From NCBI GenBank assembly GCA_018267585.1, contig JAFDYE010000285.1, positions 1 to 55,057 on the forward strand: DNA of 55,057 nt, given 5' to 3'. Numbering within the stretch: the first letter of the stretch is position 1; each line of letters starts with the position of its first letter. Under the pieces are notes generated by a model that was not told the origin of the DNA, ran no database searches, and was given only the letters and a program-made list of their open reading frames with translations. The position numbers and the translations under genes are program-made. Origin of the DNA: Bacteroidota bacterium (GTDB lineage: Bacteria; Bacteroidota; Bacteroidia; Chitinophagales; Chitinophagaceae). Below, one piece after another: positions 1-55,057 of the stretch.

Positions 1-329
1 ACGTCCGCAATCAGTCCGTTGGAGACCAGGACGGTCTGGTTCTGCTGTGGAGCATCGTGCCGGGCGTCGATCAGGGTGACGCCGGTAAGGGCGAAGCTGC
101 GGGATTGCTGCGGGATGGGTTCCCGGGCTGATCCCGGGGCGGGTGATCCGTTGGCTGTTCGCGGGGCAGGTGATCCCTGGGCGAGTGATCGCTGGGCTGT
201 TCCCCGGGAGGGTGATCCCTGGGCTGATCCATCGGTGGTTGCCCGGGGTAGTCCCTGGGCCGGCGACTGAACCGTCGTGGTGATCAGCAGCACAGAAAGC
301 AGTAAGGGGGTGGACATAAAGCTGGACAT
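1..329 (-). CDS. Amidohydrolase family protein, N-terminal part (cut by window edge)
   Basis: The reading frame opens at the ATG at 327-329 on the minus strand and runs off the left edge, giving 109 codons. It begins with a Sec-type signal peptide (MSSFMSTPLLLSVLLITTTV, then QSPAQG). A Pro/Gly/Ser/Ala/Arg-rich linker of about 50 residues follows, built from repeats of the type AQGSP. After it comes FALTGVTLIDARHDA followed by VLVSNGLIADV, the usual beta-sandwich start of imidazolonepropionase-like amidohydrolases just before the metal-binding barrel. The catalytic barrel lies outside the window, so substrate cannot be judged. An exported or periplasmic amidohydrolase is the best reading; the repeat linker is unusual for the family. 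Confidence 0.65.
   Translation of the reverse strand, partial: MSSFMSTPLLLSVLLITTTVQSPAQGLPRATTDGSAQGSPSRGTAQRSLAQGSPAPRTANGSPAPGSAREPIPQQSRSFALTGVTLIDARHDAPQQNQTVLVSNGLIAD
118..265. repeat. Degenerate GC-rich minisatellite inside the amidohydrolase linker
   Basis: The plus strand repeats variants of GGTGATCCCTGGGC and GGGCTGTTCCC with imperfect spacing. On the minus strand these encode the AQGSP/PRTANGSP-type linker between the signal peptide and the amidohydrolase domain. The unit is degenerate, so it is not a perfect tandem array. Confidence 0.5.
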
Positions 330-447
330 GCTATTAAGGTACTTAAAAATAGATGGGTTTCTTTATAATTTTTCCAGCACTTGAATAAGCTGTGTCATCC
401 GGGTCGGGGGTAGCGCAAATCAAACCGAAGTTATAAAGATCAAGCAA

Positions 448-455
448 TATCTTTG
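448..455 (+). promoter_or_regulatory. Bacteroidota -7 box (TATCTTTG) before the HAD gene
   Basis: TATCTTTG matches the Bacteroidota -7 consensus TAnnTTTG exactly. No clear TTG -33 box is seen at the usual spacing. The box ends only 8 nt before the ATG at 464, so the transcript would be almost leaderless, or translation would start at the second ATG at 494. Confidence 0.4.
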
Positions 456-463
456 TTGGTCTT

Positions 464-1066
464 ATGAACAACGAACAACTGGCAACGCTTACAATGCTTA
501 GCGCGGGTTATAAGGCCTTCCTGTATGATTGTGACGGGACGCTGGCGGATAATATGGGCGCACATAGAGAGGCGTATGTAAGAGTGGCGGCCTTAAAAGG
601 CGCTGCCATCGATGGAGCTATCATTGACGAGCTGGCGGGCTGGCCTGCGGTGAAGGTGATAGAAGAGATCAACAGGAGGTATGGGACAAGTTTTGAGCCG
701 GAGGAGTTCAAGGAACTGAAATACAAGCTCTTTTTGGAAGAATATATTGAGCACACGCGCGCCATGGAACATGTGGTTGCGCATTTAAAGGCGCACGCCG
801 GAAAGGTAAGGATCGGGGTTGTTTCCGGTAGCAGGAGGGAGTCGGTCGAAAGGACGCTTGTCGTGCTTGGGATCAATGACCTGGTAGAAGTGATGGTATG
901 TTCCGGAGAGACGGAACATGGCAAGCCTTATCCGGACCCATTTGTGAAAGCTGCGCAGCTGCTGGGCGTTGCACCTGGCGATTGTCTGGTTTTTGAAGAT
1001 GGGCAAGCCGGGGTGCAGGCTGCAGAGGCGGCGGGGATGAAATGGGTAAGGGTAGACCAGCTATAG
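464..1066 (+). CDS. HAD-superfamily phosphatase, beta-phosphoglucomutase-like
   Basis: A 200-residue cytoplasmic HAD hydrolase of the DhaK/PGMB-like class with a helical cap. Motif I is DCDGTLADN (residues 22-30, nucleophile and acid Asp). Motif II is the Ser of VVSGS. Motif III is the Lys of GKPYPDP, and motif IV is FEDGQAG. Length is normal for sugar-phosphate phosphatases and beta-phosphoglucomutases. The ATG at 464 gives a 10-residue lead before MLSAGYKAF; the second ATG at 494 is equally credible because a -7 box lies just upstream of 464. Its last 6 bp overlap the convergent DUF2905 gene. The substrate cannot be read from sequence. Confidence 0.85.
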   Translation: MNNEQLATLTMLSAGYKAFLYDCDGTLADNMGAHREAYVRVAALKGAAIDGAIIDELAGWPAVKVIEEINRRYGTSFEPEEFKELKYKLFLEEYIEHTRAMEHVVAHLKAHAGKVRIGVVSGSRRESVERTLVVLGINDLVEVMVCSGETEHGKPYPDPFVKAAQLLGVAPGDCLVFEDGQAGVQAAEAAGMKWVRVDQL

Positions 1067-1282
1067 CTTTCTCAGAAGATAGAGGATCAATGAAAATAGG
1101 AGGCTGCAAAGCAGCATAGTTGTGATGGGGATATAGAGGCGGAAATTTTTTCTTTCGACACGGATATCTCCCGGGAGGCGTCCGATCCAGTGCAGCTTAT
1201 CGTGGAAAAAGTAGACGATAACTCCGATCAGGATAATGATCGCGCCGATGACGAGGAGGTACAAGCCTGTATCTTTATTCAT
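1061..1282 (-). CDS. DUF2905 family small membrane protein
   Basis: A 73-residue protein with two transmembrane helices (about residues 7-26 and 50-70) separated by a short loop containing GRLPGDIRVERKNFRLYIP. That loop is the hallmark of the DUF2905 family, whose function is unknown. Length is typical. It converges on the HAD gene with a 6-bp overlap of the 3' ends. Confidence 0.85.
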   Translation of the reverse strand: MNKDTGLYLLVIGAIIILIGVIVYFFHDKLHWIGRLPGDIRVERKNFRLYIPITTMLLCSLLFSLILYLLRKL

Positions 1283-1438
1283 AGACTAAAATTAAAAAAT
1301 TACGAGCGGATGCATTGCCTTCAGCGGCAAAAGGGCCGTAATGCGCTGAATAATTGAAACCGATTGCATTTTTGATCAAAAAGCCCTATTTTTAGGTGTC
1401 GATTTTATATAAGCGATTGTATTTTAAAGCCTTTGATA

Positions 1439-2533
1439 ATGAACAAATTTTTATTTGCCGTCCTTGCGCCGGTGGTTCTTTCGGCCTGCAATAATGGGGG
1501 AGCTCCCCGCACGGTATCTTCCGACTCAGCCGCCGCAGATTCATCGAAGACATCTGTACACAAGACACAGTATTTGTCGCAGCCGCTGGTGACAAATATT
1601 TTTACGGCCGATCCTTCGGCGCACGTCTTCAATGGACGTATCTATATCTACCCTTCGCACGACACGGCTACGGGGATACCCGAGGATGATCTGGGTTCGC
1701 ATTTTGACATGCGGGATTACCATATTCTGTCGATGGATTCGATCGGGGGCAAGGTTACCGACAATGGCGTGGCGCTTGACATCCGCGATATTCCCTGGGC
1801 GGGCCGCCAGTTGTGGGCACCCGATGCGGCTTTTGCGAACAGCACTTATTATCTCTATTTCCCCGTTAAGGACAAGAAAGACGTTTTTCGTATTGGCGTG
1901 GCCACCAGCCAAAAGCCGGAGGGGCCGTACGTTGCGGAAAAAGAACCGATCGCGGGAACTTATAGCATCGATCCCTGTGTTTTTAAGGATGACGACGGCA
2001 AGTATTACATGTATTTTGGTGGCATCTGGGGCGGGCAGCTGCAGCGCTGGAACAACAACCGGTACGACTCTGCAAAGGGCAATCGGAAACCTGACGAGCC
2101 CGCGATCCTGCCCCGCATGGCAAGACTTAGCGCCGACATGAAGCATCTTGCCGGACCGGTGAAGGAGATACAGGTTCTGGGCTCCGATAACAAGCCTTTC
2201 TTTGAAAAGGACAATGACAAACGCTTCTTCGAGGGTTCGTGGATGTTTAAATACCAGGGGAAATATTATTTTACTTATTCGACGGGGGATACGCACCGGC
2301 TTGTCTATGCAACGGGCAGCTCGCCGAATGGGCCATTTACTTACCAGGGTGTTATCCTGAATCCGGTGGAAGGATGGACGACGCACCATTCCATTATCCC
2401 GTTCGGTGGCAAGTGGTGGCTGTTCTATCATGATACGCAGCTAAGCGGAAAGACCTTTTTAAGGAATGTCAAGGTTACGGAGTTACATTTCAATCCTGAT
2501 GGAAGCATTCAGACGATAACTGCGCAGCAGTGA
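1439..2533 (+). CDS. Glycoside hydrolase family 43 lipoprotein
   Basis: A 364-residue lipoprotein: MNKFLFAVLAPVVLSAC ends in a lipobox (LSAC). The five-bladed GH43 propeller residues are visible: general base Asp in TADPSAHVFNGRIYIYPS, the pKa-modulating Asp in SIDPCVFKDDDGKYYMYFGG, and the general acid Glu in RFFEGSWMFKYQGKYYFTYS. Family members are mostly beta-xylosidases and alpha-L-arabinofuranosidases or arabinanases; the subfamily is not resolved here. A TTG at 1433 extends the frame but the ATG at 1439 directly precedes the signal peptide. A weak TTG-N20-TATTTTTA promoter candidate lies at 1364-1394. It probably trims xylan or arabinan side chains at the cell surface or in the periplasm. 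Confidence 0.88.
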   Translation: MNKFLFAVLAPVVLSACNNGGAPRTVSSDSAAADSSKTSVHKTQYLSQPLVTNIFTADPSAHVFNGRIYIYPSHDTATGIPEDDLGSHFDMRDYHILSMDSIGGKVTDNGVALDIRDIPWAGRQLWAPDAAFANSTYYLYFPVKDKKDVFRIGVATSQKPEGPYVAEKEPIAGTYSIDPCVFKDDDGKYYMYFGGIWGGQLQRWNNNRYDSAKGNRKPDEPAILPRMARLSADMKHLAGPVKEIQVLGSDNKPFFEKDNDKRFFEGSWMFKYQGKYYFTYSTGDTHRLVYATGSSPNGPFTYQGVILNPVEGWTTHHSIIPFGGKWWLFYHDTQLSGKTFLRNVKVTELHFNPDGSIQTITAQQ

Positions 2534-2706
2534 TCGGATATCACCACTTTCAGGCAGGCGTACAACGAAGTAGCTCTGCGTGATGAGCGTACTGCAGGGG
2601 ACATGGTCTGGAACGCGATCGTTCTTGGACATGGCAGCCGGCTGGAGGATGGGCGGCGGCCCGCGGAATTGAATAATTCCGTAAATTCAGCAAAACCTCG
2701 TTATAT

Positions 2707-4233
2707 ATGAAAAATGACCTTACCCGGCGCAAGTTTGTTGAAATGACGGCTGCTGCCGGGCTTGCTTTTACTATTGTTCCCAGACATGTCCTTGGAAGGG
2801 GATATGTTGCTCCCAGCGATAAGATCACGCTGGCCTACATCGGCATAGGAACGCAGGGGATCAGGGAATTGCTGCCTATGCTGGCGGTGCCGGAGATACA
2901 GGTCGTGGCGGTCTGTGATCCCAATAAGGAAGCCAGGGGCTACCGCGACTGGGGCATCAATTATCTGAAGGACGAGATACGAAAGACCATCAAAAAGCCG
3001 GACTGGAATCCCGGAGGAGACAATACTATCCCCGGTGGAAGAGATAATGGAAAGGACATTGTAGATACTTATTACGCCTCCGTGCGGCCGGGCCAAAAAT
3101 ACAAGGGTTGTACCGCCTATGCGGATGCACGCGAGCTGCTGGAAAAGGAGAAAGACCTGGATGCGGTCAAGATCATGACGCCCGATCATTTGCACGGCGT
3201 GCTCTGCATGGCGGCTATGCGGCGTGGAAAGCACGTGCTTGTACACAAGCCCATCTCCAACCGGCTTATCGAAGGTAAGAGGGTGATCGAAATGGCCCGG
3301 AGCCATCCGGGATCCATCACCCATCTCATTCCCTGGGATTCCAACGGATCGATGGATACAGTGATGGCCTGGATCAATGCGGGCGCCATCGGTACGTTGA
3401 AAGAGGTACATAACTGGACCAACCGTCCGGTGTGGCCGCAGTACCCGGAGCTGCCGATGGATAAGCCGCCCATTCCTGACGGATTCAACTGGGATCTGTG
3501 GCTTGGACCGGAGTCTGAGCGCGCGTATCACCCGAACTACACCAATATGGTCTTCCGGGGATGGTATGACTTTGGCGGGGGCTCTATGGCTGACATGGGT
3601 CACTATAGTCTTTGGACCGTTTTTAAGGCTTTGCGGCTCACCTCTCCTACCGTCATAGAGCCACACCGGAGCCATTTCTGCGATTTCAACGGCGCCGTTC
3701 CGTTCAGGGTGAATAACGACTTTTCTTTTCCCATGGCCAGCACCGTAAAGTTCAGCTATCCTGCCAATGGCGGCAGGGGTCCTGTCGACCTTTACTGGTA
3801 CGACGGCGGGATGCGTCCCTGTCTTCCGGACGAGCTGGCGAGGGATAATAAAGAGCTGCCGGAGGAAGGGATGATGTTTGTCGGGGACAGAGGAAAGATA
3901 CTTGCGGGTTTCAACGTGCAGAACCCGCAGATCATTTCCGGCCAGAAGATGGAGGCCCCTGCGGGAGGCAATGGCCCGAAGGGTGATCAGGTCCAGCAGA
4001 CCTCTGCGGCCTTGCCACTATTTGTGGCGGCCTGTAAGACCGGCAAACAGTATCCCGGCAATTTTGGCGAGGCCGAATACCTTACGGAGGCTGTAAATCT
4101 GTATGCTGCTTCTTTGAGGGCCAATCAACTATTGAGATATGATGCGGTCAGTCATACCATTACCAATTCGGCCGATGCCAATAAATACCTGAACCGCGAG
4201 TACAGGCAGGGGTGGGATCCCGCGACCATTTAG
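2707..4233 (+). CDS. TAT-exported Gfo/Idh/MocA family oxidoreductase
   Basis: A 508-residue NAD(P)-dependent sugar oxidoreductase. It starts with a twin-arginine signal (TRRKFVEMTAAAGLAFTIVP). The Rossmann nucleotide-binding motif IGIGTQG follows at about residue 45, and the family Lys-Pro motif (HVLVHKPISN) sits at about residue 180. Family length without the leader is about 350-450, so this is a long Bacteroidota-type member. The next gene, 23 bp downstream, is a TAT-exported TIM-barrel isomerase. Such pairs are common in Bacteroidota and are linked in the literature to oxidation and rearrangement of glycosides (3-keto chemistry); that role is inferred here, not shown. Confidence 0.88.
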   Translation: MKNDLTRRKFVEMTAAAGLAFTIVPRHVLGRGYVAPSDKITLAYIGIGTQGIRELLPMLAVPEIQVVAVCDPNKEARGYRDWGINYLKDEIRKTIKKPDWNPGGDNTIPGGRDNGKDIVDTYYASVRPGQKYKGCTAYADARELLEKEKDLDAVKIMTPDHLHGVLCMAAMRRGKHVLVHKPISNRLIEGKRVIEMARSHPGSITHLIPWDSNGSMDTVMAWINAGAIGTLKEVHNWTNRPVWPQYPELPMDKPPIPDGFNWDLWLGPESERAYHPNYTNMVFRGWYDFGGGSMADMGHYSLWTVFKALRLTSPTVIEPHRSHFCDFNGAVPFRVNNDFSFPMASTVKFSYPANGGRGPVDLYWYDGGMRPCLPDELARDNKELPEEGMMFVGDRGKILAGFNVQNPQIISGQKMEAPAGGNGPKGDQVQQTSAALPLFVAACKTGKQYPGNFGEAEYLTEAVNLYAASLRANQLLRYDAVSHTITNSADANKYLNREYRQGWDPATI

Positions 4234-4256
4234 TTATGAAATAAACAATCAACTGT

Positions 4257-5111
4257 ATGGTAACGATCAATCGCCGGGGATTTCTCAACAAAATGGCCAT
4301 AGGGGCCGGCGCCGCCCTTGGTCTGTCACAGTTGTCATTGCCTGCTTTCGAGGGAATGCTGAATATAGAGATCGGGTTCCAGACCTTTCCTATCAGGGAT
4401 ATACTGGCCAAAGATTTTTCCGGTACTTTAAAAATGATGGCTGCGCAGGGGTATCAGCTTACGGAGATGTGTTCGCCGAAGGGGTATGCAGACATTGGTT
4501 ATGGCCCGCTCGCAGGCATGAAGCCGGCCGAGATGCGTAAAATAATTGCCGACTCGGGGCTCAGCTGTCCAAGCTGTCATTTTGGTTTTGCCGAGTTCGG
4601 CGATCCGTTGGACGAACGTATTGAATTTGCGCACGGGCTGGGGCTTAGCCAGATGATCTGTTCCACCTTCTGGCTACCGAAAGAAGCATCCTTGAACGAC
4701 TATCTTGCCGCAGCGGACAAGCTGAATGCGGCGGCTGAGAAAATAAAAAAAGCCGGCATGCAGACGGGCTTTCACAATCATGACTTCGAATTTCATGAGC
4801 TTGACGGTCAGCTGATCTACGACGCGTTGATGAAGCGGCTGGATCCTGCACTCGTGAAGATGCAATTCCAGACGGAGGTGGTCAATCTTGGATACAAGGC
4901 GTCGACCTATTTTAATAAATATCCTGGCAGGTTCGTCTCTGCTCACCTGTCCGACTGGACGGCGGATAAGAAAGAGGTGCCGGTGGGCCAGGGAGTTATC
5001 GACTGGAAAGAATTTTTTACGGCGGCGAAGACCGGAGGTGTACAGAACTTCTTTGTCGAAATGGATCTCGACAAATTCAGGGAAAGTGCGTCCTATATCC
5101 GGTCATTGTGA
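4257..5111 (+). CDS. TAT-exported sugar phosphate isomerase/epimerase (xylose isomerase-like TIM barrel)
   Basis: A 284-residue protein with a twin-arginine leader (NRRGFLNKMAIGAGAALGLS). AP-endonuclease-2/xylose isomerase-like barrel motifs follow: a Glu in YQLTEMCSP, His residues in GFHNHDFEF, an acidic/His site in SAHLSDW and a Glu in FFVEMDLD, all consistent with a divalent metal centre. It probably acts on the product of the preceding oxidoreductase in the periplasm. The name is inherited from the family; periplasmic members are unlikely to act on phosphorylated sugars. A strong hairpin terminator lies just downstream. Confidence 0.85.
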   Translation: MVTINRRGFLNKMAIGAGAALGLSQLSLPAFEGMLNIEIGFQTFPIRDILAKDFSGTLKMMAAQGYQLTEMCSPKGYADIGYGPLAGMKPAEMRKIIADSGLSCPSCHFGFAEFGDPLDERIEFAHGLGLSQMICSTFWLPKEASLNDYLAAADKLNAAAEKIKKAGMQTGFHNHDFEFHELDGQLIYDALMKRLDPALVKMQFQTEVVNLGYKASTYFNKYPGRFVSAHLSDWTADKKEVPVGQGVIDWKEFFTAAKTGGVQNFFVEMDLDKFRESASYIRSL

Positions 5112-5131
5112 AACTTCCAATGTGGAGCGAT

Positions 5132-5161
5132 AAAAAAGGCGGGCGCCAGCGCCCGCCTTTT
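5132..5161. terminator. Bidirectional Rho-independent terminator
   Basis: An 8-bp perfect GC stem, GGCGGGCG (5138-5145) with CGCCCGCC (5150-5157), loop CCAG, is preceded by six A and followed by four T. It sits between the convergent isomerase gene (+) and katG (-) and can terminate both. Confidence 0.88.
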
Positions 5162-5178
5162 GCTTGCTGATGCTATCA

Positions 5179-7554
<2,376 letters not shown>

Positions 7555-9621
7555 TTATGCCGCGGAGGTGAGCAGCTCGATCCGGAAGGTTGTGCCCTGG
7601 TGTTCCTGGCTGTGGACGCTAATCGTGCCGCCATGGGCCTTGATGATCTGGCTGACGATGGCGAGACCGAGGCCGAAAGACGTTTCCCCCGCGGTGCCCA
7701 GGCGTTTGACGGCGGCGTCGACAGTGAACAGCTTTCCTTCGATATTCTTGGGGATGCCCATTCCCTTGTCGCTGACGGAGATGACGGCTTTATTGCCGTG
7801 GCGCCGGAGGGAGAGGACGATATCGGCCCCGTCGGGGCTGAACTTAATGGCGTTGTCGAGGAGATTTATGATGACGCGCCAGAGCTTGTCATGGTCAGCG
7901 AGCAGCGTTACCGGCTCTGCTTCCAGATGGATAATTTGTTTCTTTTCTCCTGCCCTGAACTGGAGGGTTGATACGCAGGTTTCCAGTAGTCGGGACAGGT
8001 CGATCATCTCCAGCTGCAGGCTTCCGATAGGCAGGTCGAGGTGCATAATTCCCCCTACAAGGTGCAGGGACTGGTCGGCGGACTGGCCGATCAGGTCCAG
8101 CCATGTCTTTGTTTGCGCGCTCAGGTCGCTTTGGTTCTTTAAAAGGCTGACGGCGGAGGAGATTGCGCCTACGGGGTTGCGCAGGTCGTGTGCGATGGAC
8201 TTGAGCGATCGCAGGTACATGGCCTGGTCTTCATTCAATGCGTTGATGGCCGTCTGGGTTTGCCGGTTCTCGGCGCGGAGGGCTTTATTGAGCCGGTTCA
8301 GCTGACGGATATGGACATTCGATCTCCGGGCGCCCCTGCGGATGAGGAAGGCGATGACGATCAGCATGATGACGATGAGCACCGCCAACAACAGGTAGAT
8401 GGTCTTTACGTGGTCGCGCTGTTTCAGGAGCTCGATGGTATACTTGTCTTCCAGGTGTACCAATTCCCGGGGAATGTCTACGGCGGAGGCGGCAATTCTT
8501 GAATGCAGGGAGTCTTTACTGGCATTCCAGGCATTCAGGGACGCCCAGGCATCTGCCCAGTTGCCCGATCTGCCGAGCCACTCGGCGTGCAGGTGTTGCC
8601 AGTCAAGGTCCATATCGGGGTCCGACCGGTGATCGAGCGCAGTGCGGATCTCATCCAGCCCGGCGCGAGCTTCGGCGAGGCGACCCTGGGCCAGGTTCAG
8701 GCGAGCCGTTTTGAGCAGGATGGCCAGCGCATTCCCGGAGTCGTGCAGGGGTCGCATATTGACGGCAATGCTGGTCCGGTAGAGCTGCCAGGCTTTGGCG
8801 GTATCCCGCTGAAAGAGCGCGTAATCGCCTAAGTTCCCGAGAACGACCGCTCTTGCCGTTTCGATGTATATGCGGTGAGAGGAATCGGTAATAAAAGGCA
8901 TCGCTTCCCTGCTGATGAACGCGAGGGTGCTGTCGAAATAAAAGGCCGCGCTATCCCATTTCTTCATGGCGGAGTAGCACTCGCCCATATTGTCGAGGTT
9001 GCATTGCTGATAGGCAAATGCTCTGAACTCCGGCCGGCAGGCGGCGAATTGATGAAAGGCCAGGTCAAAGAGATTCCGTGCATCCGAGAAGCGGCCGGCC
9101 CGATAGCTGGCCATGGCAATACGCTGGGTATACTCGGCCATTGTGCAGCTGTCGCCGAGGTCCTTTATGGCCTCCAATCCCTTTCGATAATAAAAGAAGG
9201 CGCTTTCCAGATTGTCCTCGTGCTGATAATTCTCGGCTTTATCGATAAGGCATTTGGCGTATTCCCTTGGATAACGGCTGCGGGCCTCTTCGCTGGACAG
9301 GAGCATCAATGCGCTGTCGACGTATCGCCCGGAAAGGAGGAAATCGTGCGCCGTATTATAATAATAATTCCCTTTATAGTCATAGCGGTGCAACAGGTCC
9401 AGGGTACCGGGTGAAGGAAAGCTGGCATAGACAGAGTCGACGAATCGAAACGCCTGCTGTGGAGGAAGGCCCATGCTGTCCATCTGGCGAAAGAGCTTGT
9501 CGAAATAGGCCGGGTGGTCGGGTGGCAGCGAGGCCGGGTTGCGGCAGCCCAGGAACAGCGCGACCAGGAAGACAGCGGCGGCGCATCTTACATAAAGGAT
9601 ATCAGAGCAGTAACCCGGCAT
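7555..9621 (-). CDS. TPR-containing sensor histidine kinase (hybrid lipoprotein/TM type)
   Basis: A 688-residue kinase. The N-terminus is hydrophobic and ends in FLGC (Cys26), a possible lipobox. Residues of about 40-390 form a helical TPR-like periplasmic sensor. One transmembrane helix (about 405-425, TIYLLLAVLIVIMLIVIAFL) leads into a coiled coil. HisKA has the H-box SIAHDLRNPVG. The HATPase domain shows the N-box NLLDNAIKFSPDG, G1 DKGMG and G2 GLGLAIV. All catalytic motifs are intact. No response regulator is adjacent, so it is an orphan. It lies upstream of katG in the same orientation, but no sequence link to oxidative stress is visible. The TPR plus kinase layout is a frequent Bacteroidota design. 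Confidence 0.9.
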   Translation of the reverse strand: MPGYCSDILYVRCAAAVFLVALFLGCRNPASLPPDHPAYFDKLFRQMDSMGLPPQQAFRFVDSVYASFPSPGTLDLLHRYDYKGNYYYNTAHDFLLSGRYVDSALMLLSSEEARSRYPREYAKCLIDKAENYQHEDNLESAFFYYRKGLEAIKDLGDSCTMAEYTQRIAMASYRAGRFSDARNLFDLAFHQFAACRPEFRAFAYQQCNLDNMGECYSAMKKWDSAAFYFDSTLAFISREAMPFITDSSHRIYIETARAVVLGNLGDYALFQRDTAKAWQLYRTSIAVNMRPLHDSGNALAILLKTARLNLAQGRLAEARAGLDEIRTALDHRSDPDMDLDWQHLHAEWLGRSGNWADAWASLNAWNASKDSLHSRIAASAVDIPRELVHLEDKYTIELLKQRDHVKTIYLLLAVLIVIMLIVIAFLIRRGARRSNVHIRQLNRLNKALRAENRQTQTAINALNEDQAMYLRSLKSIAHDLRNPVGAISSAVSLLKNQSDLSAQTKTWLDLIGQSADQSLHLVGGIMHLDLPIGSLQLEMIDLSRLLETCVSTLQFRAGEKKQIIHLEAEPVTLLADHDKLWRVIINLLDNAIKFSPDGADIVLSLRRHGNKAVISVSDKGMGIPKNIEGKLFTVDAAVKRLGTAGETSFGLGLAIVSQIIKAHGGTISVHSQEHQGTTFRIELLTSAA

Positions 9622-10011
9622 AGAAGAACAGCAAACGAAAGAGACGCAGTCCGCAGTATGAACGGAGGAGGATAAATATGTTTTTTTGAAAAAATAGGTA
9701 GTTGTACTCAGGGAATTACCTGCCTGCGCGGGATCGCCAGGTTACCTTGGGGTAAGTAGCCGATGGCGCATCCGGACGGATGGCTTGATCCTGGGAAGCT
9801 ATGGAGTTGAGGAATGTTTTCCAGGGAGGGAGGGGAGAATTTTTTATAGGGATGTACCGTGAAACAGTGATTTTTGTTTGTTGAAAATATGTTAATTGGC
9901 TAATATACAATGCATTAAACTGTGTTTTGAGGTCCCCCTGGTCCTTGCCGCGACTTTTGGTGTTCTACCCCTGGCATTAAATTTTAAGCAAATATTTAAA
10001 ACCATGTGATT
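9622..10011. other. 390-bp intergenic region, no gene recognised
   Basis: It lies between the divergently transcribed kinase (-) and the OmpA-like lipoprotein (+), so it must hold both promoters. The half from about 9840 on is AT-rich. A 64-codon minus-strand frame (9716-9910) has no recognisable features. No clear TAnnTTTG box, tRNA or riboswitch was found. Confidence 0.5.
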
Positions 10012-11043
10012 ATGAAAACAAGACTAAACGTGATGTTAGTCACTACCGCTACTGCCGCTGTTATGTTGGGTGGATGTGTTTCGAGTAAAAAATATAAAGC
10101 ATCTCAGGCAGCTCTCCAGCAATCAAAAAATGACAGTGCCAGGCTGGCGCAGCAGGTGACCTCCTTAAATGGAAATGTACACGACCTCGAAGAGAAAAAT
10201 AGCTCCCTTCAGCGGTCGCTGGACAGTAGCGCCAATAATTATGCGACGCAGCAAAAGTCGCTTAGCTATTATCAAGACTATTTTAGCCAGCAGCAGCGTG
10301 CGATGTCACAAGTCAGCGACGACCTGAAAGGCGCCATGTCGCAGGCGGGTCTTGCCAACGAAGACGTTCAGCAGGTGAACAATACTATCTATGTGCGTCT
10401 GGATGAAGATAAGGTCTTCAAGAAGAACAGTACTGCGGTTACAACCAGCGGTAAGCAGGCATTGAATAGCCTCGCGCAGGTGATCAGGAACCGGTCCAAC
10501 GTCAATGTCATGGTCAATGATGGAGACACTTCGTCGGGCCAGGCCGGCAGCGCTGCGATGGCCACCTCGCCGGGGAATGATAATACGGCAATGACCAACG
10601 ATAATACGACCGCGCGTGCGACCCCAAGGCACCGGTCATCGCATCATGGTATGGCTTCGCGGAAGTCGGCGGCAAGTTCTTCCTCCGGCGCTTCGCAGGG
10701 TGGTGCTTCGACCTCTGGCAACAGCAGTGTCGCATCAAATACACCGAAGAGAAGTACCACGCATAAAAAGGTACACCATAGATCTTCGGGATCAGAGGGT
10801 TCAATGACGATCTACAATAATATGCCGCGGACCAAGGGCAGCAGGGCATGGGCGCTGAAGCAAGGCCGTATGAACATGGTCGCGAGCAATTTCCTGCAAA
10901 ACGGCGTTCCGAAAATAAATTTGACGCTGAAGCAGCCTTCGCAGAATGGTAACTCCAATAGCAATATTAATGTGGTCATCACACCTGTCATGAACGATTT
11001 TAATCCGCAAAGCGGTACTTCTACCGGCTCGGGTAGCAGGTAA
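10012..11043 (+). CDS. OmpA-like outer-membrane lipoprotein with interrupted OmpA domain
   Basis: A 343-residue lipoprotein (lipobox MLGGC, Cys about residue 22). Residues of about 30-110 are a Gln/Ser/Asn-rich coiled coil. Then comes the front half of an OmpA_C-type domain (VRLDEDKVFKKNSTAVTTSGKQ, then IRNRSNVNVMVNDGDTSSG, corresponding to the usual GHTDxxG). It is followed by about 90 residues of Ser/Thr/Gly/Asn/His low-complexity sequence. The back half (SRAWALKQGRMNMVASNFLQ, then INVVITPVM) resembles the LSxxRAxxVxxYL end of the domain. The peptidoglycan-contact region is thus altered. The GTG at 10006 is in frame but the ATG at 10012 fits the leader. It probably links outer membrane and cell wall, if the split domain still folds. 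Confidence 0.75.
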   Translation: MKTRLNVMLVTTATAAVMLGGCVSSKKYKASQAALQQSKNDSARLAQQVTSLNGNVHDLEEKNSSLQRSLDSSANNYATQQKSLSYYQDYFSQQQRAMSQVSDDLKGAMSQAGLANEDVQQVNNTIYVRLDEDKVFKKNSTAVTTSGKQALNSLAQVIRNRSNVNVMVNDGDTSSGQAGSAAMATSPGNDNTAMTNDNTTARATPRHRSSHHGMASRKSAASSSSGASQGGASTSGNSSVASNTPKRSTTHKKVHHRSSGSEGSMTIYNNMPRTKGSRAWALKQGRMNMVASNFLQNGVPKINLTLKQPSQNGNSNSNINVVITPVMNDFNPQSGTSTGSGSR

Positions 11044-11058
11044 TTCTTTGCCTTCCGG

Positions 11059-11087
11059 AAAACCCCTCGCATTGCGAGGGGTTTTTT
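11059..11087 (+). terminator. Rho-independent terminator after the OmpA-like gene
   Basis: A 10-bp stem AACCCCTCGC (11061-11070) / GCGAGGGGTT (11074-11083) with a 3-nt loop runs into TTTTTT. It separates the OmpA-like gene from the secreted protein gene that starts at 11101. Confidence 0.9.
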
Positions 11088-11100
11088 GTATTTTTAGTTC

Positions 11101-11850
11101 ATGAAAGCATGCCTATTACTCTTTGCCGCATTTTTTACTGTAGCTGCCTATTCCCAGAGCACCAGCATCAATAGCTATAAGTATGTACTGGTTCCTGAAC
11201 GGTTCGATTTCTCGAAAGAAGATAATCAGTATGGACTAAATACCACGGCGAAGCTGCTGTTGGAACAAAAAGGGTTTACGGCTCTTATGGGTAACGACGC
11301 GCTGCCGGTGGCCGTTGCTGCCAACAGGTGTAATGCGCTCAGGGCCGAGGTCGTCCAAAAAAAGGGGCTCTTTGTTACAAACCTTACTTTGCTTTTGAAG
11401 GACTGTCAGGGGAATATCGTTTTCAAGAGCAAAGAGGGCAAAAGCAGGGAAAAGGAATTTCTGCCGGCCTACGACGAGGCATTGAGGAATGCCTTTGCAT
11501 CGCTGAATGACGTACCTTACAAATATGATAGTACGCTGCAGGCCCAGCAGGCTGTTGCGATGCCCCAGGTAGCGACTGCCGCGCCAGCACAGGCCGCACC
11601 GGCGCCGGCAATGACCACCGTTGCCGAGATCACGGGTACGCTATATGCCCAGGTCACCCCCAATGGATATCAACTGATCGATACCTCTCCCAAGAAGATA
11701 CTGACGCTGCTGAAGACATCGGTGCCCGATTATTACATCGCGCAGGCGGGAGCGTCCAACGGGATCGTTTTTAAGAAGGACGGAGACTGGGTCTTTGAAT
11801 ATTATAAGGACGAAAAGCTTGTTTCGAAGAAACTGGAGATCAAGTTTTGA
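11101..11850 (+). CDS. Secreted protein of unknown function
   Basis: A 249-residue protein with a clear Sec signal peptide (MKACLLLFAAFFTVAAYSQS). Residues 25-140 form a compact domain with YKYVLVPERFDF and a LLLEQKGF segment. An Ala/Pro/Gln-rich linker follows at about 150-175, then a small C-terminal beta domain (GTLYAQVTPNGYQLID to EYYKDEKLVSKKLEIKF). I do not recognise the family; similar conserved hypothetical proteins exist in Bacteroidota. It starts 14 bp after the terminator of the preceding gene, so its promoter must overlap that hairpin region or it depends on read-through. Confidence 0.75.
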   Translation: MKACLLLFAAFFTVAAYSQSTSINSYKYVLVPERFDFSKEDNQYGLNTTAKLLLEQKGFTALMGNDALPVAVAANRCNALRAEVVQKKGLFVTNLTLLLKDCQGNIVFKSKEGKSREKEFLPAYDEALRNAFASLNDVPYKYDSTLQAQQAVAMPQVATAAPAQAAPAPAMTTVAEITGTLYAQVTPNGYQLIDTSPKKILTLLKTSVPDYYIAQAGASNGIVFKKDGDWVFEYYKDEKLVSKKLEIKF

Positions 11851-11879
11851 AATAATTGTCCCCGGGCTGGTCCGGCATA

Positions 11880-12253
11880 TTACGGTTTTTCCAGAGGCAA
11901 TTGCAGGGGGTCGCAGGCATAGTAGATTTGAGCCCCTTTTCCAAAAGCAAATCCGAATAGGTAGGCGTCGTTCCAAATCATCCGCGGAAGGCCAAAAGCG
12001 TTGTAGTCCGATAGGGTTACCGGGCCTGAATAATCATACCCGATGAGCGGATTATTCAAGCTATAGTCTTCATAAATGAACCTCCACACTTCGTTGGTAA
12101 GATAGGGATAGACTCCGTTGTCATATTGTACGCCGTTGCGGACCTTATTGCCTCTGGCATCGTACTGAAAATCTCGTCTGTCTTACCGAGTTTTGTACAG
12201 GAAGGCGAAGCCGTTATTATGCCCGCCAGCAGGATCAGTAAATTTTTTTTCAT
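11880..12253 (-). pseudogene. Frameshifted small lipoprotein gene
   Basis: The N-terminal frame from 12253 starts with a leader, MKKNLLILLAGIITASPSC, then TKLGKTDEIF. After about codon 25 the sensible coding frame shifts: the overlapping frame encodes DRRDFQYDARGNKVRNGVQY, continues through YDNGVYPYLTNEVWRFIYED, and ends at 11880 as a folded-looking, aromatic-rich domain. A single-base indel near 12179-12190 would join them into one lipoprotein of about 120 residues. The family is not recognised. Either a real decayed gene or a sequencing error; both frames have coding character on their own side of the junction. Confidence 0.55.
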
Positions 12254-12420
12254 GTCCTTTTTTTTAAGGAAGGTTCTAATAATTGGTTAGGTTTTATAGG
12301 GCGGAAAAGGTGATCCTGATGACGGGGATATGAGTTGGCAATACCAGATCAATGATTCCGGAAAAGATATGATCGTCGTCATGCCGGCGGATGACGCCTG
12401 CGCGGTGCGGGACGGGGCGG

Positions 12421-13308
12421 CTACCTGGCACCGCCGGCGAATGAATCATTGAGCTCTTTCCTGTATTGAGAAGGTGTCGTTCCGGTGATGTCTTTGAAGA
12501 ACTTATTGAAGTTTGTCATATTCTGGTAGCCGGACTGATAGCCCACGTCGGAAATGGACAGTTCATGATTTTGAAGAAGTTTGCAGGCGTGACCTACCCT
12601 CAGCTCGTTGAGGAAGCGCGAGAAAGATTTTTGGGTCCTTTTTTTAAAGAAGTTGCAGAAGGCTGGCGACGAGAGGTTGGCCACGGCGGCTATTTCATCC
12701 AGTGAGATAGGCTCGGTAAAGTTCTGGATCAGGTATTGGTAGACCGTGCTCATGCGCCGGGTATCCTTTTCATTGAACGAGTGTTGATAGCCGATGGAGG
12801 CCAGGCATTCATATTCGGTGGCGTCCAGGAAAAGGTTGATGATATCGAGGAAGTCGATAACCTTTTCCAGGCCTTTTTTGTGAATGATACTTTGTAGTCT
12901 GTCGGTGGCGTGTTGTTGCGTATTGCCCAGGAACCGGATGCCCCGGCGTGCCTTGTCCAGCAGGTGTGTGATCCTGATCCTATAATGTTCTTCGTGCGTG
13001 AGGTCCACAAGAAAGTTAGGGTTGAAATAGGTAACGATGGCCTTTGCCGTGCCCCGGGTGGCATCTTTCAGGTAGTCCGGGTCGTTATACCAGATATGGG
13101 GAAGATTGGAGCTCATCAGGACGAGATCGCCGGAGGAAAAGTTAGAGATATTGTCCCCGACGATCCTTTTTCCGGAGCTTTCCATTACGTAATTCAGCTC
13201 GCAGAGTTCATGGAAATGAAAGGGAGTGTTGAAATGATCGCAATCGAGCTGCTTGATGAAAAATGTCTGCTCTTTCTGTAATCCTACTTCTATCAGTTGG
13301 GCCTTCAT
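12421..13308 (-). CDS. AraC-family regulator, divergent from the GH38/SusCD operon
   Basis: A 295-residue regulator. The N-terminal cupin sensor contains HFHELCELNYVM and FSSGDLVLMSSNLPHIWY. The C-terminal pair of helix-turn-helix motifs covers about residues 195-290 (SLDEIAAVANLSSPAFCNFF, then ISDVGYQSGYQNMTNFNKFF). The open frame starts at a TTG at 13317, but the ATG at 13308 (MKAQLIEVG) is more likely. The gene faces away from susC across a 249-bp region that carries a 49-bp promoter element. It is the obvious candidate local regulator of the downstream operon, probably responding to a sugar or sugar acid. Confidence 0.88.
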   Translation of the reverse strand: MKAQLIEVGLQKEQTFFIKQLDCDHFNTPFHFHELCELNYVMESSGKRIVGDNISNFSSGDLVLMSSNLPHIWYNDPDYLKDATRGTAKAIVTYFNPNFLVDLTHEEHYRIRITHLLDKARRGIRFLGNTQQHATDRLQSIIHKKGLEKVIDFLDIINLFLDATEYECLASIGYQHSFNEKDTRRMSTVYQYLIQNFTEPISLDEIAAVANLSSPAFCNFFKKRTQKSFSRFLNELRVGHACKLLQNHELSISDVGYQSGYQNMTNFNKFFKDITGTTPSQYRKELNDSFAGGAR

Positions 13309-13415
13309 GACAAGCAAGTTTGAATATCTAAATTACAATATTCTACGACTATTAAAGTATTTTCTCCATTTGGAAGTGGTTGTGCCTATAAATGATTAAA
13401 AAAATTGTAATAGCT

Positions 13416-13464
13416 GTTAATTGAGTTGTAGATGCAGCCGGGGGCTGGTTCTATCTTCGTATCG
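13416..13464 (+). promoter_or_regulatory. Extended promoter element upstream of susC (copy A)
   Basis: A 49-bp stretch with blocks GTTAA, GTTnTAG, AGCC, GGGG, GGTT and the -7-like TATCTTCGTAT, 35/49 identical and gap-free to the element at 37075-37123 upstream of the DUF1080 gene. The -7-like box (13452-13459) lies about 98 nt before the susC ATG. Conservation beyond the -33/-7 positions suggests an activator-binding site. Confidence 0.6.
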
Positions 13465-13557
13465 TTCATTTCGACATTCCTTCACAACAGCCTGTATCCC
13501 GATACACCTGACTCCTATACTTTTTAACAATATTTTTTAACACGACCAACTGCTATT

Positions 13558-16500
13558 ATGAAAAGAGAATTCAGGTTCTTCCAACCTCTTATTAAAGCGT
13601 TCTGCTTTATTGGCATGCTGTTCATCACTATCCTGTCGGTATCCGGCCAGCAACCGGCGGGAAAGGTGAATGGTGTTATTACGGACAGTTCCGGAGTACC
13701 GATCCGGGGTGTGAGCGTTCAGGTGCTGGGCAGCCAGACCGGTGTTGTCAGTGACGAGCGCGGTGCATTTCAAATAAAGGCTTCTGACGGTGCGACCCTC
13801 GTTGTTTCCATTGCCGGTTACAGGACCGAGAAGGTCGAAGCGCGGGCCGGTGTCGAGATCCGGGTCACGCTGGTGCCACAGGCGGGCGTCCTCAACGATG
13901 TCGTTGTCATCGGCTACGGTACGCAGAAGAAGGCGGATGTGACGGGGGCGGTGGCTTCAGTGAAGGCTGCGGATATAGCCGACAGGATCACGTCAAATCC
14001 TTTAGAGGCGTTGTCGGGGAAGGTCCCGGGCCTGAGTGTATACAGCAATTCGGGCCGGCCGGGCGGGGGGGTGAGTGTCAATCTGCGGGGCTTCAATTCC
14101 ATCTCTGCCTCCAATTCGCCTTTGTTCGTCATTGACGGGATCGTTGGGGCGGACTTTCAGTCGATCAATCCCAGCGATATCGAGGCCGTGGATGTGCTCA
14201 AGGATGCGTCGTCCACAGCTATATACGGTTCGCGCGGCGCTAACGGAGTTATTATCGTGACCACCCGTAAGGCGAAGAGCGGGGATTTCGGCATTTCCTA
14301 CAATGGCAGCGTCAGTGTGAATCAGTTGGCAAGGCGCATGGATCTTTTGGATTCGAAGGGCTGGCTGACATGGTTCAAAAGGGCCTGGGCTTATGATCCT
14401 GCCCGGGGGGCCCTGCCTGACCTGCATGCGGATTACCCCGACCTATTCGACGGAAACGGCAATCCTATCTATAATACGGACTGGCAAAAGGAGGCGACGC
14501 GTACGGCGTTGTCGAACCGGCATTACATTTCCATGACGCAGGGGACTGCGAAGTCGAAGAACGGGCTATATGCGGGATACCAGGATGACGAAGGGATACT
14601 TCGTAATACGTATTACAAGAAATTTACTGCCCGATATAATACAGAGATGAATTTGCGATCCTGGTTGACTGTCGGTGGCGACATCGGATACAATCAGATC
14701 CGGACGAACAGAGTAGATGACTTTGCCGTTGGTGCGGAGAATGCGACGCGTATGATGGTTGAGTTCCTGCCTATTTTTCCTGTCAAATATCCCAACGGAG
14801 ACTGGAGCCGGCTGGACCAGTTCGGGTATAATTTCAATGGTTCGGGCGGGCACAGCAAGGCCGGTATTTACCCGGCGGAGAATCCTGTGCGGCAATTGGA
14901 TCAGATGGTCAATCTCTATCTTACGGACCAGGTACTGGCCAACTTTTATGGCAATGTCCGGCTTGCCAAAGGGCTTACCTTCAAAACCACGTATTCGACA
15001 CAGATACTTTCTCAGAAAAACAATATGTATATCGGAAAGGACCTGGAGGACATCGGGCTGCCGACGAGCGGGGCGGCAACGGTGGGCAATTCCCGGACGG
15101 TTTATTGGCAGGCGGAGAACTATCTCACTTATGACAGGAACATTGGATCGAATCATCACATAAACGCGGTCCTTGGTGCAAGCTGGATGGAGTCGACCCA
15201 GGAGACGTCTTCGGCCAGCGCTACAGGCTTTTCCACCGACTACTACCAGTATAACAATCTCAGTGCGGGCGCCGTACAGGGTACTCCCCAGTCAGGATAT
15301 AGCAATTATAAGCTGAATTCCTATTACGGGAGGGTCAATTATGCCTACCTGGACAAATACCTGCTGACTTTTACGGGCCGCTATGACGGTTCCTCGAAGT
15401 TCGGGGATGCGACGAAATTCGCCTTTTTCCCGTCCGGAGCTATCGGATGGATAGTCTCCAAGGAGAATTTTTTGGCCGACAATCATTTCATTTCCTTCCT
15501 GAAACTGCGCGGCAGCTATGGGATAACGGGGAACTCCGAGATACTTCCGTATTCGTCGCTCGGCAATGTAGGAGTATATACCATCGGGCTGGACGACCAG
15601 AGGGTAAAGGGAACCGGGCCCGTCAGCGTGCCGAATCCCAATCTGAAATGGGAGCAGACTGCCCAGACCGATATCGGCGTGGATCTGCGCGTACTGGATA
15701 ACCGGCTGAGCCTTACGGCGGACTATTATAAGAAGAAGACCACAAACCTGTTGTTGAACGTACCTATTTCTTCTGTCACCGGCTATACGACTGTGACGAC
15801 GAATATCGGCAGCCTGCAGAATACGGGCTTTGAACTGGCTGTGAACGGAGACGTCATTCGCGACCGGGACTTTAGCTGGAGCCTGGGTGCGCAGCTGTCC
15901 AGCAATACCAATAAGATCCTGGCGCTGGGGACTACCAATGCCGACATTTATCCAGGACCGAATTTTTTGGGACAGACGAATATCCTCCAGGTTGGCAAGC
16001 CGATCGGCAATTTCTGGGGTTTCAAGCGGATAGGCACGTGGGGGGATAAGGAGGCGGCGGAGGCTGCTCTTTACGGCAAGAAACCCGGTGATATCAAACG
16101 GCTGGATGTCAACAACGACCACGTATTTGACAACAGCGACGCCATGGTGCTGGGGAACATGTTTCCGAAGTACGAGCTGAATCTTACTACTACCGTACGA
16201 TATAAGAACTGGACGCTGAGCGCAGATGTGCAGGTAAGGCATGGCAATAAAGTGATGAACATTACTACGTTGACTATTGAAGACAGGCAATATTATGCCA
16301 ATAGCTATGGTACCATCCTCAATGACGCCTGGACGCCTGACCACCAGAATACTCTCGTGCCGTCCCTTCGATTTGCCAACATCGATCCATGGGGTACGGA
16401 TCTGCCATTCTTTATGGACAGCCGGTGGGTCGAGGATGGGTCGTTTGTGCGAGGGAAAAGCATCAACCTCGGATATGCTTTTCCTGGCAAAGAGGCGGTT

Positions 16501-16680
16501 CGCCTCGGACTTTCCGGCCTACGGCTGTATGCGAATGTCCAGAACTTCTTCCTCATCTCGAAGTACAGAGGCTTCGACCCCGAGGTCAGCACCTTCAACG
16601 GGTCGTTCGCACAGGGTATAGAATTCTATGGGTCACCCAGGCCACGTACGTATACGATAGGCCTTACTGCTAATTTCTAA
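13558..16680 (+). CDS. SusC-type TonB-dependent outer-membrane transporter
   Basis: A 1040-residue SusC/RagA protein. Signal peptide at residues 1-31 (cleavage near VSG-QQ). A carboxypeptidase-D-like beta-sandwich follows (KVNGVITDSSGVPIRGVSVQ), then the TonB box region VVVIGYGTQKKADVTGAV, the plug domain with PLFVIDGIVG and STAIYGSRGANGVIIVTTRK, and a C-terminal 22-strand barrel ending in an aromatic residue (TANF). No STN domain, unlike the second SusC in this window, so it is not coupled to an anti-sigma factor. It pairs with the SusD that starts 11 bp downstream and is the first gene of the operon. Confidence 0.96.
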   Translation: MKREFRFFQPLIKAFCFIGMLFITILSVSGQQPAGKVNGVITDSSGVPIRGVSVQVLGSQTGVVSDERGAFQIKASDGATLVVSIAGYRTEKVEARAGVEIRVTLVPQAGVLNDVVVIGYGTQKKADVTGAVASVKAADIADRITSNPLEALSGKVPGLSVYSNSGRPGGGVSVNLRGFNSISASNSPLFVIDGIVGADFQSINPSDIEAVDVLKDASSTAIYGSRGANGVIIVTTRKAKSGDFGISYNGSVSVNQLARRMDLLDSKGWLTWFKRAWAYDPARGALPDLHADYPDLFDGNGNPIYNTDWQKEATRTALSNRHYISMTQGTAKSKNGLYAGYQDDEGILRNTYYKKFTARYNTEMNLRSWLTVGGDIGYNQIRTNRVDDFAVGAENATRMMVEFLPIFPVKYPNGDWSRLDQFGYNFNGSGGHSKAGIYPAENPVRQLDQMVNLYLTDQVLANFYGNVRLAKGLTFKTTYSTQILSQKNNMYIGKDLEDIGLPTSGAATVGNSRTVYWQAENYLTYDRNIGSNHHINAVLGASWMESTQETSSASATGFSTDYYQYNNLSAGAVQGTPQSGYSNYKLNSYYGRVNYAYLDKYLLTFTGRYDGSSKFGDATKFAFFPSGAIGWIVSKENFLADNHFISFLKLRGSYGITGNSEILPYSSLGNVGVYTIGLDDQRVKGTGPVSVPNPNLKWEQTAQTDIGVDLRVLDNRLSLTADYYKKKTTNLLLNVPISSVTGYTTVTTNIGSLQNTGFELAVNGDVIRDRDFSWSLGAQLSSNTNKILALGTTNADIYPGPNFLGQTNILQVGKPIGNFWGFKRIGTWGDKEAAEAALYGKKPGDIKRLDVNNDHVFDNSDAMVLGNMFPKYELNLTTTVRYKNWTLSADVQVRHGNKVMNITTLTIEDRQYYANSYGTILNDAWTPDHQNTLVPSLRFANIDPWGTDLPFFMDSRWVEDGSFVRGKSINLGYAFPGKEAVRLGLSGLRLYANVQNFFLISKYRGFDPEVSTFNGSFAQGIEFYGSPRPRTYTIGLTANF

Positions 16681-16691
16681 ACACATTGAAT

Positions 16692-18176
16692 ATGAAAAAT
16701 ATTATTCCAATTATCTTGATCGCGCTCGGTCTTTCCGGATGTAAGAAGTGGCTGGAAGAGTCACCCAGGTCGGTCATTACAACGAACCTGTATTACAAGA
16801 CACAGCAGGATGCACAGTCGGCCGTTAATGGCATCTATTATTTTCTGTATCCGCCCTTTACCGGAGCCGGCAGAAACTATTCGTACGCAATGCTGGAGTT
16901 GGTGACCGGTGAATTCCGTACGGTGTCTGAGGGAAATGACCTTACGAATGTTTATAGTCTCCGGCAGAATTCGGCGAGTCCCCTTTTGCAGCAATGGTTC
17001 ACGGCAGGATATCAGGGCATCGAGGCGGCCAACCTCGTCATTGCCAATGTGCCGGCCATTCCGATGGATGATGCGGTAAAGAAATCGATGATCGGCGAGG
17101 CCAAATTTTTGCGGGCATATTATTACTATACCCTGGTGAATATATTTGGCGATGTTCCGTTAAAACTGAAGCCTACCGCTCAGGCATCGGACGGCCTGGT
17201 TGGCAGGTCACCAGTAAAAGCCATATATGAGCAGGCCATCGTGCCGGATCTGAAGGATGCAGAGGCGAGTGGACTTCCGGCCACGCCGGATGGCAGCGGG
17301 AGGGTATCGACCGGTGCGGCGAAGGCATTGCTGGCAAAGGTCTATCTCAGCATGGCGGGATATCCGGTCAGTGAGGCGGACAAGTTCGCGCTGGCGCGTG
17401 ACAAGGCGAAGGAAGTGATCGCCGGCGGCAATTTCCATCTTTTTCAATCCGACGCGTCGCTCACATGGTTCGACAAGCTGAACAATCCGGCATTCGATAA
17501 CAAGGAAGAAAACATCTTCAGCATCAATTTCGGGCTGGATGTAGTCAACAACATCCTGCCGATCGAACTTTATCCCAAAGGCGTGTCGTTCAACCGAAAT
17601 GGTTACGTCAACAATGATATGGGATTACTCTATCCGGAGACCAGCTTCCTCGCTTCCTATGACCCGGCCGATCTTCGCCGGAAAGAGAACGGCTTCTTCT
17701 ACGATACGATCAATGTAGACGGCGTAAAATACAGTTTCCCGTGGAGCATATACAAGTTCTTTGACAAAAGCCTGTTGAACAATGCGCCAAGGTCGGGAAA
17801 GGATTTTCCGCTAATACGTTTTGCGGATGTGCTTTTAACCTATGCAGAGGCGCAGAATGAAGCCGATGGCGGTCCCAATGCTGATGCCTATACTGCTGTG
17901 AATGGCCTCCGCAGCCGCGCCGGGTTATCGCCATTGTCCGGTCTCAATCAGTCCGACTTCCGGACGGCGGTATGGAAGGAGAGGGTATGGGAGCTATGTG
18001 CTGAGAACAAGGCGTGGTATGACATCGTGCGAACGCATAAGATATTCGACGCTGTACACGGCAGTTTTGTCGACGCGGTGGGTTACGTGCTGCCTTCCGG
18101 GGCAACGTTCCAGAGCTCCAACCTTCAATTCCCTATTCCTTTGGCTGAAGTACAGGTTAATCCCTTGTTGAAATGA
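16692..18176 (+). CDS. SusD/RagB family glycan-binding lipoprotein
   Basis: A 494-residue surface lipoprotein (MKNIIPIILIALGLSGC, lipobox LSGC). The helical SusD fold is evident from the N-terminal KWLEESPRS motif, the EAKFLRAYYYYTLVNIFGDVP segment (TPR part) and the C-terminal VLLTYAEAQNEA and RVWELCAENKAWYDIVR motifs. It caps the SusC barrel and binds the incoming glycan. A TTG at 16686 precedes the ATG at 16692. Its stop overlaps the start of the first GH38-like gene (ATGA at 18173-18176), implying translational coupling. Confidence 0.95.
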   Translation: MKNIIPIILIALGLSGCKKWLEESPRSVITTNLYYKTQQDAQSAVNGIYYFLYPPFTGAGRNYSYAMLELVTGEFRTVSEGNDLTNVYSLRQNSASPLLQQWFTAGYQGIEAANLVIANVPAIPMDDAVKKSMIGEAKFLRAYYYYTLVNIFGDVPLKLKPTAQASDGLVGRSPVKAIYEQAIVPDLKDAEASGLPATPDGSGRVSTGAAKALLAKVYLSMAGYPVSEADKFALARDKAKEVIAGGNFHLFQSDASLTWFDKLNNPAFDNKEENIFSINFGLDVVNNILPIELYPKGVSFNRNGYVNNDMGLLYPETSFLASYDPADLRRKENGFFYDTINVDGVKYSFPWSIYKFFDKSLLNNAPRSGKDFPLIRFADVLLTYAEAQNEADGGPNADAYTAVNGLRSRAGLSPLSGLNQSDFRTAVWKERVWELCAENKAWYDIVRTHKIFDAVHGSFVDAVGYVLPSGATFQSSNLQFPIPLAEVQVNPLLK

Positions 18177-20836
18177 GAAGTCTCGTAAAGATACTGGTTT
18201 ATTTGACCATTGTACTGGCGCCAGCGGCCGGCCGCGGGCAGAATTCTTCCTACGATTATTTTACCGGCGGCAGAATACATGTGGTGCCGTCCTCTCACCA
18301 GGACATAGCGTGGATGGATACGCCCGACAGCTGCCGGCGGTTTCGTGACCTGCATGTGATCACACCTGCACTGAGGCGGCTAAAGGAAAGCAAGGATTTC
18401 CGGTTTTCCGTGGAGAATGCGTTGAACCTTTATGAATACCTGGACAGGCATCCTGAGAGGCTGGCCGAGATAGCCAAATACACAAGGGAGGGGAGACTGG
18501 AGTGGGGTGCGACGTATAACCAGCCTTATGAAGGCCTGTACGACGGAGAAGCGTTGATCCGCGAAGTCTATTATGGCAAGAAGAAATTACAGAAGCTGAT
18601 ACCGGGAGGCAGTTTTAGTTGTGCGTGGTCGGAGGACGTGCCGGGCAGGTCGATGCAGACTGCGCAGATATTTTCGAAGGCCGGAATACAGTATCTGCAG
18701 TTCAGCAGGTTCCAACCCGGAGTATACAAATGGTTCAGCCCGGACGGCAGCCATATCATTTGCTGGACACCCGGTCAGTATGAGGAATCGGGGCGTGTAA
18801 TAAGGCATGCTGCCGATGAGGTACACAGAACGGCGGAATTTGCAGGCAAGCTGGCTTCCCTAAATAATTATTACAAATCCAGGTCGCTTGCGCCGGAATT
18901 TATATACATCAGTTCGGAGGATTTTTCCGAGCCGCTGGACTACGATGCGTATTTCCGGAAGTGGAATAAAGACGTCGCCGAGGGGAAAAGCGACCTGCCC
19001 CGGATAAATTATGCCACCGGAGGGGAAGCGCTGGCGGCAGTCAGTGGCGGCCGTGGAAAGATCGATAGTGTCAGTGGCGAATATCCGAATCTCTGGTTGT
19101 ATATCCATGGCCCGACCCATGAGAAGGCAGTAAGGGAGGGACGTCTGGCGTCCAGGTTGCTGACGGCTGCGGAGAAGTTCGCGACGGTTTCGGCGACATT
19201 AACAGGGAGTTTTTCGGATTACCCGCAGCGGGCATTCGATGAAGCCTGGCAGTGTGCGATCTACCCTGATCATGGCTGGGGCGGCGTGCATGGCGACAGC
19301 ACGGATCAGGTCTTTGCGAACAGCTATGTAAAGGCGGCTCGTGCAGGGGATTCCATTCTGCGGGGCAGGCTGGACCGAATTTGCCATTCCATTAAGTATG
19401 CAGGCGAGGGGAAGCCTATTGTCGTCTTCAATCCATTGTCCTGGACCCGCAGCGACCCGGTAGAGGTTACCACAAATACGGAAGGTATTTATGACAATGC
19501 GTTCCGGCTGGTGGATGACCGCGGCCAGGCGGTGGAGTACCAGGTTGTATCCTCGCCGGTGGAAGGGACGAATGCGATGCTGACGATCAGCTTTATTGCC
19601 CGTGATATACCTTCCATCGGATATGCTACGTATTACCTGGTGCCGGGGAGATCGGGCGATGCTGAAAAGCTGCGCATTACTATAACTGGTAATGTGGTGG
19701 ATACGAGATTCTACAAGGTAGAGCTTGGAAGCGGCGGTATTAAGTCTATATTTGACAAAGAGGAGCAGCGGGAGCTCATTGCGCCCGGCAGGCTGCTTGC
19801 CGGAGAAGTTTTTTCTCTACAGTCTGTCGGCAATGGGGCTGGGGAGTTCACCAGTGTGCAGCAGCCGACAATGGAGGGTTTCGAGAAGATGGGCCAGTAC
19901 AATGCCAGCTGGTCGCTGGTGGAAAATGGTCCTGTGCGTACGGTTATAGAGACCGTGCATCCCTGGAGAAATTGTACAGTCCGGCAGCGGGTGATCTTCT
20001 ATACGATGGCCAGGCGGATAGATTTTCAGGCGGACATCATTGGGTTCAACGGTGAGCGCAGCAGGGAATTCCGGATGGCCTTTCCGTTGGGGATGGACAG
20101 TGCACGGGTGTCTTATGAGGCGCCGATGGGCATTGTCGAGGTTGGGAGGTCTGAGCTGCCGTTTGCGCCGGGATTTTCAAAGCCGGAACAGGTCTATAAT
20201 ACGCCGTGCAAGGATATTCATCCAAGGGAGGTCCAGGATTGGTTCGCAGCGGCGGATGGGAGGGGATCGGTCACCATCAGCAGCGATGTTGCCGTCTTCG
20301 ACTGGATAGATCCGACGGGCGTCAACGCCAGGCCTGTCCTGCAGCCAGTGCTGCTCGCCAGCCGGAGGAGCTGTAATGAAAGCCCATTGGCCAACTGGTA
20401 CCTGCAACGCGGCGATCACCATTTCACCTTTTCCTTTTTTTCGAATGACAGCAAGGGATATCCCGGCTGGAAAAACGGCAAGCAGGCGGCCGAGCCCCTG
20501 CTGGTGGTGGACAATGTCCCCGATAGCCGTAGCCGAAAGAAAGATGCGGGTGCCGTGTTACCGGAGCGGTATTCGTTTGCCAGCGTAGACAAGGACAACA
20601 TCGTCATTTCCGCTATCAAGAAAAATGACGACGAGAACAAGGTCATTTTGAGATGTTATGATATGGAGGGGAAGGATACGGACGCAACGCTAAGCTGGTT
20701 TAAAGGCATCCGTAACCTGGAGAAGACCAATATTATTGAACAGAACCCGGAAAGAACCGGAAAAGATGGGAAAGTATCCGTAAAGAAATTCAGCATCGAG
20801 ACCTTTCAGTTCGACGCTGTGCCGGGAATAAAATAA
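18173..20836 (+). CDS. Exported GH38-like glycosidase, paralogue 1
   Basis: An 887-residue protein with a signal peptide (residues 1-22, cleavage near GRG-QN). The GH38 catalytic core is recognisable: HQDIAW (His42, Asp44, zinc ligands), SEDVPGRS (Asp155, candidate nucleophile, spaced from Asp44 as in alpha-mannosidase II), the IHGPTHEKAVREGR to TAAEKF segment matching the GH38 TYTS/AE helix, and YPDHGWGG (His367, candidate last zinc ligand). The C-terminal half is beta-rich with FTSVQQPTMEGF and NARPVLQPVLLASRRSC. GH38 enzymes cleave alpha-mannosides with retention; divergence here means another alpha-glycoside is possible. First of three tandem paralogues; starts on the SusD stop. Confidence 0.8.
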   Translation: MRSLVKILVYLTIVLAPAAGRGQNSSYDYFTGGRIHVVPSSHQDIAWMDTPDSCRRFRDLHVITPALRRLKESKDFRFSVENALNLYEYLDRHPERLAEIAKYTREGRLEWGATYNQPYEGLYDGEALIREVYYGKKKLQKLIPGGSFSCAWSEDVPGRSMQTAQIFSKAGIQYLQFSRFQPGVYKWFSPDGSHIICWTPGQYEESGRVIRHAADEVHRTAEFAGKLASLNNYYKSRSLAPEFIYISSEDFSEPLDYDAYFRKWNKDVAEGKSDLPRINYATGGEALAAVSGGRGKIDSVSGEYPNLWLYIHGPTHEKAVREGRLASRLLTAAEKFATVSATLTGSFSDYPQRAFDEAWQCAIYPDHGWGGVHGDSTDQVFANSYVKAARAGDSILRGRLDRICHSIKYAGEGKPIVVFNPLSWTRSDPVEVTTNTEGIYDNAFRLVDDRGQAVEYQVVSSPVEGTNAMLTISFIARDIPSIGYATYYLVPGRSGDAEKLRITITGNVVDTRFYKVELGSGGIKSIFDKEEQRELIAPGRLLAGEVFSLQSVGNGAGEFTSVQQPTMEGFEKMGQYNASWSLVENGPVRTVIETVHPWRNCTVRQRVIFYTMARRIDFQADIIGFNGERSREFRMAFPLGMDSARVSYEAPMGIVEVGRSELPFAPGFSKPEQVYNTPCKDIHPREVQDWFAAADGRGSVTISSDVAVFDWIDPTGVNARPVLQPVLLASRRSCNESPLANWYLQRGDHHFTFSFFSNDSKGYPGWKNGKQAAEPLLVVDNVPDSRSRKKDAGAVLPERYSFASVDKDNIVISAIKKNDDENKVILRCYDMEGKDTDATLSWFKGIRNLEKTNIIEQNPERTGKDGKVSVKKFSIETFQFDAVPGIK

Positions 20837-20842
20837 CCATAT

Positions 20843-23542
20843 ATGAAGTACTTACATGAAAAGATCGTTTTTGGGATGGCGCTGTGCTGGCTTGCTACGA
20901 TCCCGGCTGCGGGGCAGGCTCCCCCGCAGGGGACGGTGAAGGTTAGCAATGCTACGTTTTCGCTATTGAAAAGGGCCAGCGAGCTGTCGGGTGGGAAGGC
21001 TTCCATTTACCTCTCCGTGACTACACACGAGGACCTCGCCTGGATCAATTCGATTGAGAAATCCACGATAGCAAGGGACTCACTCTGGCTCACGCCGTAT
21101 CTTGCCCGGCTCCGCCAGATGCCCGGCTTCCAGATGGACATCGAGCAATCGTCCATTGTAATGGAATATATCCGGCGTCATCCCGAAATGAAGGATACCA
21201 TGGCCATGTACATGAAGGAAGGCAGGATGCTCGTTGGGGCTTCCTATACCCAGGTATATGAGGACATGTATGCGTCGGAATCGCTGGCACGCCAATTCTA
21301 TTTCGGCAAAAAATGGCTCAAAGACAATTTCGGATATAATGCGCAGACCTATTATAATTCGGATGTGCCCGGGCGCAGCATCCAGATGCCGCAACTGATG
21401 GCAAAGGCGGGGGTCACGGGTATGTTCTTCAGCAGGTTCGGACTCGGGCTTTACAACTGGCAAAGCCCTGACGGCTCCTATATTACAGCCTATTCGCCGG
21501 GGCACTATATCGATTTTTACAATATCCTGGCGAAGGGCGATACTGCCGGCGTTGCGGCCCTGGCAGAGCAGGTGGTCTACTGGCTGACGCAATTCAATGA
21601 CAGGAATGTCGCGAAGGCGGTGCCGGCCGTCCTGAACTATGAGTTCGGTTGGCCACAGAAGCCGGTACAGCACCTCTACGATTTTGTCAGCCGGTGGAAT
21701 GGGATCTCGGTGATCGAGAACGAGGCAGGGGAGAAGTTGCCGGTCGTTCTGCCAAAATTCCAGGGCGCCACCTTCGATAAGTTTTTGAGCGCGGCAAAAG
21801 CATCATCGTCACGGATCCCGGTCATCAGCGGCGAACGGCCGAATGTGTGGGTATATATCCATGGGCCGTCGCATCATTGGGCGCTTTCGGCCAGCAGGGA
21901 GGCAGACAAGCTGTTGCCGGCGGCGGAAGCGTTCTGGACTGCCAACAGGATGATCGATGGCAAGGCGGACTACCCGCAATCCGAATTGGCAACTGCGTGG
22001 ATGTCGAAAATATATCCGGACCATGGCTGGGGCGGATTGGAAGGCCAGTCCACCGACGATATCTTTCTGGCAAAATATACCTATGCCAAAGAAAAAGGAG
22101 GAGAATTGCTGCAGAACGCCATGCGGCGAATTGCCGGAAGGGTGGAAGCTCCGGCAAGCAAGGGTGTACCGGTGGTAGTCTTCAACAGTCTGAGCTGGGG
22201 GCGGACCGACCCGGTGACCATCAGGCTACCGACCGCTGTCCGCGGGCGGGGGATCAGGATATATGATGCCGCGGGGAGGGTCGTTCCTTCTCAACGGAAA
22301 CAGGAGAGCAGCGAGGCTGGATTGCCTGCTGACATGCTGACCTTTGTGGCGCAAGATGTCCCTTCCGTCGGATATGGAACCTGGTATCTGCGGCCGGACG
22401 GTGATCGTGCCGGCGCGGTGCGGCCCGTGAAGGCGGGCGACAGCTATGAAAGCAAATATTATAGTTTGCGGCTTGGCAGGGGCGGCATAACACGCCTGGT
22501 GGATAAGACCACCGGAAAGGCGGTTGTCGACAGCAGCACATTCGCGGCGGGGGAGATCTTTACGCTAAAGTCGGTAGGGACTGGTGCAGGGGAATTTGCC
22601 AGCGTGCAGCAGCCTACCATGGATGGTTTCGACCGAACGGGCAATTATGATCCGAAGTGGACCATTACGGAGGACGGTCCGGTGTACACCGTCTTTCATT
22701 CGCGCCTGCCGATAGCCCATGCGGTAGTGGAAGAAGATATCAAGCTTTACAAAGCGTTGAAGCGCATCGATATCGCCGTGGCGTTGAAGAACTGGGATGG
22801 TACCCTGTACCGTGAGTACAGGATGGCGCTGCCCGTGAATATTCCCGAAAGCCGGATAGGGTATGAAGTGCCTTATGGCATGGTCGAGGTAGGCAGGGAT
22901 GAACTGAAGGATCCGGCGGGGCAGATCTACCTCGACACGCCGAAAACTGTACATCCCCGGGGTTCGCAGGATTGGATTGGCGTATCCGGCCGGGACCTTG
23001 GCTTGACCCTTAGCACATCGACGGCTGCTTTCGACTATATGGATATGACGGGATTGGAACCGAACCGTACCTTGTTGCAGCCGATCCTGCTGGCCTCCCG
23101 GCGGAGTTGCCATGGTCAGGGACCTGAGTATCTCCAGACCGGGGACCACTATTATACTTTTTCATTGACGACACAGGCCCCAGGATTAGGCCTTGGCCGG
23201 CGGAGCGGCGTTGAGGCAAACACGCCGCTGGAGGCCGTGGTAGGCGCGGACAGGCTTGCGGGCCCCGGGCAGCCGGAAAAAGACAGCTTTGTATCGGTCG
23301 ACCGGGATAATGTGGTGATCACCGCCATTAAGAAGGCGGAAGATGATGACGGTACCGTGCTGCGAATGTATGAGACGGACGGGAAGGATGTGGATGTGAC
23401 GTTAACCTTCCGGAGGGCGATCAGGAAGGCCTACCTTACGTCGCTCACGGAAGAGGGCGCGAAAGAGATCCCTGTATCCGGCCATCAATTGAAGTACAAG
23501 CTTGGGCATCATGCGATAGAGACCTTAAAAATTTACTGGTAA
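20843..23542 (+). CDS. Exported GH38-like glycosidase, paralogue 2
   Basis: An 899-residue paralogue with a signal peptide (MKYLHEKIVFGMALCWLATI, cleavage near AAG-QA). The zinc/nucleophile frame is kept: HEDLAW (His62, Asp64), YYNSDVPGRS, YIHGPSHHWALSAS and YPDHGWGGLEGQSTDD. It differs from the other two in the first motif, where the following TPDSC stretch is replaced by SIEKS, and in the substrate-loop motif, which reads GASYTQVYEDMY instead of GATYNQPYEGL. This suggests a different acceptor specificity. The C-terminal region shares FASVQQPTMDGFDRTG and QPILLASRRSCHGQGPEYLQ. Only 6 bp separate it from paralogue 1. Confidence 0.8.
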   Translation: MKYLHEKIVFGMALCWLATIPAAGQAPPQGTVKVSNATFSLLKRASELSGGKASIYLSVTTHEDLAWINSIEKSTIARDSLWLTPYLARLRQMPGFQMDIEQSSIVMEYIRRHPEMKDTMAMYMKEGRMLVGASYTQVYEDMYASESLARQFYFGKKWLKDNFGYNAQTYYNSDVPGRSIQMPQLMAKAGVTGMFFSRFGLGLYNWQSPDGSYITAYSPGHYIDFYNILAKGDTAGVAALAEQVVYWLTQFNDRNVAKAVPAVLNYEFGWPQKPVQHLYDFVSRWNGISVIENEAGEKLPVVLPKFQGATFDKFLSAAKASSSRIPVISGERPNVWVYIHGPSHHWALSASREADKLLPAAEAFWTANRMIDGKADYPQSELATAWMSKIYPDHGWGGLEGQSTDDIFLAKYTYAKEKGGELLQNAMRRIAGRVEAPASKGVPVVVFNSLSWGRTDPVTIRLPTAVRGRGIRIYDAAGRVVPSQRKQESSEAGLPADMLTFVAQDVPSVGYGTWYLRPDGDRAGAVRPVKAGDSYESKYYSLRLGRGGITRLVDKTTGKAVVDSSTFAAGEIFTLKSVGTGAGEFASVQQPTMDGFDRTGNYDPKWTITEDGPVYTVFHSRLPIAHAVVEEDIKLYKALKRIDIAVALKNWDGTLYREYRMALPVNIPESRIGYEVPYGMVEVGRDELKDPAGQIYLDTPKTVHPRGSQDWIGVSGRDLGLTLSTSTAAFDYMDMTGLEPNRTLLQPILLASRRSCHGQGPEYLQTGDHYYTFSLTTQAPGLGLGRRSGVEANTPLEAVVGADRLAGPGQPEKDSFVSVDRDNVVITAIKKAEDDDGTVLRMYETDGKDVDVTLTFRRAIRKAYLTSLTEEGAKEIPVSGHQLKYKLGHHAIETLKIYW

Positions 23543-23556
23543 AGAGTTGCATACAT

Positions 23557-26409
23557 ATGAAAGGTTGGTTCTTAGCAGGTATTTTGCTGACTGGCGTGTC
23601 GGTTGAAGCGCAGCAGGCGGAGATCATCTATCCGCACCCGATGCGGTATGAAAAGACAGACGGTCGGCTACAGGTAGATGCTGTGGTCGTCTATGTGGGG
23701 AAGAAGGAGGGGCTCTCGGTGGAGCTCGACGGGAGGCCGCTAAGTTATAAGGCCGACAGGGATTCGTTGAGGCTGCGACTGCCCCTCACGGGGAAAAAAG
23801 GCCGGCTCGTATTCCGGCAACGCGGGCAGGACGTCCTTGTACAGGAGTTCGAGCCGTATGTTCCGGATGACTGGGGCTATTTTAAAAATGGCACGATCGA
23901 CATCATTTCTTCCTCTCACCAGGATATTGCCTGGATGAATACGCCCGATTCCTGCCGGAAGGAGAGGATCGACAAGATCATTTTACCCGCTATGCAGATC
24001 ACGGAACGGGACAGCGCCTTCCGGTTTGGGATGGAGCAAACGCTGAACCTGATGGAGCTTGTGCGAGAAGACCCGGCATACGGGGAACAGGCCGCCGCTG
24101 CCTATCAGCGGGGGCAGTTCGGCTGGGGCGCCACCTTTAATCAGCCTTATGAAGGCCTGGAGTCCGGAGAGCAGCTGGTTCGCCAGCTTTACCTGGGCCG
24201 AAAATGGATGAGGGAATTCTTCAAGGGACGTGTAGATGCCCGGACCGCCTTCAATGTCGATGTGCCGGCGCGGACGCCCCAATTACCGCAGATCCTGGCG
24301 CGCGGGGGCGTAAAGCACTTATTTATCAGCAGGTTCAAAGAGGGGTTTTTCAACTGGTATAGTCCCGATGGGTCAAAGATCTTTACGTATAGTCCGGGCA
24401 ATTACGGCTGGGCCGTCCTATTCTATAAATATTTCGATACGGATGCGCCGACCGCCATGCGCAAGCTGCATGAGGTGTTAAAGAATTGGAACGGGTATTA
24501 TGCGTCCCGGAATATCCCGCCCCATTATGCCGTCGTCATCAGCAATGATGCTTCCGGTCCGGTGTACTATGAGCGCGTGCTGAAAGAATGGAACAGGCTG
24601 GCTGAAGATATGGGGCTTCGTATTCCGAGACTGCGTTATACTACAGCAGACCAATTCCTGGATGCGGTGGATGTTCCCGCGGCGCATATCGACTCTATTT
24701 CAGGAGAAAGGCCTGATCTATGGCTCTATATTCATGGTCCCGCGCACTACGAAGCTATAAATGCCAAACGGGCGGCGGCCGTTGATCTTCCCGCATCGGA
24801 GCTTTTCAATACGGTGGCCGGTGTGCTGGATGGCAGCTTTGCCGGCTATCCGAAGTCTTCGTTCGACACCGCCTGGTATAAGTCGATCTATCCCGATCAC
24901 GGGTGGGGCGGCAAGCATGGGGATATTACCGACAGCATATACCGGTCGTACCTGGAGGCGGGTGATAGCATCGCGCTGGCGACACTGTACCCGGCGCTGC
25001 GGAGGATTGCGGCCCGGGTGGCCGTAAAAGGTCCGGGCCCGGCGGTCGTATTCAACGACCTCTCGTGGGAGCGTGACGCGCTTGCGGTGTTGCCGGTGAA
25101 AGGCGGCCCGGAGCAATATCTTGTCCGCGATGCGGATGGGAATATCGTGCCTTCGCAGGCGGTCGTCACGGCGAACGGTCGGGGCGTCGCCATCCTGGCA
25201 AGGAAGGTGCCTGCGATGGGATATGCCGCTTTTTATGTTTCGGCTGCGCCTGTCGGAGGGCCACGGCGTGTCGCCGAAGAGCCCGTCAACGAATATGAGA
25301 ATGCCTATTACAGGATAACCTTTGGAGACGGGGGGATCAGGAGTCTTTATGATAAGCAACTGGGGCGTGAACTGCTGAATACGACCCGGTATGCCGGGGG
25401 AGATATCTTGGACATGGGTTATGACGGGCTGGATGCAGGCGAGTTCACAGAAATAACGCCAGCCAATATGCGTGATTTCGACAAATTGAGCAATCATCCG
25501 GCGAAGTGGTCGAGGATCAGCGACGGTCCCGTATTCACTGTCTTTGAATGCAGGAGTATGCTGGGGAAGGACGAGATCTTACAGCGGATCACCGTCTATC
25601 GGCAAATGAAGAAGATCGATCTCGAATATGAGCTGCCGGACTGGAAGGGTATCCGCAGCCGGCAGCTGAGCTTTGCGCTACCGCTCAATATGGCCTGCGC
25701 GGACATCAGCTATGACGTCCCGATGGGGATGGCGGGCGTACACAGAACGGAGTTGTCTATGCGGCCGGGGGGATGGGCATGGGACGGGACTTACCGTCAG
25801 AAGCCGGAGGAGATACATCCCAGGGAGTCCCAGAATTTTGTGACGGCGGCTGCCGGTGATATCGCGATCACGATGTCCTCGAGGATGGCTGTTTTCGACT
25901 ATATCGATCCGGCCAGGGATGCCGTGAGCTATCCCGTGCTTCAGGCTGTGCTGCTGACTACGCAGAAGAGCTGTCATGGAGAGGGGCCGTGGTATTACCA
26001 GCGGGGGAGGCATGTATTCCGTCTCAGCATCAGCTCTCACCCTTCGGACTGGAAACAGGCGTTTGCATTCGGGATGGGAAACAATCATCCATTGCATGTC
26101 GTCCCTGCTGTTCCCCTGAAGAAGGCGTCCTTACCCCTGAGGATGAGTTTCTTCGGGTCGGCTGCGCCCGGTACGCTGATCACTGCCGTGAAAAAGGCCG
26201 ATAACAGTGACGACATTATACTGCGCGTCGTCAACATGGATAAAATACCGCAGCAAAACGAGATCCATTTGTTCGGGCAGATAAGGGAATTGAAGAAGGT
26301 CAACCTCATCGAAGAGGAAGAGGAGACATTGGCCCCGGAAGGCGAGAGGATCAGGGGGACTATTGGAGGCGGCCGGATCGACACATATTCCATAGGGTTA
26401 AAAAAATGA
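23557..26409 (+). CDS. Exported GH38-like glycosidase, paralogue 3 with extra N-terminal domain
   Basis: A 950-residue paralogue with a signal peptide (MKGWFLAGILLTGVSVEAQQ). About 85 extra residues (about 22-105) form a predicted beta-sandwich absent from the other two. The GH38 core then follows: HQDIAW (His121, Asp123), NVDVPARTPQLPQIL, YIHGPAHYEAINAKRA and YPDHGWGGKHGDITDS. The TPDSC stretch and GATFNQPYEGLESGE match paralogue 1, so 1 and 3 may act on related linkages. Gap to paralogue 2 is 14 bp; its stop overlaps the MFS start (ATGA). Confidence 0.8.
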   Translation: MKGWFLAGILLTGVSVEAQQAEIIYPHPMRYEKTDGRLQVDAVVVYVGKKEGLSVELDGRPLSYKADRDSLRLRLPLTGKKGRLVFRQRGQDVLVQEFEPYVPDDWGYFKNGTIDIISSSHQDIAWMNTPDSCRKERIDKIILPAMQITERDSAFRFGMEQTLNLMELVREDPAYGEQAAAAYQRGQFGWGATFNQPYEGLESGEQLVRQLYLGRKWMREFFKGRVDARTAFNVDVPARTPQLPQILARGGVKHLFISRFKEGFFNWYSPDGSKIFTYSPGNYGWAVLFYKYFDTDAPTAMRKLHEVLKNWNGYYASRNIPPHYAVVISNDASGPVYYERVLKEWNRLAEDMGLRIPRLRYTTADQFLDAVDVPAAHIDSISGERPDLWLYIHGPAHYEAINAKRAAAVDLPASELFNTVAGVLDGSFAGYPKSSFDTAWYKSIYPDHGWGGKHGDITDSIYRSYLEAGDSIALATLYPALRRIAARVAVKGPGPAVVFNDLSWERDALAVLPVKGGPEQYLVRDADGNIVPSQAVVTANGRGVAILARKVPAMGYAAFYVSAAPVGGPRRVAEEPVNEYENAYYRITFGDGGIRSLYDKQLGRELLNTTRYAGGDILDMGYDGLDAGEFTEITPANMRDFDKLSNHPAKWSRISDGPVFTVFECRSMLGKDEILQRITVYRQMKKIDLEYELPDWKGIRSRQLSFALPLNMACADISYDVPMGMAGVHRTELSMRPGGWAWDGTYRQKPEEIHPRESQNFVTAAAGDIAITMSSRMAVFDYIDPARDAVSYPVLQAVLLTTQKSCHGEGPWYYQRGRHVFRLSISSHPSDWKQAFAFGMGNNHPLHVVPAVPLKKASLPLRMSFFGSAAPGTLITAVKKADNSDDIILRVVNMDKIPQQNEIHLFGQIRELKKVNLIEEEEETLAPEGERIRGTIGGGRIDTYSIGLKK

Positions 26410-27818
26410 CCATGATCAAGGGTAAAACATATTTGACGGTTATCTGTGCCACGGCCGGGATGGGAGGTTTTCTATTTGGATTCGACACGGCCGTCATATC
26501 GGGCGCTGTGAATTTCCTGCGGGCGCAGTTCGGGCTCAGTCCCGTGATGGAAGGTTGGATCATGAGTTCAGCCCTGCTTGGTTGTGTGGCGGGAGCGGCT
26601 GTTGCCGGTTATCTTTCGGACAGATACGGGCGAAAGAAGATACTGCTGGCGTCGGCGCTGCTGTTCATCGTATCCGCACTGGGATGCATGGTGGCCGGTA
26701 CGCCGTCCGTGCTGGTGGTATTCCGAATCGTGGGAGGCATAGGGGTGGGCTTTGCCGCCATGGTGGCACCTATGTTCATTGCCGAGCTGGCGCCGGCGCA
26801 TCTACGGGGCAGGCTGGTTTCTATCTATCAACTGGCGATCACGCTGGGCATTCTCACTTCATACCTGTCGAATGCGATGCTGCTGGAATATGCATCGGCT
26901 CATGGCGGGCAACGGGGCGGGTTACTGCATTTTTATCTGGTGGAAGAAGTGTGGCGGGGTATGCTCGGATCAAATATGATCCCTGCGGCGCTATTGTTGC
27001 TGCTTCTGTTCTTTGTCCCGGAGAGCCCGAGGTGGCTGGTGAAGGAAGGACAATATGAGCGGGCCTGTGAGATATTGAGCCGTATCAGCGGGCGTCAAAA
27101 GGCCACCGCGGAGATCGGCGAGATATCGATAGCGCTTTCCGAGGAAGGGAAGGGCAGTTTTGGTCAGCTGTTTGCGCCCGGGATCCGTGCGGCACTCGTC
27201 ATCGGTCTCGCGCTGCCTTTCCTCAGCCAGCTGACGGGTATAACTACCGTCATGTACTATGCGCCGGCCATTTTCGAGCATGCCGGTTTTCGGTCGGGAT
27301 CGGCTATGGGAAGTGCCTCGATCATCGGGTTTTTTAATATGATCTTTACTTTCGTCGCGATCTGGAAGATCGATCATTGGGGGAGGAAGCCGTTGCTCAT
27401 CTGGGGATTTACGGGGTTGAGCGTTGCCCTCCTGTCGATCGGTCTGCTTTTTTACAGCGGGGGCGTGCAGCAGGTGCTGCTTTGGTCATTTGTATTTTAT
27501 ATCGTCGTATTTGCGGCGACCATCGGACCTGGTGTATGGGTGGTCATAGCGGAGATCTACCCGACAAAGGTCAGGGGAAGGGCGATGTCTATCGCGACCT
27601 TGTCACTTTTTCTGGGTTCGACTTTTGTAACGCAGACATATCCGTTGCTTCGCGAGGGTGTCGGCATCGGCATCACTTTCGTGTTGTATGGTCTGGCGAT
27701 GGTGCCTGCAATATTCTTTGTTCGAAATGTTGTTCCGGAGACGAAGGGGCGGACGCTGGAAGACATCGAACGTCAGTGGACGGTAAAAAAGAGCAAAACG
27801 GAAAATGAATGGCAATGA
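26406..27818 (+). CDS. MFS sugar porter (XylE/GalP-like, sugar:H+ symporter)
   Basis: A 470-residue, 12-helix transporter of the sugar porter family. Signatures: GFLFGFDTAVISGAV in helix 1, DRYGRKK after helix 2, PESPRWL before the central loop, and PETKGRTLEDIER after helix 12. It would bring the monosaccharide or small product released by the exported hydrolases into the cytoplasm. The ATG at 26406 overlaps the preceding stop; another ATG at 26412 is possible. The end overlaps the next gene by 10 bp. Confidence 0.93.
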   Translation: MTMIKGKTYLTVICATAGMGGFLFGFDTAVISGAVNFLRAQFGLSPVMEGWIMSSALLGCVAGAAVAGYLSDRYGRKKILLASALLFIVSALGCMVAGTPSVLVVFRIVGGIGVGFAAMVAPMFIAELAPAHLRGRLVSIYQLAITLGILTSYLSNAMLLEYASAHGGQRGGLLHFYLVEEVWRGMLGSNMIPAALLLLLLFFVPESPRWLVKEGQYERACEILSRISGRQKATAEIGEISIALSEEGKGSFGQLFAPGIRAALVIGLALPFLSQLTGITTVMYYAPAIFEHAGFRSGSAMGSASIIGFFNMIFTFVAIWKIDHWGRKPLLIWGFTGLSVALLSIGLLFYSGGVQQVLLWSFVFYIVVFAATIGPGVWVVIAEIYPTKVRGRAMSIATLSLFLGSTFVTQTYPLLREGVGIGITFVLYGLAMVPAIFFVRNVVPETKGRTLEDIERQWTVKKSKTENEWQ

Positions 27819-28963
27819 AAATAAAAGGGATCACCTGGGATCATCCAAGGGGTTATCAGCCTTTGAGGGCGGTGGCGGCTGAATGGGGTCGTAGAACGGG
27901 AATCCAACTGCAATGGGATGTGAGGACCCTCAAAGAATTCGGCGACATGCCGGTGGAAAAGCTTGTGGGTCTGTATGACCTGATCATCATCGACCATCCA
28001 TATATGGGTGAGGCGGCTTCGAAGGCGTTGTTGCTGCCCCTTGAAGACTATTTACCGGAACGCTTTTTCCAGGTCCAGGCGGCTCAGAGCGTGGGACCGT
28101 CCTATGACAGCTATGGGTGGGAGGGGCGACATTATGCGCTGCCGGTGGATGCGGCGGCACAGGTGGCGGTGATGCGAAAGGATCTGGCGGATGCGATCGG
28201 ATGGCGTCCTCCGGCATATACGGAGGCATTGCGGGCTGCTGCGGAAGAGCTCCCGAGCGGGAAGTTTGTTGCCGTCCCGTTGTGTCCTACGGACATCTGG
28301 TGCGTCTTTCTTACGCTCTGCGCGCAGTATACGGGGGGAGAATTCTTTACGGCGGCGGGTGTCGATGAAGCGGCGGGCAGGCATGCGCTGGCCATGTTGC
28401 AGGAATGGGCTGATTTTTTGCACCCGAATTCTTTCCGGATGAATCCCATTCAAATGCTGGATAGGATGGCTGCGGAAGATGAGATCATCTATTGCCCGTT
28501 CAGCTTTGGGTATACGAACTATGCGAGGAGGGATGCTGCCGGCACGAGGCTGACTTTTATAGACGCGCCGCGTCGCAGCGGGCATGGGATATCGACCCTG
28601 CTTGGCGGAGCGGGGATTGCGGTCTCGCGGAACAGCGTCAACCGGGATGCCTGCCTGGATTTTATCCGGTATGTGCTCGACGCCGAGGTACAGCAGACCA
28701 CATATTATCGTAATGGCGGGCAGCCTGCGCATCTATCTGCATGGGAGGATGATGCCTGTAATGCGGACAGCGGAGATTTTTTCAGGCAAACTTTGTATAC
28801 GTTGCAGCATGCTTACCGGCGAAAGGGTGCGCCGGGGTTCAACAGGTTCCAGGAGGAGGCGGCGGATATTGTGCATGTGAGTGCAATGGAAGGGTTAGAA
28901 GGGGCGTCGATTATGCGGCAATTGAATAAACTTTATCAATCGACATGTCATGACCAGGTATGA
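27809..28963 (+). CDS. Solute-binding-protein-like protein without a signal peptide
   Basis: A 384-residue protein that resembles family 1 extracellular solute-binding proteins. Seen: a first beta strand KGITWDHPRGYQPL, YDLIIIDHPYMGEAA, YALPVDAAAQVAVMRKDLAD, PPAYTEALRAAAEEL, GGAGIAVSRNSVN and a helical C-terminus. The N-terminus is MAMKIKGITWDH, with no signal peptide, lipobox or TAT motif, so it should be cytoplasmic. No ABC permease or ATPase gene is in the window. It overlaps the MFS gene (10 bp) and the enoyl-CoA hydratase gene (14 bp), so it is firmly part of the operon. Possible roles are a cytoplasmic ligand sensor, a carrier, or a fold reused as an enzyme. Confidence 0.75.
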   Translation: MAMKIKGITWDHPRGYQPLRAVAAEWGRRTGIQLQWDVRTLKEFGDMPVEKLVGLYDLIIIDHPYMGEAASKALLLPLEDYLPERFFQVQAAQSVGPSYDSYGWEGRHYALPVDAAAQVAVMRKDLADAIGWRPPAYTEALRAAAEELPSGKFVAVPLCPTDIWCVFLTLCAQYTGGEFFTAAGVDEAAGRHALAMLQEWADFLHPNSFRMNPIQMLDRMAAEDEIIYCPFSFGYTNYARRDAAGTRLTFIDAPRRSGHGISTLLGGAGIAVSRNSVNRDACLDFIRYVLDAEVQQTTYYRNGGQPAHLSAWEDDACNADSGDFFRQTLYTLQHAYRRKGAPGFNRFQEEAADIVHVSAMEGLEGASIMRQLNKLYQSTCHDQV

Positions 28964-29717
28964 TACCATTACCTGCACCATCGAAGACGGTGTAGGCAGG
29001 CTGCAATTCAACAGACCCGGTTTGTTGAATGCGATGAACAGGCAAATGATGGATGAGATCATCCATGCGTTGGAGACTATTGCCAGAGCGGAGGGGGTAT
29101 CGGTGGGGATAATCACCGGGAGTGGGCGGGCGTTCATGGCGGGTGCCGATATAAAGGAATACAGCCGGCAGACGGCCGGGGAGTTCAAAAGCTTCCAGGA
29201 GAAGGGCAGGCGATTGTACGCGTTGATCGAGCAGGCAGAAATCCCCTTTATAGCGGCTGTAAATGGATTTGCGCTGGGAGGTGGATTCGAGATCGCACTG
29301 GCCTGCGACTTTATCGTTGCGGCCGCATCTGCAAAGATGGGTCTTCCGGAAGTTCATTTGGGGCTGATACCCGGAGGCGGCGGTGCGCAGCGGCTGCTGC
29401 TGAAGGTTGGACTTGGAAGGGTGAAGGAGATGTTGTTGCTGGGGCAGTCCTATACGGCGGCCCGGATGGAGGAATGGGGCGTAGTGCATGAGGTGGCCGA
29501 GGACGGGGCGCTGGAGGATGTAGTCACGGGGCTGGCGGAGAAGCTAAAGCGACGGCCGAGGCAGGCGGTGAAGGCGATCAAGGCCATGTTGGAGCCGTCA
29601 GCGGTCGAGGCCGTCTTTGAGACGAGGCTGGACAGAGAGGGGGCGGCTGTGGCGGCCTTGTACCATACGCCGGAGGCCATGCAGCTGATAGAAAAATTTA
29701 CGACGAAAAATAAATGA
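28950..29717 (+). CDS. Enoyl-CoA hydratase/isomerase family protein
   Basis: A 255-residue crotonase-fold enzyme, normal length. Both catalytic glutamates of true hydratases are kept: GGGFEIALACDF (equivalent to rat Glu144) and LPEVHLGLIPGGGG (equivalent to Glu164). The oxyanion-hole segment GSGRAFMAGADIKEY is present. It should hydrate an enoyl-CoA, or act in the reverse dehydration. The acyl group is unknown; the CaiB-type CoA-transferase two genes downstream could supply the thioester. It overlaps the preceding gene and is 3 bp from the next. Confidence 0.92.
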   Translation: MTRYDTITCTIEDGVGRLQFNRPGLLNAMNRQMMDEIIHALETIARAEGVSVGIITGSGRAFMAGADIKEYSRQTAGEFKSFQEKGRRLYALIEQAEIPFIAAVNGFALGGGFEIALACDFIVAAASAKMGLPEVHLGLIPGGGGAQRLLLKVGLGRVKEMLLLGQSYTAARMEEWGVVHEVAEDGALEDVVTGLAEKLKRRPRQAVKAIKAMLEPSAVEAVFETRLDREGAAVAALYHTPEAMQLIEKFTTKNK

Positions 29718-29720
29718 CGG

Positions 29721-30905
29721 ATGGATACAAAACGAAAGGAGTTGGTGGAGGAGCTGATGCAGCGGCAGCGGCTGGCAGCGCTGTTATTCTGGCGGCCGGA
29801 CGAGCTGGTGATGATGCTGGGCTATATGCCGTTGTGGGGCGTTTCGGTACTTTTTTATCCGGCGGAAGGTCAGGCGGTGCTGTTTGTGCCCGAACTGGAA
29901 CCGGAAGATATTCTTCCTGCCGGCATTGAAGTGAGGAAATATCCCTGGGGGGTGCTTGATGGCAGGGACCCTTGGGTGGTTTTATACAAGGCGATCAGGG
30001 ATGAATTGGCGAAAAGAAGTCCTGGCGGCGGCCGGGTATCCTTTATCAGGAATATTGGCGGCAGTGCGCCATGCCGGATGTCGGGGGAGCAACCGCCATT
30101 GCCGCCGGACCTGGCGGAGCAGTTGGAAAGGGTCAGTGATGCGGGGTGGAGTGATGCCGGAGGCGAATTGGCGGGGCTTTATGAGCAAAAAACGGCGACG
30201 GATGTTGCCGGTTTGGAGAAGACGCATCGAATAGCCGCCCATGCCGTGGAGGTATTCTATCGCGAAGTGGAGAAAGGGCATACGGAGGCTTTGCTTGCGG
30301 CGCAGGTAGAAAGTGCGGTACAGGAGGCCAGCGGAGGGCCCGGTATCAGCTTTGCAAAGGCGTGGCCGATGGTGCAGTCCGGGAGGAACTCGGCGGATGC
30401 CGGAAAGTTCAACAGGAGCACCAATAAAGTCATACAGAGCGGTGAGCTGGTGGTGCTCGAGATGGGGCTTTGCGTGGAGGGTTATTGGGCCGATATAACC
30501 CGTACTGCCGTGGCCGGAGAAGCTACGGATCTGCACCGGCGGATGTACGATGCAGTTATAGGTGCACAGCGGGCCGCATACGGGCTGCTTCGGCCGGGGG
30601 TGGCCATGCGGGAGGTGGATAAGGCCGCGCGGGATTATATCCGGGATGCGGGGTTTGGCGGGTACTTTCCGCATGGGCTGGGGCATCAGACGGGTTTTCG
30701 ATACCACGATCCCGGAGACACTCTGTCGCCCTTTAGTACGGGCGTGCTCCGGGAGGGCATGGTGGTCACGGTGGAGCCGGGCATTTATGGCGAAGCGTTA
30801 GGCGGAGGGCTGCGGATAGAGGATAACGTATTGATCACTGCGGAGGGCTACCGGATATTGTCTGAAAGCCACCGAGAATTAAAAGGAAAAAATCATGGTA
30901 ACTGA
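29721..30905 (+). CDS. M24 family (creatinase/Xaa-Pro aminopeptidase-like) hydrolase
   Basis: A 394-residue protein: creatinase-type N-terminal domain (about 1-150), then the pita-bread fold. Metal-site alignment: VLEMG replaces the usual first Asp with Glu, ADITRT keeps the second Asp, the GLGHQTGF His is present, VEPGIY supplies a Glu and GGLRIEDNV the last Glu. So a binuclear site is probable but non-standard. Family members include proline peptidases, creatinase and the DMSP lyase DddP. A peptidase role makes little sense beside CoA enzymes, so another C-N or C-S bond hydrolysis should be considered. It overlaps the next gene by 11 bp. Confidence 0.85.
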   Translation: MDTKRKELVEELMQRQRLAALLFWRPDELVMMLGYMPLWGVSVLFYPAEGQAVLFVPELEPEDILPAGIEVRKYPWGVLDGRDPWVVLYKAIRDELAKRSPGGGRVSFIRNIGGSAPCRMSGEQPPLPPDLAEQLERVSDAGWSDAGGELAGLYEQKTATDVAGLEKTHRIAAHAVEVFYREVEKGHTEALLAAQVESAVQEASGGPGISFAKAWPMVQSGRNSADAGKFNRSTNKVIQSGELVVLEMGLCVEGYWADITRTAVAGEATDLHRRMYDAVIGAQRAAYGLLRPGVAMREVDKAARDYIRDAGFGGYFPHGLGHQTGFRYHDPGDTLSPFSTGVLREGMVVTVEPGIYGEALGGGLRIEDNVLITAEGYRILSESHRELKGKNHGN

Positions 30906-32106
30906 AAATAGTAACGAAGGAGCTTTAAGCGGAGTTCGGGTCGCCGACCTCACGCAGCTGGTGCAAGGGCCATGGGCTACGCAGATGCTTGGGGACATGG
31001 GAGCCGACATTATCAAGATCGAGCCGCCTGGCGGAGATTGGATGCGGCATTATGCCTATGGTAATCTTTATCCTGGCGGGGAGAGCATTTCGTTTTTGGG
31101 ATTCAACAGGAACAAGCGGAGTATTGCCCTGGATCTGAAGAGCGCGGAGGGGTTGCAGGCGGCAAGGGACATCATATCGAAATGTGACATTGTTATTGAA
31201 AATTTCCGGCCGGGCGTCATGGACAGGCTCGGCATCGGGTATGAAGCATTGCGGGAGGGCCAGCCGGGTCTCATTTATTGTGCGAGCTCGGGTTATGGCA
31301 AGGACGGACCCTACAGGACGCGGCCGGGGCAGGATCTGCTGGCGCAGTCGCTTGCGGGTGGCGCATGGCTGAATGGCCGGCGTGGGGACATGCCTGTCGT
31401 GACGGCGGTAGGTCAGGCAGACCTGCTTACCAGTCTATTTATTGTGCAGTCCGTGCTGGCGGCATTGTATCATCGTCAGCAGACTGGCAGCGGCCAGCGG
31501 ATCGACGCCAGCCTGTTCAATTCTATCATCGCCTTCCATACGCAGGAGATCACCGCCTACCTGCATAAAGGGGCAAATCCCGAGCGGAGCGCTGCAGGTA
31601 TTCCCAATCCCTGGCTGGGCGCCCCATACGGTCTGTATCCCACGCAGGACAGCTACATCGCGATCGGCATGAATTCCGTCCGAAGGCTTGCATCCATCAT
31701 GGGGGTGGATGGATATGACCAGGAGGTTTTCGACAGCAATAATGTCATCGAGGGCAGGGATAGCGTATATGAAAGCTTCGCCGCCGTCTTCAGGACAAAG
31801 ACAACAGATGAATGGCTGAGTCTGTTGCTGCCGCATGATATCTGGTGCTCACAGGTCAACACTTTCAGGGAAATGGCCGTAGACCCACAGGTGCAGCACA
31901 ACGAAATGATCATTGAATATGATCATCCTGCGGCGGGCAAGGTGGCAACGACGGGGATTCCCGTGCAGTTCAGCGGCACTCCGGCGGGTGTGCGGCGTCC
32001 GCCTCCCCTGCTCGGCGAACATACGAAAGAGATACTTACAGAAATTTGCGGATACACGCAGGAGCAGGTGCAGGCCGTAGCGCGTTCTTGCGGGGCTTCT
32101 TCATAA
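30895..32106 (+). CDS. CaiB/BaiF family (class III) CoA-transferase
   Basis: A 403-residue class III CoA-transferase of normal length. Seen: the N-terminal GVRVADLTQLVQGPWATQML and MGADIIKIEPPGGDWMR motifs, the NRNKRSIALDLK segment, VIENFRPGVMDRLG, and the catalytic Asp in RPGQDLLAQSLAG (equivalent to the formyl-CoA transferase nucleophile). It would move CoA between carboxylic acids, without ATP. Together with the enoyl-CoA hydratase it forms a minimal CaiB/CaiD-like module. No CoA ligase, acyl-CoA dehydrogenase or thiolase is nearby. Confidence 0.93.
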   Translation: MVTENSNEGALSGVRVADLTQLVQGPWATQMLGDMGADIIKIEPPGGDWMRHYAYGNLYPGGESISFLGFNRNKRSIALDLKSAEGLQAARDIISKCDIVIENFRPGVMDRLGIGYEALREGQPGLIYCASSGYGKDGPYRTRPGQDLLAQSLAGGAWLNGRRGDMPVVTAVGQADLLTSLFIVQSVLAALYHRQQTGSGQRIDASLFNSIIAFHTQEITAYLHKGANPERSAAGIPNPWLGAPYGLYPTQDSYIAIGMNSVRRLASIMGVDGYDQEVFDSNNVIEGRDSVYESFAAVFRTKTTDEWLSLLLPHDIWCSQVNTFREMAVDPQVQHNEMIIEYDHPAAGKVATTGIPVQFSGTPAGVRRPPPLLGEHTKEILTEICGYTQEQVQAVARSCGASS

Positions 32107-32119
32107 AAAAAGCAGAGTC

Positions 32120-32914
32120 ATGGAAAACAGTATCGATCTTAAAGAGCGTCGGGTATTGATCACGGGTGCTAGCCGTGGGATCGGCGCGGGAATTGCCCGG
32201 GTGATGGCGGCCTGCGGAGCACATTTAGTGATAAATCATCTGCGGGATGGTAACCGGGCGCAAGAGCTTGCTGATGAGCTGCGGAGGATTTACGAAGTGA
32301 AGGTATTGGTGTGTGAGGCGGATATTTCTATCCCGCAGGACGTTTCCGGCCTTTTCCGAAGGGCCGATGAGCAGTTGGGCGGCATTGACGTATTGGTGAA
32401 CAATGCTGGCTGCGAGACCATCGACCATGCCGTCGACCTTGATCTGAACGACTGGGACCGAATATTCAATGTGAATCTTCGGGGCGCCTTCATCTGTGCA
32501 CAGGAGGCGGGGAGGAGAATGGCAGCCCAGAACAGCGGCGTCATCATAAATATTTCCTCGATCCATGACAAAGTGCCCAGGAAGGGGCTGATACATTATT
32601 GTTCGGCCAAGGCAGGGCTGAACATGATGAGCAAGTGTCTGGCGCTGGAACTGGCGCCTTATAGGGTTCGTGTCGTTGCTGTATCTCCCGGCGCGATCGA
32701 GACGGAAATGAACAGGGAGGAAATAGAGAAGTTCGGGCGGGAGAAGTTCAATGGATGGATACCGGGCGGTCGTGTCGGGGGAGTGGAGGATGTAGCATGG
32801 ATCTGCGCCTTTCTTGCCAGCGACAAAGCGGCGTATGTCACGGCTACGGAAATTTATATCGATGGGGGGTACAAGGAAAGCACAATTCCTTATGATCCCC
32901 GGCCAAAAAAATAA
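32120..32914 (+). CDS. SDR family NAD(P)-dependent dehydrogenase
   Basis: A 264-residue classical short-chain dehydrogenase. Cofactor motif TGASRGIG (about residue 15-22), NNAG (about 94), catalytic Ser in NISSIHD, and YCSAK (the Tyr-Lys pair). The glucose 1-dehydrogenase-like C-terminus (VTATEIYIDGGY) suggests a sugar or hydroxy-acid substrate. In this operon it could oxidise the imported sugar to a lactone, or act on a 3-hydroxy or keto intermediate. 13 bp after the CoA-transferase gene. Confidence 0.93.
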   Translation: MENSIDLKERRVLITGASRGIGAGIARVMAACGAHLVINHLRDGNRAQELADELRRIYEVKVLVCEADISIPQDVSGLFRRADEQLGGIDVLVNNAGCETIDHAVDLDLNDWDRIFNVNLRGAFICAQEAGRRMAAQNSGVIINISSIHDKVPRKGLIHYCSAKAGLNMMSKCLALELAPYRVRVVAVSPGAIETEMNREEIEKFGREKFNGWIPGGRVGGVEDVAWICAFLASDKAAYVTATEIYIDGGYKESTIPYDPRPKK

Positions 32915-32924
32915 TAAAAAGCGC

Positions 32925-33338
32925 ATGATCGAAGTATACGAACATACTGACAAGGGATATAATCCTTTTATCATCCGGGAGGGATGGCAGGTAGCGCAGC
33001 TCAATCATATGGAGGCGCAGGACCTCGAGGGGATCCTGAAGATGGATATGCACCTGCAGACCGACGAAGTATTCATTCTGCTGAGAGGAGTGGCGGTGCT
33101 TATCGCTGCGGCGGTCAATGGGCCGGAGGACCTTCACTTCACGTGTGTAAGAATGCGGCCGGGCATTACCTATAATATTCCTGTCAATACCTGGCACAAT
33201 ATCGCCATGGATAAGACGGCGTCCGTGGTCATCGTAGAGAGAAGCGATACGCATCTGGGAGATTTTGTCTATATGCAGCTGACCGATAGTCAGCGGCATC
33301 AGTTGAAGGCGGCAATAAGGACAGCCATGGAAGTGTAG
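32925..33338 (+). CDS. Small cupin-domain protein
   Basis: A 137-residue protein from the ATG at 32925; the open frame reaches back to 32814 inside the SDR gene, but that part is an overlap shadow. One cupin barrel is visible: MHLQTDEVFILLRGVAVLI (motif 1) and PGITYNIPVNTWHNIAMD (motif 2). His is present in HLQTDE and in TWHNI, but the first HxH pair is incomplete, so metal binding is uncertain. It may be a sugar isomerase/lyase or a binding protein; no specific function can be assigned. Confidence 0.78.
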   Translation: MIEVYEHTDKGYNPFIIREGWQVAQLNHMEAQDLEGILKMDMHLQTDEVFILLRGVAVLIAAAVNGPEDLHFTCVRMRPGITYNIPVNTWHNIAMDKTASVVIVERSDTHLGDFVYMQLTDSQRHQLKAAIRTAMEV

Positions 33339-33384
33339 GGCGGGAGCCACACAATGATTACACAATTTTAAAATAGTAAGACTA

Positions 33385-34077
33385 ATGTCAAGAGAACTAC
33401 AACCGCAGCGTTTGCCGGCATGGAATAATGATGAAACACTGTTCGAATTGTACCGAAACGAGCTTTATACGCCTGTTGTGGGTGACATACTGGATGAACT
33501 CGGTTGTTATCACCAGTTCTTGCCTCAGCCTATACAACCCGCGCAAATGCATTTCAAAGTAGCCGGAAGGGCGATGCCTGTGTTGATGATCGACGTGTAT
33601 GGTCCGCAGGAGCGGCCGTTCGGGAAACTGACCGAGGCGCTCGACCAATTGGAAAAGGATGAGGTATATATAGCCAGCGGCGGGGACATGCGTTGTGCGT
33701 ATTGGGGGGAGATACTGACCGCGACGGCGAAGACCCGGGGGGCCTGCGGTGCCGTGATCAACGGATATTACAGGGATACGGCCCGCGTCCTGGAGCAGAA
33801 CTGGCCGGTATTTAGCCGTGGACGTTATGCGCAGGACTCCTGCGTCCGGACGCAGGTGGCGGACTACCGTTGCAGGATCGAGGTAGGCGGCGTGACAGTC
33901 ATGCCAGGCGACCTCGTTTTCGGCGATATCGATGGCGTTGTGGTCATTCCAAGGAAGCATGAAAAGGAAGTTACCATCAGGGCCCTGGAAAAGGCGAGGG
34001 GAGAAAAGATGGTGCGTAAGGAGATCGAGGCGGGGATGTCGAGCACGACGGCTTTCAGGAAATACGGCATTTTATAA
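33385..34077 (+). CDS. RraA/HMG-aldolase family protein (candidate pyruvate aldolase)
   Basis: A 230-residue protein of the RraA-like family, which includes 4-hydroxy-4-methyl-2-oxoglutarate aldolase/oxaloacetate decarboxylase. Family motifs: [39 protein letters not shown] (the substrate Arg and metal-coordinating Asp) and [17 protein letters not shown]. These residues fit a metal-dependent class II pyruvate aldolase rather than the RNase-E regulator RraA. Next to a mannonate-dehydratase-like gene 17 bp downstream, cleavage of a 2-keto-3-deoxy acid is a plausible role. Confidence 0.85.
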
Positions 34078-34094
34078 TTGAAAACAAAGAGGAA

Positions 34095-35153
34095 ATGAAA
34101 CTTGGAATGGGTCTTTACAGACATATGCTCGACCGGCAACATTTCGATTTTGCAAGGCAGTGCGGCTGTACGCATATCGTCGTGCATCTGGTAGATTATT
34201 TCAACAAGGGCAATCAAAGCAATAAGGATAATCAGCCCATCGGGGATGACAGTGGTTGGGGGTACGCCGGCGATCCCGGAAAGTTGTGGACGACCGATGA
34301 GCTTAGGGCGTTGAAACGTGCGATCAATGAAGCAGGCCTGGAACTGGAAGCCATCGAAAATTTCGATCCTGCCCATTGGCACGATATCCTGCTGGACGGG
34401 CCACAAAAGGCGCGGCAGATGGAAGGGCTGAAACAGTTGATCCGCAATGTCGGCGCCGCAGGTATCCCGGTAATGGGCTATAATTTCAGCCTGGCCGGAG
34501 TCAGCAGCAGGATGGTTGGAAATTTTGCCCGCGGTAATGCCCAGTCTGTAGGCATGAATGCTGTCGACGATCGCCCTATTCCCAACGGGATGGTCTGGAA
34601 TATGGTCTATGATACCCACGCTCCGGCGGGATATCTGCCCGAGATCAGCCACGGGGAATTGTGGAGCAGGCTCGAATATTTTCTGCATGAGTTGGTGCCT
34701 GTTGCCGAAGAGGCGGGTGTAAGGCTGGCGGCGCATCCCGATGATCCGCCCATGCCAATGATACGACGTACTCCGAGGCTTGTATACCAGCCGCAGCTCT
34801 ATCGAAAGCTGCTGGATATTTACCCCAGCAGGAACAATGCCCTCGAGTTCTGTCTCGGGTCGATAGCCGAGATGACCGAAGGCGATGTATATGAGGCTAC
34901 GCGCGACTATGCCCGGGATATTGCCTATGTCCACTTCCGGAATGTGAAGGGAAAGGTGCCGCACTACAAAGAGGTGTTCGTCGACGAAGGAGACATCGAT
35001 ATGATACGGATCCTGGGAATACTGAAGAATTCGGGATTCGAGGGCGTTCTTATCCCGGATCATACTCCACAGATGAGTTGCGGGCAACCATGGTATGCCG
35101 GGATGGCATATGCGCTGGGATATATGAATGCGTGCATTAAGATGCTGCGCTGA
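34095..35153 (+). CDS. Mannonate dehydratase-like (UxuA family) TIM-barrel protein
   Basis: A 352-residue protein, shorter than E. coli UxuA (about 394) but similar to compact UxuA homologues. Key motifs: LAAHPDDPPMP (metal-binding His), LEFCLGSIAEM (Cys ligand region), VHFRNVKGKVPHYKEVFVDE (second His) and VLIPDHTPQ. UxuA converts D-mannonate to 2-keto-3-deoxygluconate, needing a divalent metal. With the SDR and RraA-like aldolase it could complete a route from mannose to pyruvate. Last gene of the operon; it ends 10 bp before the convergent GMC gene. Confidence 0.87.
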   Translation: MKLGMGLYRHMLDRQHFDFARQCGCTHIVVHLVDYFNKGNQSNKDNQPIGDDSGWGYAGDPGKLWTTDELRALKRAINEAGLELEAIENFDPAHWHDILLDGPQKARQMEGLKQLIRNVGAAGIPVMGYNFSLAGVSSRMVGNFARGNAQSVGMNAVDDRPIPNGMVWNMVYDTHAPAGYLPEISHGELWSRLEYFLHELVPVAEEAGVRLAAHPDDPPMPMIRRTPRLVYQPQLYRKLLDIYPSRNNALEFCLGSIAEMTEGDVYEATRDYARDIAYVHFRNVKGKVPHYKEVFVDEGDIDMIRILGILKNSGFEGVLIPDHTPQMSCGQPWYAGMAYALGYMNACIKMLR

Positions 35154-35163
35154 GGCCGCGGAA

Positions 35164-36894
35164 TTACAGGTTCGTTTTCTTTAATTCACTTACCGCGTAA
35201 TCACATGCTCTTGCGGTTAATGCCATATAAGTAAGCGAGGGGTTTTGACAGGCGGACGATGTCATGCAGGCGCCGTCGGTTACAAAAACGTTGTTTACGG
35301 CATGTAGCTGGTTCCATCTGTTGAGCATAGAGTCTTTGGGGTCACTGCCCATTCTGCAGCCGCCCATTTCGTGTATGTCCCTTCCCGGCGCCTGGTGATT
35401 ATCCCGGGTCCGGATGTTTTTAAATTCGGCTTTTTCAAGCATCTCATGCATCTGTTCCGCCGCATCTCCGGCCATCCTGTCTTCATTTTCGTGCCATCTT
35501 ATATCGGTATGCAGCAGAGGAATGCCCCAGGAATCTCTTTCATTTTTATCAAGCCATACGTGATTGTCTTTATATGGAAGCATTTCTCCCATCGCTACCC
35601 CCCAGAAGGCCCAAGGCCCGGGTTCCGTCAGTCGCTCTTTGTAGGCGGCGCCAATGCCTTCACTATTATTTCCCGCACCCCATCCCTGCCGGAAAGTTGA
35701 ACAGGCCATTGCATATCCTCTTTTAAAATCATTCCTTTTGTCATTGCCAAAATTTCTAAATCTTGGTAGATAAACGCCGGTTGGCCTTCTGCCATAGTAA
35801 TAGCTATCTTCCATGCCTTCGTAAGTAGCTGTTGCGCTGACACGGTAGTTGTGCGTCATGACATACTGCCCGAGCACGCCGCTGTCGTTGCCCAGGCCGT
35901 TGGGGAAGCGTTGGGAGGTGGAGTTCAGCAGTAACAGGTTGGAGTTGATGGAGCCTGCATTCACAAAAATGATGCGGGCATAATATTCGGTCATTTTCTT
36001 TGATGCCGCATCTATCACCCGAACGCCTGTCGCTTTTTGCTTTTGGCCGTCATAAATAATGGAATGGACAACGGCGTTCGTTTGTAAAGTGAGATTTTTT
36101 GTTTTCATGGCTGCGGGCAGTGTGGCGGATTGTGTGCTGAAGTAGGCGCCAAAGGGGCATCCGCGGCTGCATAAATTCCTTGCCTGACAATGACTGCGGC
36201 CGAGGGAAGTATGCAGATCTGTTGAGATCGAAAGATTGGCTGTCCTGCTGATGATCAGGTTGCGTCCCGGAAAATTTGCTTCTATTTTCTGCTTTAAATA
36301 CAGCTCAAGCTTTGTCATTTCAAACGGCGGCAGAAATTCTCCGTCGGGAACCTGCGCCAGCCCATCTCTGTTTCCTGAAATACCTGCAAATCTCTCTACA
36401 TAACTATACCAGGGTGCAATGTCTTTGTAGCGAATAGGCCAGTCAATGCCGATTCCCTCTTTTGCGTTAGCTTCAAAATCCGCTTCCCCCCAGCGCTGTG
36501 TCCATCTGCCCCACATGAGGCTCCTTCCGCCGACATGGTAACCACGTATCCAGTCGAAGGGCTTATCCTGTATATAGGGGTGTTGTTTATCGTTTAAGAA
36601 CATTTTTGTGGTGAATTCATCCACCACACCTGCACGGGAAAGGATAGGATTTTCGCCGGTAAACTTTCCTGTAAGGCTGCCCCGGTGAGGCATATCCCAG
36701 GGGTTCATCGAAGCTGTATCGTAATCTTTTATATGTTGAATGTTGCCACCGCGTTCGAGTGCCAGGACTTTCAGTCCTTTTTCGGTCAATTCTTTCATGG
36801 CCCACCCGCCACTTATCCCTGTCCCGATAACAATGGCATCGTATGTGTGCTGTTCTTTCGCTTTGTTATTTATTAAGAGGGAATCCTGAGGCAT
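35164..36894 (-). CDS. GMC-family FAD-dependent oxidoreductase (glucoside 3-dehydrogenase-like)
   Basis: A 576-residue flavoprotein from the ATG at 36894; the frame continues 43 codons upstream without conserved features. FAD motif GTGISGG at residues 24-30. A Cys cluster CQARNLCSRGC could hold an Fe-S centre, as in FAD-dependent glucose dehydrogenases. The C-terminus carries HEMGGCRMG (active-site His) and SSACQNPSLTYMALT (Asn). No signal peptide is seen; related enzymes are exported with a small TAT subunit (gluconate 2-dehydrogenase subunit 3 type), which is absent here. Divergent from a DUF1080 gene, suggesting 3-keto-glycoside formation. Confidence 0.88.
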   Translation of the reverse strand: MPQDSLLINNKAKEQHTYDAIVIGTGISGGWAMKELTEKGLKVLALERGGNIQHIKDYDTASMNPWDMPHRGSLTGKFTGENPILSRAGVVDEFTTKMFLNDKQHPYIQDKPFDWIRGYHVGGRSLMWGRWTQRWGEADFEANAKEGIGIDWPIRYKDIAPWYSYVERFAGISGNRDGLAQVPDGEFLPPFEMTKLELYLKQKIEANFPGRNLIISRTANLSISTDLHTSLGRSHCQARNLCSRGCPFGAYFSTQSATLPAAMKTKNLTLQTNAVVHSIIYDGQKQKATGVRVIDAASKKMTEYYARIIFVNAGSINSNLLLLNSTSQRFPNGLGNDSGVLGQYVMTHNYRVSATATYEGMEDSYYYGRRPTGVYLPRFRNFGNDKRNDFKRGYAMACSTFRQGWGAGNNSEGIGAAYKERLTEPGPWAFWGVAMGEMLPYKDNHVWLDKNERDSWGIPLLHTDIRWHENEDRMAGDAAEQMHEMLEKAEFKNIRTRDNHQAPGRDIHEMGGCRMGSDPKDSMLNRWNQLHAVNNVFVTDGACMTSSACQNPSLTYMALTARACDYAVSELKKTNL

Positions 36895-37074
36895 GTCATA
36901 TATTTTTAAATTCAGATCCTGCCCGGCTAATTTAGCCGTGCTGCGTCGAGCATAGGTGCGGTTGCTGCAAATTAAACCATTCAGCAGTAGTTGCTTCACA
37001 TCAATTTTAAGATAGTTTGACACTTTATTAAGCTTGCCGACCGCCAGGAAAAGAGTAAGATAGTTGAAATACCT

Positions 37075-37123
37075 GTTAACCAGGTTTTAGTAATAGCCCG
37101 GGGTGGGTTTTATCTTCGTATTG
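37075..37123 (+). promoter_or_regulatory. Extended promoter element upstream of the DUF1080 gene (copy B)
   Basis: Same 49-bp element as at 13416-13464: GTTAA, GTTnTAG, AGCC, GGGG, GGTT and TATCTTCGTAT in identical spacing, 35/49 identical. The -7-like box (37111-37118) is 31 nt before the ATG at 37150. It lies in the divergent region between the GMC gene and the DUF1080 gene. Confidence 0.6.
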
Positions 37124-37149
37124 CCGATTTGCCTTTAATCAATCAAAAC

Positions 37150-38079
37150 ATGAAGACAGCATTCCTGATCATTTCGCTAGCGCTCGCCGGCATTGCGGTT
37201 CGGGCACAGGGAGACACGACAGCTTTATTGGGACGATGGGACATCACTGTGCATGCGCCGGGGAGGGATTTCCCGAGCTGGCTGGAAGTGTGCAAGTCCG
37301 GCTCGCGTTATATAGTGGGACGGTTTGTGGGTGGCGGGGGCAGTTCGCGCCCGATCTCCCGGGTAGACCTGGAAAACGGGAAGATGCGTTTTTCGATACC
37401 GCCGCAGTGGGATAGTGAGGACAGGAATTTGGATGTCGAGGGTAGTATACGGGGAGATAGCCTTGTGGGTTCGATGGTGATGCCCAGCGGGGAAACGCTT
37501 AATTGGGTGGGTTACCGCGCGCCGGCGTTGCGACGTCAGGATGAGCCGGTATGGGGTAAGCCGATCACACTGTTCAATGGGAAGGATCTTTCCGGGTGGC
37601 ATGCTACGGGTAAGACCGATCAATGGGTGGTGGAGGGCGGTATCCTGCGCAGTCCGCGACCGGGGACGAATATCGTCACAGATCAAAAATTCACCGATTT
37701 CAAGCTGCATATCGAATTCCGTTATCCCAGGGCCGGCAACAGCGGCGTCTATCTGCGCGGCCGTTATGAGGTGCAGATCGAGGATGAGGAAAGCGGGGTT
37801 GTAGCGCCGAACGAGGTGATCAGCTCCGTCTATGGATTTCTGCCGCCTTTGGAGCAGGCTTCGAAAGGGCCGGGTGTATGGCAAACCTATGACATAATGC
37901 TGGTGGGCAGGTTGGTGACCATCGTATTCAATGGAAGAACCGTGATCTGCCGCTCGGAGATACCCGGGATCACCGGCGGAGCGTTGGACAGTCATGAGGG
38001 TGAGCCGGGACCTATCTTTTTGCAGGGGGACCATCGGGCGATCGAATACCGGAACATCATACTGACGCCGGCTAAATAG
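37150..38079 (+). CDS. DUF1080 (3-keto-glycoside hydrolase-like) exported protein
   Basis: A 309-residue protein with a signal peptide (MKTAFLIISLALAGIAVRAQ). Residues of about 25-125 form a beta-barrel-like extra domain (GRWDITVHAPGRDFPSWLEV). The DUF1080 jelly-roll spans about 137-308: ITLFNGKDLSGWHATG, DFKLHIEFRYPRAGNSGVYL, GRYEVQIEDE and FLQGDHRAIEYRNIILTP. Characterised DUF1080 proteins of Bacteroidota act on 3-keto-disaccharides or 3-keto-glycosides. A TTG at 37129 extends the frame but the leader fixes the ATG. Together with the GMC oxidoreductase this would make an oxidise-then-cleave pair. Confidence 0.88.
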   Translation: MKTAFLIISLALAGIAVRAQGDTTALLGRWDITVHAPGRDFPSWLEVCKSGSRYIVGRFVGGGGSSRPISRVDLENGKMRFSIPPQWDSEDRNLDVEGSIRGDSLVGSMVMPSGETLNWVGYRAPALRRQDEPVWGKPITLFNGKDLSGWHATGKTDQWVVEGGILRSPRPGTNIVTDQKFTDFKLHIEFRYPRAGNSGVYLRGRYEVQIEDEESGVVAPNEVISSVYGFLPPLEQASKGPGVWQTYDIMLVGRLVTIVFNGRTVICRSEIPGITGGALDSHEGEPGPIFLQGDHRAIEYRNIILTPAK

Positions 38080-38130
38080 GGATGAACGGCTAATTGGGAA
38101 TCGCATACCTCAAATACCTGATTTTCCCTT

Positions 38131-38138
38131 TATCTTTG
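38131..38138 (+). promoter_or_regulatory. Bacteroidota -7 box (TATCTTTG) before the ECF sigma gene
   Basis: TATCTTTG is an exact TAnnTTTG match, 11 nt before the ATG at 38150. It gives the sigma gene its own short-leader promoter independent of the DUF1080 gene 70 bp upstream. No good -33 TTG was seen. Confidence 0.5.
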
Positions 38139-38149
38139 ACCTTTAGCCA

Positions 38150-38731
38150 ATGATAGAGGAGAATACAGAGAAGACACTGCTTAACAGAATAGCTGGAGGT
38201 GACGGAACCGCCTTTTCCGCACTCGTTGATCTGTACCGCAACAAGGTTTTTTCCCATGCCCTTGCCTACACAAAATCCTACCACGAAGCAGAAGAGCTCA
38301 CACAGGATATTTTTATGAAAGTCTGGAGCAATCGCGGAAAACTGGCCGAAATAGAAGATTTCAAGAATTATCTCTTTATCCTCGGGCGGAACCAGTTGGT
38401 TTCCGCTATTCGCAAGAGAGTAATGGACATCACTGAGATCCGCGAACCGGATTTCGTCGAAGATCTGCTGATCCCCGACAGACAATACGATCGGAAAGAA
38501 ACGATGCAGTACATCCAAAAAGGCATCGAGTTACTGTCCCCGCAACAAAAAGCTGTCTTCACGCTAAGCAGGCTGGACCACCTGAACTATGACCAGATCA
38601 GCGAACGGCTGGGCATTTCCAAAAGCACGGTAAAGTTTCATATGGTGCTGGCTCTCAATTCTCTACGGGAATATCTCCATGATGCAGGCCCTTCAGCCGG
38701 CATCCTTCTGCTCCTGCTGACAGTCCGTTAA
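38150..38731 (+). CDS. ECF RNA polymerase sigma factor
   Basis: A 193-residue ECF sigma factor of the FecI-like Bacteroidota group. Region 2 lies at about residues 20-85 (LVDLYRNKVFSHALAYTKSY, EELTQDIFMKVWSN). Region 4 lies at about 122-175 (LSPQQKAVFTLSRLDHLNYD, then ISERLGISKSTVKFHM). It is followed by a FecR anti-sigma gene and a SusC with an STN domain, the standard trans-envelope signalling cassette that induces the adjacent transporter when its ligand is bound. Confidence 0.95.
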   Translation: MIEENTEKTLLNRIAGGDGTAFSALVDLYRNKVFSHALAYTKSYHEAEELTQDIFMKVWSNRGKLAEIEDFKNYLFILGRNQLVSAIRKRVMDITEIREPDFVEDLLIPDRQYDRKETMQYIQKGIELLSPQQKAVFTLSRLDHLNYDQISERLGISKSTVKFHMVLALNSLREYLHDAGPSAGILLLLLTVR

Positions 38732-38804
38732 AAAAATATTTTTAAGATACCCTGCCCGATCTTTTCGCGGGCGGCGTCTTTATTAAAGGACAATCACCAA
38801 TTGC

Positions 38805-39968
38805 ATGGACGCCTCATCATTCAGAGAACTTATTGAACAATACATAACCGGAAGCCTCTCGCCCGAGAACCGCGAGACCTTCGGCGCCCTGCTCGAAAAG
38901 GAGGAATACCGCATCCTGCTGGGAAAAGAACTGGAGCGGACGTTCATGGAAGATACATTCGAAGGAGAGGAACCCGAAAAAAGAAGAGAACGTCTGAACC
39001 AGCTCATCAACGACAAGGTCGCAGCATCGTCTATCCCTCGCATCCCCATGTGGAAGCGAAGCTGGGTACGCAGCATAGCAGCGGCGGTGGTCATTGCAGT
39101 CGCGACGTTATTGATATACAGAAGGCCCCCGACAACTGCGCCCTCGCAACCACAAACCGCCGACATCGCCCCCGGCCACGACGGAGCCATCCTGACATTG
39201 GCCGACGGCAGCAAGGTTGTACTGGACAGTGCGGAAAACAGTGCCTTGCCCATGCAGGGATCAGCGAGCCTGACTCTAAAGAATAATCAGCTGGTATACC
39301 GGACAAACGGCCAAAAGGCCGCGGAAGTCACCTACAATGTACTCTCTGTGCCACGCGGCCGGCAGTTCAAGCTGGTCCTGCCCGACGGCACAAAAGTATG
39401 GCTGAACGCCGCCTCCATGTTACGCTATCCGATCGCCTTCAGCGGCAGCCGTCGGGAAGTGGAGGTTTCCGGCGAAGCCTATTTCGAAGTAGCTCCCAAT
39501 GCCACCATTCCTTTTACAGTAAAAAAAGGAAATACACAAATCGAAGTACTGGGCACACATTTTAACGTAAATGCCTACGACAACGAAAGTACAGAGGACA
39601 TTACCCTTCTCGAAGGTTCGGTCCGCGTGGCAAATGGCGGTGAAAGCGTGGTCATCGCGCCAGGTCAGCAGGCACGGATCACGACGGGAATAAGAGTTCG
39701 CAACGATGTCGACCTGGAGGAAGTGATAGCATGGAAAGAAGGAAAGTTCCAGTTCAGCGAATCTGCCGATATCCATTCGATCATGCGTCAGATCGCCGAT
39801 TGGTACGATGTAGATATCCAATACGCCGGTCCTGTGAACAAGCATATTGGCGGTGCCATTTCACGAGATGTGCGCCTTTCTGAAGTGCTGACAGTCCTGG
39901 AAACGACCGGGGTTGTACATTTTAATATAAAAGGAAGAACCATCGAAGTCTTGCCCGGTAAAAAATAG
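38805..39968 (+). CDS. FecR-family anti-sigma factor
   Basis: A 387-residue inner-membrane protein. The cytoplasmic N-terminal anti-sigma part (about 1-80) starts FRELIEQYITGSLSPENRE. One transmembrane helix lies at about 88-105 (WVRSIAAAVVIAVATLLIYR). The periplasmic FecR domain follows (YNVLSVPRGRQFKLVLPDGT, VSGEAYFEVAPN, TQIEVLGTHFNVNAY), with a C-terminal STN-like DUF4974 domain (KFQFSESADIHSIMRQIADW). It holds the upstream sigma factor until signalled by the STN domain of the SusC. Confidence 0.95.
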   Translation: MDASSFRELIEQYITGSLSPENRETFGALLEKEEYRILLGKELERTFMEDTFEGEEPEKRRERLNQLINDKVAASSIPRIPMWKRSWVRSIAAAVVIAVATLLIYRRPPTTAPSQPQTADIAPGHDGAILTLADGSKVVLDSAENSALPMQGSASLTLKNNQLVYRTNGQKAAEVTYNVLSVPRGRQFKLVLPDGTKVWLNAASMLRYPIAFSGSRREVEVSGEAYFEVAPNATIPFTVKKGNTQIEVLGTHFNVNAYDNESTEDITLLEGSVRVANGGESVVIAPGQQARITTGIRVRNDVDLEEVIAWKEGKFQFSESADIHSIMRQIADWYDVDIQYAGPVNKHIGGAISRDVRLSEVLTVLETTGVVHFNIKGRTIEVLPGKK

Positions 39969-40051
39969 CCTGTACCGCATAACGCGGACCATTTGTCTTA
40001 TCCTTCCGAAAAATAGCCATAAAATCAAGGTGAACGTTAGCAGAAACAAAA

Positions 40052-40077
40052 CCGCCTCGTGGTGACGCACGAAGCGG
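40052..40077. promoter_or_regulatory. Hairpin in the leader of the second susC
   Basis: CCGC-C-T-CGTG (40052-40061) pairs with CACG-A-A-GCGG (40068-40077), a 10-step stem with one C/A mismatch and a GTGACG loop. On the bottom strand it is followed by TTTTGTTT, so it is terminator-like for minus-strand transcripts. On the plus strand it sits about 70 nt before the susC ATG, where it could be a leader structure. Confidence 0.35.
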
Positions 40078-40146
40078 AGGATGTTTGGCTAATCTATTAT
40101 ACAATCGAGAGACTGCTCAATTAACTAACCAAAACAGATCAAAGTT

Positions 40147-43100
40147 ATGGATTTAAAGGCTATTGCCCCAGGAAGATTCTTCCGGCGGGGCACTCCAATT
40201 CAAACACTGCGTATTATGAGACTGACGGTATTTTTTTTACTTGTGGCTTGCCTGGAGGTTAGCGCTGCCGGGTATGCCCAACGGGTGTCTCTATCGGAAA
40301 AGAACGTCCCCCTCCAAAAAGTATTCAAACATATCGAGCGGCAGACCGGCTACGACTTTGTATACAATACGGAGTTGCTGAACGAGGCGCAAAAAGTAAG
40401 TATCGAAGTCCACGATGTCGACCTGTTACAGGTCCTCGAGCTTTGCATCAAAGGACAGCCGCTTAGCTATACGATCATCGGAAAGACCATTGTCATCCGG
40501 GCAAGGGACCCGTTGCCTCCTGCGCCGGCAGCAGCATCCGCACCCGCAATAGCCGCCGATCGCGATCCTTTAACCGGTGTGGTTGTCGATGAGAACGGCA
40601 AACCTGTTGCGTACGCATCCGTCATCGTCAAATATGAATACAGTGCCACGGGGCTGTATTACTCCCCGATGGGCGGGCAGACGAATGAGCGCGGAGAGTT
40701 CAAGCTGCCGCCCCTCAGGGGTACGGGCGCCGCCGTGTTATTCGTAACTGCAGTCGGCTATTCGCCTTTCAAGCAACCGATCGGCCCGGAAACGAACCGG
40801 CTGAGGATACGACTCGTGATGTCCGACAGCAGACTGTCCGAGATGGTAATAACCGGCTATTCCTCGAAAAAAGCAAGCGAAGTGACGGGATCGGTGCAGA
40901 CGATCAAAGGCGACGACCTGCGCAACAGCGTCACCACCGTTAACAGCCTTGCAATGCTGAAAGGCAAAGCCGCAGGGCTTTACATCGTGGAAAGCGGTGG
41001 GAGCGTAGCTACCCGCGGGCAGGTTGTCATGCGCGGACAGGCGAGCTTCAACGATCTCGGCAACACCAATTTCGGGCCATTGATCGTTCTCGACGGAGTG
41101 ATCACAACAGCTGCAAACCTGCAGGATATTGTGGATCCCGGGGATATCGAAAGCGTCACCATATTGAAAGACGCTGCCTCCACGGCTATTTATGGTTCCC
41201 GGGCCGCGCAGGGTGTGATCGTCGTTACGACCAAACGTGGTGCGGCCGGCAAGCTGACGATCAATCTGAATGCGAACTACGGCAAAGTCCAGAACAACCG
41301 CCTGGTCCATTTCATGAATACCGATCAACTGACCACTCACATCAACAAATACATGCAGTCGATGTACGCCGGATCATCTTCCCTGCAATCGGCCTACGGC
41401 AGTTTCCAGAACTACTTCAACACGACGCGCATCTATACCGACGCCGACCTGAAGACCAACACCAATTGGGACAACGATGCCTTTTTCACAGATGGCAACC
41501 AGAGCAATGTTAACCTTTCCCTCTCCAGTGGGACGGAGAAAACAAGATTCTTTGGTGCAGCCAGCTGGGTGAAGCAGGACGGCACGCTGCTTGACGACAA
41601 CCTGGATCGTAAAAATGCCCGGGTCAATATCGACCAGAGGATCTCCGACAAGCTCTCCCTGAGCCTCAACACAAATGCGATCATCGATAAATATACCTCC
41701 ACCAATAGCGAGAACCAGTACTACCTGTTCGAACCCTGGGTGTCCCCCAACTATGCGAACGGCGAACTGGCCGACTCGATCCCCAATTACGTCTACAGAT
41801 CGGCGGGTGCGCGGGGCACGACGTATTATGACAACCCGTTGTACTCGCACGGCCTGAATACCATTGTCACGCTGCGGCAGAACTATCTGGGGACAGGCCG
41901 GATCAAATATGCCATCACGCCCTGGCTGTCGCTCCAAAGCACCAATACGGCCCAGTACATCTACAACAATGTGAACTCTTACAAGGACCCCCGCACCTAT
42001 CGCGGCCGCTACGATGGGCCGGCTACAAACCGGATCTACGTGAATGGCGAGCTTGCCATCACCGACACCCGGACCAATTATTATATAACTTCCAATCAGC
42101 TCAATTTCAACAAGCATATCGGGGAACACAGTTTGAGCGCCCTCGTTGGCCAGGAGTACAGCAAAACGCATGTCGAGACCTTTGCCGCCTCTGCCTACAA
42201 CACACCGTACCCGGGGGAGAGGAACCTGGGTGCCTTCCAGAACTATGGCACCTGGATCAATGTCCTGCAAGGCACACCTGCTACGCCGAGCTCCGCTGCG
42301 CCCGTCGACAAAGCGTCCTTTTCCGTCTTTTCGGAAGTGAATGACAGCTACAAGAACAGGTATTTCGGTTCTGCATCGGTGCGTCGGGATGCATCTACCA
42401 ATTTCGGACGTGACAAACGCTATGGCACATTCTATTCATTAAGCGGCGGATGGCTTGTGAGCGGCGAAGATTTCATGCGCAGCGTGAAACCCATCAGCAA
42501 TCTCAAGCTCAGGGCTTCCTATGGTACATCAGGCCGCGAAGCAGGCGCCGATTACCTGAACTTCACCGTCTACCAGGACCTTCTGCGGTACAATGATCTG
42601 AATACTTACGGCTCTACTATTCAACGGCTCGGCAACGATCAGATCACCTGGGAGACTACCTACACCACTAACCTCGGAATCGACCTCGGTCTATGGAAGC
42701 GGATCCACCTGACAGTCGATTATTACAACCGGCGGAGCAGCGGCCTCTTGCAGACCGTATCCCTGCCCAGTTACGTCGGCTTCACTTCCCAGATCAGGAA
42801 CATCGGCGAGCTTACCAACCGGGGAGTCGATCTGACATTGACCACGGAGAACATTCAGACGAAAAATTTCAGCTGGACCACTGATTTCAATATCAGCTTC
42901 AATCGCAACACTCTTACAAAGATATACGGCGACTCCCTCAAAGACGGGTTCTCCGGGGCCTACTATCGCTACAAAGGTGATGACATCAATACCTTAAGAG
43001 CGATAAAATATGACGGTGTCAACCCTGATAACGGCCGGCCCTTGTTCGAGCGCCTGATGGCCGATAAAAGCGTCACGCTGGTGGATAGCATTCCACTGGC

Positions 43101-43680
43101 CAAACAGGATGGGCTTAGATCATTTCAAAAAGTAGGGTCGGCAACCCCGAAATTTTTCGGAGGCATGACCAACACATTCCGTTACAAAGGATTCACCCTG
43201 ACTACGCTCTTGAACTTTGTTTACGGCAACAAGATCATGAACAATGCCGTCCGAAGTTTCCTGGATCCAACGGCATGGCAGAGCGGCTTTAATCTTCCTC
43301 AGCCGAACAAAGCCATCCGTCTGTGGCAGGGTCCGGGCGATAAGAATGCCAACTATTCGAACTATTACGATCTGGCTTTTTTCCAACGCGGATTGACGAA
43401 TATCTCATCATCGAGATTGATCGTTGATGCCAGCTACATCCGCCTTCGTAACGTCCGCCTGGGATACGATATCCCAACGGCGCTGTTGCGCAAGACAGGC
43501 GTAGCTTCCTTAAGCATATACGCAAGCGCGGACAACGTGTTTGTAACAAGACCAAAGGATCTCTACGCTTCCGACCCCGAAGGCGCCACTATTGGCGGAA
43601 CCTCGACCCAATATAGCGGAACCGGTATCGCCAGTGCCATGCCCCGTAAATTCCTTTTCGGTATCAATGTCGGATTTTAG
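40147..43680 (+). CDS. SusC-type TonB-dependent transporter with N-terminal STN signalling domain
   Basis: An 1177-residue SusC/RagA protein. A long leader (about 1-45, hydrophobic LTVFFLLVACLEVSAAGYAQ) precedes an STN domain (about 48-118: VPLQKVFKHIERQTGYDFVY, then VLELCIKGQPLSYTIIGKTI). Then a carboxypeptidase-D-like domain (LTGVVVDENGKPVAYASVIV), the plug (MVITGYSSKKASEVTGSV, PLIVLDGVI, STAIYGSRAAQGVIVVTTKR) and the barrel ending KFLFGINVGF. The STN domain contacts FecR, so expression is likely ligand-induced through the ECF factor. Substrate unknown. Confidence 0.96.
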   Translation: MDLKAIAPGRFFRRGTPIQTLRIMRLTVFFLLVACLEVSAAGYAQRVSLSEKNVPLQKVFKHIERQTGYDFVYNTELLNEAQKVSIEVHDVDLLQVLELCIKGQPLSYTIIGKTIVIRARDPLPPAPAAASAPAIAADRDPLTGVVVDENGKPVAYASVIVKYEYSATGLYYSPMGGQTNERGEFKLPPLRGTGAAVLFVTAVGYSPFKQPIGPETNRLRIRLVMSDSRLSEMVITGYSSKKASEVTGSVQTIKGDDLRNSVTTVNSLAMLKGKAAGLYIVESGGSVATRGQVVMRGQASFNDLGNTNFGPLIVLDGVITTAANLQDIVDPGDIESVTILKDAASTAIYGSRAAQGVIVVTTKRGAAGKLTINLNANYGKVQNNRLVHFMNTDQLTTHINKYMQSMYAGSSSLQSAYGSFQNYFNTTRIYTDADLKTNTNWDNDAFFTDGNQSNVNLSLSSGTEKTRFFGAASWVKQDGTLLDDNLDRKNARVNIDQRISDKLSLSLNTNAIIDKYTSTNSENQYYLFEPWVSPNYANGELADSIPNYVYRSAGARGTTYYDNPLYSHGLNTIVTLRQNYLGTGRIKYAITPWLSLQSTNTAQYIYNNVNSYKDPRTYRGRYDGPATNRIYVNGELAITDTRTNYYITSNQLNFNKHIGEHSLSALVGQEYSKTHVETFAASAYNTPYPGERNLGAFQNYGTWINVLQGTPATPSSAAPVDKASFSVFSEVNDSYKNRYFGSASVRRDASTNFGRDKRYGTFYSLSGGWLVSGEDFMRSVKPISNLKLRASYGTSGREAGADYLNFTVYQDLLRYNDLNTYGSTIQRLGNDQITWETTYTTNLGIDLGLWKRIHLTVDYYNRRSSGLLQTVSLPSYVGFTSQIRNIGELTNRGVDLTLTTENIQTKNFSWTTDFNISFNRNTLTKIYGDSLKDGFSGAYYRYKGDDINTLRAIKYDGVNPDNGRPLFERLMADKSVTLVDSIPLAKQDGLRSFQKVGSATPKFFGGMTNTFRYKGFTLTTLLNFVYGNKIMNNAVRSFLDPTAWQSGFNLPQPNKAIRLWQGPGDKNANYSNYYDLAFFQRGLTNISSSRLIVDASYIRLRNVRLGYDIPTALLRKTGVASLSIYASADNVFVTRPKDLYASDPEGATIGGTSTQYSGTGIASAMPRKFLFGINVGF

Positions 43681-43701
43681 TCAACAAATAACAAGAAACA
43701 A

Positions 43702-45204
43702 ATGAAACACATTTCTCTATATAAAAGGACCGTCAAGAGCATAGCCGTTCTGGCGATGATGGCAGCCATCTCCTGCAACAAAAAGCTCGATGCCTTATCC
43801 CCTCATGACGTGAATTTTGAGGACCAGCAGTTCCTTACCGCCGGCGGCTTCACGAAAGCCACCATCGGTAATTATGCGACGATCTCTTCCTCTGCTTACG
43901 AAGGCAGCTGGTTTAACCTGAGTGAATACCGGGGCAACAACGTACGATTTATCGATGTCACTTCCACGGCAACTAACGTGGCGGCGCAGGATATAGACGC
44001 CTTTAACTATACAAACTCCTCGTCCAAGGATTTCGGTTATTCCAACGCATTCTGGTTTGCATCCTACCAGGAACTGCTGGGTGTGAACATGGTATTGAAG
44101 CACGTAACGGCCACCACAACCGACCCGTTGATCCTGCAGGCAAAAGCGGAAAATCTTTTCCTGCGGGCTTTCGTAAACTTCAATCTCGTCCGCCTCTACG
44201 GAAAACCCTACTACCAGTCACCGGAGACCAGTCCTGGAATTCCATTGGTCCTCGAACCGATCACCTCTACGGGCAACCCGCCGCAGCGGGCTTCCGTAAA
44301 GGACACTTATGCGCAGATCATCAAGGACCTCACGGATGCAATCCCATTGTTCTCGCAAAAAAAGGTTAACAGCTATGCAGGAAAATATGCGGCATTCGCG
44401 CTCTTATCGCGCGTGTACCTGTACATGAGCGGCCCCTTTAGTTCGCCTAATAGCAGCGCTGCAAAACTGTCGCAGCAATACGCCGACTCTGTCATCAGCA
44501 ATGGCGGCTATACACTTGCGCAGGGAACGGCGTACATCAATTTCTACAACGCCAGCAACCAGGCAAATGCCGAAACCATCTGGGCGGTCAACCACGATGC
44601 TATCACGACCGGTATCCCCAAACTGCTGATGCAGCCCGCAGGACCATATGCTGGAAGCGTGCAATACAGCACGGGTCAGGCGAAGCCGAGCCCGGACTTC
44701 CTGGCGCTTCTCACACCCGGCGATCTGCGCAGCAACTTTTACAAGACAGACAAGTATCCCAACAATGCCACCGATACCCTCAGCTGCTTTAAGTACATGT
44801 ACAAATACGTTACTATTGGTGTGTATACCAGCTACGCTCCGATGCACCACCTGCGGCTGGCTGAGATGTATCTCAACCGTGCGGAGGCAAGAGTTAAGCA
44901 GGGTGATAACGCCGGAGCCCTAGCGGATATCAATGTGATTCACACTCGCGCGGGACTGACAGCATTTAGCGGACTGACCGGCCAGGCGCTGTTCGACGCG
45001 ATCCTTAACGAGCGCCGTATCGAACTGGCCTTTGAAGGACATAGCAGCTTCGACTATTTTCGCAACGGACTTCCGATGGTGCGGAGCTACAGCTCGTTCA
45101 ACTCCGCTCCCCTTACTGTGAACCCCACGGATGGCAAGGTCGAAATGCGCATCTCCGACGATGTGCTCGCCGAGAATCCCAATATCAAACAAAATCCGCA
45201 ATAG
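43702..45204 (+). CDS. SusD/RagB family nutrient-binding lipoprotein
   Basis: A 500-residue lipoprotein; the leader ends MMAAISCNKKL (lipobox AISC). SusD features: AKAENLFLRAFVNFNLVRLY helix, LLSRVYLYMSGPF, and the C-terminal LRLAEMYLNRAEARVKQGD and NERRIELAFEGHSSFDYFRN. Partner of the preceding SusC, 21 bp away. Its stop codon is immediately followed by the ATG of the thioredoxin-like gene. Confidence 0.95.
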   Translation: MKHISLYKRTVKSIAVLAMMAAISCNKKLDALSPHDVNFEDQQFLTAGGFTKATIGNYATISSSAYEGSWFNLSEYRGNNVRFIDVTSTATNVAAQDIDAFNYTNSSSKDFGYSNAFWFASYQELLGVNMVLKHVTATTTDPLILQAKAENLFLRAFVNFNLVRLYGKPYYQSPETSPGIPLVLEPITSTGNPPQRASVKDTYAQIIKDLTDAIPLFSQKKVNSYAGKYAAFALLSRVYLYMSGPFSSPNSSAAKLSQQYADSVISNGGYTLAQGTAYINFYNASNQANAETIWAVNHDAITTGIPKLLMQPAGPYAGSVQYSTGQAKPSPDFLALLTPGDLRSNFYKTDKYPNNATDTLSCFKYMYKYVTIGVYTSYAPMHHLRLAEMYLNRAEARVKQGDNAGALADINVIHTRAGLTAFSGLTGQALFDAILNERRIELAFEGHSSFDYFRNGLPMVRSYSSFNSAPLTVNPTDGKVEMRISDDVLAENPNIKQNPQ

Positions 45205-47517
45205 ATGAAGTATATATTTTCACTGCTGCTGGCTATCCCATTCTGGACAGCCTATGCACAATCGCCAAAAGGATTCACACTTGAAGGAAAGATCACCGGA
45301 TATACCGACCCATATGTTTACCTGTCATATCCCGATAAGACAGGAAAATGGATAAAAGATAGCGCTGAGGTAAAGAATGGTGCATTCTCGTTTCACGGAG
45401 ACATTAATGAGCCTGTGATGGCAACTCTATACGGCAAGACGGCGGGCCGAAGTATGAATGATCCGAATGCGACATCCGTTTTTATCGAGCCCACCAAAAT
45501 GACCGCAACGCTGGAAGGCCAGAAGTTCAGCGATGCTATAATAAAAGGCTCGAAAACGCAGGAAGAGAACGCCATCCTGCAGGCGCAGATCCGGAAAGTA
45601 ACCAGCCGCTGGAAGATCGTGATGGACACGCTGTCCGCGGTCAACAAACGGAGCAACTTTGAATTTCAGGAATTGAAGGAATGGGTTTTAGCGCCGTACA
45701 ACGCGGAAATGCGCGATATCGATTTCAATTTCTTCGATGCGCACCCGACGTCTTATGTCACAGCTTATCGTTTGCGTTACCGGTTGCATGACCTGACTAC
45801 CGAAGCGGTCAAGCGTTACTATGACCGCTTCCCGGTTGCCGTAAAACAAAGCAGTTACGGCAAAGCCCTGGTCGAAGAAATGGAGAAAAGGAAGATCGGC
45901 GTACCCGGAGCAACCGCTGCGAATTTCAGCACTACCGATATCAATGGTCAGCCTATCAGTCTCTTCGATTTCAAGGGAAAGTACGTCCTGATCGATTTCT
46001 GGGCCAGTTGGTGTCTGCCCTGCCGCAAGGGCAATCCGCATCTGAAAGAACTCTATGCCCAATACAAAGCCAGAGGCTTCGAAGTGATCGGCGTATCCGA
46101 TGACGACCGCGACACCACCGCTTGGAAAAGGGCAGTCGAAAAGGACGGGCTTCCATGGAAACACGTGTTGCGGGGTATGAAGATGACCCGTACGGGCGAC
46201 GCCGTCAACATCGATCATTCGAAGGATATCTCCTATCTTTACAACATCAGTTCGCTGCCGACGCAAATCCTGATCGACCCAGCCGGGAAGATCATCGCCC
46301 GGTATGGCGAAGACGGCGAAGATCATTCCGCTCTCGATGGCAAACTGAGATCTGTCTTCGCTGACGGCGGCGAACGCCCTAACGGCGCGCGGATCCAACC
46401 CGGTTTCACCCTCAACGGAAGATACACGGGCCCGGCGAAAATGATCTATCTCTACTACGACAACGACGACAGCAAACGCATCGCCGACAGCGCAGAGATC
46501 AAAGACGGCGTCTTCACATTCAAAGGCGAGATCTCGTGTCCGACGCTCGCCATCGTCGTACCGAAACCATCTGCGACGCCGGCAAGCGCACAGGTCTTCA
46601 TCGAACCGGTGACAATGACCCTTACTATCGATGGAACCAACGTAAGAGACGCAACGCTGGCCGGGTCCAAAATTCAGGAAGAATGGGTGCAATTTAACCA
46701 ACTGCATGAGCCCATAAGAAAGGAAATGGAGCCGCTATCCGCCCGTTATGCTGCTGCGAACAACGTTTATAGGGCAGCACTGAAAGGCAAAGCGGATGAG
46801 GCCACCCTCGACAGCCTGAAGAGCAAGGCAGACGCCATACATGCCGAGTTCGATCCCTACAGAGAGCGGCAGTCGCAGGTAGATTATCAATTCTTCGAAG
46901 CGCATCCTTCCTCCATGGTCACGGCTTACTATCTCCGATATCATGTGATGGATCTCACCCTCGATTCGCTGAAATTATTCTACGATCGCATGGGTGCTCA
47001 AACTCAGCAAACCCCATCCGGTCGCTACATCGCTGCCGAGATCGAAAAGAAGCGGGCCGGTTCTCCGGGTAGTATTGCAAAAGATTTCACGACAACCGAT
47101 ATCAACGGCCGTTCTTTATCGCTCGCTTCTTTCAAAGGCAAATATGTCCTGCTCGATTTTTGGGCGAGCTGGTGTGGTCCCTGCCGCAAAGGCAATCCAC
47201 ACTTGAAGGAACTTTACACCCAATACAAATCTAAAGGTTTGGAAATAATCGGCATTTCCGACGACGATCGTGACCGCGCCGCCTGGAAAAAGGCCGTTGA
47301 CAAAGACGCCCTGCCCTGGCAGCATGTTCTCCGCGGTATGAATCGCAATCCGGACGGTTCCTACGACCACTCGGCCGACCTGAGCGAACTTTACGGCGTT
47401 CACTCCTTGCCGACGCAGGTGCTCATCGACCCTGCCGGCAAGATCATCGCCCGCTACGGGGAAGACGGTTCACCCCACACCGCCCTCGATGCAACCCTGG
47501 CGAGCGTCTGCAAATGA
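45205..47517 (+). CDS. Tandem-duplicated TlpA-like thioredoxin protein (two DUF4369-Trx units)
   Basis: A 770-residue exported protein (MKYIFSLLLAIPFWTAYAQS). Two near-parallel units each hold a DUF4369-like beta domain (GFTLEGKITGYTDPYVYLSY; GFTLNGRYTGPAKMIYLYYD), a helical insert and a TlpA/AhpC-type thioredoxin domain. Active sites are WCLPC (Cys270/273) and WCGPC (Cys657/660), 387 residues apart. Only the first unit has a signal peptide, so this is a fusion by internal duplication. Bacteroidota SusCD loci often carry a single-unit version. It probably serves periplasmic thiol-disulfide exchange for the imported ligand or its proteins. No gap after SusD. Confidence 0.92.
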   Translation: MKYIFSLLLAIPFWTAYAQSPKGFTLEGKITGYTDPYVYLSYPDKTGKWIKDSAEVKNGAFSFHGDINEPVMATLYGKTAGRSMNDPNATSVFIEPTKMTATLEGQKFSDAIIKGSKTQEENAILQAQIRKVTSRWKIVMDTLSAVNKRSNFEFQELKEWVLAPYNAEMRDIDFNFFDAHPTSYVTAYRLRYRLHDLTTEAVKRYYDRFPVAVKQSSYGKALVEEMEKRKIGVPGATAANFSTTDINGQPISLFDFKGKYVLIDFWASWCLPCRKGNPHLKELYAQYKARGFEVIGVSDDDRDTTAWKRAVEKDGLPWKHVLRGMKMTRTGDAVNIDHSKDISYLYNISSLPTQILIDPAGKIIARYGEDGEDHSALDGKLRSVFADGGERPNGARIQPGFTLNGRYTGPAKMIYLYYDNDDSKRIADSAEIKDGVFTFKGEISCPTLAIVVPKPSATPASAQVFIEPVTMTLTIDGTNVRDATLAGSKIQEEWVQFNQLHEPIRKEMEPLSARYAAANNVYRAALKGKADEATLDSLKSKADAIHAEFDPYRERQSQVDYQFFEAHPSSMVTAYYLRYHVMDLTLDSLKLFYDRMGAQTQQTPSGRYIAAEIEKKRAGSPGSIAKDFTTTDINGRSLSLASFKGKYVLLDFWASWCGPCRKGNPHLKELYTQYKSKGLEIIGISDDDRDRAAWKKAVDKDALPWQHVLRGMNRNPDGSYDHSADLSELYGVHSLPTQVLIDPAGKIIARYGEDGSPHTALDATLASVCK

Positions 47518-47555
47518 ACTGTCCGCTGCATCATGCCTCCGCCCGCGCGTGTCGA

Positions 47556-49997
47556 TCATTCGCTGCGAAGGGATTTTACGGGGTTTGCGAGGGCCGCGCG
47601 GACGGTCTGAATACTGACCGTCAACAGGGCGATGGCAAGGGCGACGGCGCCGGCCACGAGGAAGATCCACCAGCTGATCTCAGTACGATAAGCAAACGTC
47701 CCCAGCCATTCGTACATGGCCCACCACGTAATCGGGAAAGCGATGAGCGCGGCGATCCCGACAAGGAGGGCGAAGTCTTTGCTTAGGAGGCTGACGATAG
47801 TGACGACGCGGGCGCCGAGGACTTTACGGATACCGATCTCCTTGGTGCGTTGTTCGGCAGCGTAGGTAACGAGGCCGAACAGACCGAGGCAGGCGATGAG
47901 GATGGCGAAGACGGCGAAGGTGATGAAGATCCGGCCGGTCTGCTGTTCGGCATGATACAATTTATCAAAGTCGTTATCCATGAAGGAGTAGATGAAGGGA
48001 ACTCCTTGCCTTGCGGCACGGAACTTATGCTCGACCTGCCGGACGAGGCTGAAGACATCATTCGTGTGGAACCGGATGGCCATGCTGACCCAGTAAGGGC
48101 TGACGTTCAGGACGAGAGGCTGTATCCTCTCGTGCATGGAATTATAATTGAAATCTTTTACCACGCCGACGACATGAAAGGGGCGTGCAGGAAACTCATG
48201 ATCCTTATACCAGATAATCAGATGGAGGGGATCCTTCACACCGAGCACCGCTATGGCAGCTTCATTTAGGATGACGCCGGCAGAGTCGGTGGGAAAATGC
48301 GCGAGGTCGAAGTTGCGGCCTTTGACGATCTGCATGCCGAGGGTGGGAACATAGTGATCGTCGACAGCGAGCGTGGTCATGAAGATCGCCTTCCTGGCGT
48401 CAAGCGAGGCATCCCGGAACCAGCCTGGCTGGCGGTACTGCCCGCTGCCGATGGTGGGGAGGTCGCCGGTGACGGTGGCGTCGGCGACCCCTGAAAGGGT
48501 GAGCAGATCCTTGCGAAGATTGGTCGTACCATCCCGGCCGAGCGGCCAGGTATCATGGATGACGAGTACCTTGTCGCGGTTAAAGCCGACTTCCTTATTT
48601 CGAATATAGTGCAGCTGGCGATAGATGACCAAAGTGCTGACGATAAGCCCAATAGAAATAAAAAATTGAAGGACCACCAGGCTGTTACGGAGCCAGCTGC
48701 TCTTGAAGCCCGCGGCTATCTTTCCCTTCAGTACATCAATCGGCTGAAAGGAGGAAAGGTAGAAGGCAGGGTAGCTGCCTGCGAGGCAGCCGACCAGCAG
48801 CACGAGGAGGATGAGGATGGGCAGAAACCGGCTACTGAAGAGCACGTCGGGATGGAGCGATTTGCCGGCAAGCTGATTGAGCATGGGTAGCAGGAGGACG
48901 GCAATGCCAAGGGCGAGGACGAGAGAGAAGAGGCTGAGCAGGATGGACTCGGTGAGGAACTGGAGGATGAGGTGCCCTTTGGTCGAACCGGCCACTTTGC
49001 GGATGCCCACCTCCTTGGCGCGATTGGCGCTGCGGGCGGTGCTGAGGTTCATGAAATTGACGCAGGCGATCAGCAGGATGAGCACGGCGATGATGGAGAA
49101 GATGTAAACGAACTGGATATTGCTGTTGGCTTCGAGCTCGTAAGACTTATTGGAATGGAGGTGGACGTCGGTGAGGGGGAAGATGGGGTACCGGATATGA
49201 TTACCCGCTTTCTCCAGATCGGCGACCGATGCGTGGACCAGTTGCTGGAGGGCCCGGCCGATATTCAGGTTGACGACCGCGTCTACATCCTTCTGGACCT
49301 CGGCTCGCGTTGTGCCGGGTTGGGCGAGGATATAGGTATAATAATTACTGCTTAGCCAGTTGTTGTCGTCCGGGTTATTGAAGTAGTAGGCTTCGCGGAG
49401 GGGACGGATGAAGCTGAAATGGAACTGGGACTGTTCCGGCATGTCCCGGATGACCCCGGTGATCTTGAGGGGTGTATTGTCAGTTCCAACCTCCAGCGTG
49501 CGGCCGATGACCTCGGTGCTGTTGAAATAGCGGCGGGCGGCACTTTCATCGATGACGATGGAATGAGGGTTGCTGAGGGCGGTATTGGGGTCGCCGGCGA
49601 TCATGGGCAGGGTGAAGACCTTGAAGATAGTCGAGTCGGCGAAGGTGAAGTGATGGTCGAGAATGTGGTCGTTGCCCTTCCTCACCAGCAGATCGCCCGG
49701 GTTGCGTAAGCGGACCATCTGCTGGATCTTTGGAAAGGAAGCGACAATGGCGGGGCCGAGAAATTTGGAGGTGGTGGCAGCATCGTACTGGGTGTTATTG
49801 ATGTAGCTATCCTCATCGATCCGGTAGATGCGGTCGGCGTTGATGTTGTAGCGGTCGTAACTGAGCTCATCGGTGACGTACAGGACGATCAGGAGGCAGA
49901 CGGCGAGGCCGGAAGCCAGGCCGATGATATTGAGGGCGGTGAAGCCCTTGCTTTTCCTGAGGCTGCGGAAGGCAATCTTGAGATAGTTGCGGAACAT
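47556..49997 (-). CDS. FtsX/MacB-type ABC transporter permease
   Basis: An 813-residue permease with two units, each a MacB periplasmic core plus FtsX membrane domain. Seen: MFRNYLKIAFRSLRKSKGF start and first helix (NIIGLASGLAVCLLIVLYVT), middle helices with FMNLSTARSANRAKEVGIRK, and a C-terminal FtsX unit with ERTKEIGIRKVLGA. The two EVGIRK/EIGIRK motifs mark the duplicated FtsX domains. Such proteins export or remodel envelope components, often with a separate ATPase; none is nearby. Convergent with the thioredoxin gene (38 bp apart). Confidence 0.93.
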   Translation of the reverse strand: MFRNYLKIAFRSLRKSKGFTALNIIGLASGLAVCLLIVLYVTDELSYDRYNINADRIYRIDEDSYINNTQYDAATTSKFLGPAIVASFPKIQQMVRLRNPGDLLVRKGNDHILDHHFTFADSTIFKVFTLPMIAGDPNTALSNPHSIVIDESAARRYFNSTEVIGRTLEVGTDNTPLKITGVIRDMPEQSQFHFSFIRPLREAYYFNNPDDNNWLSSNYYTYILAQPGTTRAEVQKDVDAVVNLNIGRALQQLVHASVADLEKAGNHIRYPIFPLTDVHLHSNKSYELEANSNIQFVYIFSIIAVLILLIACVNFMNLSTARSANRAKEVGIRKVAGSTKGHLILQFLTESILLSLFSLVLALGIAVLLLPMLNQLAGKSLHPDVLFSSRFLPILILLVLLVGCLAGSYPAFYLSSFQPIDVLKGKIAAGFKSSWLRNSLVVLQFFISIGLIVSTLVIYRQLHYIRNKEVGFNRDKVLVIHDTWPLGRDGTTNLRKDLLTLSGVADATVTGDLPTIGSGQYRQPGWFRDASLDARKAIFMTTLAVDDHYVPTLGMQIVKGRNFDLAHFPTDSAGVILNEAAIAVLGVKDPLHLIIWYKDHEFPARPFHVVGVVKDFNYNSMHERIQPLVLNVSPYWVSMAIRFHTNDVFSLVRQVEHKFRAARQGVPFIYSFMDNDFDKLYHAEQQTGRIFITFAVFAILIACLGLFGLVTYAAEQRTKEIGIRKVLGARVVTIVSLLSKDFALLVGIAALIAFPITWWAMYEWLGTFAYRTEISWWIFLVAGAVALAIALLTVSIQTVRAALANPVKSLRSE

Positions 49998-50211
49998 GGG
50001 TAGTCGTTTTTGACGAGTGGGGCGACCAGATCGTCAGAAAGGTACCAAAACAGTGCCTGATCCGTAATGTGTTGAAGATCATTCTTCTGCCGGGTGCTTG
50101 CATAAGCACATGATGTTCGGTTCCGATACAGTGATCGTACACCTGTCGCCCGATATACCTGCCTGCGACACTAAAAGGGAAGGGGGAATTGCCTTACGGA
50201 CAAATACCTTG

Positions 50212-50709
50212 TCACCGATCTTCCACTGGTTTATTGACTCTCTTTTGCTTCCTGAATTGCAGAAAAGAACCGATAATAAACAGAATGAAAAACAGAAGAA
50301 GTGTTTTCCCAATCAGGGGATCTTTTGGTCCGTGCGCCCAGGGGTGTCCCACGGGAAGACGGTTAAAAGTTTCATTAACGGTGGGAATCAACGACAGGAA
50401 AAAGCTGAAGGTAAGGAAGAAATTCTCGATAAAACGATAGCGGTTGTTCCCCTTTTTTCTTGTATAAAGAAAATAAGCTACCGAAATCAGTAGTACAATT
50501 AGCAGCGCAAGAATATGTCCCGGATTTACACCTTTAACACTGGACAAACCTAAGGCTGTTAACGAAGTGATCAACGTACAATAAAAATATATCTTGCCGG
50601 CCAGCTTGCTCAGATCAATTTTACCGTTGTTTATTAATGATATGACTGCCGCAACAATGGCTGCAACTCCTATGGCGGTATGAAAGATACCTAAATGTGA
50701 TAATCCCAT
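50212..50709 (-). CDS. Small multi-pass membrane protein of unknown function
   Basis: A 165-residue protein with four predicted membrane helices: about 8-25, 40-58, 65-84 and 132-150. His residues occur at or near helix ends (HLGIFHTAIG, NPGHILALL, GHPWAHGP). It resembles DUF2306-type small membrane proteins but I cannot confirm the family. Base composition is clearly more AT-rich than the genes to the left, suggesting a different origin. Confidence 0.65.
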   Translation of the reverse strand: MGLSHLGIFHTAIGVAAIVAAVISLINNGKIDLSKLAGKIYFYCTLITSLTALGLSSVKGVNPGHILALLIVLLISVAYFLYTRKKGNNRYRFIENFFLTFSFFLSLIPTVNETFNRLPVGHPWAHGPKDPLIGKTLLLFFILFIIGSFLQFRKQKRVNKPVEDR

Positions 50710-50737
50710 GATCTTAATTTTAAATTTGAATGCTTAA

Positions 50738-50983
50738 TTGATAATGCAAAGATCCAAAACAAAAAAAATCATGGGTTTGCCGATCGGGCCAATTATTTGT
50801 CAATATAGCTCAGCAAACCGGGACCATTCCGGCTTGACCGGAGTTCATCTTTCCATATCCGGAAATGTACCCGGCATAAGTGCGGAAGTTTTTGAAGCTA
50901 TTACACAAGGGGCAGAACAGAACTGTTTAATCTCTAAGGTATTGAATTTGGCCATCAGTTCGGAAGCCTATCTTGTTTCATAG
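50738..50983 (+). pseudogene. OsmC/Ohr family C-terminal remnant
   Basis: A short open frame whose last 50 residues (from about 50834) match the C-terminus of OsmC-type peroxiredoxins: TGVHLSISGNVPGISAEVFE followed by AEQNCLISKVLN and SEAYLV. The resolving-Cys motif, normally NCPxS, reads NCLIS. The first 30 or so residues do not look like OsmC and the catalytic N-terminal half is missing. Most likely a 5'-deleted gene. Confidence 0.55.
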
Positions 50984-51155
50984 CAATCGAGTTCAAGATA
51001 GGTTATATAAAATGGGATAACAGTGTCTGCCCAAGGTTTTTGCCTGGGTTTGGCTTAGCTTTGGACGGACATTGTATATTCGATCCGAGGTCACGTCTGA
51101 TATCGATACAATCAATAGGATGAACTATGATTTGGTATTCTTAAATTTCTATTAA

Positions 51156-52016
51156 ATGATCACAGGCTATAAGAAGTTTGACTTGTTTGGGAGAACATTC
51201 ATTCAAAAGGTGGATTTGAAGCCGCCTTTTGAATTTGCTTTTCCGACAGCGGAACAGGCGTGCTTTTTGTACATGTTGAAAGGTGAGACGCAATTTCAAT
51301 TTGACGATGAGCATCTCCGCATCCCCGCCAAACATGCTCTATTGCTAAACTGCCTGAACTCAGGAAACCAGATCAGCAATGCAGGTGATGGCAGTGGTGA
51401 AATTGTAATCGTTAGTTTCCATCCGGACATACTAAAGAAGATCTACGAAAGAGAGCTTCCGTTGATATTTCAGAAAAGCGATAAAGTCACCAACCAGTCA
51501 AACCGGAAGATCAACAACGATTTTTTAATTCAAAAATATATTGAAGGGCTCATTTTTTATTTCGAAAACCCGTCTTTGGTGAATGAAGAGATTTTGATTT
51601 TAAAACTGAGGGAAATTATTCTTTTATTATCGCAGACACGGGACGCCGAAACCATACAAGTTATACTGTCTCAACTTTTTTCGCCGGCAACTTATACGTT
51701 CAAACAAATTATAGAGGCTAACCTGTTTTCCAGGGTTAATATCGATGAGCTGGCGGAAAAAACCAATTTAAGCGTTTCTTCGTTCAAAAGGGAATTTAAA
51801 AAATTGTATAATGATTCGCCTGCGAATTATATAAGGAACAAAGGGCTGGAGAGAGCTGCGGAATTGCTCTTGGTTTCCGATGAGCGTATTACAGACATAG
51901 CCTTTAATTGTGGATTTAATGATCTGGCCAATTTCACCAGAAGTTTCAGTGATAAATACAAGACTTCGCCTTCGAACTACCGTTCGAAGCCGGGTAGACA
52001 CCGGACAGACATCTGA
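51156..52016 (+). CDS. AraC-family transcriptional regulator
   Basis: A 286-residue regulator. The N-terminal sensor domain is cupin-like (FAFPTAEQACFLYMLKGETQ, then FDDEHLRIPAKHALLLN). The C-terminal double helix-turn-helix covers about residues 190-280 (NIDELAEKTNLSVSSFKREF, ITDIAFNCGFNDLANFTRSF). AT-rich like its neighbours. No target is obvious; the membrane-protein gene to its left is divergent. Confidence 0.9.
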   Translation: MITGYKKFDLFGRTFIQKVDLKPPFEFAFPTAEQACFLYMLKGETQFQFDDEHLRIPAKHALLLNCLNSGNQISNAGDGSGEIVIVSFHPDILKKIYERELPLIFQKSDKVTNQSNRKINNDFLIQKYIEGLIFYFENPSLVNEEILILKLREIILLLSQTRDAETIQVILSQLFSPATYTFKQIIEANLFSRVNIDELAEKTNLSVSSFKREFKKLYNDSPANYIRNKGLERAAELLLVSDERITDIAFNCGFNDLANFTRSFSDKYKTSPSNYRSKPGRHRTDI

Positions 52017-52167
52017 AGAGGACGACGACCATCGTCAGCAACAGGAACTGGAACCCGCCAAAGGCATGCAACGGGACCAGCGGCGCATGCGAACACTTGT
52101 TTCCAGCCAGGCAAAATAGGAAAGTGTTTGTCTCATCATGATGCGCCGGAATTTACGAAAAAGTGCG

Positions 52168-52175
52168 TATCTTGA
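52168..52175 (+). promoter_or_regulatory. -7-like box (TATCTTGA) before the beta-propeller gene
   Basis: TATCTTGA is close to TAnnTTTG and lies 53 nt before the ATG at 52229. It overlaps the GTG at 52163 that would otherwise extend the frame, which supports the downstream start. Confidence 0.35.
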
Positions 52176-52228
52176 ACGAAGCAGTTTTTTTAACTTACGT
52201 TTCTGCTCTCCTATTAAATGCAAAGATT

Positions 52229-54046
52229 ATGACAAAGCAACGCTTAATTGCGATGGTACTGTTTTTGTTTTGTGTTATGCTGCTTTCTTTTGCTTGGGTA
52301 AAACCAGCCATCTTCCCAAATAAATCTGATTCCGATCCGATATATCATCTTGCGATTGCCAACTTCGGTCCAATAAATACCGATATATTTATTGCTGATG
52401 CAGATGGCAGCAATGCAAGGCCATTTCTTCCTGATCCTGCACTTGATTATAACGCTTCATTTTCAAAAGATGGGAAATGGATTGTATTTACATCCGAACG
52501 AAATGGCTCAGCGGATATTTTCCGAGCACGTCCGGATGGAACAGGACTGGAACAATTGACCAATGATCCGGCATTCGATGACCAGGCTGCATTTTCGCCC
52601 GATGGAAAAAAGATAGCGTTTGTTTCAAGTCGAAGCGGGCAGGCAGATATTTTTATTCTTGACATTGCCTCCAAAGAAATTACAAATATTACCAATGATC
52701 CCGCTGGCGATTTCCGCCCGGCATGGTCTCCTGATGGAAAATGGATTGCCTTTTCCTCGGATCGGGAATCCAACAAGCCTAAAGGGTTCGTGGGATTCGA
52801 AACCGCCCATTCCACAGAGATTTTTATCATTCAGCCCAACGGAAAAGGATTACATCGAATTACGCACAACCAGGCTTTTGCAGGCAGCCCTTCCTGGAGA
52901 CCCGATGGAACTAAGCTACTTATTTATGAAACGGAGGCTGCCGAAGTGAATAAGATTACCGCTCCGGTCGATCTAAAAGGCACCACGCAGATTGATATCA
53001 TAGATTTAAAGACCAATGAGAGAACGGTTGTAACTTCGACGCCGGGCGAGAAGTGGTCGCCGCATTGGGTATCGGCTGACCGGATTGCTTATTGTAGTGG
53101 CGGCCCCAACGGGGGTATCGAGTTCTTGACCGGGGCGGCAGGTCAACGCGGCGAATTTCAAAGCCCGTCATGGTCTTCCGACGGAACAAAAATGCTTTTT
53201 CATCGGGAACAGAGTTTCGAGAAGCCTCCCTTTGCAAAACTGTTCAGCCGGGACAAACGGTTTCAATTGATTCGTACGGGTATATTCCCTTCCTTTTGCG
53301 CCGATGGCTCAGGACTTATTTGCAACGACAAGACCGCCGGTATTATGGTGAATAAGATCATGCTGATGAATGCAAACGATGGCACTCACCGTTCTATCTT
53401 ATTTGGCGACTCTGTAAAAAGCGCCGTGGCGCCTGCTTACTCCCCGAAAGGAGATAAAATTGCCTTTGGCTTCGGCCGTTTCTTTCAAACACGCACGGGG
53501 CCTGCAATTGCCGATATCGCCGTCATCAACAGCGACGGAAGCGGTCTTAAGACCCTTACAGACGGCAAAGGCAATTATGGCTTTCCCTCCTGGTCGCCGG
53601 ATGGCAGGAAAATCGTTTACCGTGCTTCAAGTGATAGTGTGAAGGGCCTTCTTATCGTCGATGTGGAAACAGGCAAGATCACCACCCTTACCAGGGATAG
53701 CCATGATAATTTTCCCGGTTGGTCGCCAAACGGGGACCTCATAGCCTTTACCAGCAAGCGAGAAAATAATTATGATATCTATACCATCAAACCCGATGGT
53801 ACCGGTTTGAAAAGGCTTACGACAGACCAGGCGAATGACGCTCACAGTGCGTGGTCGCCCGATGGTAAATGGATTGCTTTCGCAAGCGGGTCCGGTGGGT
53901 TTAAAGACGAATCGGTATTACACCCCCTCAATCCGCAACCATATGGCGAAATATGCGTGATGCGTCCCGATGGTTCGGATAAAAGGGTATTGACCGATAA
54001 TCAGTATGAAGAGGCAACCCCGGCTTGGATGCCAATGAAAAAGTAG
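52229..54046 (+). CDS. WD40-like (PD40/TolB-type) beta-propeller protein
   Basis: A 605-residue protein from the ATG at 52229, with an N-terminal hydrophobic segment (MTKQRLIAMVLFLFCVMLLS) that is a signal peptide or anchor. It contains repeated PD40 motifs, at least ten copies of the type SPDGKWIAFSSDR (e.g. FSKDGKWIVFTSERNGSADI, FSPDGKKIAFVSSRSGQADI, WSPDGRKIVYRASSDSVKGL). These build one or two propellers as in TolB. No peptidase or TolB N-domain is attached, so it is a binding or scaffold protein, probably periplasmic. Confidence 0.88.
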   Translation: MTKQRLIAMVLFLFCVMLLSFAWVKPAIFPNKSDSDPIYHLAIANFGPINTDIFIADADGSNARPFLPDPALDYNASFSKDGKWIVFTSERNGSADIFRARPDGTGLEQLTNDPAFDDQAAFSPDGKKIAFVSSRSGQADIFILDIASKEITNITNDPAGDFRPAWSPDGKWIAFSSDRESNKPKGFVGFETAHSTEIFIIQPNGKGLHRITHNQAFAGSPSWRPDGTKLLIYETEAAEVNKITAPVDLKGTTQIDIIDLKTNERTVVTSTPGEKWSPHWVSADRIAYCSGGPNGGIEFLTGAAGQRGEFQSPSWSSDGTKMLFHREQSFEKPPFAKLFSRDKRFQLIRTGIFPSFCADGSGLICNDKTAGIMVNKIMLMNANDGTHRSILFGDSVKSAVAPAYSPKGDKIAFGFGRFFQTRTGPAIADIAVINSDGSGLKTLTDGKGNYGFPSWSPDGRKIVYRASSDSVKGLLIVDVETGKITTLTRDSHDNFPGWSPNGDLIAFTSKRENNYDIYTIKPDGTGLKRLTTDQANDAHSAWSPDGKWIAFASGSGGFKDESVLHPLNPQPYGEICVMRPDGSDKRVLTDNQYEEATPAWMPMKK

Positions 54047-54221
54047 ATTCCGAGGTTCTGTTAAGAAACCCGAATTGGAGACGGCCTGCACTTTTATGCG
54101 GCCCTCGTGAAAAGTAGTTGGCCGGAGTAGACGTTCCTCGAACCGGTTTTTAGAAGATTTAAGGCTAATTGCTGAATTATATGCCTGAGATTTTTGCGCC
54201 GCAAAGTAGAAAAATAAATTG

Positions 54222-54229
54222 TAACTTGC
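54222..54229 (+). promoter_or_regulatory. -7-like box (TAACTTGC) before the mntA-like gene
   Basis: TAACTTGC is a weak TAnnTTTG-like match 5 nt before the ATG at 54235. It is compatible with a near-leaderless transcript of the toxin-antitoxin pair and disfavours the upstream ATG at 54169. Confidence 0.3.
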
Positions 54230-54234
54230 ACGTA

Positions 54235-54525
54235 ATGTATACGTTAGAGGCCATATTGGAAAAGCTTCGGGCTTATAAGCCTGAGCTCCAGCGGAAATAT
54301 CCCATCTCCCGCCTGGGTTTATTTGGCTCTTACGCCCGTGGCGAAGCTACGGAGAACAGTGATATTGATGTCGCCGTAGAATTGAGTGGTCCGATGGGGC
54401 TCAATTTCGTGGCAATGGCAAACGAGATTGAAGACCTTTTCGGAACAAAGGTGGATGTCGTTCCAAAACGATCGATCAAACCAGTCTATCTCGCCTCAGT
54501 CGAAAAAGACATATTGTATGTCTAA
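54235..54525 (+). CDS. mntA: MntA-type nucleotidyltransferase antitoxin
   Basis: A 96-residue minimal nucleotidyltransferase. The GS-x10-DxD motif is intact: FGSYARGEATENSDIDVAVE. The following VDVVPKRSIKP gives the third acidic residue. MntA proteins neutralise HepT by adding AMP to its active-site Tyr. The ATG at 54235 gives the usual family length; an in-frame ATG at 54169 would add 22 unrelated residues. The 3' end overlaps hepT by 8 bp. Confidence 0.88.
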   Translation: MYTLEAILEKLRAYKPELQRKYPISRLGLFGSYARGEATENSDIDVAVELSGPMGLNFVAMANEIEDLFGTKVDVVPKRSIKPVYLASVEKDILYV

Positions 54526-54874
54526 ACGCACGCCATCGGTTGTTACGGGTGATATCCTACGTTGTATCGAGCACATCGAAACATACACCGCAAATCTTTC
54601 CTTCGATGAGTTCTCCAATAATTTCATGGTTATAGAGGCGTGTCTTTACAACATTCAAATAATTGGTGAAGCGGTGAGCCGACTTGCTGATGATGTCAAA
54701 GACTCGAATCCTCAAATTCCATGGATATTAATCAAAGGCATGCGAAACAGATTAATCCACGAATATTTCGGTACAGATCTACCACTTGTTTGGAATACGA
54801 TCAAGAACGACCTTCCCTGTTTTACCCAGGAATTAAAAGTCATTCAAGCCCAGCTTATCAAAGGAAATCGCTAG
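54518..54874 (+). CDS. hepT: HepT-type HEPN ribonuclease toxin
   Basis: A 118-residue helical HEPN protein. The RNase motif Rx4HxY is present in MRNRLIHEYFGTD, including the Tyr that MntA modifies. IEACLYNIQIIGEAVSRLAD is the typical second helix. The ATG at 54518 overlaps the end of the antitoxin gene, so the pair is translationally coupled. Type VII toxin-antitoxin module. Confidence 0.9.
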   Translation: MSKRTPSVVTGDILRCIEHIETYTANLSFDEFSNNFMVIEACLYNIQIIGEAVSRLADDVKDSNPQIPWILIKGMRNRLIHEYFGTDLPLVWNTIKNDLPCFTQELKVIQAQLIKGNR

Positions 54875-54888
54875 TAAAAGCTTGTTGA

Positions 54889-55057
54889 CGAACAAGGCCG
54901 CCTCACTACCAAACAAAAACGCCCCTCGCTGTCGGCGCCAGGCAAACGGGAAAGAGCACTTTAGTACAAACGATTGCAAAGGGGCTTTCTTCCGGTGAAA
55001 AGCCCGCACCCTATGTGACACTCGACCGGCCCGTTTTGCTGGCATCGGCCTCATCCG
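54889..55057 (+). pseudogene. P-loop ATPase fragment (AAA_14/DUF4143-like), 5'-truncated and cut by window edge
   Basis: An open frame between the TGA at 54886-54888 and the window end encodes VGARQTGKSTLVQTIAKGL, then PYVTLDRPVLLASASS. This matches the P-loop (GxRQxGKxTL) and the YxxLDxP strand of AAA_14 ATPases, usually followed by a DUF4143 domain. No ATG, GTG or TTG start lies between 54889 and the P-loop, and the usual 20-40 N-terminal residues are missing. Either a deletion removed the start or a frameshift separates it. The rest is outside the window. Confidence 0.6.

Follow-up and report, generated by a model that had tools for sequence, protein, structure and literature searches.

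A conserved Flavitalea SusCD/GH38 operon with a putative oxidative mannose route and an optional CoA accessory unit

A block of 14 complete ORFs, all on the plus strand, spans positions 13558-35153 of the window (the whole stretch of DNA that was analyzed, 55,057 nucleotides). This block is a composite of three parts: (A) a set coding for an MFS porter, an SDR dehydrogenase, a cupin, an RraA-like aldolase and a UxuA-like protein, (B) a CoA trio (solute-binding-fold protein, enoyl-CoA hydratase (ECH) and CaiB) and (C) an M24 hydrolase gene that goes with GH38 genes within the genus. The CoA trio is an accessory and is not always present. We see about an even chance that the locus serves alpha-mannoside utilization, with an oxidative mannose route and the CoA trio, including its solute-binding-fold protein as a partner, as an optional accessory. 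If so, a SusCD locus in a bacterium would be equipped with an oxidative route for mannose of its own.

The gaps between consecutive genes were measured as 11, -4, 6, 14, -4, -10, -14, 3, -11, 13, 10, 46 and 17 bp. Several genes overlap. An earlier note on this DNA had claimed 14 tightly spaced genes on one strand, which the complete ORFs and the intergenic range (-14 to +46 bp) confirm. The divergently transcribed gene for an AraC-family regulator (12421..13317, minus strand; HTH_18, 1.2e-21), absent from that first list, is an added member of the unit. Two further Flavitalea genomes (G014 and G002) preserve the gene order from the AraC regulator to the UxuA-like protein, at 65-91% protein identity (regulator: 90% and 85%, respectively). 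That both have the identical 14 genes in identical order, together with the regulator, is more than chance. Genes for capture, cleavage, import and cytoplasmic breakdown thus do occur in one conserved unit, as had been claimed.

The operon begins with a SusC/RagA TonB-dependent receptor (13558..16680; NCBIfam TIGR04056, 839 bits vs. a cut-off of 368) and a SusD-type outer-membrane lipoprotein (16692..18176; SusD_RagB, 6.4e-27, and SusD-like_3, 6.9e-25). For the latter, the ATG at 16692 is the probable start codon and a TTG at 16686 the alternative. Three GH38-like hydrolases follow: a (18173..20836; Glyco_hydro_38N, 7.4e-22), b (20843..23542; 8.1e-22) and c (23557..26409; 1.4e-25). All five products have export-type N-termini according to a crude hydropathy check. 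The GH38 N, C and C2 domains are above the Pfam cut-offs in all three hydrolases; in none of the three did Pfam report the GH38 middle domain at E 0.001. The PDB sequences matched by hydrolase c are alpha-mannosidases. Upon alignment with Ams1, the H-x-D and DVP motifs, which we take to contain the zinc-binding H/D and the nucleophile D, are present in 8/8 aligned GH38-like copies. With SusC adjoining SusD and three exported-type GH38-domain proteins co-localized, this is, by gene content, a predicted SusCD polysaccharide utilization locus (PUL). Bacteroidota PULs for alpha-mannan or N-glycans have SusCD with GH38, GH76 and GH92. SusCD and alpha-mannan-type hydrolases are common to these and the operon described here, which differs by oxidative sugar-acid cytoplasmic enzymes within the operon. 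Glycan capture at the outer membrane would be the task of SusCD, and release of mannose that of the three exported GH38-like enzymes. It counts against the mannoside reading that none of the GH38-like proteins reaches the cut-off of a curated activity model, so that the linkage, and even the sugar, are putative only.

Mannose would be imported by a XylE-like MFS sugar porter (26406..27818; Sugar_tr; TIGR00879, 373.6 bits vs. a cut-off of 237.8), the best PDB match of which is a D-xylose-proton symporter (4gby, 6.2e-91). The SDR dehydrogenase (32120..32914; NF005559 'glucose 1-dehydrogenase' subfamily, 224.4 bits vs. a cut-off of 215) is a proposed mannose 1-dehydrogenase and may convert mannose into mannonolactone, to be hydrolyzed to mannonate. 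The focal operon lacks a lactonase gene, which again counts against the mannoside reading. The UxuA-like protein (34095..35153; PF03786, 1.3e-52) is a proposed mannonate dehydratase that may dehydrate mannonate to 2-keto-3-deoxygluconate (KDG). When aligned to the mannonate dehydratase 3ban (E 5.6e-37), it keeps the HPDDPP, C-x-GS, H-x-RNV and PDH stretches, presumably those of the metal site. The RraA-like protein (33385..34077; RraA-like, 7e-33) has an RD pair found in 7/7 aligned sequences; as a proposed KDG aldolase, it would cleave KDG into pyruvate and glyceraldehyde. On the level of gene presence, the oxidative mannose gene set (dehydrogenase, ManD-type dehydratase and aldolase) is thus found together. 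Part A also codes for a small cupin-fold protein of 137 aa (32925..33338), which has no Pfam match at E 0.001 and a weak similarity to WbuC cupins, under the cut-off of that model. It was modeled as a beta-barrel (five models; pLDDT 87.2 for the best and 53.6 for the worst), with the solved protein 3d0j as the best PDB match of the fold; a profile comparison of the sequence also matched 3d0j (E 5e-24).

The UxuA-like protein scores below two curated mannonate-dehydratase models (151.9 vs. a cut-off of 191, and 117.2 vs. a cut-off of 199.6), and for this reason is named UxuA-like only. These scores also favor a reading to which we assign a low probability, namely that the true substrate of the core is a different sugar or acid, e.g., lignin-derived or uronic acids, and that the names UxuA and RraA mislead. 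In Paenibacillus sp. B2, according to the available part of the report, uxuA adjoins a gene for an RraA-type aldolase, responds to a lignin dimer by strong up-regulation and has an assigned role in aromatic breakdown (PMC12673573), and this link to the lignin-dimer response points the same way. Among 11 tabulated UxuA-clade loci, four have no alpha-mannan family in the stretch examined; three of them (G034, G414 and G408) argue for another substrate, and the fourth (G022) is cut by a contig end. However, alpha-mannan-type families recur beside the core, being found in the other seven loci. GH38 was detected by Pfam in G000, G007, G485 and G647, and was called in G014 and G002 because their copies are 72-83% identical to those in the window. 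GH76 is weak but above the cut-off in G041 (32.7 vs. 25.9 bits) and G485 (30.0 vs. 25.9), and the latter also has GH92.

The earlier note knew of no described pathway with this gene set. The SDR-UxuA-aldolase part, however, resembles the oxidative mannose route (PMC6901390, PMC10963439, as far as the available parts of these reports go). An oxidative, nonphosphorylative mannose route was proposed for Thermoplasma acidophilum, and the conversion of mannose via mannonate to KDG was rebuilt in vitro with AldT (an aldohexose dehydrogenase), ManD and KDG aldolase, the dehydrogenase and dehydratase genes being adjacent (PMC6901390, available part). Common to both systems, given the functions proposed here, are an NAD-dependent sugar dehydrogenase, a mannonate dehydratase and an aldolase that yields pyruvate and glyceraldehyde; the aldolase described here is of the RraA type, and its counterpart was compared by the name KDG aldolase only. 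Unlike in Thermoplasma, the genes described here lie in a SusCD locus of a bacterium, together with those for GH38-like enzymes, a cupin, M24 and CoA enzymes. In vivo, the route is putative in both. Haloarchaeal mannanase clusters hold manD and an RraA-family gene, and oxidative mannose catabolism was proposed for these mannan degraders (PMC10963439, available part). The Natronoglomus clusters and the operon thus share the grouping of mannan hydrolases with a mannonate dehydratase and an RraA-family gene, but the former differ by beta-mannanases, oligomer uptake and a proposed kinase (semi-phosphorylative) route; the available part of this source describes no CoA trio (PMC10963439).

The MFS-SDR-cupin-RraA-UxuA set recurs without CoA genes in three further genomes (G007, G485 and G041), one of which is from another family. 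Thus, what the loci have in common is the aldolase/UxuA half, to which the CoA trio has been added in some; the earlier picture of a single fusion of two halves has to be given up. Homologs of these five genes co-occur in six of the 11 UxuA-clade loci (G000, G014, G002, G007, G041 and G485). The AraC regulator is also found beside the CoA-less core of G007 (52%) and G041 (51%). The GH38 part and SDR-cupin-RraA-UxuA occur together, with no CoA gene, in G007 and G485; in G041, the set is beside a GH76-domain gene, without GH38. Relative to G007, the genes for the solute-binding-fold protein and ECH on one side and for CaiB on the other flank the M24 gene, so that the trio is interspersed among the other genes and not attached as a block. 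The GH38 subfamily was found in 4/98 searched genomes (including that of the window), three of which have CoA genes in the same operon (the exception being G007); the concern that the two halves might never co-occur in related genomes is thereby removed. In a 335-genome sample of the phylum, the UxuA clade occurs in five genomes and the GH38 subfamily in three; both are shared by G000 and G485, the two genes being about 4.6 kb apart in the latter.

The CoA trio consists of a solute-binding-fold protein (27809..28963; SBP_bac_8/SBP_bac_1), a crotonase-fold ECH (28950..29717; ECH_1, 1.5e-53) and a CaiB/BaiF family III CoA-transferase (30895..32106; CoA_transf_3, 6.4e-113). Both glutamates of what we take to be the ECH motif, and the presumed motif aspartate of CaiB, are present. 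The nearest PDB sequence to CaiB is the succinate-hydroxymethylglutarate CoA-transferase 9br7 (9e-71); focal CaiB passes no curated CaiB activity model. Family and motif aspartate are common to CaiB, 9br7 and formyl-CoA transferase, but the gene for the CaiB described here is part of a sugar locus and lies close to that for an export-less solute-binding-fold protein. The crude hydropathy check found no export-type N-terminus in the solute-binding-fold protein, ECH, M24 or CaiB. Among 91 relative ORFs of the solute-binding-fold protein, the first conserved motif was found in 87; in 79 of these, even the most distant possible start codon is no more than 20 codons upstream of that motif. The predicted fold is that of sugar-binding ABC proteins across nearly the full length (1eu8, trehalose/maltose-binding protein; 7ofy, SmoF). 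Unlike these, the protein lacks an export signal and is predicted to be cytoplasmic, its neighbors are CoA enzymes, and the focal operon has no ABC permease gene. In the Nitratireductor locus, ABC sugar permeases are encoded along with a separate binding protein that belongs to them, and a few further loci may be similar.

In the alpha-mannoside reading, CaiB may transfer CoA to a sugar-derived acid, the hydratase may add water to or remove it from the resulting thioester, and the solute-binding-fold protein may act as a cytoplasmic substrate-binding partner of these enzymes rather than as part of a transporter. It counts against this reading that the operon holds both UxuA and CaiB plus ECH, which leaves the job of the trio unexplained. 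An unlikely alternative is that one operon handles two substrates, SDR-UxuA-RraA acting on the sugar and CaiB-ECH (with M24) on an acyl, amide or acid group of the mannoside (e.g., mannosylglycerate or acylated glycolipids), with the product being fed to beta-oxidation elsewhere. This is compatible with a mannose core and fits the occurrence of the core without CoA genes, the relation of focal CaiB to carboxylate CoA-transferases, and the similarity of the GH38 copies to mannosylglycerate hydrolase, which is weak and far below the cut-off of that model. It also fits the M24 (pita-bread) hydrolase (29721..30905; Peptidase_M24, 6.2e-52), which at ≥55% identity occurs in the same 4/98 genomes as the GH38 subfamily and so accompanies it in 4/4 GH38-bearing Flavitalea genomes, though not in G485. 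M24 has a Glu where the first metal ligand, which we take to be canonically Asp, is expected, and this counts against the mannoside reading. The operon, however, has no thiolase or acyl-CoA dehydrogenase gene, and in trio loci elsewhere the neighbors are sugar dehydrogenases, lactonases or sugar transporters, so that the substrate may well derive from a sugar.

The unexpected element of the locus is this trio, with an export-less sugar-binding-type protein beside CoA-transferase genes, a pairing not found in the literature searched. Of 96 solute-binding loci from several phyla, 83 have a same-strand CaiB-family gene at a distance of up to 5 kb, compared to 0/20 control loci; the other 13 have none on that strand within 10 kb, some being on short contigs. 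Within 10 kb of the 96 loci, the hydratase is ECH only in 22, MaoC only in 55, both in one and neither in 18. SDR genes occur in 10/22 ECH-type loci and Gfo/Idh genes in 47/55 MaoC-type loci; GH78 and GH106 rhamnosidase homologs were found in 11/55 MaoC-type loci each. This recurrent set of dehydrogenase, CoA-transferase and hydratase, the nonhomologous swaps of dehydrogenase and hydratase, and the rhamnosidase homologs would fit CoA-dependent aldonate processing, in which CaiB makes an aldonyl-CoA (in a variant, a racemase-type step of CaiB epimerizes C2) and ECH or MaoC dehydrates or isomerizes it as an alternative to UxuA. We consider this quite improbable, because a UxuA-type dehydratase is already present in the focal operon and we know of no aldonyl-CoA enzyme of such a kind.

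Two ECH-type loci are near mannosidase families (L055, GH92 and GH47; L063, GH47). In the reverse test, 0/20 GH47 loci had a CaiB, ECH or solute-binding gene, so that the trio is not a general feature of mannosidase loci. Within the class, a close CaiB homolog (E 1e-85 or better) occurs in 1/395 genomes, that of the window. It is tempting to speculate, though we lean against it, that a CoA-dependent branch of sugar catabolism, so far undescribed, is common to bacteria of several phyla. In this branch, a sugar would be oxidized to its acid by SDR or Gfo/Idh, CaiB, with the export-less protein as its cytoplasmic partner, would convert the acid into a CoA thioester, and ECH or MaoC would process the product. 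The focal operon would be the alpha-mannoside version, and MaoC-type loci with GH78/GH106 the version for L-rhamnose (6-deoxy-L-mannose). If the alpha-mannoside reading with its partner role is correct, it points to a widespread pairing of an export-less sugar-binding-fold protein with CoA-transferases, and a function for this pair would extend to hundreds of genes: at least 557 relatives were confirmed in one scan. In the annotated plasmid records examined, the protein is named an extracellular or ABC-transporter substrate/solute-binding protein, which invites misreading as transport.

All 14 genes that the earlier note had listed for the operon (13558-35153, plus strand) are present and complete. 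Their order is SusC, SusD, three GH38-domain proteins, an XylE-like MFS transporter, a solute-binding-fold protein (SBP, 27809..28963), an enoyl-CoA hydratase (ECH), an M24 hydrolase, a CaiB-type CoA-transferase, an SDR, a small cupin, an RraA-like aldolase and a UxuA-like protein. Intergenic spacing ranges from -14 to +46 bp. A divergent AraC gene (12421-13317) lies ahead of the operon, and a GMC oxidoreductase gene is convergent with the UxuA gene, 10 bp beyond it. An Rfam search gave no match, and a scan for promoters and terminators gave no usable signal.

The neighbourhood that the earlier note took to be one unit is conserved. Homologue searches covered 98 genomes, with the window's own genome counted among them, and the whole block from AraC to UxuA was recovered with its order kept in two of these (G014 and G002), where protein identity per gene is 65-91%. 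In the stretch read from G002, homology to window genes spans AraC to UxuA and goes no further; additional SusC, SusD, FecR and sigma factor matches are paralogues at 22-30%. In the stretch from G014, homology also begins at AraC and extends past UxuA only through the GMC oxidoreductase and the gene next to it. This conservation is good evidence that the AraC-to-UxuA block is a selected unit, within one genus.

The GMC gene (minus strand) is paired with a 3-keto-disaccharide-hydrolase-domain (DUF1080) gene (plus strand) at 35164-38079. This pair also adjoins UxuA in G014 (locus L025) and G022 (L129), but not in G002 (L027). Farther downstream (38150-47517), a separate sigma-regulated SusCD set consists of an ECF-type sigma factor and FecR, another SusC (with an STN domain), another SusD, and a protein made of two DUF4369/thioredoxin halves. 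Upstream, at 1433-5111 (plus strand), genes for a GH43 protein, a Gfo/Idh oxidoreductase and a xylose-isomerase-like TIM barrel are consecutive. Within the operon, Glu occupies the position of the first metal ligand, usually Asp in M24 hydrolases, in the M24 protein (29721-30905) and in the three relatives closest to it. This residue hints at a changed activity.

Homologue searches for UxuA, RraA, GH38 and M24 across the 98 genomes, with ten loci read, showed that the sugar genes also occur without the CoA genes. The G007 locus encodes AraC, SusC, SusD, MFS, GH38, M24, SDR, cupin, RraA and UxuA; the SBP, ECH and CaiB genes are all absent from it. Compared with G007, the focal operon has the SBP and ECH genes ahead of M24 and the CaiB gene behind it. 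They thus flank M24, and the trio is interleaved with the other genes. The G041 locus is restricted to AraC, a GH76-domain protein, MFS, SDR, cupin, RraA and UxuA. In a genome from another family (G485), GH38, RraA, MFS, cupin, SDR, a 7-bladed lactonase, UxuA, a GH76-domain protein and GH92 are encoded together, and in one from another class (G647) SusCD, GH38, UxuA, a lactonase and SDR. The complete core (MFS, SDR, cupin, RraA and UxuA) is present in 6 of the 11 loci of the UxuA clade. The earlier note had described two halves fused into one operon. A conserved unit reaching from glycan capture to breakdown stands, while the two-half fusion is replaced by a core with an optional CoA trio, which is an accessory unit on the sugar core. 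A second cluster, with RraA, SDR, a transporter, an enolase-superfamily gene and an M24 gene, occurs in two Flavitalea genomes (L125, about 11.8-16.7 kb; L133, about 5.7-10.6 kb); its transporter and enolase-superfamily gene were named by reading.

The block is a well-conserved SusCD locus, most likely for alpha-mannosides, and its intracellular half is most likely an oxidative mannose core. GH38, GH76 and GH92 are families that act on alpha-mannosides. Mannose is suggested because each of them adjoins the same cytoplasmic core, with GH76 matches that are weak (32.7 bits in G041 and 30.0 bits in G485, against a cut-off of 25.9). Alpha-mannan-type hydrolase families were found in 7 of the 11 UxuA-clade loci by query matrix and Pfam, a count that leaves out weak GH92-query matches in G647 (30%) and G408 (27%). 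No such family was found in the stretches read from G034, G414 and G408, in which ten genes chosen by eye were scanned and the remaining genes were covered by the homology query set only; the G022 locus is interrupted by a contig end. The closest solved structures to the UxuA-like protein are mannonate dehydratases, and the aligned metal-site stretches are retained. The score of the SDR exceeds the threshold set for a "glucose 1-dehydrogenase" subfamily model. Two results count against mannose: the UxuA-like protein falls below the curated mannonate-dehydratase cut-offs, and the GH38 copies passed no curated activity model.

According to PMC6901390, mannose is converted in vitro by AldT, ManD and KDG aldolase into pyruvate and glyceraldehyde, and the lactone hydrolyses spontaneously; the authors there leave undecided if the pathway operates in the cell. 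Spontaneous hydrolysis would account for the lactonase missing from the focal operon. The cupin was considered as a lactonase replacement and rejected, since both genes are present in G485 and in L045. For haloarchaea, mannose oxidation to KDG has been proposed, and mannanase clusters contain manD and, per a figure legend, also an RraA-family gene (PMC10963439). In Paenibacillus sp. B2, uxuA adjoins an RraA-type aldolase gene, and the pair was assigned a role in lignin breakdown (PMC12673573). This supports the adjacency of uxuA and RraA but speaks against mannose as the substrate.

What would surprise a specialist is the CoA trio, and most of all its sugar-binding-fold protein without an export signal. 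No export signal was found in the window protein. Among 91 ORFs of relatives examined for starts (two copied loci dropped), the first conserved motif (GITW-x-H-x-RG type) occurs in 87. Counted back from this motif, the median distance to the farthest possible start codon is 8 codons (at most 20 in 79/87), and the open frame extends at most 30 codons upstream of it in 76/87. A confident structure model (60-sequence alignment, pLDDT 96.6) matches sugar-binding SBPs across nearly the full chain. A second solute-binding-fold gene (L106:13437-14672 and relatives, cluster N4) has no obvious export signal in the example read; in an early count, 28/73 loci have it within 5 kb on the same strand.

Relatives of the SBP number at least 557 in genome contigs. 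The best 80 of these, together with 18 loci that surround relatives found in the searched genomes, made up 98 loci, of which two were excluded as copies of contigs already counted; the remaining 96 were recounted by tblastn. This sample is biased to the most similar relatives. In it, 83/96 loci have CaiB on the same strand at a distance of 5 kb or less (150 bp or less in 64), and 13 lack it. Within 10 kb, the hydratase is ECH only in 22 loci, MaoC only in 55, both in one and neither in 18. Still within this best-80-plus-18 sample, an SDR accompanies 10/22 ECH-type loci; Gfo/Idh accompanies 47/55 MaoC-type loci, with GH78 and GH106 homologues in 11/55 each. Among the best 80 of at least 557, with phyla assigned from record titles, CaiB lies within 10 kb in Bacteroidota (41/44), Bacillota (14/14), Pseudomonadota (6/6), Chloroflexota (3/5), Acidobacteriota (3/5), Verrucomicrobiota (1/3), Deinococcota (1/1), Balneolota (0/1) and one locus without phylum (1/1). 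On Sinorhizobium meliloti pSymB, the solute-binding gene is overlapped by a CoA-transferase gene (the gene table is incomplete). In Nitratireductor, an ABC sugar system with a separate binding protein of its own lies close to the pair.

This association is a gene neighbourhood and not proof of a complex. A 758-aa CaiB-labelled ORF (L116) was rejected as an SBP-CaiB fusion that would prove one, as the two matches are in different frames. Among open-licence papers, none was found that links CaiB or another CoA-transferase to a solute- or substrate-binding protein in a sugar context.

In L055 and L063, which may share one origin, the gene order is GH47, MFS, SDR, CaiB, ECH, SBP, with GH92 farther upstream in L055. 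The alpha-mannosidases that accompany the trio are thus of unrelated kinds: GH38 for the focal loci, GH47 for these two. GH38 scored 0/96 in the recount (best 80 of at least 557, plus 18) because L025 and L027 are downstream halves of loci that have their GH38 genes on L024 and L026. The idea that alpha-mannosidase loci generally include the trio was rejected, as it is absent from all 20 GH47 neighbourhoods read among 31 full-length ones. Twenty GH47 neighbourhoods were also the control for the recount, and there CaiB, ECH and MaoC each scored 0/20, with looser counting (a match anywhere in the locus, on either strand). Across 395 genomes from the class, a search for close CaiB homologues gave one genome, that of the window itself, so that the focal version of the trio is rare. 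L057, L100 and L122 encode a GH2 protein that carries a Mannosidase_ig domain; this association was dropped as evidence, since the counting query matches GH2 enzymes broadly (11/96 loci, 8 of them MaoC-type). In seven loci (L071, L072, L081, L098, L102, L118 and L119), genes for a RuBisCO-like protein, an SBD_N/NBD_C kinase and an Asp/Glu-racemase-like protein are consecutive 3' of the CaiB pair (one example of each gene was scanned), a row that presumably resembles an apionate-type set.
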